From NCBI RefSeq assembly GCF_020510565.1, contig NZ_CP075189.1:1720501-1784500 (forward strand): a stretch of DNA of 64,000 nt, in the 5' to 3' direction. This stretch comes from Ferribacterium limneticum (lineage in GTDB: Bacteria > Pseudomonadota > Gammaproteobacteria > Burkholderiales > Rhodocyclaceae). Each line of letters starts with the position of its first letter. Positions within the stretch are counted from its first letter, which is position 1. Both the position numbers and the translations under genes were made by a program. Shown in pieces: positions 1-64,000 of this stretch. The notes under the pieces are model-generated. The model was given only the letters and a program-made list of their open reading frames with translations. It did no database searches and was not told the origin of the DNA.

Positions 1-2
1 TT

Positions 3-1736
3 TCCCGGGCAGCGCTTGAGGAAAACAAGGAGCTGCCGGACAAGGTAACCAAGGCAGACCTCAAAGGGCGCGTCGATTTGCGCGATGTTGCGCTGGTCAC
101 CATCGACGGCGAGACGGCGCGCGATTTCGATGATGCCGTCTATTGCGAAAAGAAGGGCCGTGGCTGGCGGCTGATCGTGGCGATTGCCGACGTGTCGCAT
201 TACGTCAAGCCGGGCATGGCGCTCGACAAGGAGGCGGTGGAGCGTGGCAACTCGGTTTATTTCCCGCGCCGGGTCATCCCGATGCTGCCGGAGAAATTGT
301 CGAACGGCATCTGTTCATTGAATCCGGATGTCGAGCGCATGGCCATGGTTTGCGACATGGAAATCAGCTCGACGGGCAAGATCGGCAAATACAAATTCTA
401 TCCGGCGGTGTTCAAGTCGCACGCGCGCCTGACCTACAACCTCGTCTGGTCGTGGCTGTCCGGCGAGAAAGTGCCGGAAACCGACGTCCACCGCAGCGTT
501 TTGCCGCATGTGCAGAATCTCTACAAGCTGTTTGCCGCTTTGCACAAGGCGCGCGGCCAGCGTGGGGCGATCGATTTCGAGACGACCGAAACGCAGATGT
601 TGTTCAACGAGCAGGGCAAGATCGAGAACATCGTTCCGGTCGTCCGCAACGATGCGCACCGGATCATCGAGGAGTGCATGCTGGCGGCCAACGTCTGCGC
701 TTCGGATTTCCTTGCTGAGCACAAGCAGACCTGTCTCTATCGCATCCACGCCGCGCCGTCGGAAGAAAAGCTGGCCAATCTGCGCGCCTTCCTCGGCGAG
801 TTCGGTCTGGCGCTCGGTGGCGGCGAAGATCCGCGCGCCAAGGATTACGCCATCCTGCTCGAAAAGGTCAAACTGCGTCCGGACTTTCAATTACTGCAGA
901 CGGTGATGCTGCGTTCGCTGCGTCAAGCCATGTACAGCCCGGACAATGTCGGCCACTTCGGCCTGGCCTACGAGCATTACACCCATTTCACCTCGCCGAT
1001 CCGTCGTTACCCCGACCTGCTCGTGCATCGCGCCATCAAGGCCGTACTGGCCGGCGAAACCTATACGCCGGACCGTAGCTGGGATGACATTGGTTTGCAA
1101 TGTTCGAGCACCGAGCGGCGGGCTGACGAGGCGACGCGCGATGTTGAGAACTGGCTGAAGACCTTCTTCATGAAGGAGCGTATTGGCGAAGAGTTCGACG
1201 GGACGATTTCCGGGGTCACGGCCTTTGGCATTTTCGTGGCCCTCGACACGGTTTATATCGAAGGCCTGGTGCACGTTTCAGAGTTGGGGGCTGATTACTT
1301 CCAGTTCGACAACATCAAGCATCAGATGCTTGGCGAGCGGACTGGCGAACGTTTCCGGCTCGGCGACCGCGTGCGGGTCAAGCTGGTGCGGGCCGACCTT
1401 GAGTCGAACCGGATCGATTTTGTTCTGGCAGGTAGCGAGAAATCCTACGCCGGGAGAAGAACGGTGCCGAAAACGGCCGTCAAGCCGGTGAGTCAGCGGC
1501 CCGTAGCCAAGGCGGTTGCCGCCAGGGCTCCGGTTGCCAAGGCGCCGGTGAAGTTGGATAAACCCGCGGCCAAGCCTGTTGTCAAAAAATCAGCAGCCAA
1601 AAAATCAACGAAGCCGGCGGTCAGGAGCGAGGCCAAGCCGGCAGCCAAAAAGCCGGCGGTCAAAAAATCGGCCGCGCCACGCAGCAAGAGCGCTGGTGCC
1701 AAGCCGGTAAAAAAAGCGGCGGCGAAAAAGCGCTGA
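3..1736 (+). CDS. rnr: Ribonuclease R, 3' part (5' end outside window)
   Basis: This is a processive 3'-to-5' exoribonuclease that degrades structured RNA in the cytoplasm. The reading frame is open from base 3, so the N-terminal cold-shock domains lie upstream of the window. The RNB catalytic motif ARDFDDAV is at about 117-141, followed by the rest of the RNB domain (HFTSPIRRYPDL near 985). A C-terminal S1 domain covers about 1185-1430 (GTISGVTAFGIFV). The last 100 residues are a Lys/Ala/Pro-rich basic tail with repeated KPAAK-type units, as in other betaproteobacterial RNase R proteins. The downstream gene rlmB, two genes further on, fits the common rnr-rlmB neighbourhood, here interrupted by the HDOD and hemerythrin genes. 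Confidence 0.95.
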   Translation, partial: SRAALEENKELPDKVTKADLKGRVDLRDVALVTIDGETARDFDDAVYCEKKGRGWRLIVAIADVSHYVKPGMALDKEAVERGNSVYFPRRVIPMLPEKLSNGICSLNPDVERMAMVCDMEISSTGKIGKYKFYPAVFKSHARLTYNLVWSWLSGEKVPETDVHRSVLPHVQNLYKLFAALHKARGQRGAIDFETTETQMLFNEQGKIENIVPVVRNDAHRIIEECMLAANVCASDFLAEHKQTCLYRIHAAPSEEKLANLRAFLGEFGLALGGGEDPRAKDYAILLEKVKLRPDFQLLQTVMLRSLRQAMYSPDNVGHFGLAYEHYTHFTSPIRRYPDLLVHRAIKAVLAGETYTPDRSWDDIGLQCSSTERRADEATRDVENWLKTFFMKERIGEEFDGTISGVTAFGIFVALDTVYIEGLVHVSELGADYFQFDNIKHQMLGERTGERFRLGDRVRVKLVRADLESNRIDFVLAGSEKSYAGRRTVPKTAVKPVSQRPVAKAVAARAPVAKAPVKLDKPAAKPVVKKSAAKKSTKPAVRSEAKPAAKKPAVKKSAAPRSKSAGAKPVKKAAAKKR

Positions 1737-1751
1737 CCGGTGCCGTTGCGC

Positions 1752-2615
1752 TCAGTGGTGGGTCGGGTCGAGCAGATCTGCCGCCTTGAGCGCGATGGCG
1801 GCAACATGCTCTTCGTCGAGGCCTGGCAGTTGTTCGGCCAGCCATTCCAGCGAAGCGCCGGGGATGATTTCCTTGGCCGCGGCAATGTCGGCCGGGAGGG
1901 CTGGGTCATCGGGCCCGCTGCTGATGTGGCGGGCGGTATCGACACAAAGACGGGAGAGGTTGGCGCGGTTGTTGTCGATGCCGCGGATCAGTTGCGTCAG
2001 CAGCGATGGCAGGTGCCAGATCAGGGCGCATTTGAGGGTCAGATCCTTGAAGCGGAAACCGCAGGTGTCCACCTGCGCCTGCAGCGAGCGTGGTGACCGG
2101 CCGGAATGCAGGGCTGCAAGGGCGGCCAGCGGCAACTCTGCGGCGAAAGACCAGAGGAGCAGTTCGCCGATTTCCGAAAGCAGGGCGGCCATGGCGACTT
2201 CATCGGGCGAAATGTCGGCGCGTGCCGCGCCCCAGCGCAGGGCAAGTCGGCTGGCCAGGTGGGCACGGGCTTCGCATTCAGCGAGGCCGATGTTCGATTC
2301 GTCGGTTTCGGGGCATTCGAGCATCAACTTGTGCACGGCATCGGTACCCAGTTGCATGACGGTGCCGAGCGGGCTGGTGGTTTCGTGGCCGAGGCGCTGG
2401 GCGCGGTGGCTTTCTGCTTCACGCAGCAGGCGCAGGCAAAGAAAGGGGTCGGCGGCGGCGATGTCGGCCAGATCGCAGGCGGCCAGGCGTTCGCCCTTAT
2501 CAGCTTCGAGTTCGAGCAGACGCGCTTTTGAGCGCGGCATGCAGGGCAGATCCTGGCTGCTAAGGTAGGCCGCCCACTGATCAACGCCCCAATGTTTCTG
2601 GTGTTCTGTCAGCAA
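1752..2615 (-). CDS. HDOD domain protein
   Basis: This is a 287-residue cytoplasmic protein with one HDOD domain, a non-catalytic relative of HD phosphohydrolases that usually acts as a scaffold in signalling. Motifs seen are LCLRLLREAESHRA early, then the helical stretch EVAMAALLSEIGELLLWSFA, and CALIWHLPSLLTQLI near the end. The start is a TTG at 2615 with a GGGGGA ribosome-binding site just upstream; no ATG fits the domain start. It is convergent with rnr, 15 bases apart. A paralogue of similar length lies at 26506-27387, there paired with a response regulator; this copy stands alone. Its role is unknown. Confidence 0.8.
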   Translation of the reverse strand: MLTEHQKHWGVDQWAAYLSSQDLPCMPRSKARLLELEADKGERLAACDLADIAAADPFLCLRLLREAESHRAQRLGHETTSPLGTVMQLGTDAVHKLMLECPETDESNIGLAECEARAHLASRLALRWGAARADISPDEVAMAALLSEIGELLLWSFAAELPLAALAALHSGRSPRSLQAQVDTCGFRFKDLTLKCALIWHLPSLLTQLIRGIDNNRANLSRLCVDTARHISSGPDDPALPADIAAAKEIIPGASLEWLAEQLPGLDEEHVAAIALKAADLLDPTHH

Positions 2616-2804
2616 GAGATTCCCCCGGTTGGTGCAATGGTTTGCTACTGAATATTATCCTAGAAACCGTAGTTGATCCCTTGCGCGCACCAGCGTCGGC
2701 GTCTGGCGACGGTATCGGGGATCATTACCATAATTAACAATTACCGTAGCAAGAAGGCAAATTACGACGGTAAAATAGCGTTTTCTAATACTTTCGGAAT
2801 AGGG

Positions 2805-3368
2805 ATGACGAAGCAGCGGGTGGTTCCCAATCCTCACAAGGCAGGGCCTGTTGTCGATGTCGTGTCCGAAAGTACGGCCTATTGGCTGACGACCGGCGAG
2901 CTGCCGGCTGAACTGCTCACCGGTCACAAGTTGATCGATTCCGAGCACCGTTTCCTGATTGCCGCCATCGCCAACCTGCGCCGGGTGTGCATCGATCACG
3001 TCAATCTGAAAGATTGCACGGGTTGTAGCCATGAGCGGCAACAGCGTTGCGAGGCTGACGTGATTGCCATGCTCGGTGATGTTTTCGCTTTTATCCTCGA
3101 CCATTTCAAGACGGAAGAAATGGTCATGCGTGACTCGCTGCTGCTCATGGTCGACCGCGATGTCTGCGAGGCGCACATGGAAGATCATGCGGCGATTTCA
3201 TCGACCGTGCAGCAAATCGTTTCGTCGCTCGACTCGCATCATGTCGTTTCGCGAATCCGCGAACTGGATGCCTTGCTCGCCCGGTGGGAAACCAATCACA
3301 TCGCGCTCCACGACCTGATTCTGTCGCGCTGGATTTCCCGCGAGGATTCGCTGCTCAAGAATTTGTGA
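2805..3368 (+). CDS. Hemerythrin-like protein with a Cys-rich insert
   Basis: This is a 187-residue four-helix-bundle protein expected to bind a di-iron site and sense or carry oxygen or NO. Iron-ligand motifs are GHKLIDSEH in the first helix, DHFKTEEMVM in the second, CEAHMEDH in the third and HIALHD in the fourth. Between helices one and two there is an unusual insert CTGCSHERQQRCEAD with three cysteines, close to a CxxC pattern, which could bind a metal or be redox-active. I chose the ATG at 2805 (GGAATAGGG upstream) over an upstream extension rich in rare codons and lacking family similarity. It sits between an HDOD gene and rlmB, with no clear operon partner. Confidence 0.8.
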   Translation: MTKQRVVPNPHKAGPVVDVVSESTAYWLTTGELPAELLTGHKLIDSEHRFLIAAIANLRRVCIDHVNLKDCTGCSHERQQRCEADVIAMLGDVFAFILDHFKTEEMVMRDSLLLMVDRDVCEAHMEDHAAISSTVQQIVSSLDSHHVVSRIRELDALLARWETNHIALHDLILSRWISREDSLLKNL

Positions 3369-3438
3369 ACGACCGTTGAATCTTCGGCCTGTGGCGCCGG
3401 CGCGGTAAAATTCGTCCTTCAGTTTTTCGAAAGCAGCC

Positions 3439-4170
3439 ATGTCTTCCCGCCTGATCTACGGCTTTCACGCCGTTACCGCCAAACTTCGCCACGACCCGGA
3501 ATCGGTCAAGGAAATCGTCATCGACGCCACCCGCCACGATGCGCGGGCGCGTGACCTCCTGGCGCACGCCGAATTGCAGGGCGTCAAGGTGATCGGGGCC
3601 GATGGCAAGCGGCTCGACGGCATGGCGCCCGGGGCGAAACATCAGGGCGTACTGGCCCGCATCGAAGGTGATCGCAAGCTGGCGCATCTCGACGATGTGC
3701 TCGATACGCTCGAAGAACCGGCCTTTCTGCTTGTACTCGATGGCATCACCGACCCGCGCAATCTCGGCGCCTGCCTGCGCGTGGCCGATGCGGCCGGCGT
3801 GCATGCCGTCATCGCGCCGAAGGATAGAGCCGTCGGCCTGACCGATGTGGCGGCCAAGACGGCCTGCGGGGCGGCCGAAACGATGCCTTACGTGATGGTC
3901 ACCAATCTGGCGCGCACGCTGCGCGAGTTGCAGGAACGCGAAATCTGGGTCGTCGGCACGGCCGGCGAGGCGGAGAGCGATCTTTATGCGGCCGAATGGC
4001 CGAAGGCGACGGCCTGGGTGCTCGGCGCCGAAGGCGAGGGAATGCGTCGGCTGACGCGTGAAAATTGCGACCAACTGGTCAAGATTCCGATGCACGGCTC
4101 GGTCGAAAGCCTCAACGTTTCCGTAGCGGCCGGTGTCTGCCTGTTCGAGGCGCGGCGGCGTCTGGGCTAG
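3439..4170 (+). CDS. rlmB: 23S rRNA (guanosine-2'-O-)-methyltransferase RlmB
   Basis: This SpoU-family SAM-dependent enzyme methylates the 2'-O of G2251 in the P loop of 23S rRNA. The 243 residues match the family length. The N-terminal substrate-binding domain (YGFHAVTAKL) is followed by the SpoU knot motifs: DGITDPRNLGACLRVADAAG near residue 95, then GAEGEGMRRL, and SVESLNVSVAAGVCLFEA at the C-terminus. The start ATG at 3439 has a weak AAAGCAG upstream. The stop codon shares CTAG (4167-4170) with the stop of the convergent diguanylate cyclase. Confidence 0.95.
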   Translation: MSSRLIYGFHAVTAKLRHDPESVKEIVIDATRHDARARDLLAHAELQGVKVIGADGKRLDGMAPGAKHQGVLARIEGDRKLAHLDDVLDTLEEPAFLLVLDGITDPRNLGACLRVADAAGVHAVIAPKDRAVGLTDVAAKTACGAAETMPYVMVTNLARTLRELQEREIWVVGTAGEAESDLYAAEWPKATAWVLGAEGEGMRRLTRENCDQLVKIPMHGSVESLNVSVAAGVCLFEARRRLG

Positions 4171-5144
4171 ATGGATTCGGCCACGACGGTGCGGTTGCGG
4201 CCCGCATCCTTGGCCCGGTAGAGCGCTGCATCGGCTGCAGCGATGAGGGTTTCGAGACTGTTGCCGGAATCCGGATAGAGGGTTGAAACGCCGAGGCTGA
4301 TCGTGACATGCGCTGCCGTCGTCGAGGCTGCATGGGGGATCGCCAGAGCCCGAACGGCCAGGCAGATGCGTTCGGCCACGGCGTGGGCGCCGGCCTGATC
4401 GGTGTTGGGCATGACAATGGCGAACTCTTCGCCACCATAACGGGCCGTCATGTCGGCCGGTCGAAAGACGGCGGCGCCAATGGCGCCGGCCACCGCACGC
4501 AGGCACTCGTCACCTTTCGGGTGGCCGTAGTGATCGTTGTAGTGCTTGAAGTGATCGATGTCACCGAGAATGAAGGCCAGCGATGTGGCCGTGCGCCGGC
4601 CGCATTTCCATTCGAATTGCAGCTTGTCGTCGAGCGATCGGCGATTGGCCAGACCGGTCAGGCTGTCCTTGGTCGCCAGGTTCTGCAGCGCCATTTCGGC
4701 CAGCTTCTGGTCGGTCATGTCGCGCAGCGTTTCGACGATGGCAATCAGCTTCCCGTGGTCGTCGTAAATCGGCCCGGCATCGACGGCCAGGTAATGGCGC
4801 TCGCCCTTGACCGGCATGACGCACCAATTCTCGGCGCGCAGGCCGAAGCCGAATTCGCCGGGGCTGGTATGGGCGGCATAGAGCTCGGCGAGCTGGTCGT
4901 ATTCTTCGAGTGCGATGAGGTCGGCCAGGCAGTGGCGGGGCTCATTGTAAAAGCCGCGCCAGTGCTCGTTGGTGCCGACTATTTCGGCTGCGGGGATGCC
5001 GGTAAGACGTTCGCAGGCATGGTTCCAGATGGTCACCCGGCGCTCGGCATCAAGGACGAAGGTGGGAACGACCAGATGCTGCATGAGGCGGACCGCCATG
5101 CTGTGGTCGATGTCGCTGCCAAAGGTGGGCTTGCCGGAATCCAA
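4167..5144 (-). CDS. PAS-GGDEF diguanylate cyclase
   Basis: This soluble 325-residue protein is predicted to make cyclic di-GMP from two GTP. It has an N-terminal PAS sensor (about residues 15-140; FVLDAERRVTIWNHACERLTGIPAAEIVG) and a C-terminal GGDEF domain with an intact GGEEF signature near residue 236. An RPAD motif five residues before it matches the RxxD inhibitory site, so product feedback is likely. The start is a TTG at 5144 with AAGGAG seven bases upstream. There is no membrane segment. It is convergent with rlmB and overlaps its stop by four bases. The PAS ligand cannot be read from the sequence. Confidence 0.92.
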   Translation of the reverse strand: MDSGKPTFGSDIDHSMAVRLMQHLVVPTFVLDAERRVTIWNHACERLTGIPAAEIVGTNEHWRGFYNEPRHCLADLIALEEYDQLAELYAAHTSPGEFGFGLRAENWCVMPVKGERHYLAVDAGPIYDDHGKLIAIVETLRDMTDQKLAEMALQNLATKDSLTGLANRRSLDDKLQFEWKCGRRTATSLAFILGDIDHFKHYNDHYGHPKGDECLRAVAGAIGAAVFRPADMTARYGGEEFAIVMPNTDQAGAHAVAERICLAVRALAIPHAASTTAAHVTISLGVSTLYPDSGNSLETLIAAADAALYRAKDAGRNRTVVAESI

Positions 5145-5259
5145 CGAGTTCTCCTTGCTGAGGATAAGAATGCGTTCTCGTGGGGGAGTATCGCCGGCCT
5201 GATCATCGGCTGGTCTGTTGGGGGAAGAAACTTACGCGATGACTTTGGTCATGTCAAAG

Positions 5260-5283
5260 GGGGCAGACCTTGCGGTCTGCCCC
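5260..5283. terminator. Perfect GC-rich hairpin, probable end of the RND efflux operon
   Basis: Ten bases pair perfectly (GGGGCAGACC with GGTCTGCCCC) around a TTGC loop. In the minus direction it follows the outer-membrane-factor gene by about 75 bases, with the dispersed 40-bp repeat between stop codon and hairpin. The T tract on that side is short (CTTTGAC), so termination is plausible but not strong. Confidence 0.5.
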
Positions 5284-5323
5284 GATTTCATTTTTGGCCA
5301 TTTTTTCCGGTTGACCGTAGCAA
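5284..5323 (+). repeat. Dispersed 40-bp repeat, copy 1
   Basis: Intergenic copy in plus orientation, with 5' half GATTTCATTTTTGGCC and 3' core TTCCGGTTGACCGTAGCAA. It lies 36 bases beyond the stop of the outer membrane factor gene and directly beside the hairpin at 5260-5283. Confidence 0.95.
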
Positions 5324-5358
5324 GCCCGGTTGAGCTTGCTGATGGGGGGACGACGGAA

Positions 5359-6771
5359 TCAGCCGGCGACCCAGCCGCCGCCCAATGCCTTGAACAGATC
5401 GACTGCCGCGCCGAGGCGGCTCTTGCGACTGGCCAGATATTGCAACTGGGCGCTGTTCAGCGTGCGCTGGGCGTCGAGCAGATCCATGTAGCCGGAATAG
5501 CCGGACTCGTAACGCTTCTCGGCCAGATTGAGCGCCTTTTGCGAGGAACCGACCTGGGCCGAGTAGGCGGCCTCTTCTTCGCTGTATTCGCGCAGGCCGA
5601 CGATGGCGTCGTTCACTTCCTTGAAGGCGGTTTGCACCGTTTTCCGGTAGTTGGCCAGGCTTTCCTTCTGCACGGCCGTCGCCTGATCGACCCGGGCGCC
5701 GGTGCGGCCGGCGTCGAAGATCGGCATGGCGAGGCCGGCGGCGGCTGACCAGATGCCGGCGCCGCTGGTGAACAGATTGGATAGCGCCATGCTTTCGCTG
5801 CCGAACAGGCCGGTCAGGCTGATCGTCGGGTAGTAGGCGGCCTTGGCGACACCGATTCGGGCGTTGGCGGCAACCAGCTTTTCCTCAGCTTGGCGGATGT
5901 CCGGGCGGGCTTCGAGCAGGGCCGAGGGCAGCCCGGCCGGCGGGGTTGGCGGCAACGGCAGCTTGTCGAGGCCGGTGGCGGCGATCTTGAGGCCGGGCTG
6001 GCCGCTGAGCAGGCCGATCTGGCTTTCGGACAGGGCGCGCAGCCGTTGCAACTGGCTCCATTGGGCTTGCGCGCCGTTCAGCGCGCTTTCGGCCTGGGCC
6101 AGTTCGAGGCCGGAGGCGCTGCCGGCATCGAGCCGGGCCTGGACGATTTTGAGCGCCTGCTTGCGAGATTCGAGCGTTTGCGCCGTGACTTCGATCTGGC
6201 CATCGAGGCTGCGCAGGTTGAGGTACTCGTTGGTCACCTGGCCGACCAGCGTCAGGCGCAAGCTGTCGCGGCCGAAACGGCTGGCCAGCGCTTCTGCACG
6301 CACCGCTTCGTTGTTGCGCCGAATGCGGCCCCAGAGGTCGAGCTCGTAGCTCAGTGTCGCGGCAACCCGGTTGTTATCGTAGGTGGCGCCACCCATTTTT
6401 CGGCCGTTGTAGGTTTCGCCACTACTCTTGCTGCGCCCGGTGCTGGCTTCCAGACCGATGCGCGGCAGGTAATCGGCGCCGGCTTCGCGGGCTGCCGCTT
6501 CAGCCGCTTCGAGGCGGGCGATGGCGGCTTGCAGGTCCTGGTTGGCGGCCAGTGTCTGGTCGACCAGCGCATTGAGGTCGGCGTCGCCGAACAGCGTCCA
6601 CCACGTCGGATTGACCGGCACTTGAGCCGTGGCGACGGCCGGCGCCGCTTCCGGCAGGGTCGAAGCCGGGCGGAAGTAGTCCGGGCCGATGGCGCAGCCG
6701 CTCAGGGCGATTGCCACGGTCAACCCGAAAAATGGGCCAAATTTGAAACGTTTCGGGAGCAGGGAATGCAT
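5359..6771 (-). CDS. RND efflux outer membrane factor (OprM/NodT family lipoprotein)
   Basis: This is the outer-membrane channel of the tripartite pump encoded with the two genes upstream (470 residues, usual family length). The precursor has a lipoprotein signal with lipobox LSGC at residue 26, then GPDYFRP and two long TolC-type coiled-coil repeats (NQDLQAAIARLEAAEAAA; ARLDAGSASGLELAQAE). The ATG at 6771 is one base after the stop of the inner membrane pump, so translation is probably coupled; a longer frame upstream overlaps the pump and is rejected. Bases 6711-6750, covering residues 9-20 of the signal peptide (FKFGPFFGLTVA), are a sense-strand copy of the dispersed 40-bp repeat. Confidence 0.95.
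   Translation of the reverse strand: MHSLLPKRFKFGPFFGLTVAIALSGCAIGPDYFRPASTLPEAAPAVATAQVPVNPTWWTLFGDADLNALVDQTLAANQDLQAAIARLEAAEAAAREAGADYLPRIGLEASTGRSKSSGETYNGRKMGGATYDNNRVAATLSYELDLWGRIRRNNEAVRAEALASRFGRDSLRLTLVGQVTNEYLNLRSLDGQIEVTAQTLESRKQALKIVQARLDAGSASGLELAQAESALNGAQAQWSQLQRLRALSESQIGLLSGQPGLKIAATGLDKLPLPPTPPAGLPSALLEARPDIRQAEEKLVAANARIGVAKAAYYPTISLTGLFGSESMALSNLFTSGAGIWSAAAGLAMPIFDAGRTGARVDQATAVQKESLANYRKTVQTAFKEVNDAIVGLREYSEEEAAYSAQVGSSQKALNLAEKRYESGYSGYMDLLDAQRTLNSAQLQYLASRKSRLGAAVDLFKALGGGWVAG
6711..6750 (-). repeat. Dispersed 40-bp repeat, copy 2 (inside a signal peptide)
   Basis: Copy in minus orientation, in the sense direction of the outer membrane factor gene. It reads TTTCAAATTTGGCCC then CGGGTTGACCGTGGCAA. 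It encodes most of the hydrophobic core of the lipoprotein signal peptide. Confidence 0.85.
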
Positions 6772-6772
6772 C

Positions 6773-9700
6773 TTATTTTTCCTCCGACTGGTGGTCGTCT
6801 GCGTCGCCGGCCGGCAGCATCTGCTTGCCGCGCTCCAGCCACTTGAAGAAGAGCGGGATGAAAATGGTGGCAATGAAGGTCGCCGCGATCATGCCGGCAA
6901 AAACGCCGGTACCCATCGACTGCCGGGCCGCCGCGCCGGCCCCGGTGGCCTTGACGAGCGGGAAGACGCCGAGCACGAAGGCCAGCGAGGTCATGACGAT
7001 GGGGCGCAGACGCAAACGGGCGGCTTCCATCGCGGCATCGACCACGTTCATGCCTTCAGCGTACTTCTGGGCGGCGAACTCGACGATCAGGATGGCGTTT
7101 TTCGACGCCAGACCAATGAGCACGACGAGGCCGATCTGGAAGTAGATGTCGTTCGGCATGCCGCGCAGCCAGATCGCCGTCAGGGCGCCCATCAACGCGA
7201 AGGGCACGGCCATGACGACGGCCAGCGGCAGCGACCATTTTTCATACTGGGCGGCGAGGATCAGGAAGACCATGATGATGGCGAAGACGAAAGCCTGCAT
7301 CGACGAGCCGGAACTGCGCTTTTCCTGGAAGGCCTGGCCGGTCCAGGAGATTTCGAAGCCGCTGGGCAGGGTGGCTGCCGCAACTTCCTCGACAATCTTG
7401 ATGGCATCGCCCGAGCTGATCCCCGGCTTGCTGTCGCCCATCACCTTGGCGGCGACGAAGCCGTTGAAGCGCTCGACCTGTTCCGGACCGACGACGTTCT
7501 TGACCTTGCTGATCGCCGACAGCGGGATCATGGCATTGGTCGTCGAACTGCGCACATAGACCTTGCCGAGATCTTCCGGCTTGGTCCGGTAGTTGGCCTC
7601 GGCTTGTAGCTGGACGCGATAGACCCGGCCGGACTTGTTGAAGTCATTGACGTACAGGGCGCCCATCGTGCTCTGCAGGGTTTCGTAGATGTGGGCAAGC
7701 GGGATGCCGAGCGCCAGCGCCTTCGGCTCGTCGACTTCGACGAACAGTTGCGGCACGGTCGGCCGGAAGAAGGTGCTGATGCGCGTGAATTCCGGGTGCT
7801 TTTGCAGTTCGGCGATGAACAGCTGGGTGACTTCATTGAGCTTTCGGGTGTCGCCATCGAGGCGGTTCTGCAAATACACCTCGAAACCGCCGGCAGTGCC
7901 CAGGCCCATGATCGGCGGCGGGTTGAAAACGAGCGCCATGCCATCCGCCTGCATCATGCCCATGCCCATGAACTTGCCGGCCAGATCCTGCGCCTTGCCC
8001 TGGCGTTCGCTCCAGTCCTTGAGCGGAATGAAGATGGTGCCGGCGTTCGGCTTGCTGCCGCCGCCGATCAGGTCGAAACCGGACACGACGAAGGTGTGCT
8101 TGACCGCCTCGTCGTGGCTCAGCATCTGGCGCATGTTCTCGCCGGTAGCGGCCGTCCGCTTGAGCGTCGCGCCGTCCGGCAGCATGAGGGCCGAAATCAG
8201 GTAGCCCTGGTCTTCAGCCGGCACGAAACTGCCCGGCAGGGTGCGGAAGAAGAAGACAGTGATGCCGATGACCAGCGCGAAAATCAGGCCGCCGACGATG
8301 CCGTGCTTGAGCGTGAAGCCGACCGTCGTCGTGTAGGAGCGGGTGAATTTCTCGAACAGCCGGTTAAAAGGGCGGAAAAGCTTGTGCTCGGTGTGCTGCG
8401 CCTTGAGCAGCAGGGCGCACAGCGCCGGCGTCAAGGTCAGCGCGACGACACCGGAAAGCACCACGGAGACGGCGACGGTCACGGCGAACTGCTTGTAAAG
8501 CTGGCCGGCAATGCCGCCTAGGAAGGCGACCGGGACGAAGACCGAGACCAGCACGAGCACGATGGCGATCAGCGCGCCCTGAACCTGCTGCATGGCCTTG
8601 ATCGCCGCATCCTTGGGCGACAGCTTTTCTTCGGCCATCAGGCGCTCGACGTTCTCGAGCACGACGATGGCGTCATCGACGACGATGCCGATGGCCAGCA
8701 CCATGGCAAACAGCGTCAGGGTGTTGATCGAGAAACCGAACAGCCACAGGCCGGCGAAGGTGCCGATCAGCGAAATCGGCACGGCGACCATCGGAATCAG
8801 GGTAGCGCGCCAGCTTTGCAGGAAGATATAGACAACAGCCAGCACCAGAATCATGGCTTCAATCAGCGTCTTGACCACTTCATTGATCGAGGCGGAAACG
8901 AAGCGCGTCGTGTCGAAGGGGATGACGTAGCCCATGCCTTCCGGGAACTTCTTCTTGAGCTCGTCCATTTTTTGACGCACTTTTTCGGCCACTTCCAGCG
9001 CGTTGGCGCCGGTCTGCAGGAAAACGCCCATGGCGATGGTCGGCTGGCCGTCCAGCGTCACGCTCTGCTCGTAGCTGTAGGCGCCAAGCTCGATGCGGGC
9101 GACGTCCTTGAGGCGCAGGGTGCCACTTGGGCCGCTGGCTCTGATGACGATGTTGCCGAATTCCTCCGGCGTCAGCAGGCGGCCCTTGGCGGTCACCGTG
9201 TAGACCAGTTGCTGGTCGCTCGGCGCCGGCTCCTGGCCGATCTTGCCGGCCGCGTTCTGGGCATTCTGGGCCTTGATAGCGGTCGAAATGTCGTTGGTCG
9301 TCAGGCCCAGTTGCGCCATGCGATCCGGCTTGAGCCAGACGCGCATCGAGTAATCCTGGGCGCCGAAGATGGTCACGTCGCCGACACCCTTGACCCGCTT
9401 CAACTCGTCGGCGATGTTCAGGCTGGCGTAGTTGGACAGGAAGAGGGTGCTGTACTTGCCCTTTTCGGACTCCAGGGCGACGACCTGCAGAATGTCGTTG
9501 GAGCGTTTCTGGACGAGCACACCGTTGGTCCGTACTTCGGCCGGCAAGCGCGGTTCGGCCGCTTTTACCCGGTTATTGACGTTGACCGCAGCGATGTCGA
9601 CATTGCTGCCGACATCGAAGGTTGCAGTGATGGTGACGACGCCGTTGGCGGCCGCCGACGAGGTGAAGTAGGAGAGGTTTTCGACCCCGTTCAACTGTTC

Positions 9701-9898
9701 CTCGATCGGTGCGGCGACCGTCTTGGCCAGCGTTTCAGCCGAAGCGCCCGGGTAGGTCGCGGTGATCAGCACGGTCGGCGGGGCGATCTGCGGATACTGC
9801 GCGATGGGCAGCACCTGCGAGGCAACCAGCCCGGCGATGACGATGATGATCGAGATGACCGACGCAAAAATCGGCCGGTTGATGAAGAATTTGGACAT
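6773..9898 (-). CDS. RND multidrug efflux pump, inner membrane transporter (HAE-1, AcrB/MexB type)
   Basis: This 1041-residue proton-driven drug antiporter matches AcrB length. It starts with the membrane segment MSKFFINRPIFASVISIIIV, followed by the porter-domain motif VENLSYFTSSAAANG and the fourth-helix motif GIVVDDAIVVLENVER, which carries the paired proton-relay aspartates. The second half has the equivalent GLVVLIGLASKNAILIVEFA. It is the middle gene of a three-gene operon: the adaptor gene is nine bases upstream and the outer membrane factor starts one base after its stop. Regulation is probably by the divergent TetR gene at 11227. Confidence 0.97.
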   Translation of the reverse strand: MSKFFINRPIFASVISIIIVIAGLVASQVLPIAQYPQIAPPTVLITATYPGASAETLAKTVAAPIEEQLNGVENLSYFTSSAAANGVVTITATFDVGSNVDIAAVNVNNRVKAAEPRLPAEVRTNGVLVQKRSNDILQVVALESEKGKYSTLFLSNYASLNIADELKRVKGVGDVTIFGAQDYSMRVWLKPDRMAQLGLTTNDISTAIKAQNAQNAAGKIGQEPAPSDQQLVYTVTAKGRLLTPEEFGNIVIRASGPSGTLRLKDVARIELGAYSYEQSVTLDGQPTIAMGVFLQTGANALEVAEKVRQKMDELKKKFPEGMGYVIPFDTTRFVSASINEVVKTLIEAMILVLAVVYIFLQSWRATLIPMVAVPISLIGTFAGLWLFGFSINTLTLFAMVLAIGIVVDDAIVVLENVERLMAEEKLSPKDAAIKAMQQVQGALIAIVLVLVSVFVPVAFLGGIAGQLYKQFAVTVAVSVVLSGVVALTLTPALCALLLKAQHTEHKLFRPFNRLFEKFTRSYTTTVGFTLKHGIVGGLIFALVIGITVFFFRTLPGSFVPAEDQGYLISALMLPDGATLKRTAATGENMRQMLSHDEAVKHTFVVSGFDLIGGGSKPNAGTIFIPLKDWSERQGKAQDLAGKFMGMGMMQADGMALVFNPPPIMGLGTAGGFEVYLQNRLDGDTRKLNEVTQLFIAELQKHPEFTRISTFFRPTVPQLFVEVDEPKALALGIPLAHIYETLQSTMGALYVNDFNKSGRVYRVQLQAEANYRTKPEDLGKVYVRSSTTNAMIPLSAISKVKNVVGPEQVERFNGFVAAKVMGDSKPGISSGDAIKIVEEVAAATLPSGFEISWTGQAFQEKRSSGSSMQAFVFAIIMVFLILAAQYEKWSLPLAVVMAVPFALMGALTAIWLRGMPNDIYFQIGLVVLIGLASKNAILIVEFAAQKYAEGMNVVDAAMEAARLRLRPIVMTSLAFVLGVFPLVKATGAGAAARQSMGTGVFAGMIAATFIATIFIPLFFKWLERGKQMLPAGDADDHQSEEK

Positions 9899-9907
9899 GG
9901 CTGCTCC

Positions 9908-11086
9908 TTAACCCTGCTTGGCCGGTGCCGGTGCAGCTTCCTTGGCTGCAGCGGGGGCGCCTTCCTTGGCCGGGGCCGGGGCACCCGGCTTTTCGCCAGG
10001 GCCATGCGGGGCGACCGGAGCGCCGGGGCGCAGCTTGATCAGGTTGTCGATAATGACCTTGTCGCCAGCCTTCAGGCCGCCGAGGATGACCCAGTCCTTG
10101 CCGCGCCATTCGCCAGCCTGGATCGGACGCGGCGTAACCTTGTCGCCTTCACCGGCCAGCATGACGAGCGGGCCTTGCTCGGTTTGCACGACGGCCGACT
10201 GCGGCACCAGGAAAACGCCATCGCGTTCGCCGGTGAGCAGGCGGATGCGGACGAACTGGCCGGGCAGCAACTGGGTGTCGTGGTTGTCGAACTCGGCGCG
10301 CAGGGCCTGGGTGCCGAGCGTGGTGTCGATGTTGCTGGCCAGGAAATTGAGCTTGCCGGTCTTCGGATAGACCGAGCCGTCGGCCAGGATCAGCTCGACC
10401 CCGCTGACATTCTTGTTGGTCACGCGCCCGCCGGCCAGCTTGGCCAGATCGCTGTCGCCGAGGCTGAAGCGGACCCAGATCGGGTTGCTCTGGTAGATCG
10501 AGGTGAGCAGGCTGTCGGCGCCGGCCGTGATCAGGTTGCCCTCGGATTTGGCGGCGCGGCCGGTGGTGCCGGAAACCGGCGCGGTGACCGTCGTCCATGA
10601 CAGATTCAGCTCGGCCTGACGCAGGGCGGCCTGGGCGATGGCGTTATTCGAGGCGGAGTCGTCGTATTCCTTCTGGCTGATCGCCTTGGCTTCGATCAGG
10701 CCTTTCAGGCGATTCATTTCGCGGCTGGTCTGCTCGGCCTTGGCCTTGGCTTCGGCCAGGGCGATTTCGTAGCTTGAGCGGTCAATCTGGAACAGCGGCT
10801 GGCCGGCCTTGACCGTCTCGCCTTCCTGATACAGGCGCTTGACCAGAATGCCGGCGACGCGGGCGCGTACTTCGGTTTCGCGGGCGCCTTCAGTCTGCGC
10901 CATGACCTCGACCGAACTGGGCACCTTCTGCGGCTGAACTTCCAGCACGGTGACCGGCATCGGCCCCATCGGCGGGCCGCCGGCCGGCTTGTTGTCCGAG
11001 CAGCCGGTGAGCAGGGCGGTGCCAAGAACCGTTGCACCGAGAAGGGTCGAAAGCGTCGTACGCCGCAGCAGATTTCCGGAAATCAT
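9908..11086 (-). CDS. RND efflux periplasmic adaptor (AcrA/MexA family lipoprotein)
   Basis: This membrane-fusion protein of 392 residues bridges the pump and the outer membrane channel. The N-terminus has a lipoprotein signal with lipobox LLTGC (MISGNLLRRTTLST...). The barrel-sandwich half motif EVRARVAGILVKRLYQEGETVKAGQPLF and a coiled-coil hairpin follow (LAEAKAKAEQTSREMNRLKGL). The C-terminal tail is rich in Ala/Pro/Lys. I chose the ATG at 11086 because it begins the signal peptide and has GGAGT upstream; a longer frame to 11194 would run across the operator. It is the first gene of the pump operon. Confidence 0.96.
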   Translation of the reverse strand: MISGNLLRRTTLSTLLGATVLGTALLTGCSDNKPAGGPPMGPMPVTVLEVQPQKVPSSVEVMAQTEGARETEVRARVAGILVKRLYQEGETVKAGQPLFQIDRSSYEIALAEAKAKAEQTSREMNRLKGLIEAKAISQKEYDDSASNNAIAQAALRQAELNLSWTTVTAPVSGTTGRAAKSEGNLITAGADSLLTSIYQSNPIWVRFSLGDSDLAKLAGGRVTNKNVSGVELILADGSVYPKTGKLNFLASNIDTTLGTQALRAEFDNHDTQLLPGQFVRIRLLTGERDGVFLVPQSAVVQTEQGPLVMLAGEGDKVTPRPIQAGEWRGKDWVILGGLKAGDKVIIDNLIKLRPGAPVAPHGPGEKPGAPAPAKEGAPAAAKEAAPAPAKQG

Positions 11087-11122
11087 GGGGAAGGACTCCA
11101 AATTTAGAAAAGTTTGGGCTAT

Positions 11123-11150
11123 TATATACAAACACGAATGTATGTAAAAT
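11123..11150. promoter_or_regulatory. TetR/AcrR-type operator between pump operon and regulator
   Basis: The AT-rich palindrome has arms TATACAAACA and GAATGTATGTA, closely resembling the known AcrR operator class (TACATACA...TGTATGTA). It lies in the divergent intergenic region 37 bases upstream of the adaptor ATG and about 77 bases before the TetR GTG, so it can control both. Confidence 0.75.
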
Positions 11151-11226
11151 ATTTTCGGTGTCGAAGTTGATGGCTTAACATTGGCAACGGCCAAGCCAGA
11201 AAGTTGCCAGGCCGGGAGAGGACAAA

Positions 11227-11847
11227 GTGGTCAGAAAAACCAAGGAAGACGCGGAAAAAACCCGTCAGGACATTATCGGATCGGCGCGCACGGTGTTTCA
11301 CGAATGCGGCGTCAGCCGTTCGACGCTGGAAAAAATTGCCAAGGAGGCCGGTGTCACGCGCGGTGCCATCTACTGGCATTTCAAGGACAAGGCCGAGCTG
11401 TTTTTCGCCATGCGCGAAGATGTTTTCGCACCTATGGTCGAGAGGACAGACTCCCTGCTCTTTTCCGAAGCCTACGATAACCCGCTCGACGCCATCGAAG
11501 CCTCGCTGAAAGAATTTTTCCGCGTCCTCGACGATTGCCCGGTGGTGCGCGAAGTCTTCGAAATCATGATTTCACGCTGCGAATACGTCGATGAATTCGC
11601 CGCCGTCCAGGAAGAGGCCGGCCGCCCGGCCTACGAATTCCTCGAAAAAATGGAACGCTTCTACCGCAAGGCAGCGGACAAGGGCGCCTTGCGCCTGGGT
11701 CTCGACCCGGAGGCGACGGCGCGCGATACCTGGGCGTTCACCAGCGGCCTGCTGCACCTGATGCTCGGTTGCCAGAAAGGCTCCGACCTCGACAAGCGGA
11801 TTCCGGCGATGATCACCATGCACATGGCGTTGCGGCGACGGGCTTAG
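11227..11847 (+). CDS. TetR-family repressor of the RND pump (AcrR/TtgR type)
   Basis: This 206-residue dimeric DNA-binding repressor has an N-terminal helix-turn-helix (SRSTLEKIAKEAGVTRGAIYWHFKDKAELF, residues about 33-62) typical of AcrR/TtgR regulators and a C-terminal helical ligand domain. The start is GTG at 11227, preceded by GGGAGAGG. It is divergent from the pump operon with an AcrR-like palindrome between. The inferred role is repression of the pump and of itself until a toxic ligand binds. Confidence 0.93.
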   Translation: MVRKTKEDAEKTRQDIIGSARTVFHECGVSRSTLEKIAKEAGVTRGAIYWHFKDKAELFFAMREDVFAPMVERTDSLLFSEAYDNPLDAIEASLKEFFRVLDDCPVVREVFEIMISRCEYVDEFAAVQEEAGRPAYEFLEKMERFYRKAADKGALRLGLDPEATARDTWAFTSGLLHLMLGCQKGSDLDKRIPAMITMHMALRRRA

Positions 11848-11939
11848 GTTTTACGATAAGGTTTCATTGATACAGATCGGGTGCACTGACGGCATTCCTG
11901 CGTTATTGTTGGCTCCTGCGAGTTCTGGATTTTTGTCTT

Positions 11940-13517
11940 TTGGAAGCTTACGTACTCTCTGCTACCGGTCGTGTCGTTCCCCGCGTCGTACGTGAGCGGC
12001 GCTGGTGGCTGATCCTGCTTGTAGTCTGGGGCGCGGTTGTCGGGGTGTCGCTGCAATCCCACAACGAGCAGACGCGCCAGCAAGCGACCGAGGTGGCTGT
12101 CGAAGGCGCTCGCAACATGTTCCGGATGGTGTTGCTGACCCGCAACTGGAACTCCAGTCATGGCGGCATCTATGTGCCGGTGACGCCTTACACGCAGCCG
12201 AATCCCTACCTTGTGCATCCGCGTCGCGATGTCCGGACGACCGACGGGGTCGAAATGACCATGGTCAATCCGGCTTATATGACCCGCCTCATCGGCGAAA
12301 CGGCCGAAGCCTCGTCCGGCGCCATTTTCCGCCTGAGCAGCCTGCGCCCGATCCGCCCCGGAAACGAGCCGGATGCCTGGGAACGGCAGGCACTGCTCTC
12401 CTTCGAGCAGGGCATCAAGGAAACCACAGGCGTCGAGCGCGGCCCGCAGGGGGCGATGTTGCGCTACATGGCGCCACTGCCGGTCAAGAAAAGTTGCCTC
12501 GACTGCCATGCCCGGCAGGGTTATCAGGTTGGCGATGTGCGCGGTGGCCTGAGCGTTTCGCAGCGCTACGAGCCGATCGAGGAGGTGGTTGCGGCCGGCG
12601 AGCGCGAGGCCCGGATTACCTACGGCATCGGTTTCGTGCTGGTGGTGGCGGCCGGCTGGTTCCTGCTCGAAGTCCTGCGCCGCCGCTGGTTCGAGCTGGC
12701 GCACAAGGTCGATGAACTGGAGGCCTCGCAGAGCCAGTTGCTGCAGTCGGAAAAAATGGCTTCGATTGGCCAGTTGGCAGCCGGGGTGGCCCATGAAATC
12801 AACAATCCGGTCGGTTTCGTCAATTCCAATCTCGGGTCGCTGAAAAATTACAGCGAGCAGATGATTGCCCTGCTCGAGCGTTGCCGCAGCGGCCAGGCCA
12901 GCGAGGCCGATTTTGCGGCCATCGATTTCGATTATCTCAAGGACGATCTGGGCGATCTGCTCACGGAGTCGCGCGACGGTCTGGAGCGCGTCAAGAAGAT
13001 CGTCGTCGATCTCAAGAATTATTCGCGTATCGACGAATCCGCCTGGCAGGATGCCGACCTCAACAGCGGCATCGAAAGCACGCTCAACGTGGCCTGGAAC
13101 GAGCTGAAATACAAGGCCGATGTCGTCCGCGAACTCGGCGACCTGCCGCCGGTGCCTTGCGTTGCGGCGCAGATCAACCAGGTGGTGATGAATCTGCTGG
13201 TCAATGCGGTTCATGCCATCGAGACCCACGGCACGATTACGGTGCGCAGCGGCCACGATGACACCTGGGCCTGGATCGAGGTGGCTGATACCGGCAAGGG
13301 CATGACGCCGGCCGTCATGAAGCGCATTTTCGAGCCGTTCTACACCACCAAGCCGGTCGGCAAGGGCACCGGGCTGGGGCTTTCGCTGTCCTACGACATC
13401 GTCAGGAAACACGATGGCCGCATCGAGGTGAGCAGCGAAGTCGGTGTCGGCTCGACCTTCCGGGTCGTGCTGCCCTTGCAGGGCAAAAAGCCGGATGGCG
13501 CGGCAAGCCCGGAATAA
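11940..13517 (+). CDS. Membrane histidine kinase with a DUF3365/Tll0287-like heme-type sensor
   Basis: This 525-residue protein has a transmembrane helix near residues 22-40, a periplasmic sensor of the DUF3365 (Tll0287-like) kind to about residue 215, a second helix at about 225-243, then HisKA and HATPase domains. The sensor carries one c-type heme motif CLDCH near residue 185, which predicts covalent heme and redox or gas sensing. The kinase has the H-box GVAHEINNPVG (His near 285), the N-box MNLLVNAVHAIE and the G-box KGTGLGLSLSYD. The apparent start is TTG at 11940; no in-frame ATG precedes the first helix, so the start is uncertain. No response regulator is adjacent. Confidence 0.88.
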   Translation: MEAYVLSATGRVVPRVVRERRWWLILLVVWGAVVGVSLQSHNEQTRQQATEVAVEGARNMFRMVLLTRNWNSSHGGIYVPVTPYTQPNPYLVHPRRDVRTTDGVEMTMVNPAYMTRLIGETAEASSGAIFRLSSLRPIRPGNEPDAWERQALLSFEQGIKETTGVERGPQGAMLRYMAPLPVKKSCLDCHARQGYQVGDVRGGLSVSQRYEPIEEVVAAGEREARITYGIGFVLVVAAGWFLLEVLRRRWFELAHKVDELEASQSQLLQSEKMASIGQLAAGVAHEINNPVGFVNSNLGSLKNYSEQMIALLERCRSGQASEADFAAIDFDYLKDDLGDLLTESRDGLERVKKIVVDLKNYSRIDESAWQDADLNSGIESTLNVAWNELKYKADVVRELGDLPPVPCVAAQINQVVMNLLVNAVHAIETHGTITVRSGHDDTWAWIEVADTGKGMTPAVMKRIFEPFYTTKPVGKGTGLGLSLSYDIVRKHDGRIEVSSEVGVGSTFRVVLPLQGKKPDGAASPE

Positions 13518-13631
13518 CGGCCGCTAGTATCCAAAGAAATTTGCGGGTCGGGCGCATCAAATCGGCGCACGGTCATCTGGCGGCAATGCGCGGCCTCGAT
13601 AATCGGGCACGACCAGATGAGGATGCCCGTC

Positions 13632-13889
13632 ATGACACGAACTGCCGCAGCATGGCTGCGCGCCTACGCCAATTGGATGCGCCGGTTGCCGCAAGCGACG
13701 GGAATGATGTTCGCGGCCCGTTCATCGCTCGGGCGCCGGGTCAAGATTGGCCTCTTCGGCGTCGGCGTGGTCTTGCCCCTGGGTTCGCTGATCTGGGCGT
13801 TGCTGTTCTGGCACGGCAATGGCGTGACTCGACGGGCCGTGCTGGTGCCGGCCGATGACGCTAAACCCAAGTTGCCTGGCGAGGCCTAG
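13632..13889 (+). CDS. Small single-span membrane protein, unknown function
   Basis: This 85-residue protein has a basic, Arg-rich N-terminus (RTAAAWLRAYANWMRR), one strong membrane helix (IGLFGVGVVLPLGSLIWALLFW) and a short C-terminal tail. I do not recognise a family. GAGG lies nine bases before the ATG at 13632; in-frame ATGs at 13617 and 13623 are alternatives. It follows the histidine kinase gene and converges with the spermidine-synthase-like gene two bases beyond its stop. Confidence 0.5.
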   Translation: MTRTAAAWLRAYANWMRRLPQATGMMFAARSSLGRRVKIGLFGVGVVLPLGSLIWALLFWHGNGVTRRAVLVPADDAKPKLPGEA

Positions 13890-13891
13890 AT

Positions 13892-15229
13892 TTACCTTGC
13901 CCGGTCGAGGTCGGCCCGGTTTTTCTCGTCGACGTAAATGCCCGTTTCGCCCGGCCGGCTGCTGGCGAAGCAGCTGATTTCGACGTTGGCCAGCGCCTTG
14001 GCCTTGTGCAGCACGTCCACGGCGCAACGGCCGAAAACGCTGTCGATGGTGGCGAGCAGGTTGCGGGCGTAGGGCGTTTCCAGTTTGCCATCGAGAATCA
14101 GGTTGGCGAGCAGCACGCCGTCCGGCTTGAGCACGCGGCGCGTGCTGGCCCAGAATTCGCGGGTGACGAGGTGGCTGGGAATCGAGGTGTGTGAGCTGTA
14201 GACATCGACGACGACGGCATCGAAGCGGCGCTCACTGGTCGCCACGAAACGGCGGGCATCGTCGGCGATGAATTCGCCGCGGGCCGGTTCGCGCAGGAAA
14301 TACTTTTCGGCGATGTCGCGGATCGCCGGGTCGATATCGACGTAGGTGTAGCGGTTGAGCGGTTCGTGGTGCGACAGCGTGAAGCCGCCGGCGCCGAGGA
14401 CGAGGATGTCCTTGCCCGTGAAGCCGAGGTCGTCGAGCAGGATCTGGCGCAGGTGTTTGATGTAACGCGTGTAGTTGGGCGGGTATGAATTGTCGATGAG
14501 CGAGGCGGTGGACTTGTTGACCCAAAAGGCGCGCGGGTTATTTTGGCCCGGGAGATCGACGGCGCCGATGACATATTCGGCGTAGGCCGTGTCGGCCGTG
14601 ACGTCGTGCTGCAGGTTGAAGCCGGCAGCCATTGCCACGGTCAACCCGGAAAAAAGCCAAGATTTGAAATCTTTCCCGGCCAGCAGCAGGGTGCCGATGA
14701 GCAGACCCAGCGCGCAGGCGAAGACGGCGGCCGAAACGCCGAGCCACTGCATGACGATGAGCGAAAGGCTGATCGAACCGAGGAAGGAACCGAGGGTGGA
14801 CCAGTAGAGCGCCAGGCCGCTTGCCTCGCCGGTGCGTTCGGCTTTCATGAGGTTGGTCAGGATTGGCACGGTCTGGCCGAGCAGCCAGGCCAGCGGGCAA
14901 AGCACGCCGCCGATGAAGACGAGGTAGGCGACGAGCACCGGCTGCAGGTGGGCGAACATCCAGTCCACGCTGATACCGGCCAGCCCGATGCCGGCCAGCG
15001 CGGCGGCGATCAGGAAATTGCGGGCGACGATGTTGAGGTAGTTGCCGGCGACCCTGGCGCCCGAGGCGTAACCGAGCGCCAGCGCGAGCAGGAAGAAGCC
15101 GATGGTCGGCGCCGTGACGACGATGGAGCTGCCGATGTGCGGCACCAGCCGGCGCAGCGCGATGACTTCGGCGCCGAGCGAGCAGAAGCCTTCGATGAAG
15201 ACGATGGCGTAGATCAGGAAACGGGACAT
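13892..15229 (-). CDS. Membrane-anchored spermidine-synthase-like protein
   Basis: This 445-residue fusion has six or seven hydrophobic helices in the first 200 residues (FIEGFCSLGAEVIALRRLVP at the start) followed by a SAM-binding spermidine-synthase fold. The latter is recognised by DILVLGAGGFTLSHH, YVDIDPAIRDIAEKYF, FIADDARRFV and FDAVVVDVYSSHTSIPSHLVT. Whether it makes a polyamine or aminopropylates something else is unknown. The next gene in the same direction is a CNNM protein resembling the polyamine exporter PaeA. Bases 14632-14671 (residues about 186-199, DFKSWLFSGLTVAM) are a sense copy of the dispersed 40-bp repeat and form the last membrane helix. Confidence 0.88.
   Translation of the reverse strand: MSRFLIYAIVFIEGFCSLGAEVIALRRLVPHIGSSIVVTAPTIGFFLLALALGYASGARVAGNYLNIVARNFLIAAALAGIGLAGISVDWMFAHLQPVLVAYLVFIGGVLCPLAWLLGQTVPILTNLMKAERTGEASGLALYWSTLGSFLGSISLSLIVMQWLGVSAAVFACALGLLIGTLLLAGKDFKSWLFSGLTVAMAAGFNLQHDVTADTAYAEYVIGAVDLPGQNNPRAFWVNKSTASLIDNSYPPNYTRYIKHLRQILLDDLGFTGKDILVLGAGGFTLSHHEPLNRYTYVDIDPAIRDIAEKYFLREPARGEFIADDARRFVATSERRFDAVVVDVYSSHTSIPSHLVTREFWASTRRVLKPDGVLLANLILDGKLETPYARNLLATIDSVFGRCAVDVLHKAKALANVEISCFASSRPGETGIYVDEKNRADLDRAR
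14632..14671 (-). repeat. Dispersed 40-bp repeat, copy 3 (inside a membrane helix)
   Basis: Copy in minus orientation, sense to the spermidine-synthase-like gene. It reads GATTTCAAATCTTGGC then TCCGGGTTGACCGTGGCAA. It is translated in the same frame as copy 2 (F-K-x-x-x-F-x-G-L-T-V-A). Confidence 0.8.
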
Positions 15230-15258
15230 CGCCCGATTATCGCCTGCGGCGGCAGGTT

Positions 15259-16548
15259 TTACGCGGTCGGCGGCAGGCGCGTGACGAGTAGCTGGTCGAT
15301 CCGGTTACGGTCGACGTCGATGACCTCGAACTTGAGGCCGCCATGGACCACGCTGTCGGTGCGTTTGGGCAGCTTGCGCAGCATGTACATCATGAAGCCG
15401 GCGACGGTTTCGTACTGGCTGTCGTCGGGGAAGGGCGGCAGGTCGAGTTCGGTCTCGACATCGCCAATCGGCGTCAGGCCGTCGATCAGCCACGAATCGG
15501 CGTCGCGACGGACGATCTGGGCTTCGTCGCTGTCGATCAGCGGGTCGCCGACCAGCGTGCTGGTCAGGTCGTTGAGGGTGATCAGGCCGACGATTAGCGC
15601 GTACTCGTTGATGATCAGGGCAAAATCCTCGCGGCCGGCGCGGAAATGACCGAGGATTTCCGACAGCGTCAGGGTGTCGGGCAGGATCAGGGCGGGATTG
15701 AGCAGCGGCGTGTCGAGCCCCAGCGGCTGGCCGGCGATGATGCGGCTGAGCAGGTCCTTGGCGTCGACGTAGCCGAGCGGCTGGTCGATTTCGCCGCGGC
15801 AGACCGGGTATTTCGAGTGCGGGCGGGTCGCCAGCTTGGCGCGCAGGCTGGCCTCCTCCTCGTCAACATCGAGCCAGACGATGGCGTCGCGCGTGGTCAT
15901 CGACGATGGCGCCGTCCGCGTGTCGAGTTCGAGCACGTTCTCAATCATCTGCTGCTCCTGCTCGGCGACCACGCCGGCATCGGCCCCGGCCTGGGCGAGG
16001 GCGACGATGTCCTCGGTGGTGACGTCGTCCGGGCGCTTCTGGGGCAGGCCAAGGGCCGACAGGATGCGGCTGGCGATGCCGTTGAAGGCCCAGATCAGCG
16101 GCGACAGCAAACGGATGCACAGCGTCATCGGGCCGGCGATGCGCAACGCGATGCGCTCGGGGGCGACGATGGCAATGCGTTTCGGCACGAGGTCGGCGAA
16201 GAGGATGAAAACCGAGGTGACGAGCAGGAAGGAAAGCACCGTGGCCAGCGTATCGGCGGTTTCCGGGCTGGCGAAGTACGGGATGAGCAGGGTCGTGAAG
16301 TACGGCGCGTAGGCTCCTTCGCCGAGGATGCCGGCGAGGATGGCGACGGCGTTGAGGCCGATCTGGATGGTCGTGAAGAAATGGCCGGGTTGGGCCTGCA
16401 GGGCCAGGGCCAGCCTCGCCCGCGCCTCGCCGTCGTCGGCCAGTTGTTGGAGCTTGAGCTTGCGGGCGGCGGCCAGGGCGATTTCCGAGGTGGCGAAAAA
16501 GGCGCTGGCGGCGATCAGCAGCAGGATGATCAGGGTGCTCTCGAACAT
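15259..16548 (-). CDS. CNNM/CorB-family transporter (YtfL/PaeA-like; DUF21, CBS pair, CorC_HlyC)
   Basis: This 429-residue membrane protein has an N-terminal DUF21 region with three or four helices (IILLLIAASAFFATSEIALAAAR), a CBS-pair region (MTTRDAIVWLDV; HSKYPVCRGEIDQPLGYV; FALIINEYALIVGLITLNDL) and a C-terminal CorC_HlyC domain (LIDGLTPIGDVETELDL, YETVAGFMMYML). Members of this family are ion exporters; the E. coli relative YtfL (PaeA) exports putrescine and cadaverine. The adjacent downstream spermidine-synthase-like gene fits a polyamine link, but that is inference only. Confidence 0.88.
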   Translation of the reverse strand: MFESTLIILLLIAASAFFATSEIALAAARKLKLQQLADDGEARARLALALQAQPGHFFTTIQIGLNAVAILAGILGEGAYAPYFTTLLIPYFASPETADTLATVLSFLLVTSVFILFADLVPKRIAIVAPERIALRIAGPMTLCIRLLSPLIWAFNGIASRILSALGLPQKRPDDVTTEDIVALAQAGADAGVVAEQEQQMIENVLELDTRTAPSSMTTRDAIVWLDVDEEEASLRAKLATRPHSKYPVCRGEIDQPLGYVDAKDLLSRIIAGQPLGLDTPLLNPALILPDTLTLSEILGHFRAGREDFALIINEYALIVGLITLNDLTSTLVGDPLIDSDEAQIVRRDADSWLIDGLTPIGDVETELDLPPFPDDSQYETVAGFMMYMLRKLPKRTDSVVHGGLKFEVIDVDRNRIDQLLVTRLPPTA

Positions 16549-16593
16549 GCGGTGCCTCGGGTTATCCGGTCAGGGAATTATCCCCTTTGCCGT

Positions 16594-17478
16594 TCAGTTG
16601 CGGTGCAACTTCTGCCACATGCTGACGCTGAAGACAGCCAGCCCGAGCCAGATCAGCCCGAAACTGACCAGGCGCTCGATCTGCAATGGCTCGCCGAAAA
16701 TCCAGATGGCGGTGACGAACTGCATGGTCGGGTTGATGTACATGAGCATGCCGACGGTGGCCAGGTCGAGGCGCTGGGTGGCGGCGGCGAAGGCCATGAG
16801 GGGCAGGGCGGTCATGATGCCGGAGCCGATCAGCAAGGCTGCGGTCCACCCCGAAAAAAGGCTGAAAACCATGTGCCCGTGTTGCGCCTGCCAGGCTGCG
16901 TAGATCAGGCAGATGGGCAGCATGGCCAGGGTTTCCAGCCACAAGCCCGAGATCGCATCGACCGGCACCTGTTTGCGCAACAGGCCGTAGCTGCCGAAGG
17001 TGCCGGCGAGAAACAGCGAAATCCACGGCACTGTGCCAAGGGCCAGCAGTTCGTTGCCGACGGCAACGCCGGCCAGTGCGATGGCTAGCCATTCCTTGCG
17101 ATTGAGTTTTTCTTTCAGGACGAGCAGGCCAAGCAGCACGTTGACCATGGGTGTCAGGAAATAGCCGAGGCTGGCCGCGACGAGTTGATGCTGGTCGAGC
17201 GCCCAGAGGAAGCCGAGCCAGTTGCTGCCGAGGAGCAGCGCAGCGATGCTCAGGCGAACGAGGTGATGCGGCGTGCGGAACATGGCGATGACCTTGTCCC
17301 AGCGCCGGCGCAGCGTCAGCAACAGGGTAACGAAGACAAAAGCCCAGGCGGTGCGGTTGGACAGGATGTCCATCGGCGAGATTTCCGCCAGTTGCCGGAA
17401 GTAAATCGGAAAGCAGCCCCAGATGACGTAGGCGAGCAGGCCGAAGCCGATGCCGGCCAGTTGCGGTTTGGGTTGCAC
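16594..17478 (-). CDS. rarD: EamA-family permease RarD
   Basis: This 294-residue protein has about ten predicted helices in the drug/metabolite transporter superfamily. The RarD-type start PKPQLAGIGFGLLAYVIWGCFPIYF and the segment RTAWAFVFVTLLL are recognisable, as is GYFLTPMVNVLLGLLVLKEKLNRKEWLAI in the second half. The start is GTG at 17478 (or TTG at 17481), a few bases after the stop of the DUF599 gene, which suggests translational coupling; a longer frame inside that gene is rejected. Substrate is unknown. RarD was named from chloramphenicol-sensitivity phenotypes. Confidence 0.88.
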   Translation of the reverse strand: MQPKPQLAGIGFGLLAYVIWGCFPIYFRQLAEISPMDILSNRTAWAFVFVTLLLTLRRRWDKVIAMFRTPHHLVRLSIAALLLGSNWLGFLWALDQHQLVAASLGYFLTPMVNVLLGLLVLKEKLNRKEWLAIALAGVAVGNELLALGTVPWISLFLAGTFGSYGLLRKQVPVDAISGLWLETLAMLPICLIYAAWQAQHGHMVFSLFSGWTAALLIGSGIMTALPLMAFAAATQRLDLATVGMLMYINPTMQFVTAIWIFGEPLQIERLVSFGLIWLGLAVFSVSMWQKLHRN

Positions 17479-17482
17479 CAAC

Positions 17483-18169
17483 TTAGTCGCGCAGCAGTTG
17501 CAGGGCCGGTGAGCGGTAGTCGCGGCGGAAGAGCACGACCAGCACGACGACGGCAAAGGCGCCGAGGATGGCCGGGTTGAGCAGCCAGCCGGAGGCGGCG
17601 AGGCCGAAGTAGTAGGCCCGGATGCCGCGGTTGAAGTCGTCGCCGGCCAGGTTGTTGGCCCCGGCCACGCGCCTGGCGTAGGTGTCGATGCCCGGTTCGC
17701 CGGTCTTGCCCAGGGGCGCGGCGCCGACGAGGATGGACAGCAGGTTGAACTGGCGCAGCGACCAGGTGAATTTGAAATAGGCGAAGACGAAGGAGGCGAG
17801 CAGCAGCATGAGCTTGATTTCGAGCAGCTCGCGGTTGCCGGCGCCGCCGAAGGGCAGTTCGGAGGTGAAGCTGAGCAGCTTGTCCGAGGCGCCGAGCGCC
17901 GCGACGAGGCCGGCGATGATGTAGATAGTCGTGTTGGCGTAAAAGGAAACGCTGGTCACCAGGTTGCCGATCAGCGTCGAGTCGGCCACCCGCAGGTCGC
18001 GCTCGAGCATGCGGTAGGCCCATTCCAGGCGGTAGCGCTGGGCCGTGCGGATCAGGCCGTTGGCGCCGCGCTGGCTGTGTTCTGAGTACCAGGCATAGCC
18101 GGCCCAACTGGCGAAAAAGATGGCCAGCGAGATCCAGTCGATCACTGAAAGGTGGGGCAGGGCATGCAT
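17483..18169 (-). CDS. DUF599 family membrane protein
   Basis: This 228-residue protein of unknown function has about four hydrophobic helices. The family pattern is visible in SVIDWISLAIFFASWAGYAWY, LVTSVSFYANTTIYIIAGLVAALG and the acidic/aromatic segment DDFNRGIRAYYFGLAASGWLLNP. I set the start at the ATG at 18169; the open frame extends to 18328 but the extra sequence is Cys/Arg-rich and unlike the family. It is the first gene of a pair with rarD. Confidence 0.85.
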   Translation of the reverse strand: MHALPHLSVIDWISLAIFFASWAGYAWYSEHSQRGANGLIRTAQRYRLEWAYRMLERDLRVADSTLIGNLVTSVSFYANTTIYIIAGLVAALGASDKLLSFTSELPFGGAGNRELLEIKLMLLLASFVFAYFKFTWSLRQFNLLSILVGAAPLGKTGEPGIDTYARRVAGANNLAGDDFNRGIRAYYFGLAASGWLLNPAILGAFAVVVLVVLFRRDYRSPALQLLRD

Positions 18170-18327
18170 CTGCGCATATTGCCATAGCCCATGGCGCTTG
18201 CGACATTGTGTAAACCCTTGTTGTCGGCGACAGGAACATTGATTTATGCTCAAAGTCATATTCGGGCCACATTGTCCGAAAACCGTTTCATTTTGCCGAC
18301 GCGAAGCATTTTCAAGGCGGTCCATCA

Positions 18328-19461
18328 ATGAACAGAATGCATCCGCTCACCCTGCGTTTCCATGATCCGGAAACCGAGCGTGCCTTCCTCCGGCAGCTAT
18401 TGCCGCGCCTGCGTCTGCAAGGCCGGGCGGCGATTGTCGTTGGCGTTTTTGTGTACTTTGTCTATGGCGCGCTCGATCACCTTTTCGTGCCGCCCAATCA
18501 GCTCGGGCTGGTCTGGGTCATCCGCATGCTGGCCCTGGCAGTGCCGCTGGGGGTTCTCGTGCTGACCTTCACGCCGTGGTTCGAGAAAGCCAACCAGTTC
18601 CTGCTCGCCCAGGTCGGGCTGTCGGCTTCGCTCGGCCTGATCGCCATGCTCTGGCACTTGCCCGTCGACAGCAGCGCCTACTACTACCCGGGGCTCATGC
18701 TGGCCACGTTTTATACCTATAACCTGATCGGCGCCCGCTTTATCCAGGCGCTCGGCATCAACGTTTTTGTGCTGCTGCTCTACAACCTGCTGTTCGGTTT
18801 CGTGAGCGCCTATCCCGACCCGATGCTGCTCAGCCAGAATTTTTTCATGATCTCGGCCAACCTGATCGGCGGTGCCGCCGGCTATCTGGTCGAATACCAG
18901 CGGCGCCAGCTTTTTCTGCGCGAGGTGCAACTTGATCGGGAGCGTCGCCTGCATCTCCAGCGTTCGCTGCATGACCGGCTGACCGGCCTGCCCAATCGTG
19001 ACCTGCTCGACGACCGGATGAATCAGGCGCTGGCGCTGGCCCGGCGGGATTCCGAGCGACACGCCGGGTTTTTTGTCGATCTCGACGGCTTCAAGAGTGT
19101 GAACGACACGCTCGGGCACGAAGTCGGCGACACGGTACTGCGGGAAATCGCCCGCCGCCTGGTTGCCGCGACGCGTGAAACGGACACCATTTCGCGCCTC
19201 GGTGGCGATGAATTCTTCCTGCTCGTGCAGGACATCGGCTCCTGCGACGCCGCCGCCCATCTTGCTGAAAAGCTCATCCGGATCATCGAGGAACCGGTCG
19301 CCGGTCTCCCCGATATGCCCCCGATCAGCGCCAGCATCGGCATTTGCCTGTTTCCCCAGATGGGGCTGGAAAGCACGCCCGAAGCCATCATCCGCTGCGC
19401 CGACCAGTCGATGTACCGGGCCAAGGCGGCCGGGAAACGGCGTTACCAGTTAGCCCAGTAA
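18328..19461 (+). CDS. Membrane-bound GGDEF diguanylate cyclase
   Basis: This 377-residue protein has about six hydrophobic helices in residues 35-195 (MASE-like sensor of unknown ligand) followed by a GGDEF domain. The signature GGDEF is near residue 291 and RETD five residues before it is an inhibitory I-site. DRLTGLPNRDLLDDRM marks the domain start and FFVDLDGFKSVNDTLGHEVGD the substrate-binding segment. ATG at 18328 follows GCGGTCCATCA and has no strong ribosome site. It is divergent from the DUF599-rarD pair. Confidence 0.93.
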   Translation: MNRMHPLTLRFHDPETERAFLRQLLPRLRLQGRAAIVVGVFVYFVYGALDHLFVPPNQLGLVWVIRMLALAVPLGVLVLTFTPWFEKANQFLLAQVGLSASLGLIAMLWHLPVDSSAYYYPGLMLATFYTYNLIGARFIQALGINVFVLLLYNLLFGFVSAYPDPMLLSQNFFMISANLIGGAAGYLVEYQRRQLFLREVQLDRERRLHLQRSLHDRLTGLPNRDLLDDRMNQALALARRDSERHAGFFVDLDGFKSVNDTLGHEVGDTVLREIARRLVAATRETDTISRLGGDEFFLLVQDIGSCDAAAHLAEKLIRIIEEPVAGLPDMPPISASIGICLFPQMGLESTPEAIIRCADQSMYRAKAAGKRRYQLAQ

Positions 19462-19523
19462 GCTGGCCGGCCGGGTTTGAATTCCTGTATCCTGCCAGCC
19501 ATTCAAAATCGCGGGGAACAGAC

Positions 19524-19838
19524 ATGGGACAGGCCAAAAATCGGGGTTCACAGGCAGAACGCATCGCTCAGGCGCAAGCCAAACTTGAGTCGACGCGCCC
19601 GGAAAAGCTGGTCTGCAACGGCTGCGGCGGCGACGTGACGAGCATCAACCCGGTCAGCACGCGCGGCCTGCGCGGCATCGACGCGATCTGGGTCGGCCAG
19701 TGTGACTGCGGCCAGACCACCTTCGCCGCCTCCGGCGAGCCAAAAGCCGTCGAAGCCTTCTTCTTCGCCCTCAGCGAAAACACCGAACTGACGCTGGGCC
19801 GCCAGGACAAGGACGGCGCCGGGCACGAGACGGCCTGA
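19524..19838 (+). CDS. Conserved-looking 104-residue protein with CNGC and CDC motifs
   Basis: This small soluble protein is of unknown function. The N-terminus is basic (GQAKNRGSQAERIAQAQAK), then VCNGCGGDV and, about 35 residues later, GQCDCGQTTF. The two cysteine pairs (CxxC and CxC) could form a zinc site. ATG at 19524 has GGGGA upstream. It follows the GGDEF gene with a 62-base gap and ends five bases before the interrupted repeat copy 4. Confidence 0.65.
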   Translation: MGQAKNRGSQAERIAQAQAKLESTRPEKLVCNGCGGDVTSINPVSTRGLRGIDAIWVGQCDCGQTTFAASGEPKAVEAFFFALSENTELTLGRQDKDGAGHETA

Positions 19839-19842
19839 TCAG

Positions 19843-19900
19843 GATTTCATTTTTGGCCGTTTTTTACGTTTCACGTAGTAAACCGGGTTGACCGTGGCAG
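19843..19900 (+). repeat. Dispersed 40-bp repeat, copy 4, split by a 17-base insert
   Basis: The left half GATTTCATTTTTGGCC plus GTTTTTT and the right half CCGGGTTGACCGTGGCAG match the repeat, but about 17 bases (ACGTTTCACGTAGTAAA) separate them. It begins five bases after the stop of the 104-residue gene. Confidence 0.85.
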
Positions 19901-19960
19901 GTGCGCAATGTCGCGCCTGACGCCAACGAAAAAGAATTACTGCCGTCGGGTAGTCGAGCA

Positions 19961-20344
19961 TCAGGTCGCGTACTGGGCAACCCCACTGCCGAAAGACCAG
20001 TTTTCCTTTTTGACCTCGACCAGATTGATGAAGACATCTTCCAGCCGAACACCCGCTTCCCGGTGGAGGCCGTCGGCAATTGTCTTATAGAGAAGTCTCT
20101 TCTGATCCGCCGAACGTCCCTCATTAAGGGTGATCTGGATAAACACCAACCCGTCGGTTCGTTTTATCCCGAGATACGTGGGGTCATAGACGAAGTGGTC
20201 GTCGTCGTGCTCCGCCAGAACCTGAAAGTTATCGTGATCGGGGACGTTAATCGCAGCCTTCATTGAGTCGTAGACCACCTTGCCCAGCTTTTTGGCGTAA
20301 GAAGGGTCCGGGTTCCTTTTGATGTCGATACGAACGAGGGGCAT
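19961..20344 (-). CDS. Tautomerase-superfamily protein
   Basis: This 127-residue protein starts Met-Pro-Leu-Val-Arg; removal of Met would expose the catalytic N-terminal proline used by 4-oxalocrotonate tautomerase/MSAD-type enzymes. The fold signature continues with ITLNEGRSADQKRLLYKTIADGL and VFINLVEVKKENWSFGSG. It is probably the last gene of a three-gene minus-strand cluster with an MDR oxidoreductase and an alpha/beta hydrolase under the HxlR regulator. The substrate is unknown; small electrophilic or enolic compounds are likely by family. Confidence 0.85.
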   Translation of the reverse strand: MPLVRIDIKRNPDPSYAKKLGKVVYDSMKAAINVPDHDNFQVLAEHDDDHFVYDPTYLGIKRTDGLVFIQITLNEGRSADQKRLLYKTIADGLHREAGVRLEDVFINLVEVKKENWSFGSGVAQYAT

Positions 20345-20416
20345 CTATCTCTCCTTTAAATGTGTGATCCGGTTAAATGCGTTTTCATGCTTGAGCGCCC
20401 ATCAACAACGCCCAAT

Positions 20417-21433
20417 TCATCGCATCTTGATGACGACTTTTCCCTTGGCATGCCCAAGGGAAAGGTACTCAAGTGCTTCCTTGGCTTGTGCGAAAGGGAA
20501 CACCTTGTCGATCACCGGCCGGATGCGCTCCGTCTCGAGGAGTTTGCCGATTTCGCCGAGTTGGGCGCCATCGGGACGGGCAAAGAGAAACGAGTAAGCG
20601 ACATCCCGCTTTTTCGCCAGGCGCATGATCTTGCGGCTCATCAAGCCGAAGACGAAGGTCAGGATGAGGTTGAGCCGTCGAGCGCGAGCGAATGCGGCAT
20701 CCAGCGGACCGACCAGGGAAACGATAGTGCCGCCCGGCTTGAGGATGCCGAGTGATTTCTCGATCCCATCGCCCCTGACCGTGCCGAGCACCGCGTCGTA
20801 GTCGCGCAGCACTTTCTCGAATGCCTGTTTCTTGTAGTCGACCACCTCGTCAGCGCCGAGGCTAAACACCAGGTCGACGTTGCCCGTGCTGGTGGTCGTT
20901 CCCACCCTGGCGCCGAGGTACTTGGCCAGCTGGATCGCAAACGTGCCAATGCCGCCGGAGCCTGCCGGGATGAACACTTTCTGGCCGGCCCGAAGATTGG
21001 CCCGCTCCTTCAGCGCCTGCCAGGAGGTGAGCCCGACCATCGGGATCGATGCCGCCTGCACGAAATCCAGGTTGGCCGGTTTCAATGCGGCAAGGCGCTC
21101 CGGCACCACAGCAAACTCGGCGATGGCGCCGGTACCCAGATCGAAGATGTTGGCAAAGATGGCATCTCCCGGCTTGAAACGGGTCACGCCGCTGCCGACC
21201 TCGGTCACCACGCCGGCCAGATCACTGCCCAGGGTGGCCGGAAGCTGGAAATGCAGGACCGGTTTGAACATTCCCGTCACGATCATGTTGTCGATCGGGT
21301 TCACGCTCGCGGCGTGGACTTCTACGAGCATTTCGTCGGCCTTCAGCGTCGGGCGTGGCACGTCGGCGAAGCCGATATCGGGCGACTTGCCATAGCGTTT
21401 GAAGGTGAGTGCTTTCATGGTTTGAGTTTTCAT
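20417..21433 (-). CDS. MDR-superfamily NADPH-dependent oxidoreductase (quinone oxidoreductase-like)
   Basis: This 338-residue zinc-free alcohol-dehydrogenase-like protein has a GroES-type N-terminal domain (VEVHAASVNPIDNMIVTG, LGSDLAGVVTEVGSGV) and a Rossmann domain with the NADPH-binding AGSGGIGTFAIQLAKYLGARVG. The catalytic zinc cysteines of classical alcohol dehydrogenases are absent. The ATG at 21433 is used; an ATG at 21418 is an alternative. It lies between the tautomerase and hydrolase genes, all in one direction, fitting reductive detoxification of enones or quinones. Confidence 0.9.
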   Translation of the reverse strand: MKTQTMKALTFKRYGKSPDIGFADVPRPTLKADEMLVEVHAASVNPIDNMIVTGMFKPVLHFQLPATLGSDLAGVVTEVGSGVTRFKPGDAIFANIFDLGTGAIAEFAVVPERLAALKPANLDFVQAASIPMVGLTSWQALKERANLRAGQKVFIPAGSGGIGTFAIQLAKYLGARVGTTTSTGNVDLVFSLGADEVVDYKKQAFEKVLRDYDAVLGTVRGDGIEKSLGILKPGGTIVSLVGPLDAAFARARRLNLILTFVFGLMSRKIMRLAKKRDVAYSFLFARPDGAQLGEIGKLLETERIRPVIDKVFPFAQAKEALEYLSLGHAKGKVVIKMR

Positions 21434-21462
21434 TTTTGGTCTTTCATTTTTATCTGAGCGAC

Positions 21463-22302
21463 TCAGTCGGCAAGGAAGTCCAGCACCGCCGGCACAAAGG
21501 CCCGGTAATGCTGAAAGACGCCGCCGTGTCCGGAATCTGGGTAAATCGTCAGCCGGGCATTCGGCAGACGGCGCGCCATGTCGGCCGAAAGACTGCTGGC
21601 CACCATGAGGTCGCGGTCGCCGTTGGCAACGAAAACGGGTTGCTTGATGACCGACAGATCGTCGGGCGCGCTCAGCCCCGCCGTTTTGATGGCCTGCAAT
21701 TGGGCGCGTCGGGCCTGCAGGGAAATTGGCTTGTCACGGCCCTCGGTGCGCTCCTTGAGCCGTGCGAAGTAATCTTTCGCGGCGCGCTTGCCCTCCGGGG
21801 TACGGGGGAAGAACAGGAAATTCCTCGGGTCACTCCATGTGAGCGCGGCCTTGAGGTAAGCAACGGCGGCGACTCTGTTGATCTCGTCAATCCCGCCGCC
21901 ACCTTTGGGCCCGGTTCCGGCAAGGATCATCCGACGCACGAGATCAGGCGCCTGCAAAGCCACCATTTGTGCGACGCCGCCGCCCAGGGAGAAGCCGAGA
22001 AGGTCGACCTGCTTGAATCCCAAGGCCCGAATGAAGGCGATGGCATCCCGCCCCATTTCCTCGATGGTGTCCGGCACCGATCCGCCCGAGGCACCGACCC
22101 CGCGATTGTCGAAGGCGATCACCCGACGCTGGGCGGCGATGCCATCGATAATTCGCGGGTCCCAGTCATCGAGCACGGCCATCAAGTGGTGCAGGAAGAT
22201 GACCGGCACGCCGGAATCGGGACCAAGTTCCCGATAGACAAAAGGCACCCCGCCCACGGCTATCGTGCGGGTCGGTACATTTTTCCATGTCACATTGCTC
22301 AT
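21463..22302 (-). CDS. Alpha/beta hydrolase
   Basis: This 279-residue soluble hydrolase has the nucleophile elbow GFSLGG near residue 104, acid candidate NGDRDLMV and the catalytic histidine in YPDSGHGG. The oxyanion-region sequence is VIFLHHL rather than the common HGxP. The start is ATG at 22302 with GGAG nine bases upstream. It is the first gene of the minus-strand cluster divergent from the HxlR regulator. The substrate (ester, lactone or peroxy acid) cannot be told from sequence. Confidence 0.9.
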   Translation of the reverse strand: MSNVTWKNVPTRTIAVGGVPFVYRELGPDSGVPVIFLHHLMAVLDDWDPRIIDGIAAQRRVIAFDNRGVGASGGSVPDTIEEMGRDAIAFIRALGFKQVDLLGFSLGGGVAQMVALQAPDLVRRMILAGTGPKGGGGIDEINRVAAVAYLKAALTWSDPRNFLFFPRTPEGKRAAKDYFARLKERTEGRDKPISLQARRAQLQAIKTAGLSAPDDLSVIKQPVFVANGDRDLMVASSLSADMARRLPNARLTIYPDSGHGGVFQHYRAFVPAVLDFLAD

Positions 22303-22345
22303 CAATCAATTCTCCATGCGGGGTGGCTTGCTGGTCGCCGAGGTG

Positions 22346-22389
22346 TTACTATCAAATTGAAATGGACGATACTACCAATTTGAAAGTAA
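22346..22389. promoter_or_regulatory. HxlR-type inverted repeat operator
   Basis: The left arm TTACTATCAAATTG (22346-22359) and right arm CAATTTGAAAGTAA (22376-22389) match at 13 of 14 positions with a 16-base spacer. It sits between the hydrolase start and the HxlR start, as expected for an autoregulated divergent promoter. Confidence 0.75.
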
Positions 22390-22406
22390 GTCACTACCAG
22401 AACAGT

Positions 22407-22850
22407 ATGAACGACGAAAATAATTGCAATGAGCCATGCCCGATAGCGCGCAGCCTGAGTTTCGCGGGGGACGCCTGGAGCCTGTTGATCCTGCGCGACG
22501 CCCATGCCGGCCTGACGCGCTTCGACCAATTTCGGAAAAGCCTGGGCATCGCCCCGACGATGCTGACCCGACGGCTGGCGACGCTGACTGAAGAGGGATT
22601 ACTGGAGAAACGGCGCTACTCGGAGCACCCGCCGCGCGAGGAGTATCTGCTGACCGCGGCCGGTCGCGATTTTTTGCCGGTGCTCTTCATGATTGGCGCC
22701 TGGGGACGTCAATACCGGGGCGGTGGCAAATTGGTTCAGTTTTTTGACGCTGAAACGGGAACGGAAATTAAAGCGGTAGCCGTGGATGAAGTCACCGGGG
22801 CGAAGATCGGTACGCGTCCGATACGCATGGTCGCGCCAGATGTGAGCTGA
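22407..22850 (+). CDS. HxlR-family transcriptional regulator
   Basis: This 147-residue winged-helix protein has the family start CNEPCPIARSLSFAGDAWSLLILRDAHAGLTRFDQF, with cysteine residues before the helix-turn-helix, and the wing segment LTEEGLLEKRRYSEHPPREEYLLT. These cysteines are used for redox or electrophile sensing in some members (YodB, QorR). I place the start at ATG 22407 because the alternative ATG at 22362 lies inside the operator palindrome. It probably represses the hydrolase-oxidoreductase-tautomerase cluster. Confidence 0.9.
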   Translation: MNDENNCNEPCPIARSLSFAGDAWSLLILRDAHAGLTRFDQFRKSLGIAPTMLTRRLATLTEEGLLEKRRYSEHPPREEYLLTAAGRDFLPVLFMIGAWGRQYRGGGKLVQFFDAETGTEIKAVAVDEVTGAKIGTRPIRMVAPDVS

Positions 22851-22876
22851 CAGGTGATTTGGTAAACCGGATGGCT

Positions 22877-22915
22877 GCTGACGCTCTTTGCGTAGAAAAC
22901 TACGCCTCTGTCAGC
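22877..22915. terminator. Two-part hairpin after the HxlR gene
   Basis: GCTGAC (22877) pairs with GTCAGC (22910) and an inner GCGTAG pairs with CTACGC around an AAAA loop. It lies between the 3' ends of the HxlR gene and the convergent DUF1415 gene. No long T tract follows on either strand, so it may be a structural element rather than an intrinsic terminator. Confidence 0.45.
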
Positions 22916-22998
22916 AATCTGCGACTTTGCTTATGCTGCTACCGAGATCACCCGATGGCAGCAAAGACGGCAACAATATGCAAGAAACTGCCGTTTTC

Positions 22999-23571
22999 TC
23001 AACTCAGCCAGAGCTTCTTCCAGCCCTCATGGCCGAGGCGTTCCATCGTCTCGATGTTGCGCTCGAAAATCGCTTCGGCATCGGGGAAGGCTGCGACGGC
23101 GCGGTCGATGCTGCTTTCGCGGAGCAGGTGCAGGGTCGGGTAGGGGGAGCGGTTGGTGAAATTGGCGATGTCGTCCGGCTCGCTGCCGGCAAACTCGTAT
23201 TGCGGGTGCAGGCTGGCGATCTGGAAAACGCCTTCGTAATCGAGGTTCCGGATCAGCGCATCGACTTCGCCGAGGAAGAAATGGAAGTCGAGAAAATCGG
23301 TCATCGCCAGCGGGTGGATGAGTAGCGTCGTGTCGAGTTTTGCCGGGTCGGTTTCGACCATCAGCGCCAGTTCATGCTCCAGTTCGGCCAGTAACTCGTC
23401 GGGCGTACTGGCCGCAGTCAGAGCGTAGCGGACCTGTTTTTTGACGAAGACGCTTTTGGCGAAGGGGCACAGGTTGAGGCCGATGACGGCGCGTTCCAGC
23501 CAGACTTTCGTGCTGGCAATGATTTCCTCGCCGGCTGCGGTGTCGGGGTAGGGTTGGAGAAGCTGGGTCAT
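22999..23571 (-). CDS. DUF1415 family protein
   Basis: This 190-residue soluble protein is of unknown function. The family pattern is clear: STKVWLERAVIGLNLCPFAKSVF near the start, then ETTL-type strand LDTTLLIHPLAM, FLGEVDALIRNLDYEGVFQIASLHPQYEF and NRSPYPTLHLLRESSIDRAV. The LNLCPFA cysteine is the hallmark residue. ATG at 23571 is chosen over an upstream frame extension. It has no obvious operon partner. Confidence 0.88.
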   Translation of the reverse strand: MTQLLQPYPDTAAGEEIIASTKVWLERAVIGLNLCPFAKSVFVKKQVRYALTAASTPDELLAELEHELALMVETDPAKLDTTLLIHPLAMTDFLDFHFFLGEVDALIRNLDYEGVFQIASLHPQYEFAGSEPDDIANFTNRSPYPTLHLLRESSIDRAVAAFPDAEAIFERNIETMERLGHEGWKKLWLS

Positions 23572-23614
23572 GGCGTACCTTGGGTGCGTTGAGGCGACGC
23601 TGACGCCGCTCGGG

Positions 23615-23653
23615 TATTTCAAAATTGGGCAAAATTTCCGGTTGACCGTGGGA
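23615..23653 (+). repeat. Dispersed 40-bp repeat, copy 5
   Basis: Plus orientation: TATTTCAAAATTGGGC then AATTTCCGGTTGACCGTGGG. It lies between the DUF1415 start and the DUF4124 stop, 32 bases from the latter. Confidence 0.92.
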
Positions 23654-23685
23654 TTCGGGAAAAACCTGGCCGTGAATTTGTCCGG

Positions 23686-24240
23686 CTATTTTTTCAGGGG
23701 TTGGACCGAGATTTTCGGCCCGCTGGGCGGTTCGGCCTTGGGGGCCGGCGCCGGTTGCGGATGAACGTGGAGACGTTGCGGATAGACCGGCACGCCGACG
23801 GGGGCGTAAACCGGCTGCGGGCTGGTCAGATTGCGGCATTCCGCCTCCATCTGGGCGCGCTGGCTGGCTTCCAGAACCATCGACTCGACGTTGCGCAGGC
23901 ATTCGTCGGTGTTGCCATATTGACGGGGGGCGCGACTGGCCGTGTTTTGCTGGCGCTGGCTGACAACCCGCGCCTCCCGGTCCGCCGCTTCTTCGGCGCG
24001 CTGCACGGCTTCGCGTTTCTCGACGTAAGTGCGCATGCGCTCGACATCCTGCTGGGCTGCCCGACGCGAGGCTTCGGAAACAGGTTCGTCCGGTCGCACG
24101 GTTACCGTGCCGCTACCTGTCGGGCAGGGAACGTTGGTTATCTCGGTCTTGCCATTGGCCAGGCGGCATTTGTAGATTTCCGCACTGGCCGGGGCTGTCA
24201 GCGAGATGAGGGCGGCGGTGGCGATGAATATTCTCAACAT
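23686..24240 (-). CDS. Periplasmic DUF4124-domain protein
   Basis: This 184-residue exported protein has a Sec signal peptide (MLRIFIATAALISLTAPASA) and the N-terminal DUF4124 motif EIYKCRLANGKTEITNVPCP. A charged helical middle follows (RRAAQQDVERMRTYVEKREAVQRAEE), then a proline-rich C-terminus. The function is unknown. ATG at 24240 begins the signal peptide; an upstream frame extension is rejected. Confidence 0.82.
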   Translation of the reverse strand: MLRIFIATAALISLTAPASAEIYKCRLANGKTEITNVPCPTGSGTVTVRPDEPVSEASRRAAQQDVERMRTYVEKREAVQRAEEAADREARVVSQRQQNTASRAPRQYGNTDECLRNVESMVLEASQRAQMEAECRNLTSPQPVYAPVGVPVYPQRLHVHPQPAPAPKAEPPSGPKISVQPLKK

Positions 24241-24417
24241 CGTGCAATTATTCACCAAAAATGCGTCTGGTGCGTGGCGGCGAGGGCTCTCCGCCGGTAT
24301 TCTGCCTTGCTGATGCAATGCAGCTATTTATTTGTATTATTTGAATAAAATGACAAAAATGTTTTGCGTGGCGGCTGGTTTTTGCTTTTAATAAAATCGG
24401 CTAAAATGCCAGCCTGT

Positions 24418-24434
24418 ACATGCGGCTTGCATGT
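24418..24434. promoter_or_regulatory. Perfect inverted repeat in the leader of the TonB receptor gene
   Basis: ACATGC and GCATGT flank GGCTT, 37 bases before the receptor ATG. It could be an operator or a 5'-UTR hairpin. It does not look like a Fur box. Confidence 0.4.
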
Positions 24435-24470
24435 GCAGGCGCTGGCAACAATACAAGGAAAATTGGCGGG

Positions 24471-26456
24471 ATGAATTTGGGCAGGCTGAAACAGTTGAAT
24501 GCTGCGCTTTGCCTGACCTTTTTCGCCGGGGCGGTGCTGGCCGAATCGGCCGTTGATCTGACTGAGCTGCCGTTGGAGCAACTGATGCTCCGCGAGGCCG
24601 CCCCGGTGGCGCAAATTGCCCAGCAAATCAGCGATTCCCCTTCCGCCGTCAGCATCGTTACCGCGGCCGATATTCGCGCCTACGGCTATCGCACGCTGGC
24701 TGACGTGATCAACAGCATGCGCGGTCTCTACACCACCTATGATCGTCGCTATCAATACATGGGCGGTCGCGGTTTCGGTGCTGCCGAGGACTACGCCGGG
24801 CGGATCATGCTGTTGATCGACGGCTACGCGACGCAGGACAGCCTGTTCAACCAGGCTTATATCGACGAATCAGGCCTGCTTGACCTCGAACTCGTCGAAC
24901 GCGTCGAATACGTCCCGGGCACCGGTTCGGTCACCTACGGCAACAACGCCATGCTCGGCATCATTAACGTGGTGACCAAAAAGGGACGCGATTTCAATGC
25001 TGCCCAGTTGTCCGGCGAGGTCTCCAGCCATGGCGGGCAAAAGCAGCGGGCGACTTACGGCAAGCGTTTCGACAACGGCGCCGATCTCCTGCTGTCGGTC
25101 TCGGCGCTCGACATCAAGGGCCGCAACCTGTATTTCCCGGCCTACGATACGCCGGGCACAAACAACGGCATCGCCGACAACCTCGATAGCGAGACCAACA
25201 AGCGGGTTTTCGGCAAGTTTTCCTACCAGGGCCTGACCGTTGAAGGCGGCTATGTCGACCGCAAGAAGATGCTGCCGACCAACCCCAGCGAATCGACGAC
25301 ATTCAACACGCCATTTTCGGTGCGCGACGAAAACGCTTTCCTCAATCTCGCCTACCAAACGACGCTGGCTTCCACGCTGAGTTCGCAGTCCCGCTTCTAT
25401 TCCGGCCACTACGCCTACGATACATGGCGGGAGTTTCCCGACTACCTCATCGACAACGAAAAGTACGGGCGGCGCGAATACCATGGCCAATGGTGGGGCA
25501 TCGACCAGAAATTTGTCGGCAACTGGTTTATCGACCACACGATGGTCTTCGGCTTTGAATTCCGCAACGATTATCGCCAGCAGTTCCGGCGGACGTATTT
25601 GTCGCCCGAGAAAGCCGTCGTCGAGGTGTTCAGCGATTCACTGTCACGGCGCACGGGCAGTTTTTACCTGACCGACGAGTACTGGATCAACGAACACTGG
25701 TCGCTCAACGTCGGGGCGCGCTACGACGATGCCAGCGATCTGGCCGGCAACTGGAGCCCGCGTCTGGCCGTGATCTACAAGCCGACCGTGCAGACCACCC
25801 TGAAGGCTTCCTACAGCGAAGCCTTCCGCATGCCGCATGCCTACGAGCGTTTCTCCTACGACGGGAGCGCCGTGCCCGAATATGTAGCAGCCAGCGAACT
25901 GGCGCTGCAGCACGAATTCACCCGCAACATGCGCCTGACGGCTTCGTTGTACAACTACGACCGAAGCAGCCTGCTGATCTACAACGATGCGCTCGGCGAC
26001 TATGTGCCCGAAGGCAACAGCCGCACCCAGGGGCTGGAGGTCGAGCTTGAGCGTATGTGGGAAAACGGCATTCGTTCGCGTGGCAGCCTGGCCTGGCAAA
26101 ACGCGCGCGACGTTTACGGGGCCGAAGCGGTCAATTCGCCGCATGTGCTGGGCAAGTTCAATCTGAGCTTTCCCATGTTCGACAATAGACTGCGTACCGG
26201 GCTCGAAGCGCAATACCTCGGTTCGCGGCTGACGCTGGAACGGCGGCGCCTGGCCGGCGTCGGGCTGGCCAACCTGACCTTCTCGAGCGAGCGCAAGTGG
26301 CACGGCCTGTCGGCCTCATTCAGCATTCGCAACCTGTTCGACCGCGAGTACGAAGCCGTTTCGCCCTTCGACTGGCGTCCCGACAGTGGCCTGGCGCAGG
26401 ACTCCCTGCGCATGGATGGCCGAACCTACTGGTTCCAGCTCAACGTCGATCTCTGA
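24471..26456 (+). CDS. TonB-dependent outer membrane receptor
   Basis: This 661-residue ligand-gated channel has a signal peptide (MNLGRLKQLNAALCLTFFAGAVLA), a plug domain (SPSAVSIVTAADIRAYGYRTLADVINSMRGLYT; IMLLIDGYATQDSLFNQ; VEYVPGTGSVTYGNNAMLGIINVVTKKG) and a 22-strand barrel ending WFQLNVDL. The length and the VEYVPG segment resemble vitamin B12/siderophore-type receptors, but the ligand cannot be assigned. AAGGA precedes the ATG at 24471. It is monocistronic, with no TonB/ExbBD or ABC genes adjacent. Its leader contains a 17-base palindrome. Confidence 0.93.
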   Translation: MNLGRLKQLNAALCLTFFAGAVLAESAVDLTELPLEQLMLREAAPVAQIAQQISDSPSAVSIVTAADIRAYGYRTLADVINSMRGLYTTYDRRYQYMGGRGFGAAEDYAGRIMLLIDGYATQDSLFNQAYIDESGLLDLELVERVEYVPGTGSVTYGNNAMLGIINVVTKKGRDFNAAQLSGEVSSHGGQKQRATYGKRFDNGADLLLSVSALDIKGRNLYFPAYDTPGTNNGIADNLDSETNKRVFGKFSYQGLTVEGGYVDRKKMLPTNPSESTTFNTPFSVRDENAFLNLAYQTTLASTLSSQSRFYSGHYAYDTWREFPDYLIDNEKYGRREYHGQWWGIDQKFVGNWFIDHTMVFGFEFRNDYRQQFRRTYLSPEKAVVEVFSDSLSRRTGSFYLTDEYWINEHWSLNVGARYDDASDLAGNWSPRLAVIYKPTVQTTLKASYSEAFRMPHAYERFSYDGSAVPEYVAASELALQHEFTRNMRLTASLYNYDRSSLLIYNDALGDYVPEGNSRTQGLEVELERMWENGIRSRGSLAWQNARDVYGAEAVNSPHVLGKFNLSFPMFDNRLRTGLEAQYLGSRLTLERRRLAGVGLANLTFSSERKWHGLSASFSIRNLFDREYEAVSPFDWRPDSGLAQDSLRMDGRTYWFQLNVDL

Positions 26457-26505
26457 TGTTTTTGCGCCGTCGTTTTTGGCGCGGCGCTATCTGGCGATAG
26501 TCGCG

Positions 26506-27387
26506 CTAAGAGGCCAGCGGGTCGCCTTCGGCCTCGGCCAGGCGGGCTGCCTCGACCTGTTCCTCGGGGGCGCCGATGCGTTCGAGCAGATTGCTGTGGC
26601 CGATGTGCAGCAGCGTTTCGATGGCTTGATAGTCGTCCGGCAGGGCGGGGTCGTTCCAGCCATTGGCCGAGTGGCGGGCCAGATCGACGGCGAGCTTGAC
26701 GTTTCTGACATTCGCCGTTTCGGCATCGGCCGGGTTCAGAAGTGTACAGAGCAGGGGCGGCAACCCCCAGTGGGTGATCAGTTCGACGGCGATGTCGTCG
26801 AGCGAGGCGCCAAAAACCTCCTCCTGGATCTGACTGCTGCGCCTGCCCGGTTCGCTGGCCAGCCTTTCCTTGGCCCGGATGGCTAGGTTGGGGGCGAAGC
26901 ACCACATGAGGATTTCGACCAGATCGTGGAGCAGCGCCGCCATGGTGATTTCATCGAAGCTGGCATTCTGGCGCAGCAAGGCCCAGTCGCGGGCCCATTG
27001 GGCAGCGACGCGGGACCGGGCGATGACCTTGAGCAGGCCGAGCATGGCCTTCGGGTAGCCCTTGAGCTGCTGCTCGAGGATGGGCGGATCCTGGATGCTG
27101 TTGTAGAAATTCTGCGTGCCGATCATCACCAGCGAACGCTCGATGGTCGTGATGTCCGCCGACTGGCGGCGTGAGCGGTTGGCCTGCATGTATTGAAAAA
27201 GGCGCAGGGTCATGAGCGGATCGTGCCCGATGACGGCAGCCAGTTTGCGGGTATTGATCGTGTTTGCCGTTTCGCGCAGCTCGTCAAGTTGGTGCACCGT
27301 ATGGCGCAGGACCGGGACCTCGATGGTCTTGAAGTGATCGACCCAGGGGGCGGCGCCCGGGAAGGGAAAGTCGATCATCAAGGTCAT
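26506..27387 (-). CDS. HDOD domain protein
   Basis: This 293-residue protein has one HDOD domain: IGHDPLMTLRLFQYMQANRSRR, IERSLVMIGTQNFYNSI, TMAALLHDLVEILMWCFAPNLA and ELITHWGLPPLLCTLL. It is the second gene of a pair after the double-receiver response regulator, 20 bases apart, so the two probably work in one signalling module. It is paralogous to the HDOD protein at 1752-2615. Confidence 0.88.
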   Translation of the reverse strand: MTLMIDFPFPGAAPWVDHFKTIEVPVLRHTVHQLDELRETANTINTRKLAAVIGHDPLMTLRLFQYMQANRSRRQSADITTIERSLVMIGTQNFYNSIQDPPILEQQLKGYPKAMLGLLKVIARSRVAAQWARDWALLRQNASFDEITMAALLHDLVEILMWCFAPNLAIRAKERLASEPGRRSSQIQEEVFGASLDDIAVELITHWGLPPLLCTLLNPADAETANVRNVKLAVDLARHSANGWNDPALPDDYQAIETLLHIGHSNLLERIGAPEEQVEAARLAEAEGDPLAS

Positions 27388-27407
27388 GGTCGTAAACCTT
27401 TCTTGGC

Positions 27408-28226
27408 TCAGGTGTTGAACAGCTGTTTCAGGAAATTTTCGACATAGGCCGGGCGCACCGGCTTGACGACATAGCCGCGGGCGCCGAGACCGGCCGCCTG
27501 CTGGACGATGGCCCGCGAAGTGTCACCGGTGACCATGACGACGGCCGTTTTCGGGCTGGCTTCGACAATCCGGGGCAGCGCTTCGAGGCCGCCGAGAATG
27601 GGCATGTTGACGTCGAGAAAGAGCACGGTCGGCTGGTGGGCCTTGGCGGCGCGGATGGCTTCCTCGCCATTGGCCGCCTGGGCGACCACATTGAGGCCGA
27701 GTTCGCTGAGCAGGCCTTTGAGCAGCAGGCGGATCGAGCTGTTGTCGTCAACGATGACGACGGTCGGCTGCTGTTTGCCGGATGCTTTGGGGGCGCCAGC
27801 GGCCGTCGGCTGGGGCAGTGGCGCCTTTCTGGTTTCGGCCGGCACATTGGCTTCGGAAGCACGATTGCGCGTGTCACAGACGGCGCGCAATTCGTCGATT
27901 ACCTGTTTCTGGCCGAACGGCTTGCGCAGGAAACCGGCGGCACCGGCATCGGCGGCCTTGGCTTCAAGCCCCGGGGCTTCCGAGGCGGTGATGAAGAGCA
28001 CGTCGATTTCGGGAAACAGCGAATTGATTTCGCGCAGGATGTCGAGGCCATCCCGACCCGGCAACAGGTAGTCGAGACAGACAAGTTCCGGCGCCAGCTT
28101 GCGGATGGCATCGATGACGCCATTGCCCTCTTCCAGCGCACCCACCACCGTGTAACCCTGGCTGGACAGCAGGGCGGTCAGCAGGTCTCGCATCGAGGCA
28201 TTGTCATCAACAATCAGAATGCGCAT
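27408..28226 (-). CDS. Response regulator with two receiver domains
   Basis: This 272-residue protein consists of two REC domains joined by a short Pro/Ala linker and no output domain. REC1 begins MRILIVDDNASMRD with phospho-acceptor Asp in LVCLDYLLPGRDG; REC2 begins VVIVDDNSSIRLLLKG with Asp in VLFLDVNMPILGG. Both keep the late Lys (LRKPFGQK; VVKPVRPA). A stand-alone double receiver suggests phosphotransfer or protein-protein output, and the downstream HDOD protein is the obvious candidate partner. No kinase is adjacent. Confidence 0.92.
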   Translation of the reverse strand: MRILIVDDNASMRDLLTALLSSQGYTVVGALEEGNGVIDAIRKLAPELVCLDYLLPGRDGLDILREINSLFPEIDVLFITASEAPGLEAKAADAGAAGFLRKPFGQKQVIDELRAVCDTRNRASEANVPAETRKAPLPQPTAAGAPKASGKQQPTVVIVDDNSSIRLLLKGLLSELGLNVVAQAANGEEAIRAAKAHQPTVLFLDVNMPILGGLEALPRIVEASPKTAVVMVTGDTSRAIVQQAAGLGARGYVVKPVRPAYVENFLKQLFNT

Positions 28227-28334
28227 TCAGAACTTCCCAGCAGTTTCGTTGAGTCCGGATTTCGGGCGATTCGGTCAAATCGCTTGCGACGCTTATGTTA
28301 GCCGCGAAATGGGCGAAATGGACAGAGACAAATC

Positions 28335-28361
28335 AAAACGCCTCCGGGTCGGAGGCGTTTT
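28335..28361. terminator. Intrinsic terminator of cysDN
   Basis: AACGCCTCC pairs with GGAGGCGTT around a short loop, with A tracts before and T tracts after, so it can act in both directions. It lies about 37 bases beyond the cysN stop in the minus direction; repeat copy 6 sits between stop and hairpin. Confidence 0.8.
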
Positions 28362-28395
28362 CAATTTTGGCCGATATTTCCGGTTGACCGTGGGA
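28357..28395 (+). repeat. Dispersed 40-bp repeat, copy 6
   Basis: Plus orientation: GTTTTCAATTTTGGCC then ATTTCCGGTTGACCGTGGGA. It ends two bases from the cysN stop codon and abuts the terminator hairpin, so it is transcribed in the cysDN 3' UTR. Confidence 0.95.
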
Positions 28396-28397
28396 GG

Positions 28398-29666
28398 TCA
28401 GAGAATCATCCCGGCCCCGACCGTGTTGTTGTTGCTCTCGTCAATGATGATGAAAGCGCCGGTGCCGCGGTTTTCCAGGTAGGGGTCGGCGAACAGCGGC
28501 TGGGCCAGCTTGAAGGTGACCTGCGCAATGTCGTTCATCGCCAGCTTTTCGGCCGGGACTTTTTCCAGCGTGTTCACGTCGAGGCGATGGTCGATGGCGG
28601 CCAGCTTGGCTTTCGAGTCGCGCGTCGTGTGGCGGATCAGGTAGGTGCGGGCGCGGTCCATTGGCGCTTCGGCCATCCAGCAGACGGTGGCTTCGATCTG
28701 CTTGACGGCGGCCGGGACTTCGCTCGACTTGACGATCATGTCGCCACGCGAGGTGTCGATTTCGTCGGCGAGCAGCAGGGTGATGGATTGTTCGCAGAAG
28801 GCTTCGCCGATATCGACGCCGCCAATTTGTACGGCTTTTACGGTCGATTCGCGGCCGGAGGGCAGGACGGTGACGGCATCGCCAACCTTGATCGAGCCGG
28901 CTTCGACACGGCCCATGAAACCGCGGTAGTCGTGCAGTTCCGGGTTGGCCGAATCCTGCGGGCGGCAGACGTACTGGACCGGAAAGCGGAACTTCTCGGT
29001 GTGCTCGGTATGGGCGGCCGGGGCGACTTCGAGCATTTCAAGCAGGGTCGGGCCTTCGTACCAGTTCAGGTTGTCGCCACGGTCCACGATCATGTCGCCG
29101 TTGAGCGCCGAGAGCGGGATGAAGCGGATGTCTTCGATGCCGACCTTGGCAGCAAATTCGAGGTATTCGCCCTTGATCCGCTCGTAGGTTTCCTGCGAGT
29201 AATCGGCGAGGTCCATCTTGTTGATGGCGACGATCAGGTGCGGGATGCCGACCAGCGAGGCCAGCTTCGAATGGCGGCGGGTCTGGGTCAGGACGCCCTT
29301 GCGCGCATCGATCAGGATGATGGCGAGGTTGGCGGTCGACGCGGCGGTGACCATGTTGCGGGTGTACTGCTCATGGCCCGGTGCATCGGCGATGATGTAC
29401 TTGCGCGTGCCGGTCGAGAAATAGCGGTAGGCGACATCGATGGTGATGCCCTGTTCGCGCTCGGCTTGCAGGCCGTCGGTGAGCAGCGACAGGTCAACCG
29501 CGCCCATGCCGCGCTTTTCGGAAGTCTTGGCGATGGCCGATAGCGTATCGGCGAGGATGGTCTTGGTGTCGAACAGCAGCCGCCCGATCAGCGTGCTCTT
29601 GCCGTCATCGACGCTGCCGCAGGTCAAAAAGCGTAGCAGGCCGTGGTCTTCTACGTGGGCGGTCAT
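28398..29666 (-). CDS. cysN: Sulfate adenylyltransferase subunit 1 (GTPase)
   Basis: CysN couples GTP hydrolysis to CysD-catalysed activation of sulfate to APS. The 422-residue protein has the elongation-factor-like GTPase motifs SVDDGKSTLIGRLL, DAPGHEQYTRNMVTAAS and NKMDLADYS, then two beta-barrel domains. No fused CysC kinase domain is present at the C-terminus. The ATG overlaps the cysD stop by one base, so the pair is coupled. Other sulfate-assimilation genes are not in the window. Confidence 0.96.
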   Translation of the reverse strand: MTAHVEDHGLLRFLTCGSVDDGKSTLIGRLLFDTKTILADTLSAIAKTSEKRGMGAVDLSLLTDGLQAEREQGITIDVAYRYFSTGTRKYIIADAPGHEQYTRNMVTAASTANLAIILIDARKGVLTQTRRHSKLASLVGIPHLIVAINKMDLADYSQETYERIKGEYLEFAAKVGIEDIRFIPLSALNGDMIVDRGDNLNWYEGPTLLEMLEVAPAAHTEHTEKFRFPVQYVCRPQDSANPELHDYRGFMGRVEAGSIKVGDAVTVLPSGRESTVKAVQIGGVDIGEAFCEQSITLLLADEIDTSRGDMIVKSSEVPAAVKQIEATVCWMAEAPMDRARTYLIRHTTRDSKAKLAAIDHRLDVNTLEKVPAEKLAMNDIAQVTFKLAQPLFADPYLENRGTGAFIIIDESNNNTVGAGMIL

Positions 29667-30634
29667 CAGAAGTAACCCTCTTTCTTGCGTTGTTCCATGG
29701 AGGCGTCGCTGGTTTGGTCGTCCAGACGGGTAGCGCCGCGCTCGGTGATGGTGGTGGTGGCGGTTTCGAAAACGATCTTGCTGACGTCGTCGGCGTCCGA
29801 TTCGACCGGGGCCGTGCAGGAAATGTCGCCGACGGTGCGGAAGCGGACCTGCAGGTCGATGATCTCTTCACCTGGCTTGGACGGGTTGGCGACTCCGCCA
29901 CCGACCAGCGGCACATTGACCGGCACGATGGAACCCTGGCGCATGACGACCGGACGCTTATGAGCGAAATAGATGCTCGGCAGTTCCAGACCTTCGCGCT
30001 CGATGTATTGCCAGACGTCCATTTCCGTCCAGTTCGAGATCGGGAAGGCGCGGATGTTCTCGCCCTTGTGGCTGCGGGCGTTGTACAGGCTCCACAGTTC
30101 CGGGCGCTGGTTCTTCGGGTCCCATTGGCCGAACTCGTCGCGGAAACTGAAGATGCGTTCCTTGGCGCGGGCCTTTTCCTCATCGCGACGGGCGCCGCCG
30201 ATGCAGGCGTCGAAACCGAATTCCTCGATGGCTTCGAGCAGGGTCACCGACTGGTGCTTGTTGCGCGACTCGCCTTCATGCTTGAGGACGACGGTGCCGC
30301 GGGCCATGGAGTCTTCAACCGAACGCACGATCAGCCGCTCGCCCAGTTCGGCCGCACGCTTGTCGCGGAAGGCGACGACTTCCTTGTAATTGTGGCCGGT
30401 GTCGATGTGCATCAGCGGGAAGGGGAACTTGCCCGGGCGAAAGGCCTTTTCGGCCAGGCGCAGCATGCAGATCGAGTCCTTGCCGCCAGAAAACAGCAGA
30501 ACCGGGTTGGAACACTGGCCGGCCACTTCGCGCATGATGTGGATGGCTTCGGCTTCGAGCCAGTCGAGGTGAGAGAGGGTAGAGCGTTGGGTCATTGCTT
30601 GGGTAATCCGCGTGGATTGTCGAATGAGCGCCAT
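29666..30634 (-). CDS. cysD: Sulfate adenylyltransferase subunit 2
   Basis: CysD is the catalytic subunit that adenylylates sulfate. The PP-loop motif LFSGGKDSICMLRLA near residue 47 and FPLMHIDTGHNYKEVVAFRD are diagnostic, and FSFRDEFGQWDPKNQRPELW is the usual late motif. I use the ATG at 30634 because AGGA lies nine bases upstream; the ATG at 30595 would give a 309-residue product closer to E. coli CysD but lacks a ribosome site. It is the first gene of cysDN. Confidence 0.94.
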   Translation of the reverse strand: MALIRQSTRITQAMTQRSTLSHLDWLEAEAIHIMREVAGQCSNPVLLFSGGKDSICMLRLAEKAFRPGKFPFPLMHIDTGHNYKEVVAFRDKRAAELGERLIVRSVEDSMARGTVVLKHEGESRNKHQSVTLLEAIEEFGFDACIGGARRDEEKARAKERIFSFRDEFGQWDPKNQRPELWSLYNARSHKGENIRAFPISNWTEMDVWQYIEREGLELPSIYFAHKRPVVMRQGSIVPVNVPLVGGGVANPSKPGEEIIDLQVRFRTVGDISCTAPVESDADDVSKIVFETATTTITERGATRLDDQTSDASMEQRKKEGYF

Positions 30635-30776
30635 TGTAGCAAGTCCTTAATATTCGATTAAGAACAAGTGCGCATCTTGTTATTGCAAATTGTTATAAAG
30701 ATGGGCGCATATTGACGGAACATCCGTTTTGCATATGGGTCAGACGACATTGCCCGTTTCCATTCAGGAGAAAACC

Positions 30777-31295
30777 ATGCTGCTCCGCCCCGCTATCGCC
30801 TTGAGTGCCTTGTCCATTGCCGTGCTGAGCGGCTGTGCGACCTCCATGTCCGGCCCGTCGGCCAGCGCCGAATTGCTCGCCCGTTCGGGCAGCATGGTCA
30901 GCGGTACCGTCAATTTTTCCGAAACGGACGGCCGTTTGCGCATTGAAGCCAAGGTGGCCGGGCTGACGCCGGGCGAGCATGGTTTCCATGTGCACGAGGC
31001 AGGCGATTGCAGCGCACCGGACGCGAGCAGCGCCAAGGGCCATTTCAATCCGATGAGCAAGGCGCACGGCCACCACGCCAGCGAAGAACATCACGGCGGC
31101 GACATGCCCAACCTGATCGCCAGCGCCCAGGGCGAGGCCAAATACACAGCGGAACTCCGTGGCCTGACCCTGAGCGGCCCGACCGGGGTAGTCGGGCGCA
31201 GCGTCGTGATCCATGCTGATCCGGACGACTACAAGTCGCAGCCGGCCGGCAATTCGGGCAAGCGCATCGCCTGCGGGGTGATCGCAGCGCGCTGA
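30777..31295 (+). CDS. sodC: Cu,Zn superoxide dismutase, lipoprotein-type
   Basis: This 172-residue periplasmic enzyme dismutes superoxide. Its signal peptide ends in a lipobox (LSIAVLSGC), so it should be lipid-anchored. Metal ligands are intact: GFHVHEAGDC, the bridging His in KGHFNP, HHGGDMPN and VVIHADPDDY. The disulphide partners (GDC and RIACGVI) and the final GKRIACGVIAAR are present. ATG at 30777 has AGGAG upstream. It is divergent from cysD and monocistronic. The last 35 bases plus the following repeat are duplicated at 31978-32069. Confidence 0.95.
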   Translation: MLLRPAIALSALSIAVLSGCATSMSGPSASAELLARSGSMVSGTVNFSETDGRLRIEAKVAGLTPGEHGFHVHEAGDCSAPDASSAKGHFNPMSKAHGHHASEEHHGGDMPNLIASAQGEAKYTAELRGLTLSGPTGVVGRSVVIHADPDDYKSQPAGNSGKRIACGVIAAR

Positions 31296-31347
31296 CGGAT
31301 GCTGAAAATTTCAAATTTGGCAAAAATTTCCGGTTGACCGTAATAAC
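31258..31347 (+). repeat. sodC tail plus repeat: left copy of a 90-base direct repeat
   Basis: The sequence coding KRIACGVIAAR, then the 40-bp repeat, recurs at 31978-32069. The coding part differs by only a few bases; the spacer between the sodC part and the 40-bp repeat differs more. Confidence 0.85.
31307..31346 (+). repeat. Dispersed 40-bp repeat, copy 7
   Basis: Plus orientation: AATTTCAAATTTGGC then AATTTCCGGTTGACCGTAAT. It starts 11 bases after the sodC stop. Confidence 0.92.
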
Positions 31348-31629
31348 CGGATACAGGCAGCAGATTGGCCGGTAATGTGTGGTTTGGGCTTGCTGCGGCC
31401 AGTGCAGGGCGTTGTTGGGGCGTGCTCACAGTGACCCGCGCTGCCCGTTGCTTGCTGAGTAAGCGCCAATGGCTGCGAAATGTGTCGAAAAGACTTACAC
31501 GGCCAAAATTGCCAACATCATTTTTCGTTGTGCTGGTGGGTTTTCCAGACGCAGGCATCATGTTTGCTAAGTGTCCAGAACCGGCTTTGTAGCAGCCGAG
31601 GATGCTGGCGAACTGGAGGCGAGAAGCTG
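31347..31629. other. Non-coding stretch between sodC and a small gene
   Basis: Together with the repeat, this makes about 330 bases without a supported gene. I see only short open frames with poor codon use and no hairpin. It is the left part of the segment bounded by the duplicated sodC tail. Confidence 0.5.
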
Positions 31630-31962
31630 ATGATGGAAGCAGAAAACCCGGGCGAGAAAATACTCACAATCCTGCTCGAAGCCTTGACCTCGATTTCATA
31701 TCTTCGAGGGAAGGACGAGCGGGCGGCCAGCATCGCCGAATATGCCCTGGATCAATACGAAAAGGCCTTGCGCTATGCCGGGCATGCGGAGGGCGTTGGC
31801 GAGCTGCCATATTTGCCTGGTCTGTGTCCGGAGCTGCGCAATCATCATGCTCTCCGGCGCAGCAACGACAGGCGATCCATCGACTACGGCCCGCCCGCGG
31901 GACAGGCGGACCAAAGGCTCGGTGCGGAACGCCGAATGAATTCGGATCGCCGCAGCCAGTAG
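31630..31962 (+). CDS. Hypothetical 110-residue protein
   Basis: This soluble protein is not recognised. The N-terminal half is helical and acidic (EKILTILLEALTSISYLRGKDERAASIAEYALDQYEKALRYAG, read as two helices), and the C-terminus is rich in Arg/Asp with RRSNDRRS and ERRMNSDRRS motifs like those of the small protein at 59158-59391. GGAGG lies about ten bases before tandem ATGs at 31630 and 31633. It lies in the segment between the two copies of the sodC-tail direct repeat, so it may have arrived by insertion or segmental duplication. Confidence 0.6.
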   Translation: MMEAENPGEKILTILLEALTSISYLRGKDERAASIAEYALDQYEKALRYAGHAEGVGELPYLPGLCPELRNHHALRRSNDRRSIDYGPPAGQADQRLGAERRMNSDRRSQ

Positions 31963-31977
31963 CAGACGGCCGGCACC

Positions 31978-32069
31978 AGGGGAAAACGCATCGCCTGCGG
32001 CGTGATCGCAGCGCGCTGGGCATCGCCAGGATTTCATTTTTGGCCAAAATTTCCGGTTGACCGTGGCAA
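31978..32069 (+). repeat. sodC tail plus repeat: right copy of a 90-base direct repeat
   Basis: Bases 31984-32020 would encode KRIACGVIAARW, a remnant of a sodC 3' end, followed by repeat copy 8. No upstream sodC sequence remains next to it. Confidence 0.85.
32030..32069 (+). repeat. Dispersed 40-bp repeat, copy 8
   Basis: Plus orientation and close to consensus: GATTTCATTTTTGGCC then AATTTCCGGTTGACCGTGGC. Its left half forms the palindrome TTTTGGCCAAAA. It lies 18 bases from the stop of the OmpA-like lipoprotein gene. Confidence 0.95.
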
Positions 32070-32087
32070 CCGCTACCTGGCGGATCA

Positions 32088-33386
32088 TCAGCACCCGATC
32101 ACCTTGAACTCGACCCGCCGATCCAGCGCATCGCTGGCATCGTCACGGCCGTTGCCGACCATGGTTTGCCGCGAGCCGACGCCGTTGGCGATCATCCGTT
32201 TGTCGAGTCCGGGCGAGGTCTGGGCCAGCCGCGACTTGATGAATTCGGCCCGGAGCAGCGACAGTCGCTCGTTCAAGGGTTCCGGTCCCGTCGGGCTGGT
32301 GTGGCCGGTGATTTCCAGGCACTTGCCGCTATCGCCGGTGCGCCGGGCGATGGTTTTCAGCCAGCTCGGATAGCTGCTGCTCAGCGCCGCATTCGCCATG
32401 AAAGCCGTCGAGCCGGGGCGGAACAGGAACTTGACGGCCAGCCGCTGGTGTTCGAGGCCGTAGTCGACGACCTTGGCAAAGGCCGCTTCAGCCGGCTGCC
32501 GGCGGCCGAGTTTCCAGTTGGCGAGATAGATGCCGTTGTGCACGCGAAACTGGTCGCCGGTCGGCATGGCCAGGGCGCTGGTGTAAAAGTCGAGGGCTTC
32601 GCGGTAGCGGCCGGCCTCGTAGGCTTCGATGCCTTCGGCGACGACCGAGGCGGCCAGAATGCGGTCGAGGTAGAGCGGGTTGATCGGGTCGCCGGCCTTG
32701 GTGCCCTGGCAGGTCTTGATGTAGCCCTCGGTCGCCGGGTCTTCCGACCAGGCCGGAGCGTCGCGGAAAAAGGCCAACGGTGTCGGGTCTACGCCTTCCG
32801 GCAAGGCAAAGGCCAAGCCCTTGCTGACCAGCTTGCCCGTGCGCAGATCGGCCAGCGCGAAGCAGATGCGGTAGGCCTCGCGGGCGCCCGCCGTCTTGCG
32901 CTGGGCATTGACCCCCGTGAAGGTGCCGATCAGGACCAGCGGGCTGCGCGCCACATTGGCCGACGAAAAGGCCTGCACGTCGAACTGCGGGTAGCGCTCA
33001 TGCATCAGATCGGTCAGCCGCCGGCCCATCGAACGCGTCGTTACCGACTGGGCGCCGGTCATGCCGTCGATCAGCGGGTCGATCACCAGCGCGTATTTTT
33101 GCTGGGCCGGGGTGCCGGCCGGTGGCAGTTTGGCATTGGTGAACAAGGCGGTGGCGGCGCTCAATACCGCCTGGTCGTAAGGCTGGGCCGGCGGTGGGGC
33201 TGGCGCGGCGGCTGATGGTGGCGGGCTGGCCGCGGCCGGCGGGGATGACATGGAAGAGGCGGTAGCAGACGGCGTCGGCGAAGCGCTGAATTCCTTGAGA
33301 CTGTCGCAGCCGGCGATCAGCAGCAAGGCAGCGAAAACCGCAGCGCACAAGGCTGAACGCGAGAGGCGGGGAGATTGATTGTTCAT
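32088..33386 (-). CDS. OmpA-domain lipoprotein coupled to a TIR protein
   Basis: This 432-residue envelope protein has a lipoprotein signal (FAALLLIAGC), a Ser/Pro/Ala-rich linker, a central domain with a caspase-independent, FlgO-like look (PLIDGMTGAQSVTTRSMGRRLTDLMHERY; weak), a TPR-like stretch (EAYEAGRYREALDFYTSALAM) and a C-terminal OmpA peptidoglycan-binding domain (ITGHTSPTGPEPLNERLSLLRAEFI; DALDRRVEFKVI). ATG at 33386 has AGGAG eight bases upstream and overlaps the TIR gene stop as ATGA, so synthesis is coupled. Its job with the TIR protein is unknown. Confidence 0.85.
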   Translation of the reverse strand: MNNQSPRLSRSALCAAVFAALLLIAGCDSLKEFSASPTPSATASSMSSPPAAASPPPSAAAPAPPPAQPYDQAVLSAATALFTNAKLPPAGTPAQQKYALVIDPLIDGMTGAQSVTTRSMGRRLTDLMHERYPQFDVQAFSSANVARSPLVLIGTFTGVNAQRKTAGAREAYRICFALADLRTGKLVSKGLAFALPEGVDPTPLAFFRDAPAWSEDPATEGYIKTCQGTKAGDPINPLYLDRILAASVVAEGIEAYEAGRYREALDFYTSALAMPTGDQFRVHNGIYLANWKLGRRQPAEAAFAKVVDYGLEHQRLAVKFLFRPGSTAFMANAALSSSYPSWLKTIARRTGDSGKCLEITGHTSPTGPEPLNERLSLLRAEFIKSRLAQTSPGLDKRMIANGVGSRQTMVGNGRDDASDALDRRVEFKVIGC

Positions 33387-34327
33387 TGTCGGCACTCCTT
33401 GTCGAATCTGGATTGGCTGGCCTCGGAAAGCGTTTCGCCGAGCTGGATGCGGGCCAGCAGATCGGCGCAGCGGGCGCTAGACAGCCGGGTCGAATCGCTC
33501 CGCTTGATGGCGGTGGAAGGCTCAGGCTGGGTTCTGCTGCGCGACAGGGGCTCCGTCGAGGATGCCAACGCAGCGCGCGAGTCACGCGAAACTTCCGGCC
33601 GGACGCTTGCCGTTGGCGGGGAAGGGGCGGCCGGAACGACGGTGGGAGCAGCCGGCGGCGCGCTTCGCTCCGGTTGCCGGCTGGCTGATTCCGGGAGCGG
33701 GGGCGCGGGAACGGGTTGCTGGCGCGACGACAGGCCGATGAAGGCAGCCGCACCCGCCAGCAGTACGCCTCCAGCCAGCGCCCAAAGTGGCCAGCGCGCT
33801 TTGGTTCCATCCGTCGCCGGCTTGGCCCGGCCGGGTAAATCGGTCGTGTTGTAGGGCGGGTCAGAATCGTGTGCTGCATCGGCTTTCCCGGTCGGGAGGC
33901 TGGCCGACGATGGACTGTCAACGGCACTCACCACCGGCTTGCCCAGCAGATGCTCAAGGTCCGACAGCAGCATGCGCAGGCCATCGAAATCGGGCGAGCC
34001 ATCCCAACCCGTCAGATCGGCCGCCTGAATCTCGCGGAAACCGGCCGGCGGGCGAACATTCTCGATCAGCACCGGCACCAGCTTGCCGTGCCGGCGCCCC
34101 TCGGTGGCTTCCTCGTAAACCCATTCGCTTTCGATTGATTTGGCCGACCACAAAACCACCATGCAGCGCATGTCTTCCAGCGCATGCTCAAGCACGCTGC
34201 GCCAGGTTTCCCCGGCCGGAATCCGCCGGTCCCACCACACGCTCCAGCCGGCCGAACCAAGCGCCTCGGCAACCCGCCGCGCCGTCTCCCGGTCACGCTC
34301 GGTATAGCTCAGGAATATATCGGTCAT
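33383..34327 (-). CDS. TIR-domain transmembrane protein
   Basis: This 314-residue protein begins directly with a TIR domain (MTDIFLSYTERDRETARRVAEAL; WSVWWDRRIPAGETWRSVLEHAL; CMVVLWSAKSIESEWVYEEA). The Glu in SEWVYEE matches the position of the catalytic glutamate of NAD+-cleaving TIR domains. After about residue 140 comes a linker, one membrane helix (WPLWALAGGVLLAGAAAFIGL), a Pro/Ser-rich presumably periplasmic segment and a C-terminal motif CADLLARIQLGETLSEASQSRFDKEC. GGAGAAGGA precedes the ATG at 34327. It is the first gene of a coupled pair with the OmpA lipoprotein. Confidence 0.88.
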   Translation of the reverse strand: MTDIFLSYTERDRETARRVAEALGSAGWSVWWDRRIPAGETWRSVLEHALEDMRCMVVLWSAKSIESEWVYEEATEGRRHGKLVPVLIENVRPPAGFREIQAADLTGWDGSPDFDGLRMLLSDLEHLLGKPVVSAVDSPSSASLPTGKADAAHDSDPPYNTTDLPGRAKPATDGTKARWPLWALAGGVLLAGAAAFIGLSSRQQPVPAPPLPESASRQPERSAPPAAPTVVPAAPSPPTASVRPEVSRDSRAALASSTEPLSRSRTQPEPSTAIKRSDSTRLSSARCADLLARIQLGETLSEASQSRFDKECRQ

Positions 34328-34483
34328 TCCTTCTCCCCGATGAGGCCAGAAAAACCGGAAAACCCGTCGATTCGCAACGCCGCTCAATCGGCGGGTAGCC
34401 AAGGACTCGACGCCAGCAAACCGGCCAACCTCAGCTAGTCGACCGCGGAAATAATATTCCGTTCAATTAAAAGGAGTGGAGGA

Positions 34484-34586
34484 GTTAGGGGCGTGTTTGT
34501 TCAAGAGCACTGCGTAATCGAAAATGCCGAGGGGCTGCCTGACATCTCTAAATCGGTTGTTGCCGACCTTGACCTGATTGTTAGGC
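34484..34586 (-). other. Possible truncated attC after cassette pseudogene
   Basis: The pseudogene stop lies in GCCTAAC (34580-34586, minus strand), a typical attC R'' core. A matching GTTRRRY core is not found before about 34440, so the site looks truncated. The rest of 34440-34580 shows nothing else. Confidence 0.35.
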
Positions 34587-35493
34587 GGAACGCTTGAGGG
34601 GGCGTGATGTATGTGCTCTGGAGTTTGATTGCAATTCAGATAACAATTCTGTCGCTCTCTGCGAAATGGGAACCAGTGTTTTGGTAACGTTAATGTTGTA
34701 TTTTGCTAAATACATTGCAGAAGCTTCTATATAGAAGCAAATGCTAGTCAGCACCATGTTTAAGGAAAAAATATATTTTTCTATCTCTACTGATTCCGCA
34801 TACCCCTCCACCTCAATAATTCTTGTCATGAGGTTGTTAAGGATATCTTCAGGATCATTGTGTGCCTGTGAGCAAAGTGCGGCATAGATCGTTCTGTAAT
34901 CGACCTCTTTCCCAATCTTTGAAAAGCGATCAAAAATACTGGGCCAGGAGCCAAGGTAGGCATCGTAGTCAATATTGATGATGGCAAGGGATTTCCGGAG
35001 TCCTTCCTCGTAGAAGTCTAGGCTTTGTTCCTTGTTTTCTATGAGTTATCCGATGATAAGCCTTTGCTTCGTTTGAGTAATTTGAGCGCTCTACACTCTT
35101 GAGCTAGGTTTTGTTCTGGCCTCGTTCTGTAGCAATGTAGTTACGAAAATAAGCGATTACGTTGCCGACATCATCGCCACAACTGGCGTAATGTAGATTT
35201 ACGGCGGACTCCACGGCAGTTCTGCAAAGTGCCTCTGCAGAGCCGATATGTGCTATCAGGAACGTGGCTAGAGCACCACTTGTAAATTCGTGGCACTTCT
35301 TATACATGTCGTGGAGGATGGACCAAGCCACCTCATGTTGTAGACGATCAATATTTTTTTCGGCCAGCCTGTTGACCTCGTCGTCAGCCAATTCAATAAG
35401 CTCTGCAGCCTGAACGACATATGGATTTAGATCCATTTCCGTAGAAATGCACCTGTTCTTGAAGAAACGTTCAGCGGTTTCATTCATAAGCAT
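34581..35493 (-). pseudogene. Disrupted cassette gene (possible DUF5677-like protein)
   Basis: Two reading frames form one broken protein of about 300 residues. The first (35493-35104) ends ...RNYIATERGQNKT at a TAG. Read-through continues in frame as LKSVERSNYSNEAKAYHR, then a shift near 35045 leads into IENKEQSLDFYEEGLRKSL, NIDYDAYLGSWPSIFDRFSK and finally MTRIIEVEGYAESVEIEKYI to the stop at 34581. The segments HIGSAEALCRTAVESAVNLHYA and QAHNDPEDILNNL resemble DUF5677-type proteins, but I am not sure. Base composition is AT-richer than the surroundings. It is the second cassette of array 1. Confidence 0.7.
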
Positions 35494-35527
35494 TGCGCCT
35501 AATGAGAATAGGGAAGCTCTTGTAGTA

Positions 35528-35590
35528 GAGCTAACAGGCAGGACGAAAGCGTAGCTTTTGGAGTGCCCCTGTTGAGCGCCATGTTAGAGC
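35528..35590 (-). other. attC recombination site A
   Basis: This 63-base imperfect palindrome lies between cassette genes. On the minus strand it runs from GCTCTAAC, overlapping the stop of the upstream gene, to GTTAGCTC, with internal CTCCAAAAGCTACGCTTTCG. The R'' core is exactly complementary to TTAGAGC at the 5' boundary of its own cassette (36276-36283), as expected for an integron cassette. Confidence 0.75.
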
Positions 35591-36270
35591 TAATTTCCGA
35601 AAGAGGAAGGAGAATAGATTTCTTCGAATTTTTTTCTATCAATTGATTCTCCACTCTTGATGAGCTTATTTGCTTCACTCTCTACTTCAGCAAGAAACTT
35701 GAGGTAGTTTTTGTGGCCTTCTGTCATCGAAGATAGGTCTGGGTTGCACTCGTTGTCGATGTGATAACGAACATGCCATCTGATCGCTGCGGAATTTATG
35801 TATTCCGCCTTGATCATTTCTCCCCACTCTTTTCCAAATACTACAGTTTCTTCGGTTGTGCCGTTCTTTTGGTGGTGCTTCTGTATCTCTGTTGTTAGGC
35901 TCCGAATGCTATCAAGCCCTTCGTTTAGACTGCGAATTAGGGAGTGTATGAGCTGATACGAAATTCTTTGGTTTTGATTTAAAGATAAAAGTGCGTCTTT
36001 ATAATAGTTTGAAAAAATATAGTTTGAGACGCCAATACAGGCTGAATTTCCAACGCCTTTTGCGCCGTATATCTGTAGATCTCTGGCGCTGGACGTCATC
36101 ACCCTTTCCATTTCTCGGTCGACGTCCCGCAGTTCTTCAAGCAGAAGCGCTTTGATTTTTCGCGCTTTTGCCCAGTCTTTGACTAGGCTCGTGACTTGAG
36201 CGAGTAACCAGCCAATGAAGCCAGATGCGATGCCAATACCTAGTTTGATGATTAAATCGGTGTTATCCAT
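35590..36270 (-). CDS. Cassette-borne membrane-anchored protein, unknown
   Basis: This 226-residue protein has one N-terminal membrane helix (LIIKLGIGIASGFIGWLLAQV), then a long charged helical body (KARKIKALLLEELRDVDREMERVM) and polar regions without a recognised catalytic motif. It is AT-rich compared with flanking genes, with different codon use. It is the first gene of cassette array 1 and is followed by attC A. The start ATG at 36270 is about 13 bases inside the cassette boundary, with no clear ribosome site. Confidence 0.7.
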   Translation of the reverse strand: MDNTDLIIKLGIGIASGFIGWLLAQVTSLVKDWAKARKIKALLLEELRDVDREMERVMTSSARDLQIYGAKGVGNSACIGVSNYIFSNYYKDALLSLNQNQRISYQLIHSLIRSLNEGLDSIRSLTTEIQKHHQKNGTTEETVVFGKEWGEMIKAEYINSAAIRWHVRYHIDNECNPDLSSMTEGHKNYLKFLAEVESEANKLIKSGESIDRKKFEEIYSPSSFGN

Positions 36271-36284
36271 GGCTGGCTCTAAAA

Positions 36285-36462
36285 GTTATTCACGAGCAGA
36301 AACGTCCAGATCACTACTAATAATACGGACACGATTGGACCACCTGAAAAGTATTAAATGGCATGGAGATTATCCGATGCCGATCTCCTTATCAATCAGC
36401 AATCATACGGACAAAGCCAACGTCCGCTATGCGGCGCTTTCTTGAGGGACCGGAAATGGCCG
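36285..36462 (-). repeat. 178-bp leader repeat of cassette array 1 (attI-like)
   Basis: This segment and 48781-48958 have the same length and share long identical blocks, for example TAATAATACGGACACGATTG, GGAGATTATCCGATGC and TCTCCTTATCAATCA. On the minus strand each stops at GAATAACT, right at the first cassette boundary. No gene is supported in it. Confidence 0.85.
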
Positions 36463-36726
36463 GGACCGCCAGTTCGGCAGCGTTGCCGCAATGCGGTTGT
36501 TGGACAGTCGGCGTCTTTTTAGTTTCAGCTCTGGTGACTACTCGACACAGCGCCGCCTTTCATTGAGCAGGCTGGCAACAGTAAATGCCTAACTTCACGA
36601 CTTGATCCCGGAGGTTCGCGGCCTCTGAAAGATTCGGAGGTTTGATTTCACTGAAAAGAAAGAATGCATTTGTCGGCGGTCTCAAGAGTGGAGCGCAACA
36701 AGTCGGATGGCCATGTTGGAAACAGA
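36463..36726. other. Unassigned stretch upstream of array 1
   Basis: About 260 bases with no supported gene. It includes a GCCTAAC at 36580-36588 that could be a relic core site, and a small imperfect hairpin near 36607-36645 (GGAGGTTCGCGGCCTC region). No integrase coding sequence is present. Confidence 0.4.
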
Positions 36727-37044
36727 TCACTTCGATCGATGGAACTCCGAAACCAGGACTTTTGCCTTGAGCAGCATGATGTCTTTCAGCATGCGTATTT
36801 TTCGGCCATGTTCCTGATGCGCCAGGTCGTAGATTTGCTTTTTGACTGTTTCGTCACTGGATTCAGGAAAGCTCAGGGACCATTGGGTGAAATAGGCGTC
36901 ATAGCCATTAATTGTCTTGATCAGCTCGAACCTGAGCTTTTCTCGGGGTCTCAGCGGGATGGATGCCAATATGTCTTCAATGTCGCCATCGTAGTCATGG
37001 TTTCGCTGATTATTCTGAACGGGAAAATCGATAATCCGGGTCAT
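36727..37044 (-). CDS. Hypothetical 105-residue protein
   Basis: This soluble charged protein starts MTRIIDFPVQNNQRNHDYDG and contains IPLRPREKLRFELIKTING and a basic C-terminus (HGRKIRMLKDIMLLKAKVLV). No family is recognised. ATG at 37044 is chosen; an upstream GTG at 37056 is possible. An overlapping plus-strand frame of similar length has poorer composition. It precedes the J-domain gene by about 280 bases in the wrong order for coupling (it is downstream of it). Confidence 0.5.
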   Translation of the reverse strand: MTRIIDFPVQNNQRNHDYDGDIEDILASIPLRPREKLRFELIKTINGYDAYFTQWSLSFPESSDETVKKQIYDLAHQEHGRKIRMLKDIMLLKAKVLVSEFHRSK

Positions 37045-37103
37045 GGGTAAATTCACCTATTCATTGATTCAAGAAAAAGGCCTCTGGACATCATGCAGGC
37101 CAG

Positions 37104-37640
37104 TCACGAAATCGTTTCGAGCAGGACAGTGCGCGCTTTGGTGATGCGGACGAACTGTTCATGACTTCCCCCGACGTCGGGATGCGCCTTCTGGGCGAGC
37201 CGTCTGTAGGCGGTGTTGACCTGGCGCCGTTCGAGTTTTCCGCTGGCCGGCAGATTCAGTACCTCGCGATGTTCGCGTTCGTCCACGGGTTGGCGCTTGC
37301 CGTGGTGTCTGCCTTGCCGGCCGAAGAAGCGGGCAAATTCGTCGTTAATTCGCTCCTGGGCGGCACGGCGCAGGTGGATTGACTCCCGCTTCAACGCCGC
37401 CTGGTCGTCCTGCCAGCGTTGGCGTGACATGACGATGCAGGCCGCAAAGCTTATTCGGCCGTGGGTCTCGAGTTCGTCGAAATCGAATGGCCCGACCATG
37501 TCGAACGGTTCTTCCAGCCATGCTGTTCGGCCACCGGGGCCGACCTCGACCCGGCCGAGCGTGGCCGTGGTGACCACGCCGAGCCCACCGTTCCAGATGA
37601 CCCATTCGTCGTCACCTGCAGCGGAACAGGTGTCATGCAT
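37104..37640 (-). CDS. Protein with C-terminal J-domain
   Basis: This 178-residue protein ends in a DnaJ-like J-domain: REVLNLPASGKLERRQVNTAYRRLAQKAHPDVGGSHEQFV (residues about 125-175, read as adjoining helices) with the HPD tripeptide that stimulates Hsp70 ATPase. The N-terminal 70 residues (DDEWVIWNGGLGVVTTATLG, GPFDFDELETHGRI) match nothing I know and could bind a client. GGGAGG precedes the ATG at 37640. It is therefore a type-III-like J protein lacking Gly/Phe and zinc regions. Confidence 0.75.
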   Translation of the reverse strand: MHDTCSAAGDDEWVIWNGGLGVVTTATLGRVEVGPGGRTAWLEEPFDMVGPFDFDELETHGRISFAACIVMSRQRWQDDQAALKRESIHLRRAAQERINDEFARFFGRQGRHHGKRQPVDEREHREVLNLPASGKLERRQVNTAYRRLAQKAHPDVGGSHEQFVRITKARTVLLETIS

Positions 37641-37851
37641 GCCTTGCCTCCCGGGCGTGAGGGGCGCGGTATCGACAGGGCCGCGGGCGCCAGCTGTCCA
37701 GTGCGGTGTGCGAGGTGGCAAGGGATGAGGGTTGAATTGAAGGGAACACGACAAGAATCGCCCGTTTGAACGCTGTTACCAACGGGAACGCAAATAGCGC
37801 ACCAAGAATTGCCTGCGCTGTCAGGCCAGAGTCCATATTCAAGGCTGCGGA

Positions 37852-37891
37852 GATTTCAATTTCGGCCAAATTTTCCGGTTGACCGTAGCAA
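37852..37891 (+). repeat. Dispersed 40-bp repeat, copy 9
   Basis: Plus orientation: GATTTCAATTTCGGCC then TTTTCCGGTTGACCGTAGCA. It lies 26 bases from the stop of the secreted protein that ends the cytochrome operon. Confidence 0.95.
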
Positions 37892-37917
37892 TCGCCTTTT
37901 GCCGGTAATTCAGCCGA

Positions 37918-38406
37918 CTATTTCCGTCGGCACGGCTTGCCTTCGTATTGGTGCCGATGAACCGCGTATTCCCGGCCGTTCCAGCGTTGGACGGGGAAGC
38001 AGAAGCCGGGGCCGCCGATTTCGAGGTCGGGCCAGTCGCCGGCGCCTTTGGTGTTGAGAATGCTGAGCATGCCGGTGCCGTTGGTCATCAGCTTCCAGCC
38101 GCCGTTCGGCTGTTTGCTGACCAGGCTGTAACCGGCGCCGGTATGGCCGTAGCAGTAGGTGCCGCCCTCGGTGATGATGGCTTCGGGCAGGCTGTCGCCG
38201 TTGAGGTCGCGGACATTTTCCATGGCGCCCGGGCTGTAAGTCGGAGTCGGATCGTCACAGGCTTGCCAGCGTTTGCCCTTGAGCTTGAAGCCGGCGGCCT
38301 TGAAGGCGGCAGCCTGGTCGGCTGGCGACAGTTTTTCCGGCGCGCCGAGGGCGGCGGTGCAGGCAAAGGCCACGAGAGTGCTGGCGATCAGGAGACGGGT
38401 TTTCAT
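37918..38406 (-). CDS. Secreted protein, last gene of cytochrome operon
   Basis: This 162-residue exported protein has a signal peptide (MKTRLLIASTLVAFACTAALG) and a central NVRDLNGDSLPEAIITEGGTYCYGH segment resembling the calcium-binding turn of FG-GAP/VCBS repeats, then EIGGPGFCFPVQRWNGREY. Several cysteines may form disulphides. It starts 52 bases after the stop of the preceding cytochrome gene, in the same direction. The function is unknown; exported location fits the rest of the operon. Confidence 0.7.
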   Translation of the reverse strand: MKTRLLIASTLVAFACTAALGAPEKLSPADQAAAFKAAGFKLKGKRWQACDDPTPTYSPGAMENVRDLNGDSLPEAIITEGGTYCYGHTGAGYSLVSKQPNGGWKLMTNGTGMLSILNTKGAGDWPDLEIGGPGFCFPVQRWNGREYAVHRHQYEGKPCRRK

Positions 38407-38458
38407 CGCAAACCTTCCTTTTCTTTACAGTGCGGCAGGGCGCTCGTGGAAGGGCGAT

Positions 38459-39934
38459 TCACAGCGTTTTCAAATACTCGACCAGGGCATCCTTTTCGCT
38501 GCCTGACAAGCCAGTGCCGAACTCGTGCCCCTGATTGCCGCCGCCCTTGCTGGCGGTGTCGAGCCGGGTGCCGACGCGTTGGGCTTCCGGCGTGTCGGTG
38601 ACGAAGCCGACGTTCTTCTGGTCATAAACGTCGTAGCCGCGCCAGAAAACTTTCGGGCGCTTGGCGGCGGGTTCGAGCAGGTCGCGCAGCGTTGGCACCG
38701 AGCCGTTGTGCAGGTAGGGGGCGCGCAGCCAGAGGCCGTCGAGGAAGGGGATGTGGTAGCCGGGCAAATCCTCCTCGACCAGTCCTTTGCGCTCGAGGCC
38801 CATTTCCGTGACGATCTTGTTGGCCTTGATCGCGGCGTCCTTGTTCCAGGTGTCGAGGCGGCCGCGGTCGGTACCGACATCGGCGAGCGGCAGGGATGTG
38901 CCGGTCTTGTCGCTGGCGTGGCAGGCGGCGCAGTGGGTGTTGAACAGCACTATGCCGCTGGCGGCCTTGGCCTGGTCGATGGGGAAGGGGTAGTTTGGTG
39001 GCTGGAGCTGGGAGAGGTAGGTTTTTAGCCACTCGATCTGCTCCATGAAACGGGCGTTGTTCTTGGGCGGGGCGCCGAGCACGCCGAGCGCCGAATCGAT
39101 GACCACGGAATGGACATCGTGGGTGTCGGCGGCGTAGTTCGGGCGGCTGCCCTTGGCCGGGTCATACTTTTTCAGGTTCCACACGGCCGGCATGTCGGCC
39201 GGGCCGAAGTAGTCGTCCATCGGCGCCTTGATCATGAAATACCGGGTCAGGTTCATGCCGTCGTCGCGGCCGCGGCCCCATTCGGGGAAGTCCGGGCGGT
39301 AGAGCCAGGCGAATTGCGCCTCGCGTTCGAGCAGGCGCTTTTTGGTGATCGGGATGATCAGGAAGCGGTAGAGCAGCTGGTCGATCCAGTCGAGGTGCGT
39401 GACGCGGTTGATCTCGGCCATCAGGATGTCGGCGTTGAAACGCGGGTCCTTGGCGCAGTTGATGAGCAGGCGGAAAAAGGCCTGGACGTTGGTGGTGTGG
39501 CCTGAGCCGCCGACAACGAAGACCGGGTTGGAATCGGGCGAAACGCGGTAGGTCGTGGTGTGGCAGACTGCGCAGTTGTTGGCGACGCGCGGGAAGCCGA
39601 TGGTGGTTTTGGTGAAGCCGACCGGCAGTTCGCGGCCCATTTCCCACGGCACGCCGAGCGCCGCGTAGCCGCCGGGGACGACCTTGCCGTCTTCCTTGAA
39701 TTTCTCGGGGAAGACCCGCGGCAGCACGTAGAAAATCCAGTACGGGATGCCGGAGTCCTGCTCGGCGCCGATCGAGCCGTATTTGAAGCGCATGTCCGGC
39801 GTGGCGGTCACCCAGTCCGGTTGTGGATATTCGCGCAAGCCGCGGTCGTAGCCGATCATGCCGCCGATGACGGCGAGGGTGGCGAGGCCGAGGGCGGCGT
39901 ATTTGAGCCAGGTTTTGCAGGAACAGTTGCTCAT
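38459..39934 (-). CDS. Diheme c-type cytochrome (RoxA/CcpA-like), paralogue 1
   Basis: This 491-residue protein is anchored or exported by an N-terminal helix (YAALGLATLAVIGGMIGYDRG) without an obvious cleavage site. It has two c-type heme motifs, CAVCH near residue 119 and CAACH near 333, and the C-terminal signature GLWLRAPYLHNGSVPTLRDLLEP shared by diheme peroxidase/RoxA-like proteins. The family includes rubber oxygenase RoxA, MauG and cytochrome c peroxidase, so catalysis could be peroxidase or oxygenase. It is 38% or so shorter than the large operon member and clearly paralogous to the next gene, 11 bases upstream. Confidence 0.85.
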   Translation of the reverse strand: MSNCSCKTWLKYAALGLATLAVIGGMIGYDRGLREYPQPDWVTATPDMRFKYGSIGAEQDSGIPYWIFYVLPRVFPEKFKEDGKVVPGGYAALGVPWEMGRELPVGFTKTTIGFPRVANNCAVCHTTTYRVSPDSNPVFVVGGSGHTTNVQAFFRLLINCAKDPRFNADILMAEINRVTHLDWIDQLLYRFLIIPITKKRLLEREAQFAWLYRPDFPEWGRGRDDGMNLTRYFMIKAPMDDYFGPADMPAVWNLKKYDPAKGSRPNYAADTHDVHSVVIDSALGVLGAPPKNNARFMEQIEWLKTYLSQLQPPNYPFPIDQAKAASGIVLFNTHCAACHASDKTGTSLPLADVGTDRGRLDTWNKDAAIKANKIVTEMGLERKGLVEEDLPGYHIPFLDGLWLRAPYLHNGSVPTLRDLLEPAAKRPKVFWRGYDVYDQKNVGFVTDTPEAQRVGTRLDTASKGGGNQGHEFGTGLSGSEKDALVEYLKTL

Positions 39935-39945
39935 GATGGTGCCTC

Positions 39946-41463
39946 TCAGAATGTCTTGAGGAACTCGACCAGCGCGGCTTTCTCGCCGGAGCTCAGTTCG
40001 GTGCCGTAGGCCTTGCCCTCGTGGCCGCCGTTGCCGTTGCCAGGCACGGTGGTGTCGAGGCGGAAGAATTTCTTGCCGCCGGCTTCGCTGATGTTCGAGA
40101 CGAAACCGACTTTCTCCGGGTCATAGACGTCGTTGCCGCGGTAGAAGGCTTTCGGGCGTTTGGCGGCCGGTTCGAGGAGGTCGCGCAGACTGGGCACCGA
40201 GCCGTTGTGCAGGTAGGGGGCGCGCAGCCACAGACCGTCGAGCGGCATGTTGGCGTAGCCGTGGGTTTTCTGGAAATGCGTGAAGCGCCACGGGTAGCCG
40301 GCATAAAGCGTGGCCTGGTTTACTGCCAGCGTGTAGGTGTAGGAGTCCAGCCGGCGGCGGTCGGTGCCGATTTTGGCCAGCGGCTCGACGGTGCCGACGT
40401 ACTGGCCGCTGAAGTCGCTGCCCGAGGCGCCGTGGCAGGCCGCACAGTATTTTTGGTAGATCGGCGCGCCTTGGGCGGCAATGCCACGGTCAACCGGAAA
40501 AAATGCCGAAAATTGAAGTGGCTCGACATCCATGATCCACGCTTCGACGCGCTTGATGCGTTCGATGTCGATGGTCGGCGGCGTCGTGCCGGTGCCGAAG
40601 GCGGCGCTCTTGTTGCGCTCCTCGACGGTGGTGTTGTTGCCGTCCCAGTGCAGCTGCATTTCCTTCGGCTCCATGCGCTGACGCTGGCGCCAGATCGACG
40701 GGAAGTCGGCCGGGGCGTCGAATTCCTTCGGGTCGAGCAAATGCATCGGCCAGTTGAAAATGACCTTGGCCGAATTGAAGGTATCGACCCGGCCCGGCCC
40801 CCATTCGTGCTGCTTGAAGACCCAGTCGAAACGCCCGGCCAGCGCGAGAACGCGGTCGCGCATGATGGCGATGGCGATGGGGTAGACGAGGTAGCGGTCG
40901 AGCAGGTCGAGGTTGGCGCCCTGTTTCTCGATCTCGGGCAGGATGTATTCCTTCGAGAACTTCGGATCGGCGGCGCAGCGGAAGAAGAACTCCTCGAAGG
41001 CCTTCATGTTGAAGGTGGCGGCCGGCATGCCGAGGACGATGGTGGCCGGCTTGTCGGCCGCGGTACGCACGGTGCTGACATGGCAGACGGCGCAATTGAC
41101 GAAAACGCGGTCAATGCCCTGGAAACGCCGCTGCGAGGTGCCGACCGGCAGATCGCGGTCGCTGCCGTCGGGGTTTTTCTCATAGACCATGCCGAGCGAT
41201 TGGTAGCCCTTGCCCGGCAGGTATTGCGTGCAGACCTCGGGCAGCGCCTTCCAGATCCAGTAGGGAAAGCCCATCTCATGCTCGCCGCCGGTCGAGCCGT
41301 ATTTAAAATGCTCGGTCGGGCTGGCGTAGTCGACCGGAATGTCCTCGCCGAAGCGCTTGAGGAGCAGCAGGCCGATGAAGCCGGGGATGATGACGGTGAG
41401 TGTGAAGAGAATCAGGAAGCGGCGCTTCCAGGGGCTGGGGGTCTGTTCGAGTTCTTCGTTCAT
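39946..41463 (-). CDS. Diheme c-type cytochrome (RoxA/CcpA-like), paralogue 2
   Basis: This 505-residue protein has an N-terminal membrane helix (RRFLILFTLTVIIPGFIGLLLL), heme motifs CAVCH near residue 122 and CAACH near 341, and the same GLWLRAPYLHNGSVPSLRDLLEP C-terminal signature as paralogue 1. It ends 11 bases before paralogue 1 starts. Bases 40480-40518 (residues about 316-328, LQFSAFFPVDRGIA) are a sense copy of the dispersed 40-bp repeat, in a different reading frame from the other translated copies, just before the second heme motif. Confidence 0.87.
   Translation of the reverse strand: MNEELEQTPSPWKRRFLILFTLTVIIPGFIGLLLLKRFGEDIPVDYASPTEHFKYGSTGGEHEMGFPYWIWKALPEVCTQYLPGKGYQSLGMVYEKNPDGSDRDLPVGTSQRRFQGIDRVFVNCAVCHVSTVRTAADKPATIVLGMPAATFNMKAFEEFFFRCAADPKFSKEYILPEIEKQGANLDLLDRYLVYPIAIAIMRDRVLALAGRFDWVFKQHEWGPGRVDTFNSAKVIFNWPMHLLDPKEFDAPADFPSIWRQRQRMEPKEMQLHWDGNNTTVEERNKSAAFGTGTTPPTIDIERIKRVEAWIMDVEPLQFSAFFPVDRGIAAQGAPIYQKYCAACHGASGSDFSGQYVGTVEPLAKIGTDRRRLDSYTYTLAVNQATLYAGYPWRFTHFQKTHGYANMPLDGLWLRAPYLHNGSVPSLRDLLEPAAKRPKAFYRGNDVYDPEKVGFVSNISEAGGKKFFRLDTTVPGNGNGGHEGKAYGTELSSGEKAALVEFLKTF
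40480..40518 (-). repeat. Dispersed 40-bp repeat, copy 10 (inside a cytochrome gene)
   Basis: Minus orientation, sense to the gene: CTTCAATTTTCGGCA then TTTTCCGGTTGACCGTGGCA. It is translated as FPVDRG, one frame away from copies 2 and 3. Confidence 0.85.
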
Positions 41464-41532
41464 GGTGCTCCCCTTGGTTTGTTGGTGTTATGGCGTGAGC
41501 CAGGGCAATTGCATGAATGCGGGATGCATCAT

Positions 41533-41640
41533 CTCCTCCCCCTTCAAGGGGGAGGTTGGGAGGGGGATGGGTGTTGAGGGGTTTTTCATGGCTTGTAGTG
41601 ACCCATCCCCACCCCAACCCTCCCCTTGAAGGGGAGGGAG
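41533..41640. repeat. 40-base-arm inverted repeat (CTCCCCCTTCAAGGGGGAG family)
   Basis: The arms at 41533-41572 and 41601-41640 are near-perfect complements with a 28-base loop, and each arm holds its own small hairpin around TTCAAG or TTGAAG. It lies between two cytochrome genes; the right arm is inside the 3' end of the 742-residue gene. It may attenuate or stabilise the operon mRNA. Confidence 0.85.
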
Positions 41641-43814
41641 TAGCGTTTCATGCGATTGCCCTGTGGCGTGGGCAGGCAGGGGCGCAGGGCTTCGTAGCCA
41701 CCGGCCAGCATTTCGTTGAGGTTGGGCGGACGGCCATTTTCAGCGCGCAGCCAGTCGCTGACTTGTGCTAACAGGGTCTTGCGGGCGGCGCTATTGCGCC
41801 AGCGGTCGCTGTTGGTGGCGAAGGCCGGGAGCATGCTTTCCGGCGGCATCGGCGTCTTGTCGCGCTGTTCCGGTGCCAGATCGGCCATGGCCAGCCGGAC
41901 GTAAAGGCGCGGCGCGCACTGGCGCAGACGGGCTGCCACCTGCGCGCCGTTGCCGCTCAGGAAATTGGGCGGGAAGGTTTCGGCTGTCTGGTGGCAGGTG
42001 GCGCAGTAGGGGTAGAAGGCCTGCAATGTCGGTTCGACCGGGGCGTTTACGAGGTTGCCCAGCGCTGCCGATGGCACTTCCAGGCGCGGTGCGGGCAGGT
42101 TCTGCGCGGGTTGGCAGCAAGGCTTGGCAACTGGAGCGCCGAGTTCGGTGAGTAGCGCGGCCAGCAGGTTTTCCCGGGGGATGGCTTGGGGGGCGAACAA
42201 GACCTCACCTGGCGGGCCGTCGGCCAGCCGCGTCAGGGCGCGCTCGATGGCGGCGAAATCCTGGCGGATATCGAGCACCACCTCGCCCACGGCGGGATCG
42301 CTGGCGCTGCGGCGGAGCACCAGGCGGCCAAGCACATGGCCCTCGGCGCTGCGCGGGCTTTGCTGCCCGAGACGCAGGGTGAAGCTCGCAGTGTTTACCG
42401 TCGCCGGGCCGCTTGGCACCAGATCGAGATTGCTCAGGGCGGTGCCGCCGGGCAGGGTGAGGCGGGTTAGTTGTCCGCTGCTCGGCCGGCTGGCCGTCAG
42501 GTTAATGGTGCCGGCCAGGCTTGGTCCGGTGTTCGACGCGCAATTCACCGACCAGCGCGAGGCCGGCGCGTTGGTGCTGATCCGGCAGGGGGCGCTCAGT
42601 TGGGTCGTGGCGATGTCGGGGAGCCGGGCCAGGGCAGCCTCGATCTGGCGGCGCTCGGGCGCTGAAACGAATTCGGCCAGGCCGGTGATCAGCGTGCCGA
42701 GGGCACCCGGTGCTTCGGTTTGCCAGATTTCCCGAGGCGGGCGTGGCGTCAGGGGCTCGAAGCGGGCCGCGACGTGGGAGTGGGCGATGCGGGCAGCCGG
42801 CTCGGTGGGCCATTCAGCCAAGTTCTGCAACGGGTTGCGGTTGGGGATGTCGGGGTTGCCGACGGCCAGCCCGCCGGGCCAGCGGCGGCGGGATTCGCGG
42901 CGTAGCGGTTCCACTACCGTCTGGCTGAAATCCGCATCCGGCGTCCAGTTCTGTCCACCGGACAGGGCATGGCGTAGTGCGGCGGTGAACAATCCGGCCC
43001 GGCAGCGTCGGGCGGGCACGTCGTTCTCACCGCAGCCTTCGCGCCACAGCTTCTGGCTCAGGGCGAAGCCGTTGGCGCGCTCGGTGGCGTTGTCGATGGC
43101 GTAGGGAATGTCGATGCCACGGTCGACCGGGATGCCGTAGAAGCGTTTGCCGCTGGCAGCGAGCAGCGCGGCAACCTGCGGATTGGCATTGGTTTCATCC
43201 CACAGGGCGCGCGAGAAAATGGGCGAGCCGTTCTGGTGGCAGGCGAAACAGAGGTTGCGGTTGGCGTAGAAGACCTGCGGCTGACCACCCGCCCGGTAGT
43301 CCTTGACGAGTTGGAATTCGAAACGGCCAGCCGCTTCGTTGTAGCTGATGACTTCGAGGACGGCCGATTTTTCCTGATAGCCGAGGTAGAGGCGGTCTTT
43401 CAGGAAGAATTTCGAACTCGGGCCATTTTCCGAGTCGACCGTGACAACGACGCGCGGGAAGGCGAAATGGTCCGGCGCAGCCGCTGTCCGTTGCAGCGAG
43501 CGGCCGAGCGGAATGAGGACGCGCTTGGCCGGCGGCAGGGCGCTACCGGGGTCAGGTATAAGCTGAGCATCAAGGCGGGCGAGCAGGGCGGTGAATGGGA
43601 AGGGCAGTTCGATGGCACTCTGGCCATTGCGTGCCACGGCAAAAAGCTGGTCGAACAGCGAGCGACCGACAGGTGGCAAATCTTCGCCGGGCACAGCCGG
43701 GTCGACGACCCAAGCCGGTGCCGGGCGGGTGGTTTCAGCCGCCGCCCACATCACCGCTCCCGGTCCGCAGGCCAAGCCGATCAGGCCGGCCAGCAGGGCG
43801 TTGCGCAGGTTCAT
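41586..43814 (-). CDS. Large diheme c-type cytochrome, secreted
   Basis: This 742-residue exported protein has a signal peptide (NALLAGLIGLACGPGAVMWA) and two widely spaced heme motifs, CFACH near residue 188 and CATCH near 601. The middle contains a putative beta-rich domain (LTASRPSSGQLTRLTLPGG; VNTASFTLRLGQQS). Hallmarks of RoxA-like proteins such as the LHNGSVP motif are not seen, so the subfamily is uncertain. GGAAG precedes the ATG at 43814. The last 15 or so residues (YSLPFKGRVGVGMG) are coded by the right arm of the inverted repeat at 41533-41640, which suggests the original stop was lost. Confidence 0.8.
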   Translation of the reverse strand: MNLRNALLAGLIGLACGPGAVMWAAAETTRPAPAWVVDPAVPGEDLPPVGRSLFDQLFAVARNGQSAIELPFPFTALLARLDAQLIPDPGSALPPAKRVLIPLGRSLQRTAAAPDHFAFPRVVVTVDSENGPSSKFFLKDRLYLGYQEKSAVLEVISYNEAAGRFEFQLVKDYRAGGQPQVFYANRNLCFACHQNGSPIFSRALWDETNANPQVAALLAASGKRFYGIPVDRGIDIPYAIDNATERANGFALSQKLWREGCGENDVPARRCRAGLFTAALRHALSGGQNWTPDADFSQTVVEPLRRESRRRWPGGLAVGNPDIPNRNPLQNLAEWPTEPAARIAHSHVAARFEPLTPRPPREIWQTEAPGALGTLITGLAEFVSAPERRQIEAALARLPDIATTQLSAPCRISTNAPASRWSVNCASNTGPSLAGTINLTASRPSSGQLTRLTLPGGTALSNLDLVPSGPATVNTASFTLRLGQQSPRSAEGHVLGRLVLRRSASDPAVGEVVLDIRQDFAAIERALTRLADGPPGEVLFAPQAIPRENLLAALLTELGAPVAKPCCQPAQNLPAPRLEVPSAALGNLVNAPVEPTLQAFYPYCATCHQTAETFPPNFLSGNGAQVAARLRQCAPRLYVRLAMADLAPEQRDKTPMPPESMLPAFATNSDRWRNSAARKTLLAQVSDWLRAENGRPPNLNEMLAGGYEALRPCLPTPQGNRMKRYSLPFKGRVGVGMGHYKP

Positions 43815-43841
43815 GGCAGGCTTCCATGACCAGCTCACGGA

Positions 43842-44717
43842 TCACGGTTTGGCGGCGGTGACGGCGACGGGTCGGGCCTGGGTGCCCGGCCAGCAGTCTT
43901 GCTGCACCGTGCCGGTCTTGATGAACTCCTCGCGCGCCTTGTCGTCGGTGGCCTTGTCGTAGAGCGTGAAGTTGAGGGCGAAAGCCTTGTCGAGGTAGGC
44001 GCGGCCGAGGTAGAGGCCGGGGCGGATCATGCGGATTTCGTCGCGCACCTTGAGGCCGCGGCGGCCGGCGAGGTAGTCCGGACTTTCCTGATAGCCGGGG
44101 ATTTCATCGGTGAAAAAATAATCGATGATGATCGATTCACGGCGGGCATCGAGCATGCTCTGGCCGCAGTAAAGCTTGGCCGGGAAGAGCAGCCAGGTTT
44201 CCTTGCCGCCGTAGTTCATCTTCTTCGGCTCGCCTTCGACCAGGCCGATCTTCTTGAGCACTGACAGATCATCGATGCGGTTGCGCAGCACGCGTTCGTC
44301 GCGGAAGAAAACCTTGCCGCGCCACAGCGCTTCGCCGACGTCCTCGATGACCAGACCCTTGAGATGGAGCAGCGTGCCGGTAAAGCCGCCGACCAGTTCG
44401 CTGAGCCGGAACTTGCCGCTTTCGCCGCGCGGCAGCAGGATGCGGCCGTCGAAGGCGCCGTCCGGGATGGGGCCAGCGGCGAGGCGGCCGTAGAGCTGGT
44501 CAAGCTGTTCCTGATCGAGTTTGGCCAGGTAGTCCGGGGTGATCTTGGCCAGTTCGGCCGGCGGGATCGGGTATTTGTAATCGACCTGGGCGAGGTCCAT
44601 CTTCGACTGGTAGCCCTTGTCGTAGGGCGCGTAGCCGATGTTGGGCGGCTCCGGCTTGGTGCAGGCAGAGAGGGCAAGGGCGGCGATGGTGAGCAGACCG
44701 GTTTTCGTCAGTGTCAT
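43842..44717 (-). CDS. Lipoprotein of the cytochrome operon
   Basis: This 291-residue protein has a lipobox (LTIAALALSAC) and no heme motif. Sequence such as DGRILLPRGESGKFRLSELVGG, ALWRGKVFFRDERVLRNR and DEIPGYQESPDYLAGRRGLKVRDEIRMI matches no family I can name. ATG at 44717 is chosen because GGGGGAG is six bases upstream; the ATG at 44723 is too close to it. It sits 17 bases after the large cytochrome gene and 27 before the 742-residue gene, so it is an integral operon member, maybe a cofactor or assembly subunit. Confidence 0.75.
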   Translation of the reverse strand: MTLTKTGLLTIAALALSACTKPEPPNIGYAPYDKGYQSKMDLAQVDYKYPIPPAELAKITPDYLAKLDQEQLDQLYGRLAAGPIPDGAFDGRILLPRGESGKFRLSELVGGFTGTLLHLKGLVIEDVGEALWRGKVFFRDERVLRNRIDDLSVLKKIGLVEGEPKKMNYGGKETWLLFPAKLYCGQSMLDARRESIIIDYFFTDEIPGYQESPDYLAGRRGLKVRDEIRMIRPGLYLGRAYLDKAFALNFTLYDKATDDKAREEFIKTGTVQQDCWPGTQARPVAVTAAKP

Positions 44718-44734
44718 GATCATCTCCCCCTTGC

Positions 44735-47338
44735 TCACATCGTGGCCAGGAAGGCGGTCAGCGCCTTCTTGTCGGCTTCGGAAAGGTCCTCGCCGAAGCG
44801 GTGGCCCTCGTTTTCGATTTCCTGCGTGCAGGTTTCGTAGTTGGCGCTGAGGAAATCGCGCTTCTCGCGCAGGATGTCGACGAAGCGGGCCGGGCTCTTG
44901 AGGATGTCGTCGGCCATCGCCTGCAGGGTGGCCAACTGGGCCTTCTTGCCGGCGGCTTCGAGCTTGTCCGGGTGGCGCTTGGCGAGGAAGAGGTCGCCGA
45001 TCAACTGCTTGTGCTGCAGTCCGTTGAGGAAACCGGCGCTGGTTCCGGCCGGGATTCTGACCTGGCCGAAGCCGCCCAGCGGTTTCTCGGTCGAGCCTTC
45101 GAGCGGGCGGATGCCGACGTCGATGATCAGGTCGGCGTTGGTCAAAGTGCGCTTGCTGCCGCGCTCCTTGGGGTTGAGCAGTTCATGCATCGAGCGCTTG
45201 TAAAGCTCGAAACGGCCTTCCACCGTCGGGTCGTAGCGCAGGCAGTCGGGCTGGGCAGCGAGCAGCTTGCCGTCGCGGTCGACGTAGCGGGCACGATGGA
45301 AATCGTTGTCCGGGTTGGCCGGCTTGCCGCAAATCTCGGGGCCGATGGCGTTGTTGTGCATGAAGGGCGCCGTCGCCCAGACATTGACCAGCGAAATGTT
45401 GCGCATGTAGCCACGGCCGCCGTCCTTGAGTTCCGGCCGTTCGGGAAGGTCGGCGACGACCTGCTGTTTGCGCAGCGTGTCGGAGGCGTATTCCATGTAG
45501 AGATGGCCGGCGCGGTGGTTGGAGTGCAGCGAGCGGCAGCGGAAGGTGCCGACTTCGGTGACCGGCGTCGATTGCTCGTTGCTCAGGAAATCGGCGCGCA
45601 CCTTGCGCGGGTGGGCGTCGTTGGGGGCGGCGAAGTCGCGGTTCTTGAAGGCGCCGCCGGTGCTTTCCGGGATGCTCGAATGGCAGCGCGCGCAGTTGTC
45701 GGCGAAGACTGCCTGCCCCCGGCCGACGGCGCCCTTGCCGAATTCCTTTTCGAGATCGGCGGTGAGGTCAGCCAGCGCATAGGCGCCACCCTTCTTGTTG
45801 GCGCGGGCGGCCTGCAGATTGGTTTCGTCCGACTCGGCCGAGGCGAAGAAGTCGAGCACGTTCTGCAGCCTGTCCTCGACGGCCCGGAAATTCGGGCAGT
45901 CGCGCCGGCACTGGCCGACGTTGAACGAGGTCTGGCCGAACCCGCGCTGCTCCGGGTCTACCTGGCGCATGTCGGAGAAGTGATTGACCCAGCACTGCTC
46001 GGAACACGAGCCGATGTTGAAATAGACGCGCTGGATCGCCTCATGGGCGCCGGTCGAGTCCTCGCCACCCTTCAGGATGTGATGGACGCCGGGCAGGGCG
46101 ACCTTCTGGCCGCCGAGGAAGACGGTCGTCGTGTCGTCGTCGCGCGTGCTCTTCAGCCAGCACTTGCCGCTACGGCCGGGTTCGCACCAGCATTTGTCCT
46201 CGTCCTTCTCGGCGCCGCAGGTGGTGGCCTTGCGCCATTTGTTGATCACCTCGCCCTTGAACACCGGGCGCTGGGCGACGTTGATCAACGCGTTGATCGT
46301 GCCCGGATTGTTGATCTGGTCGTGCGAAATGGCCGAAGTGTCGGTGACGCCGGGGCGGGCGTGAGCGAACATCTGGTATTCGAGGGCGCTCTTCGGCATG
46401 CCGGAGCCGAGCAGTTCGGACATCCGCGTGTATTGGTTGCCGATCAGGCCCTTGATGTTTTCCCATTTCGGATGCGCCGGGTCGGCCGGCGGATTGAGCG
46501 GGTCGAAGGCGATGTGGCAGGAGCCACAGGTCGTGCCGATCAGGAAGGGCGGCTCGACTGAGGCATCGGCCAGCTTCGAGACACGGCTGTCGGACTCGAT
46601 GCCGGTGGCCGCCGCCTTGGTCGCATTGAAACCGGCCCAGCTGGCGTTGCCGCCATTGAGCGCCTGCCACTTGGCGGCGTCAAAACGCGGGTTGGGGAAC
46701 TTGCGCAGGCCGAGCGCCCCGGTCGAAGTGCCGAACTTGAGATCGCAGGCCGAATGGCGCTGGTCAGCCTTGCCGCCCTGGCTGTGCGGGTCGTCCGGGT
46801 CGAGCGCGGCATCCTTGAGGCCGCAGGCCGGGTCGACGTAGCCGGGCTTGCCGACGTATTTGAGCAGCACGTCATCGCCCGGACACCAGTCGAAGCCGTA
46901 GGTATCCTCGGCCGATTTGGCCGGGCAGTCCGGGTCGCCGGGCTTGCAGCAGGCCGGATCGTTGATGATGCCCCAGGCCCAGAACCGGTCGTCGCGCTGG
47001 TCGGCACGCAGGACGCGGAACCAGTCGACGAGTACGCCGATGCGCTGCTGGAAGGTGTAAGTGTGGAAGCGCTCGTTGCCGGCCGTCGCCTTGAACCAGA
47101 TCAGCCGCCCGACGCACTCGGATTCGTTGAGGCCTTCACGGGCGCAGGCTTCCATATAGGGCGCGTCCTGATCCACGGCCGACATTTCGGGAACGGGTTT
47201 TCCGGGCGGCGCCGCCACGCTGGCTGGCGCATTTTCAGCCAAGGCCTCGCCGATGCTGTGGTGCTGGTTCTGGAATATCCCGATGCCAGCGGCAAGGGTG
47301 ACGAATGCCGCAATAGCGGCCAGCAGAGTACGTTTCAT
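44735..47338 (-). CDS. Large diheme c-type cytochrome, first gene of the operon
   Basis: This 867-residue exported protein has a signal or anchor helix (TLLAAIAAFVTLAAGIGIF) and two heme motifs, CGSCH near residue 270 and CARCH near 549. It is unusually rich in other cysteines (DPACCKPGDPDCPAK; DKCWCEPGRSGKCWL; GSCSEQCWVNHF; GQCRRDCPNF), implying many disulphides. The motif SLVNVWATAPFMHNNAIGPE corresponds to the LRAPYLHNGSVP segment of the smaller paralogues, placing it in the same broad diheme superfamily. ATG at 47338 has GGGGAG seven bases upstream. A perfect CRP-type site lies 40 bases further upstream. Confidence 0.82.
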   Translation of the reverse strand: MKRTLLAAIAAFVTLAAGIGIFQNQHHSIGEALAENAPASVAAPPGKPVPEMSAVDQDAPYMEACAREGLNESECVGRLIWFKATAGNERFHTYTFQQRIGVLVDWFRVLRADQRDDRFWAWGIINDPACCKPGDPDCPAKSAEDTYGFDWCPGDDVLLKYVGKPGYVDPACGLKDAALDPDDPHSQGGKADQRHSACDLKFGTSTGALGLRKFPNPRFDAAKWQALNGGNASWAGFNATKAAATGIESDSRVSKLADASVEPPFLIGTTCGSCHIAFDPLNPPADPAHPKWENIKGLIGNQYTRMSELLGSGMPKSALEYQMFAHARPGVTDTSAISHDQINNPGTINALINVAQRPVFKGEVINKWRKATTCGAEKDEDKCWCEPGRSGKCWLKSTRDDDTTTVFLGGQKVALPGVHHILKGGEDSTGAHEAIQRVYFNIGSCSEQCWVNHFSDMRQVDPEQRGFGQTSFNVGQCRRDCPNFRAVEDRLQNVLDFFASAESDETNLQAARANKKGGAYALADLTADLEKEFGKGAVGRGQAVFADNCARCHSSIPESTGGAFKNRDFAAPNDAHPRKVRADFLSNEQSTPVTEVGTFRCRSLHSNHRAGHLYMEYASDTLRKQQVVADLPERPELKDGGRGYMRNISLVNVWATAPFMHNNAIGPEICGKPANPDNDFHRARYVDRDGKLLAAQPDCLRYDPTVEGRFELYKRSMHELLNPKERGSKRTLTNADLIIDVGIRPLEGSTEKPLGGFGQVRIPAGTSAGFLNGLQHKQLIGDLFLAKRHPDKLEAAGKKAQLATLQAMADDILKSPARFVDILREKRDFLSANYETCTQEIENEGHRFGEDLSEADKKALTAFLATM

Positions 47339-47377
47339 ACGTTTTCTCCCCATCAACGCCTACGAGTCTCAGCCTGC

Positions 47378-47393
47378 TGTGATTCCACTCACA
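47378..47393. promoter_or_regulatory. Perfect CRP/FNR-family site upstream of the cytochrome operon
   Basis: TGTGA and TCACA flank exactly six bases (TTCCAC), the consensus for CRP/Vfr-type regulators. Its centre is about 48 bases before the start codon of the first operon gene, in the promoter region on the minus strand. Confidence 0.65.
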
Positions 47394-47574
47394 GGATTAA
47401 TGACATTTGATATGACAGGAAGTTCAAACGGGGATGCAGCTTGTTGGCACGGATTTCAAATTTGACCAGTTCGGAATAGCGCTGGCTAGACCGCAAATCT
47501 CATGAACCATGATCAGGCGAAATCTCACTCTTGACTGGGACTTGTTGAACGGCCGGTGAGCGCGCTTGGACAAC

Positions 47575-47690
47575 CCTTAACCTTCCAAGGCGTAAGTCGG
47601 TTGGGGTTGCAGTCGCTCAGTAACGTGCTAAATCACCGGGCGGCAGCCAGCGTAGGAGGCTGACGGTCCGTTGGCTTGGGAAGGTTAACC
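47575..47690 (-). other. attC recombination site C
   Basis: This 116-base imperfect palindrome has, on the minus strand, GGTTAACCTTCCCAAG at one end, overlapping the stop of the cassette gene, and CCTTGGAAGGTTAAGG at the other. The terminal cores fit RYYYAAC and GTTRRRY, and the long arms match attC architecture. Confidence 0.8.
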
Positions 47691-48275
47691 ATTGGATTCC
47701 CGCTCTAGCAGCACCAATGGAATGGCGATCCATTGCTTGAAGTGGTCATGAGCAGCCATTACTCGGACATAGGCCCGGATCGGTATGGACATCTCTTTGA
47801 GTACAGTCTTTTGCAGCTTGACCAGCGTTCCAAGTCCGGACAAGAAGTACTCAGGAGTTGTAATCAATGAGAGCGCAGAAGTTGGCGACTGCCGAATATG
47901 AAAATGTTCCGACTCAGCTGTTACATGAACCTCTCCGCCGCGTTGAGTTGATGACTTGGCTTGATACACGCTGAGTTCACCTTCGAACCATCCGTATCGC
48001 GAAGTCATTCCTGGAGCAAACTTCGTCGAATCAATGTCTGGCTCAGCATTCAGTTTGTCCCATGTCAGGGCGAGCATTTCGAGGGTAGAGACCTTGTAGG
48101 AACGAGTCTCTTGGGCACTGACCTCCGCTGAAAAGACAGGGATAGTCGCACCAGCCTTTTTGCTTTGGTTCTTGGTAACGGTTGTGCTTGGCGACACTCC
48201 CGTCGTCACCTCATAGAAATCTGCAATGTAGTCTCGGTCGAGGTAGATCAGCTTTCGGTGTAAATCGGCGTGCAT
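47685..48275 (-). CDS. Cassette gene, 196-residue protein of unknown function
   Basis: This soluble protein begins MHADLHRKLIYLDRDYIADFYEV and has a middle KVSTLEMLALTWDKLNAEPDID; the end is VRVMAAHDHFKQWIAIPLVLLE. It may belong to the DUF6414 group (start with IYLDxxYI), but this is a weak impression. ATG at 48275 has GGGGGG seven bases upstream; the longer frame starts inside attC B and is rejected. It is the second gene of cassette array 2 and is followed by attC C. Confidence 0.7.
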   Translation of the reverse strand: MHADLHRKLIYLDRDYIADFYEVTTGVSPSTTVTKNQSKKAGATIPVFSAEVSAQETRSYKVSTLEMLALTWDKLNAEPDIDSTKFAPGMTSRYGWFEGELSVYQAKSSTQRGGEVHVTAESEHFHIRQSPTSALSLITTPEYFLSGLGTLVKLQKTVLKEMSIPIRAYVRVMAAHDHFKQWIAIPLVLLERESNG

Positions 48276-48289
48276 TGAATCCCCCCAAT

Positions 48290-48361
48290 GCTTAACGTGC
48301 AAGCTCAGCCGACGGCAAAAAGCGCAGCTTTTTGACGGTCGGCTGGAGCGGGATGTTAGCC
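48290..48361 (-). other. attC recombination site B
   Basis: This 72-base site has GGCTAAC at its R'' end and GTTAAGC at its R' end on the minus strand. A near-perfect internal stem pairs 48306-48323 (CAGCCGACGGCAAAAAGC) with 48327-48345. The R'' flank ATGGCTAAC is exactly complementary to GTTAGCCAT at the 5' boundary of the same cassette (48772-48780). Confidence 0.88.
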
Positions 48362-48368
48362 ATAGCGC

Positions 48369-48740
48369 TCATTGGCGGCTGTGCAACTTGGTATCAAGAG
48401 CGAATACTTGTTTGCCAATGGTTACACCAAGGAAAAGTAACAGCGGCAGATATATCAAAAGCGGAATCGCCGGGTTGGGGTTGTCTCTAACGATATGGAT
48501 AACTTCAGAAAGCACGAAAAAAAATATCGCGGTGTTGCCGAGAGTTTTAGTGGCCCGGTAGTATTTCTTTGCTCTTTCTGGGGCTTCGGAAGATTCAAGA
48601 CCTGAAGCTGTTAGGGCGCAAAACGCAAGGGCAAAGAATGACAATAGTCCAAACCCCATAAACATATGATTGAGCATCAGGTCGCCGATTGAAGCTATAA
48701 GTACCAGCAAGAACAGCGAGCCTGTCAAAACGACGATCAT
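48369..48740 (-). CDS. Cassette gene, small four-helix membrane protein
   Basis: This 123-residue protein is mostly hydrophobic with about four helices (IVVLTGSLFLLVLIASIGDL; MGFGLLSFFALAFCALTA; TAIFFFVLSEVIHIV; PLLIYLPLLLFLGVTIG). No family is recognised. I use ATG 48740; a TTG at 48767 would add nine residues. It is the first gene of cassette array 2, followed by attC B, and is AT-richer than the neighbours. Small membrane proteins are common integron cargo. Confidence 0.7.
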   Translation of the reverse strand: MIVVLTGSLFLLVLIASIGDLMLNHMFMGFGLLSFFALAFCALTASGLESSEAPERAKKYYRATKTLGNTAIFFFVLSEVIHIVRDNPNPAIPLLIYLPLLLFLGVTIGKQVFALDTKLHSRQ

Positions 48741-48780
48741 TCTGAGGGCGTTAGTAAGTGGGCTCAAAATATGGCTAACA

Positions 48781-48958
48781 GTTATTCAGACGCAGAAACG
48801 TCCGGGTTATTGCTAATAATACGGACACGATTGAATCGCCTGTAAGGGTTTGAATGACATGGAGATTATCCGATGCTGGTCTCCTTATCAATCAACAATC
48901 CTGCGGTCAGAGCTGATGTCCGCTTTGGAGTAGTTTCTTGAGAGACCGCTCATGGCCG
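48781..48958 (-). repeat. 178-bp leader repeat of cassette array 2 (attI-like)
   Basis: Same length and strong similarity to 36285-36462. On the minus strand it ends GAATAACT followed by GTTAGCC, the first cassette core. Confidence 0.85.
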
Positions 48959-49050
48959 ATCTCTGCCTGATGACGATTACGTCATCGCTGTGCCGAACTG
49001 TTCAGGTGCCTGATATTCGCTGCTCAGACAGATCAAATACGACAGTCAGG
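48959..49050. other. Non-coding stretch between array 2 leader and fumC
   Basis: With the leader repeat this makes about 310 bases without a gene. Apart from the repeats I see only TGATGACGATTACGTCATCG, a palindromic block at 48968-48987 (GATGACG/CGTCATC) of unknown role. Confidence 0.45.
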
Positions 49051-49089
49051 TTTTTGATATTTCGCCAATTTTTCCGGTTGACCGTGGAA
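49051..49089 (+). repeat. Dispersed 40-bp repeat, copy 11
   Basis: Plus orientation: TTTTTGATATTTCGCC then TTTTTCCGGTTGACCGTGGA. Its left half is diverged. It lies ten bases from the fumC stop. Confidence 0.88.
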
Positions 49090-49098
49090 GTCGATTTC

Positions 49099-50505
<1,407 letters not shown>

Positions 50506-50730
50506 GGCCGACTCCTCGCTGGCCGCGCAGGGCTCTGGCCATGCGCTTGGGGCCTGCCTGTTTGAGTGGCTGACGGCCGGGAAGTTCGGCGGCAATTGCT
50601 TTGCCCGAGCCATCCCGGGGATACAATCAGGCATCAGCAACATGCAGTGCAGACTTCCGGAGCGCAGCTTGAAATCCATATGTCGTCGCCTTTCGCAGTC
50701 AGTCAGAGGCAGGGAAGCCGGAGGCCGGGC

Positions 50731-53601
50731 ATGAAGCGTCGCGCCCTCTACCTCGCTTCCGCCTTGCTGGTTTGTTGCGGCCTGGCGCTGGCCGCTTACT
50801 TTGCCGAAAAAATCAATCGCGAACAGTTTGCCTCGGCCGAACGCGCCGAGGCGCTGCATGGCCTGACGGTGGTCCGCGATGCGCTCGAAAGCAATCTCAA
50901 CGGCGACATCCAGCTGGTGAAAGGCATGATCGGCGTCATTGCGCTGGAGCCCAGGCTCAATCAGGAGCGCTTCGAAACGGCCGCCCGCTCGCTGTTTTCG
51001 GGGCGCACCCAGTTGCGCAACATTGCCGCGGCGCCGGACATGGTCATTCGTGTGATGTACCCGCTGCAGGGCAACGAAAGGGCGGTCGGCCTCGATTTCC
51101 GCACGGTACCGGAGCAGTTGGTGACGGCCGAGCAGGCCCGGGAATCGCGCCAGATTGTCCTGGCCGGGCCGCTCAATCTGGTTCAGGGCGGCGTCGGGTT
51201 GGTAGCACGTATGCCGGTCTATTTGCCGGAGAGCAACGGTGGCGAGTATTTCTGGGGGCTGGTCAGCGCGGTGATTGATGCCGACAAACTGTTTGCCAGC
51301 AGCGGCCTCGGCGATGCCAGGCTGCCCGTTGAAATTGCCATTCGCGGCAGGGATGCCAAGGGTGCCGACGGCGAGGTGTTTTTCGGCCGTCCGGAATTGT
51401 TCGAGGCCAATCCAGTCCTGGCGACCATTCAGGTCGCGCAGGGTTCATGGCAGATTGCCGCGACGCCGCGGGGTGGCTGGGCGGCTGAGCCGGATAATCT
51501 GGGTTCGCTGCGTTTGGGATTCGCCCTGGTTGCCCTCATGGTGGCCGGCGCTTTCCTGACCCTGGCGCGCGCCTTGATGCTGGCCTCGCGGGCGACCGAG
51601 CGGGCCGAGTCGTCGCGCCGGCAGCTCTCGGCGACCCTGGAGAACACGCCCAATGTGGCCGTCCAGTGGTTCGATACCGAGGGCCGCGTGATGTATTGGA
51701 ATACTGCCTCGGAGGCGCTTTACGGCTGGTCCGCTGACGAGGCCAGGGGCAAGACTCTGGACTGCCTGATTTTCAGCGATGACGAGGCGGCGCGCTGCCG
51801 AAGTGCGCTGGAGGAAGTGGCAGCCAGCGGTCAGTCGCTTGGCCCGACCGAATTTGTCACCCGGACGCGGAACGGTGAGGTGCGCTGGGTCGAGTCCACC
51901 GCCTTCATTATCCCCGGTGACGACGAGGCCGCCCGGATTCTGGTCTGCATGGATGTTGATATCACCAACCGCAAGCTGGCCGAAAAGAAGGTGGCCGATT
52001 TCAACCGCGATTTCGAAACCTTTCTGAATCTGACGACCGATTTCATCTATTTCAAGGACGCGGAAAGCCGTTTCCGCTTCTGCAGCCAGACCATGGCCGA
52101 TATTACCGGGCACGCTCACTGGCGCGACATGATCGGCAAGCATGACCGGGAAGTCTTTCCAGCAGACACCGCTCGTCTTTACGAGGAAGAGGAGCGCCCG
52201 GTGTTCACGGAGGGGAAGCCCCTGCTCGCCAAGATCGAGCCGTATTACGATGTCGATGGTCAGCTCGGTTATGTCGAAACCAACAAATGGCCGCTGTTTG
52301 ACGAAGACCTGCATGTGGTCGGCCTGTTCGGCATCAGTCGCGATATTTCGGAACGCGTGCGCAATGAAGAAGAGCTCCGGCAATACCGGCTGCATCTTGA
52401 AGAACTGGTCGACCGGCGCACGGGCGAACTGGCTGTCGCCAAGGAAGCGGCCGAAGCGGCGAATGTGGCGAAAAGCGCTTTCCTGGCCAACATGTCGCAC
52501 GAAATCCGGACGCCGCTCAACGCCATTACCGGCATGACGCACCTGATCCGGCGCAGCGGACTGGAGGCAGAGCAGATGAAACGCCTCGACCGGCTCGAAC
52601 TGGCCGGCGAACACCTGCTCGACATCATCAACGCCATCCTCGATCTGTCCAAGATCGAGGCCGGGAAATTCACGCTCGAAGCAGTGCCGCTCCGGATTGA
52701 CAGCATTCTCGGCAATGTCGCCGCGATGCTGCGCGATAGGGTCCAGGCCAAACATCTGACCTTGAACACCGAGCCAGCGCCACACCTGCCGCCGCTGCTC
52801 GGCGACGTGACACGCCTGCAGCAGGCCTTGCTCAACTACGTCACCAATGCCATCAAGTTCACCGACGAAGGGATCATTACCCTGCGTGCCAGCCAGGTCG
52901 ACGAGGATGCCGACAGTGTCATGCTGCGTTTTGAAGTCGAGGATACCGGGATCGGCATTGCCGAGGAGGATCTGCCCAGGCTTTTCGGTGCCTTCGAGCA
53001 GGCCGACAATTCGACCACGCGAAAATATGGCGGCACCGGGCTCGGCCTCGACATCACGCGCAAGTTGGCTTACCTGATGGGCGGCGATGCCGGCGCCTTC
53101 AGCCTGCCCGGGCAAGGCAGCACCTTCTGGCTGACGGCTCGCCTGAAAAAAGGGCAGGCTGACGAGATGCCGACGGATGGCGAATTAATCGCCGGCGCCG
53201 ATGAAATATTGCGGCGCGACTACCCGGGGCGCCGCATCCTGCTCGTTGATGACGAGCCGATCAACCAGCTCATTGCCCAGGCCATGCTCGATGATGTCGG
53301 GCTGGTGGTCGATACCGCCGACGATGGCATGGCCGCCCTGCACCTGCTGGGCGACGAGGCCTACGACCTGATCCTGATGGACATGCAGATGCCGCGCATG
53401 GACGGCCTGACGGCGACGCGGAAGATTCGCGCCATGCCGCAAGGGGGCAGCGTGCCCATCCTGGCCATGACGGCCAACGCCTTCGCCGAGGACAAGGCGC
53501 GCTGCCTCGAGGTCGGCATGAACGACTTCATCGCCAAGCCGGTCGATCCGGAGCATCTGTACGCGATGCTGGTCAAATGGCTGAGGCGGGTGGCAGGGTA
53601 G
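50731..53601 (+). CDS. CHASE-PAS-PAS hybrid histidine kinase
   Basis: This 956-residue membrane kinase has an N-terminal helix ([21 protein letters not shown]), a periplasmic CHASE-type sensor (residues about 50-240), a second helix ([21 protein letters not shown]), PAS domains at about 300-415 and 430-555, HisKA with [16 protein letters not shown] (His near 590), HATPase ([14 protein letters not shown] near 768) and a C-terminal receiver with Asp near 884 ([13 protein letters not shown]). GGAGG is six bases before the ATG at 50731. No HPt partner is adjacent. The ligand is unknown. Confidence 0.93.
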
Positions 53602-53607
53602 CCGCCC

Positions 53608-53647
53608 GATTTCAATTTTGGCCGTTTTTTCCGGTTGACCGTGGGAA
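53608..53647 (+). repeat. Dispersed 40-bp repeat, copy 12
   Basis: Plus orientation: GATTTCAATTTTGGCC then TTTTCCGGTTGACCGTGGGA. It fills the 58-base gap between the convergent stops of the hybrid kinase and ycaO. Confidence 0.95.
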
Positions 53648-53659
53648 TGTGAATTCCCA

Positions 53660-55390
53660 TCAGGCGGCGTGCGCTTTCTCGTATTCCTTGAGCAGACGCT
53701 GGTGCAGATCGCAGCCGGCGAGGGCCAGGCCGGGCGAAACCAGACCGAAGAAGCGGACATCGCCGTCGAGCATGGCAATCGCCTGGTCGACCGTGGCGTC
53801 GCCGTAGAGGCTGAGCATGGCGGCTTCGTAGTTGGCCGGGTCTTCCATGTCGATGATGGTCTGCAGGCAGGCGTAGATGCGGCGACGGCTTGCGTCGAGT
53901 TGTTCGAACTGACGCACCCATTCGAGGCCTTCGCGCAGGGCGTCGGGATCGCCACCGGCCAGGGCGAGCATGGTCTTCAGTTCGCCGACGCGGAGGTCGG
54001 CCCACAGCGAGCCGGGATCTGCGGCGAGGCCGATCAGCGCGGCAACCGGGCGTTCGTCGGCGATGCTCAGTTCGTTGAGGGTGTCGAGCAGCTCGCAGCA
54101 TTCGTCGTCATTGAGTTCGGCCAGGCGCAGGATGTCGGCGCGGACGACGTTGCCGTCGCTGTTGTTTTCCCATTCGAGGTCGTCGATCGGGTAGATCTCC
54201 GACATGCCGGGGACCAGGATGCGGCAGGCGTAAACGCCGAGGTGGTCGAAGTCGGCGACGTAGATGTCGTGGCCGTCGGCGTGGATGCGCCCGGCCAGCC
54301 AGGCGTAGTCGTCGGCGGTCTTGCCGTTGTCGAGGTCGTTGAAGTTCCAGTCGACGAATTCAAAATCGGCCTCTTCACCGAGGAATTCCCAGCTGATGAT
54401 GCCGCTCGAATCGACGAAGTGGATTTCGATGTTCGGCGCGCTGGCGATTTCGTCGAGGTCGAAGCCGGGCGGCGGGAAGCCATCGAGCGCTTCGAGGGCA
54501 CGGCCCTGGAGCAGTTCGGTCAGGGCGCGTTCAAGGGCAATTTCAAAGCGCGGGTGGGCGCCGAAACTGGCGAAAACGCCCTGGTCGCGCGGGTTGAGCA
54601 TGGTCACGCACATGACCGGGTAGAGGCCGCCGAGCGAGGCGTCCTTGATCAGAATGCCGAAGCCGGCGTCGCGCAGGCCCTTGATGCCGGCGGCGATGGT
54701 CGGGTAACGGCCGATGACTTCGTCCGGCACGTCCGGCAAGCAGAGGCCTTCGGCGATGACCTTGAACTTGACGTGGCGTTCGAGGATTTCCGACAGCGCC
54801 TGGGCGCGCGCTTCGGCCTGGGTGTTGCCGGCCGACATGCCGTTGCTGACGTAGAGGTTGCTGATGACATTGACCGGGAAGAAGACCTCGGCGCCATCAC
54901 GCTGGCGGATGTAGGGAATGGCGCAGATGCCGCGATCTTCGTTGCCGGAGTTCATGTCCACGAGTACTTCGGCGGTGATATTGCCTTCCGGGTTGTAGAA
55001 GGCCTGCAGCTCGGGCGTCAGCAGTTCTGCCGGCCAGTCGGTGCCATGGGCCGTCAGCGGGAACCAGCGTTCGCGCGGGTAGTGTGTGAAGGCGCGGTTG
55101 GCAATGGTTTCGCCGAGGTAATAGTGGTTCCAGAAATAGTTGCAGGAGAGGCGCTCGAAATACTCGCCGAGGGCGCTGGCGTGGGCGGCCAGCTTGGTTG
55201 CTCCCTTGCCGTTGGTGAACATCAGGTGGCAGGCGCGGTTGCGCACATGCACGGACCAGACGTTGTCGACCGGGTTGAGCCAGGAGCATTCCTCGATGTC
55301 GAAACCGCGGGCTGCCAGCTTGGCCTGCATCGAAGAAATCGAGTGTTCGAGCGAGGCGTCTTTGCCCGGAATGAAGTGTTCTTGTTGCAT
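53660..55390 (-). CDS. ycaO: YcaO cyclodehydratase-family protein (E. coli YcaO type)
   Basis: This 576-residue protein matches E. coli YcaO in length and sequence style. ATP-binding residues of the YcaO fold are in GKGATKLAAHASALGEYFERLS and NTQAEARAQALSEILERHVK; FVDSSGIISWEF and EHLGVYACR-like DFDHLGVYACRILVPGMSEIYP are further family blocks. A C-terminal helical domain (about residues 420-576) is also as in E. coli. That protein assists RimO beta-methylthiolation of ribosomal protein S12. No precursor peptide or dehydrogenase typical of azoline natural products is nearby, so a housekeeping role is favoured. Confidence 0.93.
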   Translation of the reverse strand: MQQEHFIPGKDASLEHSISSMQAKLAARGFDIEECSWLNPVDNVWSVHVRNRACHLMFTNGKGATKLAAHASALGEYFERLSCNYFWNHYYLGETIANRAFTHYPRERWFPLTAHGTDWPAELLTPELQAFYNPEGNITAEVLVDMNSGNEDRGICAIPYIRQRDGAEVFFPVNVISNLYVSNGMSAGNTQAEARAQALSEILERHVKFKVIAEGLCLPDVPDEVIGRYPTIAAGIKGLRDAGFGILIKDASLGGLYPVMCVTMLNPRDQGVFASFGAHPRFEIALERALTELLQGRALEALDGFPPPGFDLDEIASAPNIEIHFVDSSGIISWEFLGEEADFEFVDWNFNDLDNGKTADDYAWLAGRIHADGHDIYVADFDHLGVYACRILVPGMSEIYPIDDLEWENNSDGNVVRADILRLAELNDDECCELLDTLNELSIADERPVAALIGLAADPGSLWADLRVGELKTMLALAGGDPDALREGLEWVRQFEQLDASRRRIYACLQTIIDMEDPANYEAAMLSLYGDATVDQAIAMLDGDVRFFGLVSPGLALAGCDLHQRLLKEYEKAHAA

Positions 55391-55441
55391 CGGGCGTCCT
55401 GACTGAAAAGTAAGGGGCGCAGTGTACGCCTGCGCGCTGGC

Positions 55442-55482
55442 ATTGCCACGGTCAACCGGAAATACTGGCCAATTTTGAAATC
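55442..55482 (-). repeat. Dispersed 40-bp repeat, copy 13
   Basis: Minus orientation: GATTTCAAAATTGGCC then TTTCCGGTTGACCGTGGCAA. It is the only intergenic copy pointing this way. Its first bases overlap the TGA stop of the LysR gene. Confidence 0.95.
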
Positions 55483-56380
55483 AGCGGCCTTCCATGGCGA
55501 CTCGCAGCAGGTCGATGAAGGCCGTAGTGCGTACCGGCAGCAGGCGCCGGCCCGGTGTCACGCACCAGATGGTCACCGTCGGCAATGCCCATTCCGGCAG
55601 CACGCGTTTGAGCAGGCCTTGTTCGACCCATTTGGCGGCAAAGCGGTCGGCCAGCCCGACGATGCCCATGCCATGCGCCGCGAGGTCGCGTTGCAAGCTG
55701 CGCGAGTTTGCGGCCAGCGGCCCGCTCGGCATGCCTTCCCAGCGCTCCGCGCCGCGCGCCAGTTGCCAGGGGAGCATGTCGCCGGTGCCGCTGATCGCCC
55801 CGAGGCAAACGTGGTCGAGCAGGTCGGCTGGCTGTTCCGGCGTGCCATAGCGGGCCAGATAGGCCGGGCTGGCGTACAGGCTGCCCGGCATTTCGCAGAG
55901 CTGGCGGGCGACCAGCGTGCTGTCGTCGGGCAGGCGACTGGCGGCGCGCACGGCGAGATCGAAACGCTCGGCCAGCAAGTCGACGCGGCGTGGCGAGAGG
56001 TCGAGTTCGAGCCGCACTTCGGGATAGCTGCTGGCGTACTGGAGGAGCAGGGGCGTCAGATCGAGCTCGGCAAAATCGGGCGGCAGCGAAACGCGCAGTA
56101 CGCCGCGTGGCGTGCCTTGCCGGTGCAGGGCCATGGCCGAAGCGGCCTCGGTTTCCTCAAGCAGGCGTTTGGCGTGATCGAGAATCTGCTCGCCGAATTC
56201 GGTGATGGCCAGACGGCGCGTGCTGCGCGTCAGCAGGCGTTCGCCAAGCTTGGTTTCGAGCTGGGTAATGCGCCGGGACAGCGTCGATTTGGGCAGCCCG
56301 CAGTGCTCGGCCGCCCGGGAAAAACTGCCGGCCTCCATGACCTGGGCGAAGAGGATCAGATCGTTGGCATCGAGACTCAT
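55481..56380 (-). CDS. LysR-family transcriptional regulator
   Basis: This 299-residue regulator has the N-terminal helix-turn-helix GSFSRAAEHCGLPKSTLSRRITQLETKLGERLLTRSTR (residues about 16-53) and a C-terminal substrate-binding fold (GVLRVSLPPDFAELDL, LDLSPRRVDLLAERFDLAVR). It is divergent from azoR-pirin with about 140 bases between, the classical LysR arrangement, and resembles regulators of quinone/azo responses by context. The effector is unknown. Confidence 0.93.
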   Translation of the reverse strand: MSLDANDLILFAQVMEAGSFSRAAEHCGLPKSTLSRRITQLETKLGERLLTRSTRRLAITEFGEQILDHAKRLLEETEAASAMALHRQGTPRGVLRVSLPPDFAELDLTPLLLQYASSYPEVRLELDLSPRRVDLLAERFDLAVRAASRLPDDSTLVARQLCEMPGSLYASPAYLARYGTPEQPADLLDHVCLGAISGTGDMLPWQLARGAERWEGMPSGPLAANSRSLQRDLAAHGMGIVGLADRFAAKWVEQGLLKRVLPEWALPTVTIWCVTPGRRLLPVRTTAFIDLLRVAMEGR

Positions 56381-56392
56381 GGCTATCCTGAC

Positions 56393-56455
56393 TGTTTCAT
56401 TAACGGAACAATGATACCCATTTCAACGGCTTCCGGATCGTTATTGTGCCCAATA
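56393..56455. promoter_or_regulatory. Candidate LysR boxes in the LysR-azoR intergenic region
   Basis: Two dyads are visible: TGTTTCATTAACGGAACA at 56393-56410 and TATTGTGCCCAATA at 56442-56455 (perfect five-base arms). The first is near the LysR start, the second about 65 bases before the azoR start. Confidence 0.5.
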
Positions 56456-56519
56456 GAATTCACTCCATGGTTTCAGCGGTTTGAACCACGAACCCCACCC
56501 CACCTTGGAGATAACGATC

Positions 56520-57119
56520 ATGAAAATCCTGCAAATCAACGCCAGCGCCCGTTCTGCCGGTGCCAACTCGACCCGTCTGGCTGATACCTTGACGGCTCGC
56601 CTGCTCGCCCAAAATCCGAATGCCACGGTCGAACTGCGCGATCTGGCCAGCCACCCGCACCCGGTCCTCGACGAGCCCGCCCTCGGCGCCTTGTTCACGC
56701 CGGCCGATCAACGCACGGCCGAACAGTCCGCCCGCGTTGCCCTCGACGACGCGCTGATCGCCCAGGTCCAATCGGTCGACGCCATCGTCCTTGGCGTGCC
56801 GATGTACAACTTCGGCGTGCCGGTTCAGCTGAAAACCTGGATCGACGCCATCGCCCGGGCCGGCGTCACTTTCCGCTACACCGAGAAGGGTCCGGAAGGC
56901 CTGCTCAAGGGCAAGAAGGTTTATGTCGCCCTGGCCCGCGGCGGTCTCTACCGCGATACCCCGGCCGATTCGCAGGTGCCTTACCTGAAGAGCGTTCTCG
57001 GCTTCCTCGGCCTGACCGACGTCGAATTCATCTACGCCGAAGGTCTGGCGCTGGGTGCCGAGTCGGCGAGCAAGGCTTTTGCCGACGCTGAAGCACAGAT
57101 TGAAGAATTGATTGCCTAA
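56520..57119 (+). CDS. azoR: FMN-dependent NADH-azoreductase
   Basis: This 199-residue flavodoxin-like enzyme reduces azo compounds and quinones by two electrons. Recognition is by [22 protein letters not shown] at the start, the flavin segment [26 protein letters not shown] near residue 95 and [15 protein letters not shown] precedes the ATG at 56520. It is followed by a pirin gene in the same direction 61 bases on, and is probably activated by the divergent LysR protein. Confidence 0.94.
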
Positions 57120-57180
57120 CAACAAAGATCGGCGGCGTTCGGAAATGCGCGCTGCCGCCCTGAGCCCTTTGGAGAAAATC

Positions 57181-58059
57181 ATGAACACAGCACCATCCAG
57201 CCATCAATACAGAACGGTTGAGCGCCTCGTTGCCGGTGTTCAGACCTCCGACGGCGCCGGCGTGCGCCTGACGCGGGTCCTGACCCAGAACCTGCAGCGT
57301 CGCCTCGACCCCTTCCTGATGCTCGATGCCTTCCGCAACGAGAATCCGGACGACTACATCGGCGGCTTCCCCGATCACCCGCACCGCGGCTTCGAAACGG
57401 TCACCTACATGATCGCCGGCCGCATGCGCCACCACGACAGCGTCGGCAACGTCGGCCTGCTCGGGCCGGGCGGCGCCCAATGGATGACGACGGGCAGCGG
57501 GCTGATCCATTCCGAACTGCCGGAACAGGAAGAAGGCCTGATGGAAGGTTTCCAGCTCTGGCTCAACCTGCCGGCCAGCCAGAAGATGGTCGCGCCGAGC
57601 TATCGCGACATTCCGCCGGCGGCCATCCCGGAATTCACCGATGAAAACGGCGTTGTTGTCCGCGTCATCGCCGGGGCCAGTCACGGCGTCGATGGCGCCG
57701 TCCACCGTCCGGACACCGAGCCGCTTTATCTCGACGTCCATCTGCCGGCCGGCACGCGTTTTGAGCAGCCGATCGCCGCCGGTCACAATGCCTTCACCTA
57801 CACCTACCGGGGCAGCGTGAATATCGCCGGCACGACGGTCGCCGACCGGAACATGGCCATCCTGAGCAACAGTGGTGCACCGGCTGTCTGCATCGAAGCA
57901 GTGGAGGATGCCCGCGTGTTGATCGTCGCCGGCCAACCGCTCAATGAGCCGATCGCCCAGTACGGCCCGTTCGTCATGAACACCGCCGAGCAGATTCACC
58001 AGGCCATGCGCGATTACCAGGCCGGCAAGTTCGAGGCGACGGCGGTTCAATCGCTGTGA
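57181..58059 (+). CDS. Pirin-family protein
   Basis: This 292-residue bicupin has metal-binding histidines in FPDHPHRGFETVTYMIAGRMRHHD and SGLIHSE, the usual pirin N-terminal cupin site. The C-terminal half (PLYLDVHLPAGTRFEQPI, TYTYRGSVNIAG) is the second cupin. Bacterial pirins such as YhhW act as quercetinases or redox-responsive cofactors; here the azoR neighbour fits a quinone-related role. GGAG is eight bases before the ATG at 57181. Confidence 0.94.
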   Translation: MNTAPSSHQYRTVERLVAGVQTSDGAGVRLTRVLTQNLQRRLDPFLMLDAFRNENPDDYIGGFPDHPHRGFETVTYMIAGRMRHHDSVGNVGLLGPGGAQWMTTGSGLIHSELPEQEEGLMEGFQLWLNLPASQKMVAPSYRDIPPAAIPEFTDENGVVVRVIAGASHGVDGAVHRPDTEPLYLDVHLPAGTRFEQPIAAGHNAFTYTYRGSVNIAGTTVADRNMAILSNSGAPAVCIEAVEDARVLIVAGQPLNEPIAQYGPFVMNTAEQIHQAMRDYQAGKFEATAVQSL

Positions 58060-58144
58060 ACCAACGGGCCCGGCCATCGTCGAACCGGAATGATGCATTC
58101 CTCGACATGGCCGGGCCGGTCGACCATTAACGAAAGGTGACTCC

Positions 58145-59089
58145 GTGGAAATCTCCCAGCTCAGCGAAGCACTTCAGCGTGACGCCGTCTGGGTCGTTTT
58201 CCTCAACGTCCTGCTGCAACAGATCGGGCTGCCGGTGCCGGCCGTTCCGACGCTGCTCCTGGCCGGTAGCCTGATCGTCGGCTCGGGGCAGTTCGCCAGC
58301 GTTCTGGCCGCCGCCATCGTCGCCTCGGTACTCGCTGACTGGGTCTGGTATCTGGCCGGCCGGGCATTTGGCTATCGCGTGCTCGCCGGCCTGTGCAAGC
58401 TGTCGATCAACCCTGCTTCCTGCGTCAGCCAGACTGAGTCCCGCTTTGTCCGCTGGGGGCTCGGCTCCTTGGTCTTTGCCAAATTCATTCCCGGTTTTTC
58501 GACGGTGGCGCCACCCATCGCCGGCTCTCTACGCATGCGGCTGCCCGGTTTCCTGCTCGCCGCCGCCACCGGGGCCGCATTGTGGGCCGGGCTGGCTTTG
58601 GGCGCCGGCTGGCTGTTGCGCAACGAAGTCAGCGCAGCCATCGCTGCACTGGACCAGCACACAGGGAGCGCACTTGTCCTTCTCGCCGCCATGATTTCAC
58701 TCTGGCTGGGCTGGAAACTCTGGCAGAAATACCGCTTCCGGCAATTGTCGGCCGTGCCGCACATCACGCCGCTTGAATTGATTGCCGCGATGGAGGGCGA
58801 GCAACCGCCGCTGGTCCTCGACCTGCGCGGTCAGAGCATGATCGCTGAAACCGGGCCGATTGCCGGCGCGACGGTGGCGGAGCATGACCTGCTGCTCGAT
58901 GCCGTCGGCGAATGGCCGAAAGATAGGCCCATCGTCACCCTGTGCGCCTGCCCGGAAGATGCCGGGGCGATTCAGGCGGCGCGCCGCTTGCTCGACGCCG
59001 GCTACATCTCCGTCCGGCCCCTGAAAGGCGGCTATGAAGCCTGGCTGGCGAGTGCCCTGGAGAAAGGGATGCTAACGTCAGGTGTATGA
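58145..59089 (+). CDS. DedA-family membrane protein fused to a rhodanese-like domain
   Basis: This 314-residue protein has about five helices of the DedA/SNARE-associated family in residues 1-195 (LLQQIGLPVPAVPTLLLAGSLI; FAKFIPGFSTVAPPIAGSLRM) and a C-terminal rhodanese-like domain (HITPLELIAAMEGEQPPLVLDLRG; active-site loop CACPEDAGAIQAARRLLDAGY). The loop Cys suggests sulfur transfer may be retained. DedA proteins are lipid or ion flippase-like. Start is GTG 58145 with AAGGTGA upstream. It may be the third gene after azoR-pirin. Confidence 0.9.
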   Translation: MEISQLSEALQRDAVWVVFLNVLLQQIGLPVPAVPTLLLAGSLIVGSGQFASVLAAAIVASVLADWVWYLAGRAFGYRVLAGLCKLSINPASCVSQTESRFVRWGLGSLVFAKFIPGFSTVAPPIAGSLRMRLPGFLLAAATGAALWAGLALGAGWLLRNEVSAAIAALDQHTGSALVLLAAMISLWLGWKLWQKYRFRQLSAVPHITPLELIAAMEGEQPPLVLDLRGQSMIAETGPIAGATVAEHDLLLDAVGEWPKDRPIVTLCACPEDAGAIQAARRLLDAGYISVRPLKGGYEAWLASALEKGMLTSGV

Positions 59090-59157
59090 CGTTAGCCTGA
59101 TTGCGCCAGCGTTGTCGCGAGGAGAAAATGCAGGTTTCATAATCAGAGGAGCCAGCC

Positions 59158-59391
59158 ATGAGCAACGAGCGCAGAGGACGCCCGGAGAGACGCGGCCGTG
59201 ACATCGGCCCGCCCAGCGGTTGTTTTGACCGGCGGCGAACGGTTGAGCGCCGACTCCCCGAAGCCGCGGAAGCCGAGTTGTCGGCCGATGACTTCGCAAA
59301 ATTTTTCGGCTCGGTGAACAAAGCAACCGGCAATACCGATCAACTCGATCTGGCTGCCGAGGTTTTCGAGCGGGCTCGCGGCCGTTATTAG
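59158..59391 (+). CDS. Small Arg-rich protein, unknown
   Basis: This 77-residue protein begins MSNERRGRPERRGRDIGPPSG with repeated RR/ERR motifs (DRRRTVERR) and has an acidic helical second half (ELSADDFAKFFGSVNKATG). No family is recognised; the ERR/DRR style recurs in the 110-residue protein at 31630. AGAGGAG precedes the ATG at 59158. The stop overlaps the convergent cusA stop by four bases. Confidence 0.65.
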   Translation: MSNERRGRPERRGRDIGPPSGCFDRRRTVERRLPEAAEAELSADDFAKFFGSVNKATGNTDQLDLAAEVFERARGRY

Positions 59392-62300
59392 GTGCTTAGC
59401 CTTTGCTGGCGATGTTTGACCAGCGCGTAGATCGCCGGAATGACGGCCAGGGTCAGGATGGTTGAAGAAATCATGCCGCCGACCATCGGGGCGGCGATGC
59501 GGCTCATCACTTCCGAGCCGGTGCCGGTCCCCCACAGGATGGGCAGCAGGCCGGCCATGATGGCGGTGACCGTCATCATCTTCGGGCGGACGCGTTCGAC
59601 GGCGCCTTCCATGACCGCGGCGTAGAGGTCGGAAGCCTGCGGGCTACGGCCTTCCGCGGCACATTTTTGTTGCACTGCCGTCCATGCGTGGTCGAGGTAG
59701 ATCAGCATGACGACGCCGGTTTCGGCGGCCACGCCGGCCAGCGCGATGAAGCCGATGGCCGCGGCGACCGACAGGTTGTAGCCGAGCAGCCACATCAGCC
59801 AGATGCCGCCGACCAGCGCGAAGGGCACGGAGAGCATGACGATGAGCGTTTCGGTGATGCGCCGGAAGTTGAGGTAGAGGAGCAGGAAGATGATGAGCAA
59901 CGTCACCGGCACGACGACTTTCAGTTTCTCGATGGCGCGCTCCATGTACTCGAACTGGCCGCTCCAGGTGACGTAGGTGCCGGGTGTGAATTTGACCTTT
60001 TCATTGACTGCCTTGCGGGCTTCGGCGACGTAGGAACCGATGTCGCGGTCGCGGATATCGACGTAGATGTAGGCCGAGAGCAGGGCGTTTTCGGTGCGGA
60101 TGGCCGGGGCGCCGGTGCTGATCTTGATCTCGGCAACCTGGCCGAGCGGGATCATGGTCGCCGGGGCGCCCATTTCGGCCGGTACCGGAACGAGCACTTC
60201 GCGGGCGATGGCTTGCGGGTCGCTGCGCAGGTCGCGCGGGTAGCGGACGGTGACGCCGAAGCGCTCGCGGCCTTCGACCGTGGTGGTGACCATTTCGCCA
60301 CCGAGGGCGGCAGCGACGACATCCATCACCTCGCCGACGCTCAGCCCGTAGCGGGCCAGGGCGATGCGGTCGGGCACGATGTCGAGGTAAAAGCCGCCGG
60401 TAATCCGTTCGGCGAAGGCGCTGCTGGTGCCGGGCACAGCCTTGACGACGCTTTCGATTTCCTTGGCCAGGCGTTCCATTTCGACGAGGTCGGTGCCGAA
60501 AACCTTGATGCCGATGGGGGTGCGGATGCCGGTGGACAGCATGTCGATGCGCGCCTTGATCGGCATCGTCCACGAATTGGCGACGCCGGGGAATTGCAGC
60601 GCCTTGTCGAGTTCGGCGATCAGTTTGTCGGTGGTCAGGCCGGGGCGCCATTCCGATTCCGGCTTGAGGTTGATGACCGTCTCGAACATTTCCATCGGCG
60701 CCGGGTCGGTGGCGGTCTGGGCGCGCCCGGCTTTGCCGAATACCGAGGCGACTTCCGGGAAACTCTTGATGATCTTGTTTTGCGTCTGCAGTAACTCGGC
60801 CGCCTTGGTCACCGACAGGCCGGGCAGGGTGGTCGGCATGTAGAACAGCGTGCCTTCATTGAGTGTCGGCATGAATTCGCTGCCCAACCGGCTGGCCGGG
60901 ATGATGCTGACGGCCATGGCGATCAGGGCGAGGGTGATGGTCGTTTTCTTCCAGTTCATGACGGCGGCGATGATCGGGCGGTAAATCCGGATCAGGAAAC
61001 GATTGACCGGGTTTTCGGCTTCCGGGCGGATGTGGCCGCGGATGAACAGCAGCATCAGCACCGGCACCAGCGTCACCGACAGGAAGGCGGCGGCCGCCAT
61101 GGCGAAGGTCTTGGTCCAGGCGAGTGGGGCAAACAGTCGGCCTTCCTGGGCTTCGAGCGTGAAGACGGGGAGGAAGGAGACGGTGATGATGAGCAGGCTG
61201 AAGAAGAGGGCGGGGCCGACTTCCTTGCAGGCCGCGATTATCGCCTCGCTGCGCGACTCTCCCGGTTGCAGGCGTTCGAGATGCTTGTGCGCATTCTCAA
61301 TCATCACAATCGCCGCATCGATCATCGCCCCAACGGCAATCGCAATCCCCCCCAAACTCATGATGTTCGAATTGATGCCGAGCGCCCGCATGCCGATGAA
61401 GGCTGCCAGGATGCCAACCGGCAGCATGATGATGGCGACCAGCGCCGAGCGCAGGTGGAGCAGGAAGACGATGCAGACCAGCGCGACGATCAGGCTTTCT
61501 TCGGCCAGCGTGCGCTTGAGCGTGGCGATGGCGCGCTCGATCAGTTCGGAGCGGTCATAGACGGTCTGGATGCTGACGCCCTCGGGGAGCCCGGCGCTGA
61601 CTTCGGCGATCTTGGTCTTGACGTTGTGGATGACATCCAGCGCGTTCTGGCCGAAGCGTGACATGACGATGCCGGAAACGACTTCACCTTCGCCGTTCAA
61701 CTCGGTGATGCCGCGCCGCTCGTCGGCTACCAGCTCGACCCGGCCGATATCGGCGACGCGGACCGGCGTGCCGTTCTGCGCCTTTAAGACCAGATTCTCG
61801 ATGTCGCCCTTGCCGCGCAGATAGCCGCGGCCACGCACCATGTATTCGGTTTCGGCCATTTCCAGCGTGCGGCCACCGACGTCGCGGTTCGAATTGCGGA
61901 TCACCTCGGCGACGCGCATGAGCGGGATGCCGTAGGTTTTCAGCTTGATTGGGTCGACCGTGACCTGATACTGCTGCACGAAGCCGCCGATGCTGGCCAC
62001 CTCGGCGACGCCGGGCGCTTTCGCCAGCTGGTAGCGCAGATACCAGTCCTGTAGGGTGCGCAGTTCGGCCAGCGTCTTGTCCTTGGCCAGCACGGCGTAC
62101 TGGTAGACCCAGCCGACGCCGGTGGCATCCGGGCCGAGGGTTGGGCTCACTCCTTTGGGCAGCTTGCCGGAGACGGAATTGACGTATTCCAGCACGCGCG
62201 AGCGCGCCCAGTAGATGTCGGTACCGTCTTCGAAGATGACATAGACGAAAGATGCGCCGAAGAAGGAGAAGCCGCGGACTACCTTGGATTTCGGCACGGA

Positions 62301-62522
62301 GAGCAGGGCGGTGGTCAGCGGGTAGGTGACCTGATCCTCGACGACCTGCGGCGCCTGGCCGGGGAATTCGGTGTACAGGATGACCTGGACGTCGGAAAGG
62401 TCGGGGATGGCGTCGAGGGGGGTTTTGAGGACCGACCAGATGCCGGCTATTACGATGAATAGCGTTGCCAGCAGGACGAGGAAGCGGTTTCTGGCTGACC
62501 AGTTGATGAGGGCATTAAGCAT
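59388..62522 (-). CDS. cusA: Copper/silver RND efflux pump CusA/CzcA type
   Basis: This 1044-residue heavy-metal RND antiporter has the CusA-like start LINWSARNRFLVLLATLFIV, GATGVGWVYQY-type motif (GPDATGVGWVYQYAVL), the fourth-helix GAMIDAAIVMIENAHKHLE with a single aspartate as in HME pumps, and the Cus-type segments DPAPMEMFETVINLKPESEW and WTMPIKARIDMLSTGIRTP. The methionines there are consistent with copper or silver. The upstream adaptor carries a CusF-like domain, which supports the metal. cusA starts 645 bases after the adaptor stop because a palindromic element lies between. Confidence 0.93.
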   Translation of the reverse strand: MLNALINWSARNRFLVLLATLFIVIAGIWSVLKTPLDAIPDLSDVQVILYTEFPGQAPQVVEDQVTYPLTTALLSVPKSKVVRGFSFFGASFVYVIFEDGTDIYWARSRVLEYVNSVSGKLPKGVSPTLGPDATGVGWVYQYAVLAKDKTLAELRTLQDWYLRYQLAKAPGVAEVASIGGFVQQYQVTVDPIKLKTYGIPLMRVAEVIRNSNRDVGGRTLEMAETEYMVRGRGYLRGKGDIENLVLKAQNGTPVRVADIGRVELVADERRGITELNGEGEVVSGIVMSRFGQNALDVIHNVKTKIAEVSAGLPEGVSIQTVYDRSELIERAIATLKRTLAEESLIVALVCIVFLLHLRSALVAIIMLPVGILAAFIGMRALGINSNIMSLGGIAIAVGAMIDAAIVMIENAHKHLERLQPGESRSEAIIAACKEVGPALFFSLLIITVSFLPVFTLEAQEGRLFAPLAWTKTFAMAAAAFLSVTLVPVLMLLFIRGHIRPEAENPVNRFLIRIYRPIIAAVMNWKKTTITLALIAMAVSIIPASRLGSEFMPTLNEGTLFYMPTTLPGLSVTKAAELLQTQNKIIKSFPEVASVFGKAGRAQTATDPAPMEMFETVINLKPESEWRPGLTTDKLIAELDKALQFPGVANSWTMPIKARIDMLSTGIRTPIGIKVFGTDLVEMERLAKEIESVVKAVPGTSSAFAERITGGFYLDIVPDRIALARYGLSVGEVMDVVAAALGGEMVTTTVEGRERFGVTVRYPRDLRSDPQAIAREVLVPVPAEMGAPATMIPLGQVAEIKISTGAPAIRTENALLSAYIYVDIRDRDIGSYVAEARKAVNEKVKFTPGTYVTWSGQFEYMERAIEKLKVVVPVTLLIIFLLLYLNFRRITETLIVMLSVPFALVGGIWLMWLLGYNLSVAAAIGFIALAGVAAETGVVMLIYLDHAWTAVQQKCAAEGRSPQASDLYAAVMEGAVERVRPKMMTVTAIMAGLLPILWGTGTGSEVMSRIAAPMVGGMISSTILTLAVIPAIYALVKHRQQRLST

Positions 62523-62542
62523 GGGAGCGGCCCTCTTCGGTC

Positions 62543-62566
62543 ATTCCTGCGGAAGCGGGAATCCAG
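62543..62566. repeat. Short palindrome of the ATTCC...GGGAAT (dRS3-like) kind
   Basis: ATTCCTGCGGAAGCGGGAAT plus CCAG resembles the Neisseria dRS3/NIME type of extragenic repeats and similar betaproteobacterial elements. It lies 20 bases upstream of the cusA start. Confidence 0.6.
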
Positions 62567-62601
62567 GGGGGTCTTGTTTTGCTGTGGGTTCCGGCTAATT
62601 G

Positions 62602-63151
62602 GCTTGGGGTTCCGCCCTTGCGGGGCGTCTCACTTTTTCTTGCTTCGCCAAGAAAAAGTAAGCAAAAAGAAGGCGACCCTGGGTCGGTGCCGGCTGCGCC
62701 GGTTCCCTGCGCTACTCGGAAGGCCGGGCGGCTGCGGAACTCGGGGCTGCGCCCCTCAAACAGTCCTCGCCGAACGCCCCCGGCATTCCTGCGTTGCTCG
62801 GCACCTCTCAAGGGGCCCGGTGAAACGATCCGTCGTTGAGCTTGGGTGCCTGAATGGCAGATTTTATTTTTGGCTGTTTTTTCCGGTTGACCGTGGAAAC
62901 CAATTCTTCCCGAAAAAACGGTCGAGCATAGACGCCTTTGGGGTCCCCGTGGAAGGCGCTGAGCAACGCAGGCTGGCCGGGGGCAGTCGGCTTGCGTTGT
63001 CTGAGCCGCAGGCGAGTTTAGCAAGCCGCCCGGTCTGCCGAGTAGCGCAAGGAACCCGCAGGGCGCCGCCCCCGGGGTCGCCTTTTCTTTGGCTACTTTC
63101 TTTTGGCGAAGCAAAAGAAAGTACGCCCGCCAGCAAGGCGGAAACCCAAGC
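62602..63151. repeat. Large inverted repeat (about 550 bases) in the cus operon
   Basis: The arms, about 220 bases each (62602-62830 and 62935-63151), are imperfect complements. Matching blocks include CTTCGCCAAGAAAAAGTA with its counterpart TACTTTCTTTTGGCGAAG, CGCTACTCGG with CCGAGTAGCG, and CCTGCGTTGCTC with GAGCAACGCAGG. No transposase is encoded. Confidence 0.85.
62860..62899 (+). repeat. Dispersed 40-bp repeat, copy 14
   Basis: Plus orientation: GATTTTATTTTTGGCT then TTTTCCGGTTGACCGTGGAA. It lies in the loop of the large inverted repeat and is the only intergenic copy far from any stop codon. Confidence 0.93.
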
Positions 63152-63167
63152 CCGCCAAAGGAAAGCG

Positions 63168-64000
63168 TCATTTCGTCACCACAGAGGTAACCACCCATTC
63201 CCCCGGCCCCCGCTCAACAAACTCAAACTCCACCGCCGTCCCCGGCTTCAAACCCGAAACCAGCCCCGCATTCGCCAAAACAAAATCCATCTTCATAGAA
63301 GGCCACTTCAAACTAGCCACCGGCTCATGCGAAATCGTCACCGTCCCCGCCGCCGCATCAACGGCATTCAAAACCCCGACCGCCTTATGCCCAACCACTG
63401 CCGGCGTGGCTGCCTGCATCCCGCCAAGCGCCGCCTTCAAATTGCTCTCCGCATCAATCAGGAAATTGGCCGACGAAACCACCATCTCCCCTTCCTTGAC
63501 GCCATCAAGAACCTGCACAAATTCGCTGCCACGCGCACCCAGCTTCACAACTCGCGGCTCGAACCGCCCTTCGGCCAACTGCACGATGACCACCTGCTTG
63601 CTGCCGCTATCGATCACCGCCGAATTCGGCACGGTGACGACTGACGAAGCGCCGGCCACCGGAATATCGACTTCAGCAAACATCGCCGGCTTCAATCGAC
63701 CCTTCGGATTGGCCAGTTCGATGCGTACCGGTACCGTCCGCGTTTCCGCCTTGAGCGTCGGATAAACGTAGGCGATGCGCCCCGCGAAGACCTCGCCAGG
63801 ATAGGCGTTGATCCGGATTCTCGCCTTCTGGCCAACAACCACCGCCGCAATGTCCTGCTCGAAGACATCGGCCTGGACCCAGATGCTGGAAACGTCAGCA
63901 ATCTGGTAGAGCATCTCGCCGGGCATGAAGCGCATACCCTGGACGGCCTTCTTCTCGGTAACGATGCCGGCCACCGGCGCGCGGAAGGTCAGGGTGCGTT
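63168..64000 (-). CDS. cusB: CusB-type periplasmic adaptor with fused CusF-like domain (5' end outside window)
   Basis: The visible 277 residues are the C-terminal part of an RND adaptor: QIADVSSIWVQADVFEQDIAAV, GRIAYVYPTLKAETRTVPVRIEL and VPNSAVIDSGSKQVVIV belong to the beta-barrel and membrane-proximal domains. The last 75 residues form a CusF-like copper/silver-binding domain (GVLNAVDAAAGTVTISHEPV then SLKWPSMKMDF), keeping the His, Trp and two Met ligands. In E. coli CusF is a separate protein. The frame is open to the window end. It is upstream of cusA in the same direction. Confidence 0.92.
   Translation of the reverse strand, partial: RTLTFRAPVAGIVTEKKAVQGMRFMPGEMLYQIADVSSIWVQADVFEQDIAAVVVGQKARIRINAYPGEVFAGRIAYVYPTLKAETRTVPVRIELANPKGRLKPAMFAEVDIPVAGASSVVTVPNSAVIDSGSKQVVIVQLAEGRFEPRVVKLGARGSEFVQVLDGVKEGEMVVSSANFLIDAESNLKAALGGMQAATPAVVGHKAVGVLNAVDAAAGTVTISHEPVASLKWPSMKMDFVLANAGLVSGLKPGTAVEFEFVERGPGEWVVTSVVTK

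What the first reader, a model, noticed from the sequence alone, without database searches (positions are those of the whole stretch)
5284..62899. A 40-bp dispersed repeat with 14 copies in 64 kb and a strong orientation bias
The consensus is GATTTCAATTTTGGCC, two variable A/T bases, then TTTCCGGTTGACCGTGGCAA. It holds two dyads (TTTTGGCCAAAA in the best copies, and CGGT-TG-ACCG). Copies: 5284, 6711(-), 14632(-), 19843, 23615, 28357, 31307, 32030, 37852, 40480(-), 49051, 53608, 55442(-), 62860. Of 11 intergenic copies, 10 point in the plus direction although flanking genes lie on both strands, so transcription does not explain the bias. Ten of the 11 are within about 35 bases of a stop codon. 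A polar, dense, 3'-end-placed sequence suggests a chromosome-organising, replication-polarised or protein-binding element rather than an ordinary REP.
Basis: seen in the sequence. Interest (0 to 1): 0.9.

Follow-up and report, generated by a model that had tools for sequence, protein, structure and literature searches.

The report
Possible DNA-uptake signal in Dechloromonas/Azonexus
A 40-letter DNA motif repeated about 750 times in this bacterium looks and evolves like the 'self' tags that a few bacteria use to recognise their own DNA before taking it up, and its relatives carry different 'dialects' of it.

Summary
The repeat is real but far larger than the window: 757 copies in the genome (375 +, 382 -) against 8 for the reversed pattern. 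The orientation bias is local; no replichore polarity was found. The element is a near-invariant core, GTTGACCGTRG, preceded by AT tracts about one helical turn apart. About half of 232 sampled copies lie between genes, densest between convergent genes; the rest lie in genes, in preferred frames. Between two species the core hardly changes while flanks drift. The genic copies that could be tested look born by substitution, not insertion (13 of 100). No Y1 transposase was found. In the family the motif is abundant only in one genus (Azonexus/Dechloromonas, inferred), in at least three dialects sharing GTYGACCG; 38 of 76 genomes are rich in one or more. Uptake sequences (USS of Pasteurellaceae, DUS of Neisseriaceae) have much the same profile. 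A new family of uptake signals is the likeliest reading (0.65). Against: no uptake assay, no receptor, and comEC and ComP-like pilins do not discriminate. A cultured relative, D. denitrificans, seems to carry dialect C, so it is testable.

The parts
5284..5323 (+). copy, intergenic, about 36 bp from the stop of a minus-strand gene
6711..6750 (-). copy inside a gene, encoding part of a signal-peptide-like start (KRFKFGPFFGLTVAI); ungapped weaker match (5 mismatches) in G218
14632..14671 (-). copy inside a gene; present in G195 and G218
19843..19902 (+). variant copy: about 20 bp (ACGTTTCACGTAGTAAAC) between the T tract and the core
23615..23654 (+). copy, intergenic; conserved in G195
28357..28396 (+). 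copy, intergenic, abutting a terminator-like stem; present in G195, G207, G196 and G165
31307..31346 (+). copy, intergenic, about 12 bp after a stop codon; near-identical in G171
32030..32069 (+). copy, intergenic; present in G195, G171 and G181
37852..37891 (+). copy, intergenic
40480..40520 (-). copy inside a gene (frame ...FFPVDRG); in G195, and with ungapped substitutions (4 mismatches) in G218
43114..43154 (-). weak match inside a gene, no AT arm; possibly chance
49051..49090 (+). copy, intergenic, about 9 bp from a stop codon
53608..53647 (+). copy between convergent genes
55442..55482 (-). copy, intergenic, abutting a stop codon; present in G195
62860..62899 (+). copy in the middle of a larger inverted repeat (62597-63152) that recurs elsewhere in the genome

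Best explanation
The element is most likely a DNA-uptake signal sequence: a tag that lets the competence machinery (type IV pilus, outer-membrane pore, ComEC) prefer the DNA of its own kind. Shown here: a near-invariant core, GTTGACCGTRG, next to AT tracts about one helical turn apart; about 750 dispersed copies on both strands without polarity; enrichment at gene 3' ends; many intragenic copies in preferred frames; origin by substitution for the genic copies that could be tested; strong conservation of the core; scarcity in low-GC DNA; abundance in one genus only, within the family; and dialects with a shared inner core. Inferred: a surface DNA receptor, probably a minor pilin, binds the core; the AT tracts help bend or melt the DNA as it is pulled in; biased uptake plus recombination spreads and maintains the copies. 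Changes of receptor specificity would give the dialects, and loss of uptake the motif-poor species.
For: 757 copies vs 8 for the reversed pattern. Balanced strands in both arms. Logo of 173 copies: core positions 6-14 nearly invariant, AT tracts upstream at about 10-11 bp spacing (the copies were picked by up to 3 mismatches to a 17-mer, which favours core conservation, not the arm outside it). A 40-position matrix finds 226-251 sites in 1.23 Mb and 0 in reversed sequence. 120 of 232 classed copies are intergenic though intergenic DNA is 14.9% (p = 3e-39); densest between convergent, sparsest between divergent genes. Frame skew 37/26/18/9/7/3 of 100 (p = 1e-9). Ten low-GC 20-kb bins average 1.7 copies, fifty others 4.24 (p = 1e-4). 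G000 vs G195: 49 of 55 mapped copies kept; over 53 of these sites the core differs at 1/198 (intergenic) and 8/270 (genic) positions, flanks at 10-17%. Gap test: 13 of 100 genic copies had motif-free homologues; no loss of 8 or more residues in 67 alignments, 9 of 13 copies with at least one ungapped homologue. Three dialects with shared GTYGACCG: A, B (G147 1055, G201 1100), C (G198 837, G062 574), with the distal AT tract at the same place in all three. Outside the genus, 109 genomes of 67 genera hold at most 87 matches (own genus 926 and 724). comEC in 71 of 76. Published USS traits match: AT-rich flanks, no orientation bias, origin by mutation, two types (PMC1626085; PMC12616744).
Against: Nothing I found shows transformation in this genus (listings only). 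No receptor identified: ComP_DUS (PF16732) is in 24 of 24 genus genomes tested but also in 65 of 71 genomes of the family, nearly all of other genera without the motif. comEC is also present in motif-poor genomes. 38 of 76 genus genomes reach 150 copies in none of the three scans. Density (about 180 per Mb) is below the roughly one per kb quoted for known uptake sequences. Inverted pairs are rare (2 in 236 copies). Spacing is more even than random in one block (CV 0.71, p = 0.002), not in the other (CV 1.04, p = 0.72). The gap test is narrow: 54 of 67 alignments belong to one copy; for the other 12 copies 9 of 13 alignments are ungapped, with gaps up to 4 residues, and gaps are more frequent in the segment (1.8% of columns) than in the flanks (0.8%). 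At DNA level 9 of 17 genic sites aligned to G112 with gaps, 8 without; all 11 intergenic comparisons were gapped, so their origin is unresolved. Doubled cores and a 20-bp insert variant recur, and at least six sampled copies sit in a larger dispersed repeat; point mutation alone does not explain these.
Confidence: 0.65

Rival explanations
1. Binding site of an intracellular, genus-specific DNA-binding protein (nucleoid-associated or global regulator), kept by selection at hundreds of sites; the dialects reflect coevolution of protein and site.
For: Partly palindromic core, with GGTCGACC in many B and C copies; strong core conservation; no sign of insertion in the testable genic copies.
Against: About half of the copies are inside genes, where the encoded segment is less conserved than its flanks (0.49 vs 0.78 identity over 13 alignments of 12 copies). 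No clear orientation relative to genes, and divergent, promoter-bearing regions are poorest. Many species of the genus lack it.
Confidence: 0.22
2. Mobile short repeat (REP/MITE-like) spread by a transposase.
For: Tandem doublets and the 20-bp insert variant at several loci; at least six copies in a larger dispersed repeat; one site absent from G195 together with its surroundings; gapped intergenic alignments.
Against: No Y1_Tnp match in the genome (the same search rings in 5 of 14 control genomes); other transposase families were not searched. Testable genic copies show no element-sized gap. Copies mostly stay in place between G000 and G195.
Confidence: 0.08
3. 3'-end RNA element or part of terminators.
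For: Many copies lie just after stop codons and some abut terminator-like stems; convergent regions are enriched.
Against: Orientation is neutral: 29 with and 37 against co-directional genes, 17 with and 26 against the nearest convergent gene; about half the copies are in genes, more often antisense (62 vs 38); no Rfam match in the window.
Confidence: 0.04
4. Replication- or segregation-polarised signal (KOPS-like).
For: 10 of 11 intergenic copies in the window point the same way.
Against: No bias between replichores.
Confidence: 0.01

Closest known systems
Uptake signal sequence (USS) of Pasteurellaceae, Hin and Apl types
   Same: Short core plus two downstream AT-rich segments about 12 positions apart, up to 32 nt in all; no significant orientation bias; copies in and between genes; origin by substitution; two types (PMC1626085 passages and section 7; PMC12616744 passages). 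Read in the other direction, this core contains CGGTCAA, as do the published extended USS consensuses, with the AT tracts on the same side (my comparison by eye; could be chance).
   Different: Core otherwise unlike (CCACGGTCAAC vs AAGTGCGGT/ACAAGCGGT); AT tracts sit farther from CGGTCAA; a third T tract; lower density; another class of bacteria; uptake untested.
DNA uptake sequence (DUS) of Neisseriaceae
   Same: Very many copies, dialects with an invariant inner core (CTG there, GTYGACCG here), frequent in permissive intergenic regions and also inside genes (PMC3630211 passages).
   Different: DUS is a continuous motif of up to about 13 nt without AT tracts (PMC12616744 and PMC1626085 passages) and often forms inverted pairs (PMC3630211); here 2 inverted pairs in 236 copies.
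REP/REPIN elements with RAYT transposases (features recalled; PMC3116915 and PMC2817692 seen in a search listing only)
   Same: Hundreds of short, dispersed copies, enriched between genes.
   Different: No Y1 transposase match here; about half the copies in genes, without element-sized insertion where testable.
HIP1 of cyanobacteria (recalled, from no call)
   Same: Over-represented, partly palindromic motif in a group of relatives.
   Different: A short palindrome without AT arms.

Membership tests
Uptake sequences (USS/DUS) | Hundreds or more copies of a short core, far above chance | tested here: met
   757 vs 8 control; 1055-1100 in two B genomes
Uptake sequences (USS/DUS) | No strand or replichore bias | tested here: met
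   375/382; Fisher p = 0.64
Uptake sequences (USS/DUS) | Copies arise by substitution, not insertion | tested here: met
   For genic copies only, 13 of 100 testable: no loss of 8+ residues, 9 of 13 with an ungapped motif-free homologue; at DNA level 8 of 17 ungapped vs G112. Intergenic: 11 of 11 gapped, unresolved
Uptake sequences (USS/DUS) | Dialects with invariant inner core among relatives | tested here: met
   logos
Uptake sequences (USS/DUS) | Depleted in foreign DNA | tested here: inconclusive
   Only low GC as a proxy: 1.7 vs 4.24 copies per 20 kb
Uptake sequences (USS/DUS) | Frequent inverted pairs acting as terminators (a DUS trait, not of every uptake sequence) | tested here: not met
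   2 inverted pairs in 236 dialect A copies. In the G147 sample 19 opposite-strand pairs among 77 GTYGACCG sites, inflated because CGGTCGACCG matches both strands
Uptake sequences (USS/DUS) | Competence machinery present | tested here: met
   comEC only: 71 of 76 genus genomes; it does not separate motif-rich from motif-poor
Uptake sequences (USS/DUS) | Cognate receptor (minor pilin) | tested here: inconclusive
   PF16732 in 24 of 24 genus genomes tested, but also in 65 of 71 of the family
Uptake sequences (USS/DUS) | Preferential uptake of tagged DNA | not testable with these tools
   needs an uptake assay
REP with RAYT | RAYT (Y1) transposase in the genome | tested here: not met
   0 matches to PF01797
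REP with RAYT | Copies as insertions | tested here: inconclusive
   not met for the 13 testable genic copies; intergenic copies unresolved
KOPS-like polar signals | Skewed between replichores | tested here: not met

The most novel reading that the evidence does not exclude
A further, independent invention of self-DNA recognition by uptake sequences, in Azonexus/Dechloromonas, outside the two families known for it, with at least three dialects and absence from many species inside a single genus, and an architecture (core plus helically phased AT tracts, even a shared CGGTCAA) that has converged on the Pasteurellaceae USS.
Probability: 0.58. Interest if true: 0.92.

Novelty: new variant of a known kind. 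Interest (0 to 1): 0.85.

Why it matters
PMC3630211 (2013; passage read) calls Neisseria and the Pasteurellaceae unique in requiring short uptake sequences. A third case would show that self-recognition evolves repeatedly, and a genus in which close species differ in dialect, or lack the motif, is a good place to study how receptor and tag change together. The genus includes wastewater polyphosphate-accumulating bacteria (PMC12455942, start of abstract in the listing); a tag would also suggest a way to transform them.

Tried and rejected
Replichore polarity: rejected. Transcription-linked orientation: in the window the copies seemed to read against the upstream gene; the larger sample gave 29 with and 37 against co-directional genes, so rejected. 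RAYT/REP: no Y1 transposase. A ComP_DUS pilin as decisive evidence: 24 of 24 looked strong, then 65 of 71 of the family had it, so dropped; my extraction of the pilin frames worked for 13 of 25 loci and was not used. comEC does not separate rich from poor genomes. A one-gene tree mixes rich and poor species and has 8 open forks of 19, so I make no claim on the number of gains and losses. Rfam: no match in the window. K-mer search for other motifs in 40 kb each of G112 and G202: only repeats of up to 4 copies of a 14-mer (G112) or 2 (G202), not followed. The listing jumps from 0.93 to 3.0 Mb; I take this as a cut listing, since the window itself holds perfect copies.

Rows dropped: 4 of 236 copies at stretch ends; 181 of 236 copies not mapped to the fetched 480 kb of G195; 2 of the 55 mapped sites, with more than 4 mismatches, before the divergence count, alignments not spanning the segment plus 8 residues, with flank identity under 0.5, or second hits of a genome, and 6 of 73 whose subject held a motif. 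In one search a 'kept' copy means a match of 3 or fewer mismatches in the aligned stretch, which for paired copies may be the neighbour.
Full report
What is there. The window lies at 1720501-1784500 of one 4150051-base contig, G000. Genome-wide the 17-mer TTTCCGGTTGACCGTGG with up to 3 mismatches occurs 375 times forward and 382 times reverse; the reversed pattern 4 and 4. A 40-position matrix built from 155 sampled copies finds 226 (score 24 or more) to 251 (12 or more) sites in 1.23 Mb and none in reversed sequence, which extrapolates to 760-844 per genome.

Orientation. The window bias (10 of 11 intergenic copies plus) is real but local. In the 40 sampled stretches GC skew turns from mostly positive to negative between about 2.37 and 2.49 Mb. 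Outside the window, arm 1 has 85+/81- and arm 2 26+/30- (p = 0.64). Relative to co-directional genes 29 copies read with and 37 against transcription; between convergent genes 17 with and 26 against the nearer gene. Neither replication nor transcription clearly orients the element.

Anatomy. In 173 sampled copies (chosen by up to 3 mismatches to the 17-mer, which favours the core) GTTGACCGT is nearly invariant (its third base 90%), then R, G. Upstream lie AT tracts at -3..2, -13..-9 and -18..-16 (numbering), separated by G+C blocks; beyond about 40 bp there is no clear conservation. The left arm, outside the selecting 17-mer, carries 22 bits and the 17-mer 30. The arm is present (score over 5) in 96% of copies with 0 or 1 mismatch, 82% with 2 and 56% with 3, against 0.07% of background positions. 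The core dyad is lopsided in G000.

Place. Of 236 copies in 1.23 Mb, 232 could be classed: 120 intergenic, 100 inside and 12 partly inside genes (my own gene caller). Intergenic DNA is 14.9%. Convergent regions hold 0.46 copies per region, co-directional 0.18-0.21, divergent 0.08. Inside genes the six frames hold 37, 26, 18, 9, 7 and 3 copies (p = 1e-9), and 62 of 100 are antisense (p = 0.02). Sense copies in one frame often encode a signal-peptide-like FGLTVA or FRLTVA (15 of 26 in the first fifth of the gene). Ten low-GC bins average 1.7 copies, fifty others 4.24. Spacing is more even than random in one block (CV 0.71, p = 0.002), not in the other (CV 1.04).

Evolution. Against the fetched 480 kb of G195 (about 90% identical), 55 of 236 copies could be mapped: 49 still have 3 or fewer mismatches, 4 more exactly 4, one maps to a poorly matching place, and one is gone together with its surroundings. 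Over 53 of these the strict core differs at 1/198 intergenic and 8/270 genic positions, flanks at 10-17%; sites were chosen for matching in G000, which favours conservation a little. Genic copies were tested as Redfield and others tested USS (PMC1626085, section 7 read): 13 of 100 had homologues without the motif in the sequence held. No alignment lost 8 or more residues and 9 of 13 copies had at least one ungapped homologue. But 54 of the 67 alignments belong to one copy (51 ungapped); the other 12 copies gave 13 alignments, 9 ungapped, gaps up to 4 residues, segment identity 0.49 against 0.78 in the flanks. Gaps were somewhat denser in the segment (1.8% of columns) than in flanks (0.8%). At DNA level 8 of 17 genic sites aligned to G112 without a gap and 9 with gaps; 3 of 5 genic sites in G218 were ungapped substitutions and 2 were present; 11 of 11 intergenic comparisons were gapped and cannot be judged.

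Distribution and dialects. In 76 genomes of the genus, the A motif, GTYGACCGTGR (B) and GTYGACCGCWG (C) were counted. By my hand count over the three tables, 38 of 76 genomes hold at least 150 copies of one or more of them; the reversed controls never exceed 42; the other 38 reach 150 in none. Examples: A in G000 757, G195 754, G181 753, G171 751; B in G147 1055 and G201 1100; C in G198 837, G211 603, G062 574. The patterns overlap (A copies ending GTGG or GTGA also count in B; G000 scores 163 in C), and several genomes are mixed (G218, G174, G184, G155, G188). B, from 51 sites, shows AT tracts at the same two distances from the core as A. C, from 18 sites in 121 kb of G062 with L264, shows the distal AT tract at the same place and only a weak proximal one. 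In the family outside the genus, 109 genomes of 67 genera hold at most 87 matches to GTYGACCGYDG, against 926 and 724 in the two genus members; a few exceed their own control several-fold at low counts (G055 43 vs 8, G103 78 vs 24). A stricter 15-mer was found in 5 non-genus genomes of 150 searched, once each. In 0.70 Mb of named loci of other genera the 17-mer occurs 6 times (control 3) and the B 11-mer not at all. Nothing beyond the family was searched systematically. The genus is Azonexus/Dechloromonas by named relatives: G062 has a 351015-base contig, equal in length to one of Dechloromonas denitrificans ATCC BAA-841, and G218 equals OU015322.1 in length; these identities are inferences from length.

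Machinery. comEC is found in 71 of 76 genomes (51 of 51 of good quality). ComP_DUS is in 24 of 24 tested genus genomes, but also in 65 of 71 of the family, so it says nothing specific. No Y1 transposase match in G000; other transposase families were not searched.

Interpretation. Strong consensus, AT-rich helically phased flanks, no orientation, preference for 3' intergenic space, frame-biased genic copies apparently born by substitution, scarcity in low-GC DNA, and dialects with a common inner core together resemble the published profile of uptake sequences (PMC1626085 passages and section 7; PMC12616744 passages; PMC3630211 passages; PMC2346458 abstract). Read in reverse complement, the core contains CGGTCAA followed by AT tracts; the published extended USS consensuses AAAGTGCGGTCAATTTT and AACAAGCGGTCAAATTT also contain CGGTCAA with AT tracts on that side. 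I noticed this by eye; it may be chance. An intracellular binding protein remains the main rival; only an assay can separate the two.

Not explained. Doubled cores with a constant 19-bp step, a 20-bp insert variant at 7 sampled sites, and copies in the middle of a dispersed inverted repeat of about 560 bp (5 of 5 paired elements in the G000 sample and 2 of 2 in G195; plus one half element) suggest that some copies are spread by copying. Motif-poor species with comEC exist without a clear reason.

Print. Searches of the held library listed no paper on such a repeat, or on uptake sequences in this genus, among the rows shown; I read only listings there, the listings were capped, and most subscription papers are not held.

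Noticed in passing
window 62597-63152; also G000 1657281-1657871, 1793459-1794015, 1802081-1802668, 1882544-1883099, half at 3613419-3613715: A dispersed inverted repeat of about 560 bp (arms with ACTTTCTTTTGGCGAAGCAAAAGAAAGT) with the uptake-like motif in its middle in the paired copies seen (5 of 5 in the G000 sample, 2 of 2 in G195).
   Followed up: partly
window 19843-19902 and six other sampled G000 sites: Variant copies with ACGTTTCACGTAGTAAA or close forms between T tract and core.
   Followed up: partly
G000 1609906, 1615056, 1644687 vs G195: Core doubled with a 19-bp step in one species and single in the other: gain or loss of a tandem unit.
   Followed up: partly
G202 C1 2218607-2251879 and G181 C33 109525-144033: The comEC match appears split by about 33 kb at the same point of the domain in two species, as if an element sits in the gene.
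   Followed up: no
L221 (G112 C1 1600001-1620000): Five motif matches in 11.4 kb, all on one strand, in an otherwise motif-poor genome; possibly an imported block (91% identity to G000 over 2.8 kb).
   Followed up: partly
G000 genic copies, e.g. window 6711-6750: Sense copies in one frame often encode part of a signal-peptide-like start (FGLTVA).
   Followed up: partly
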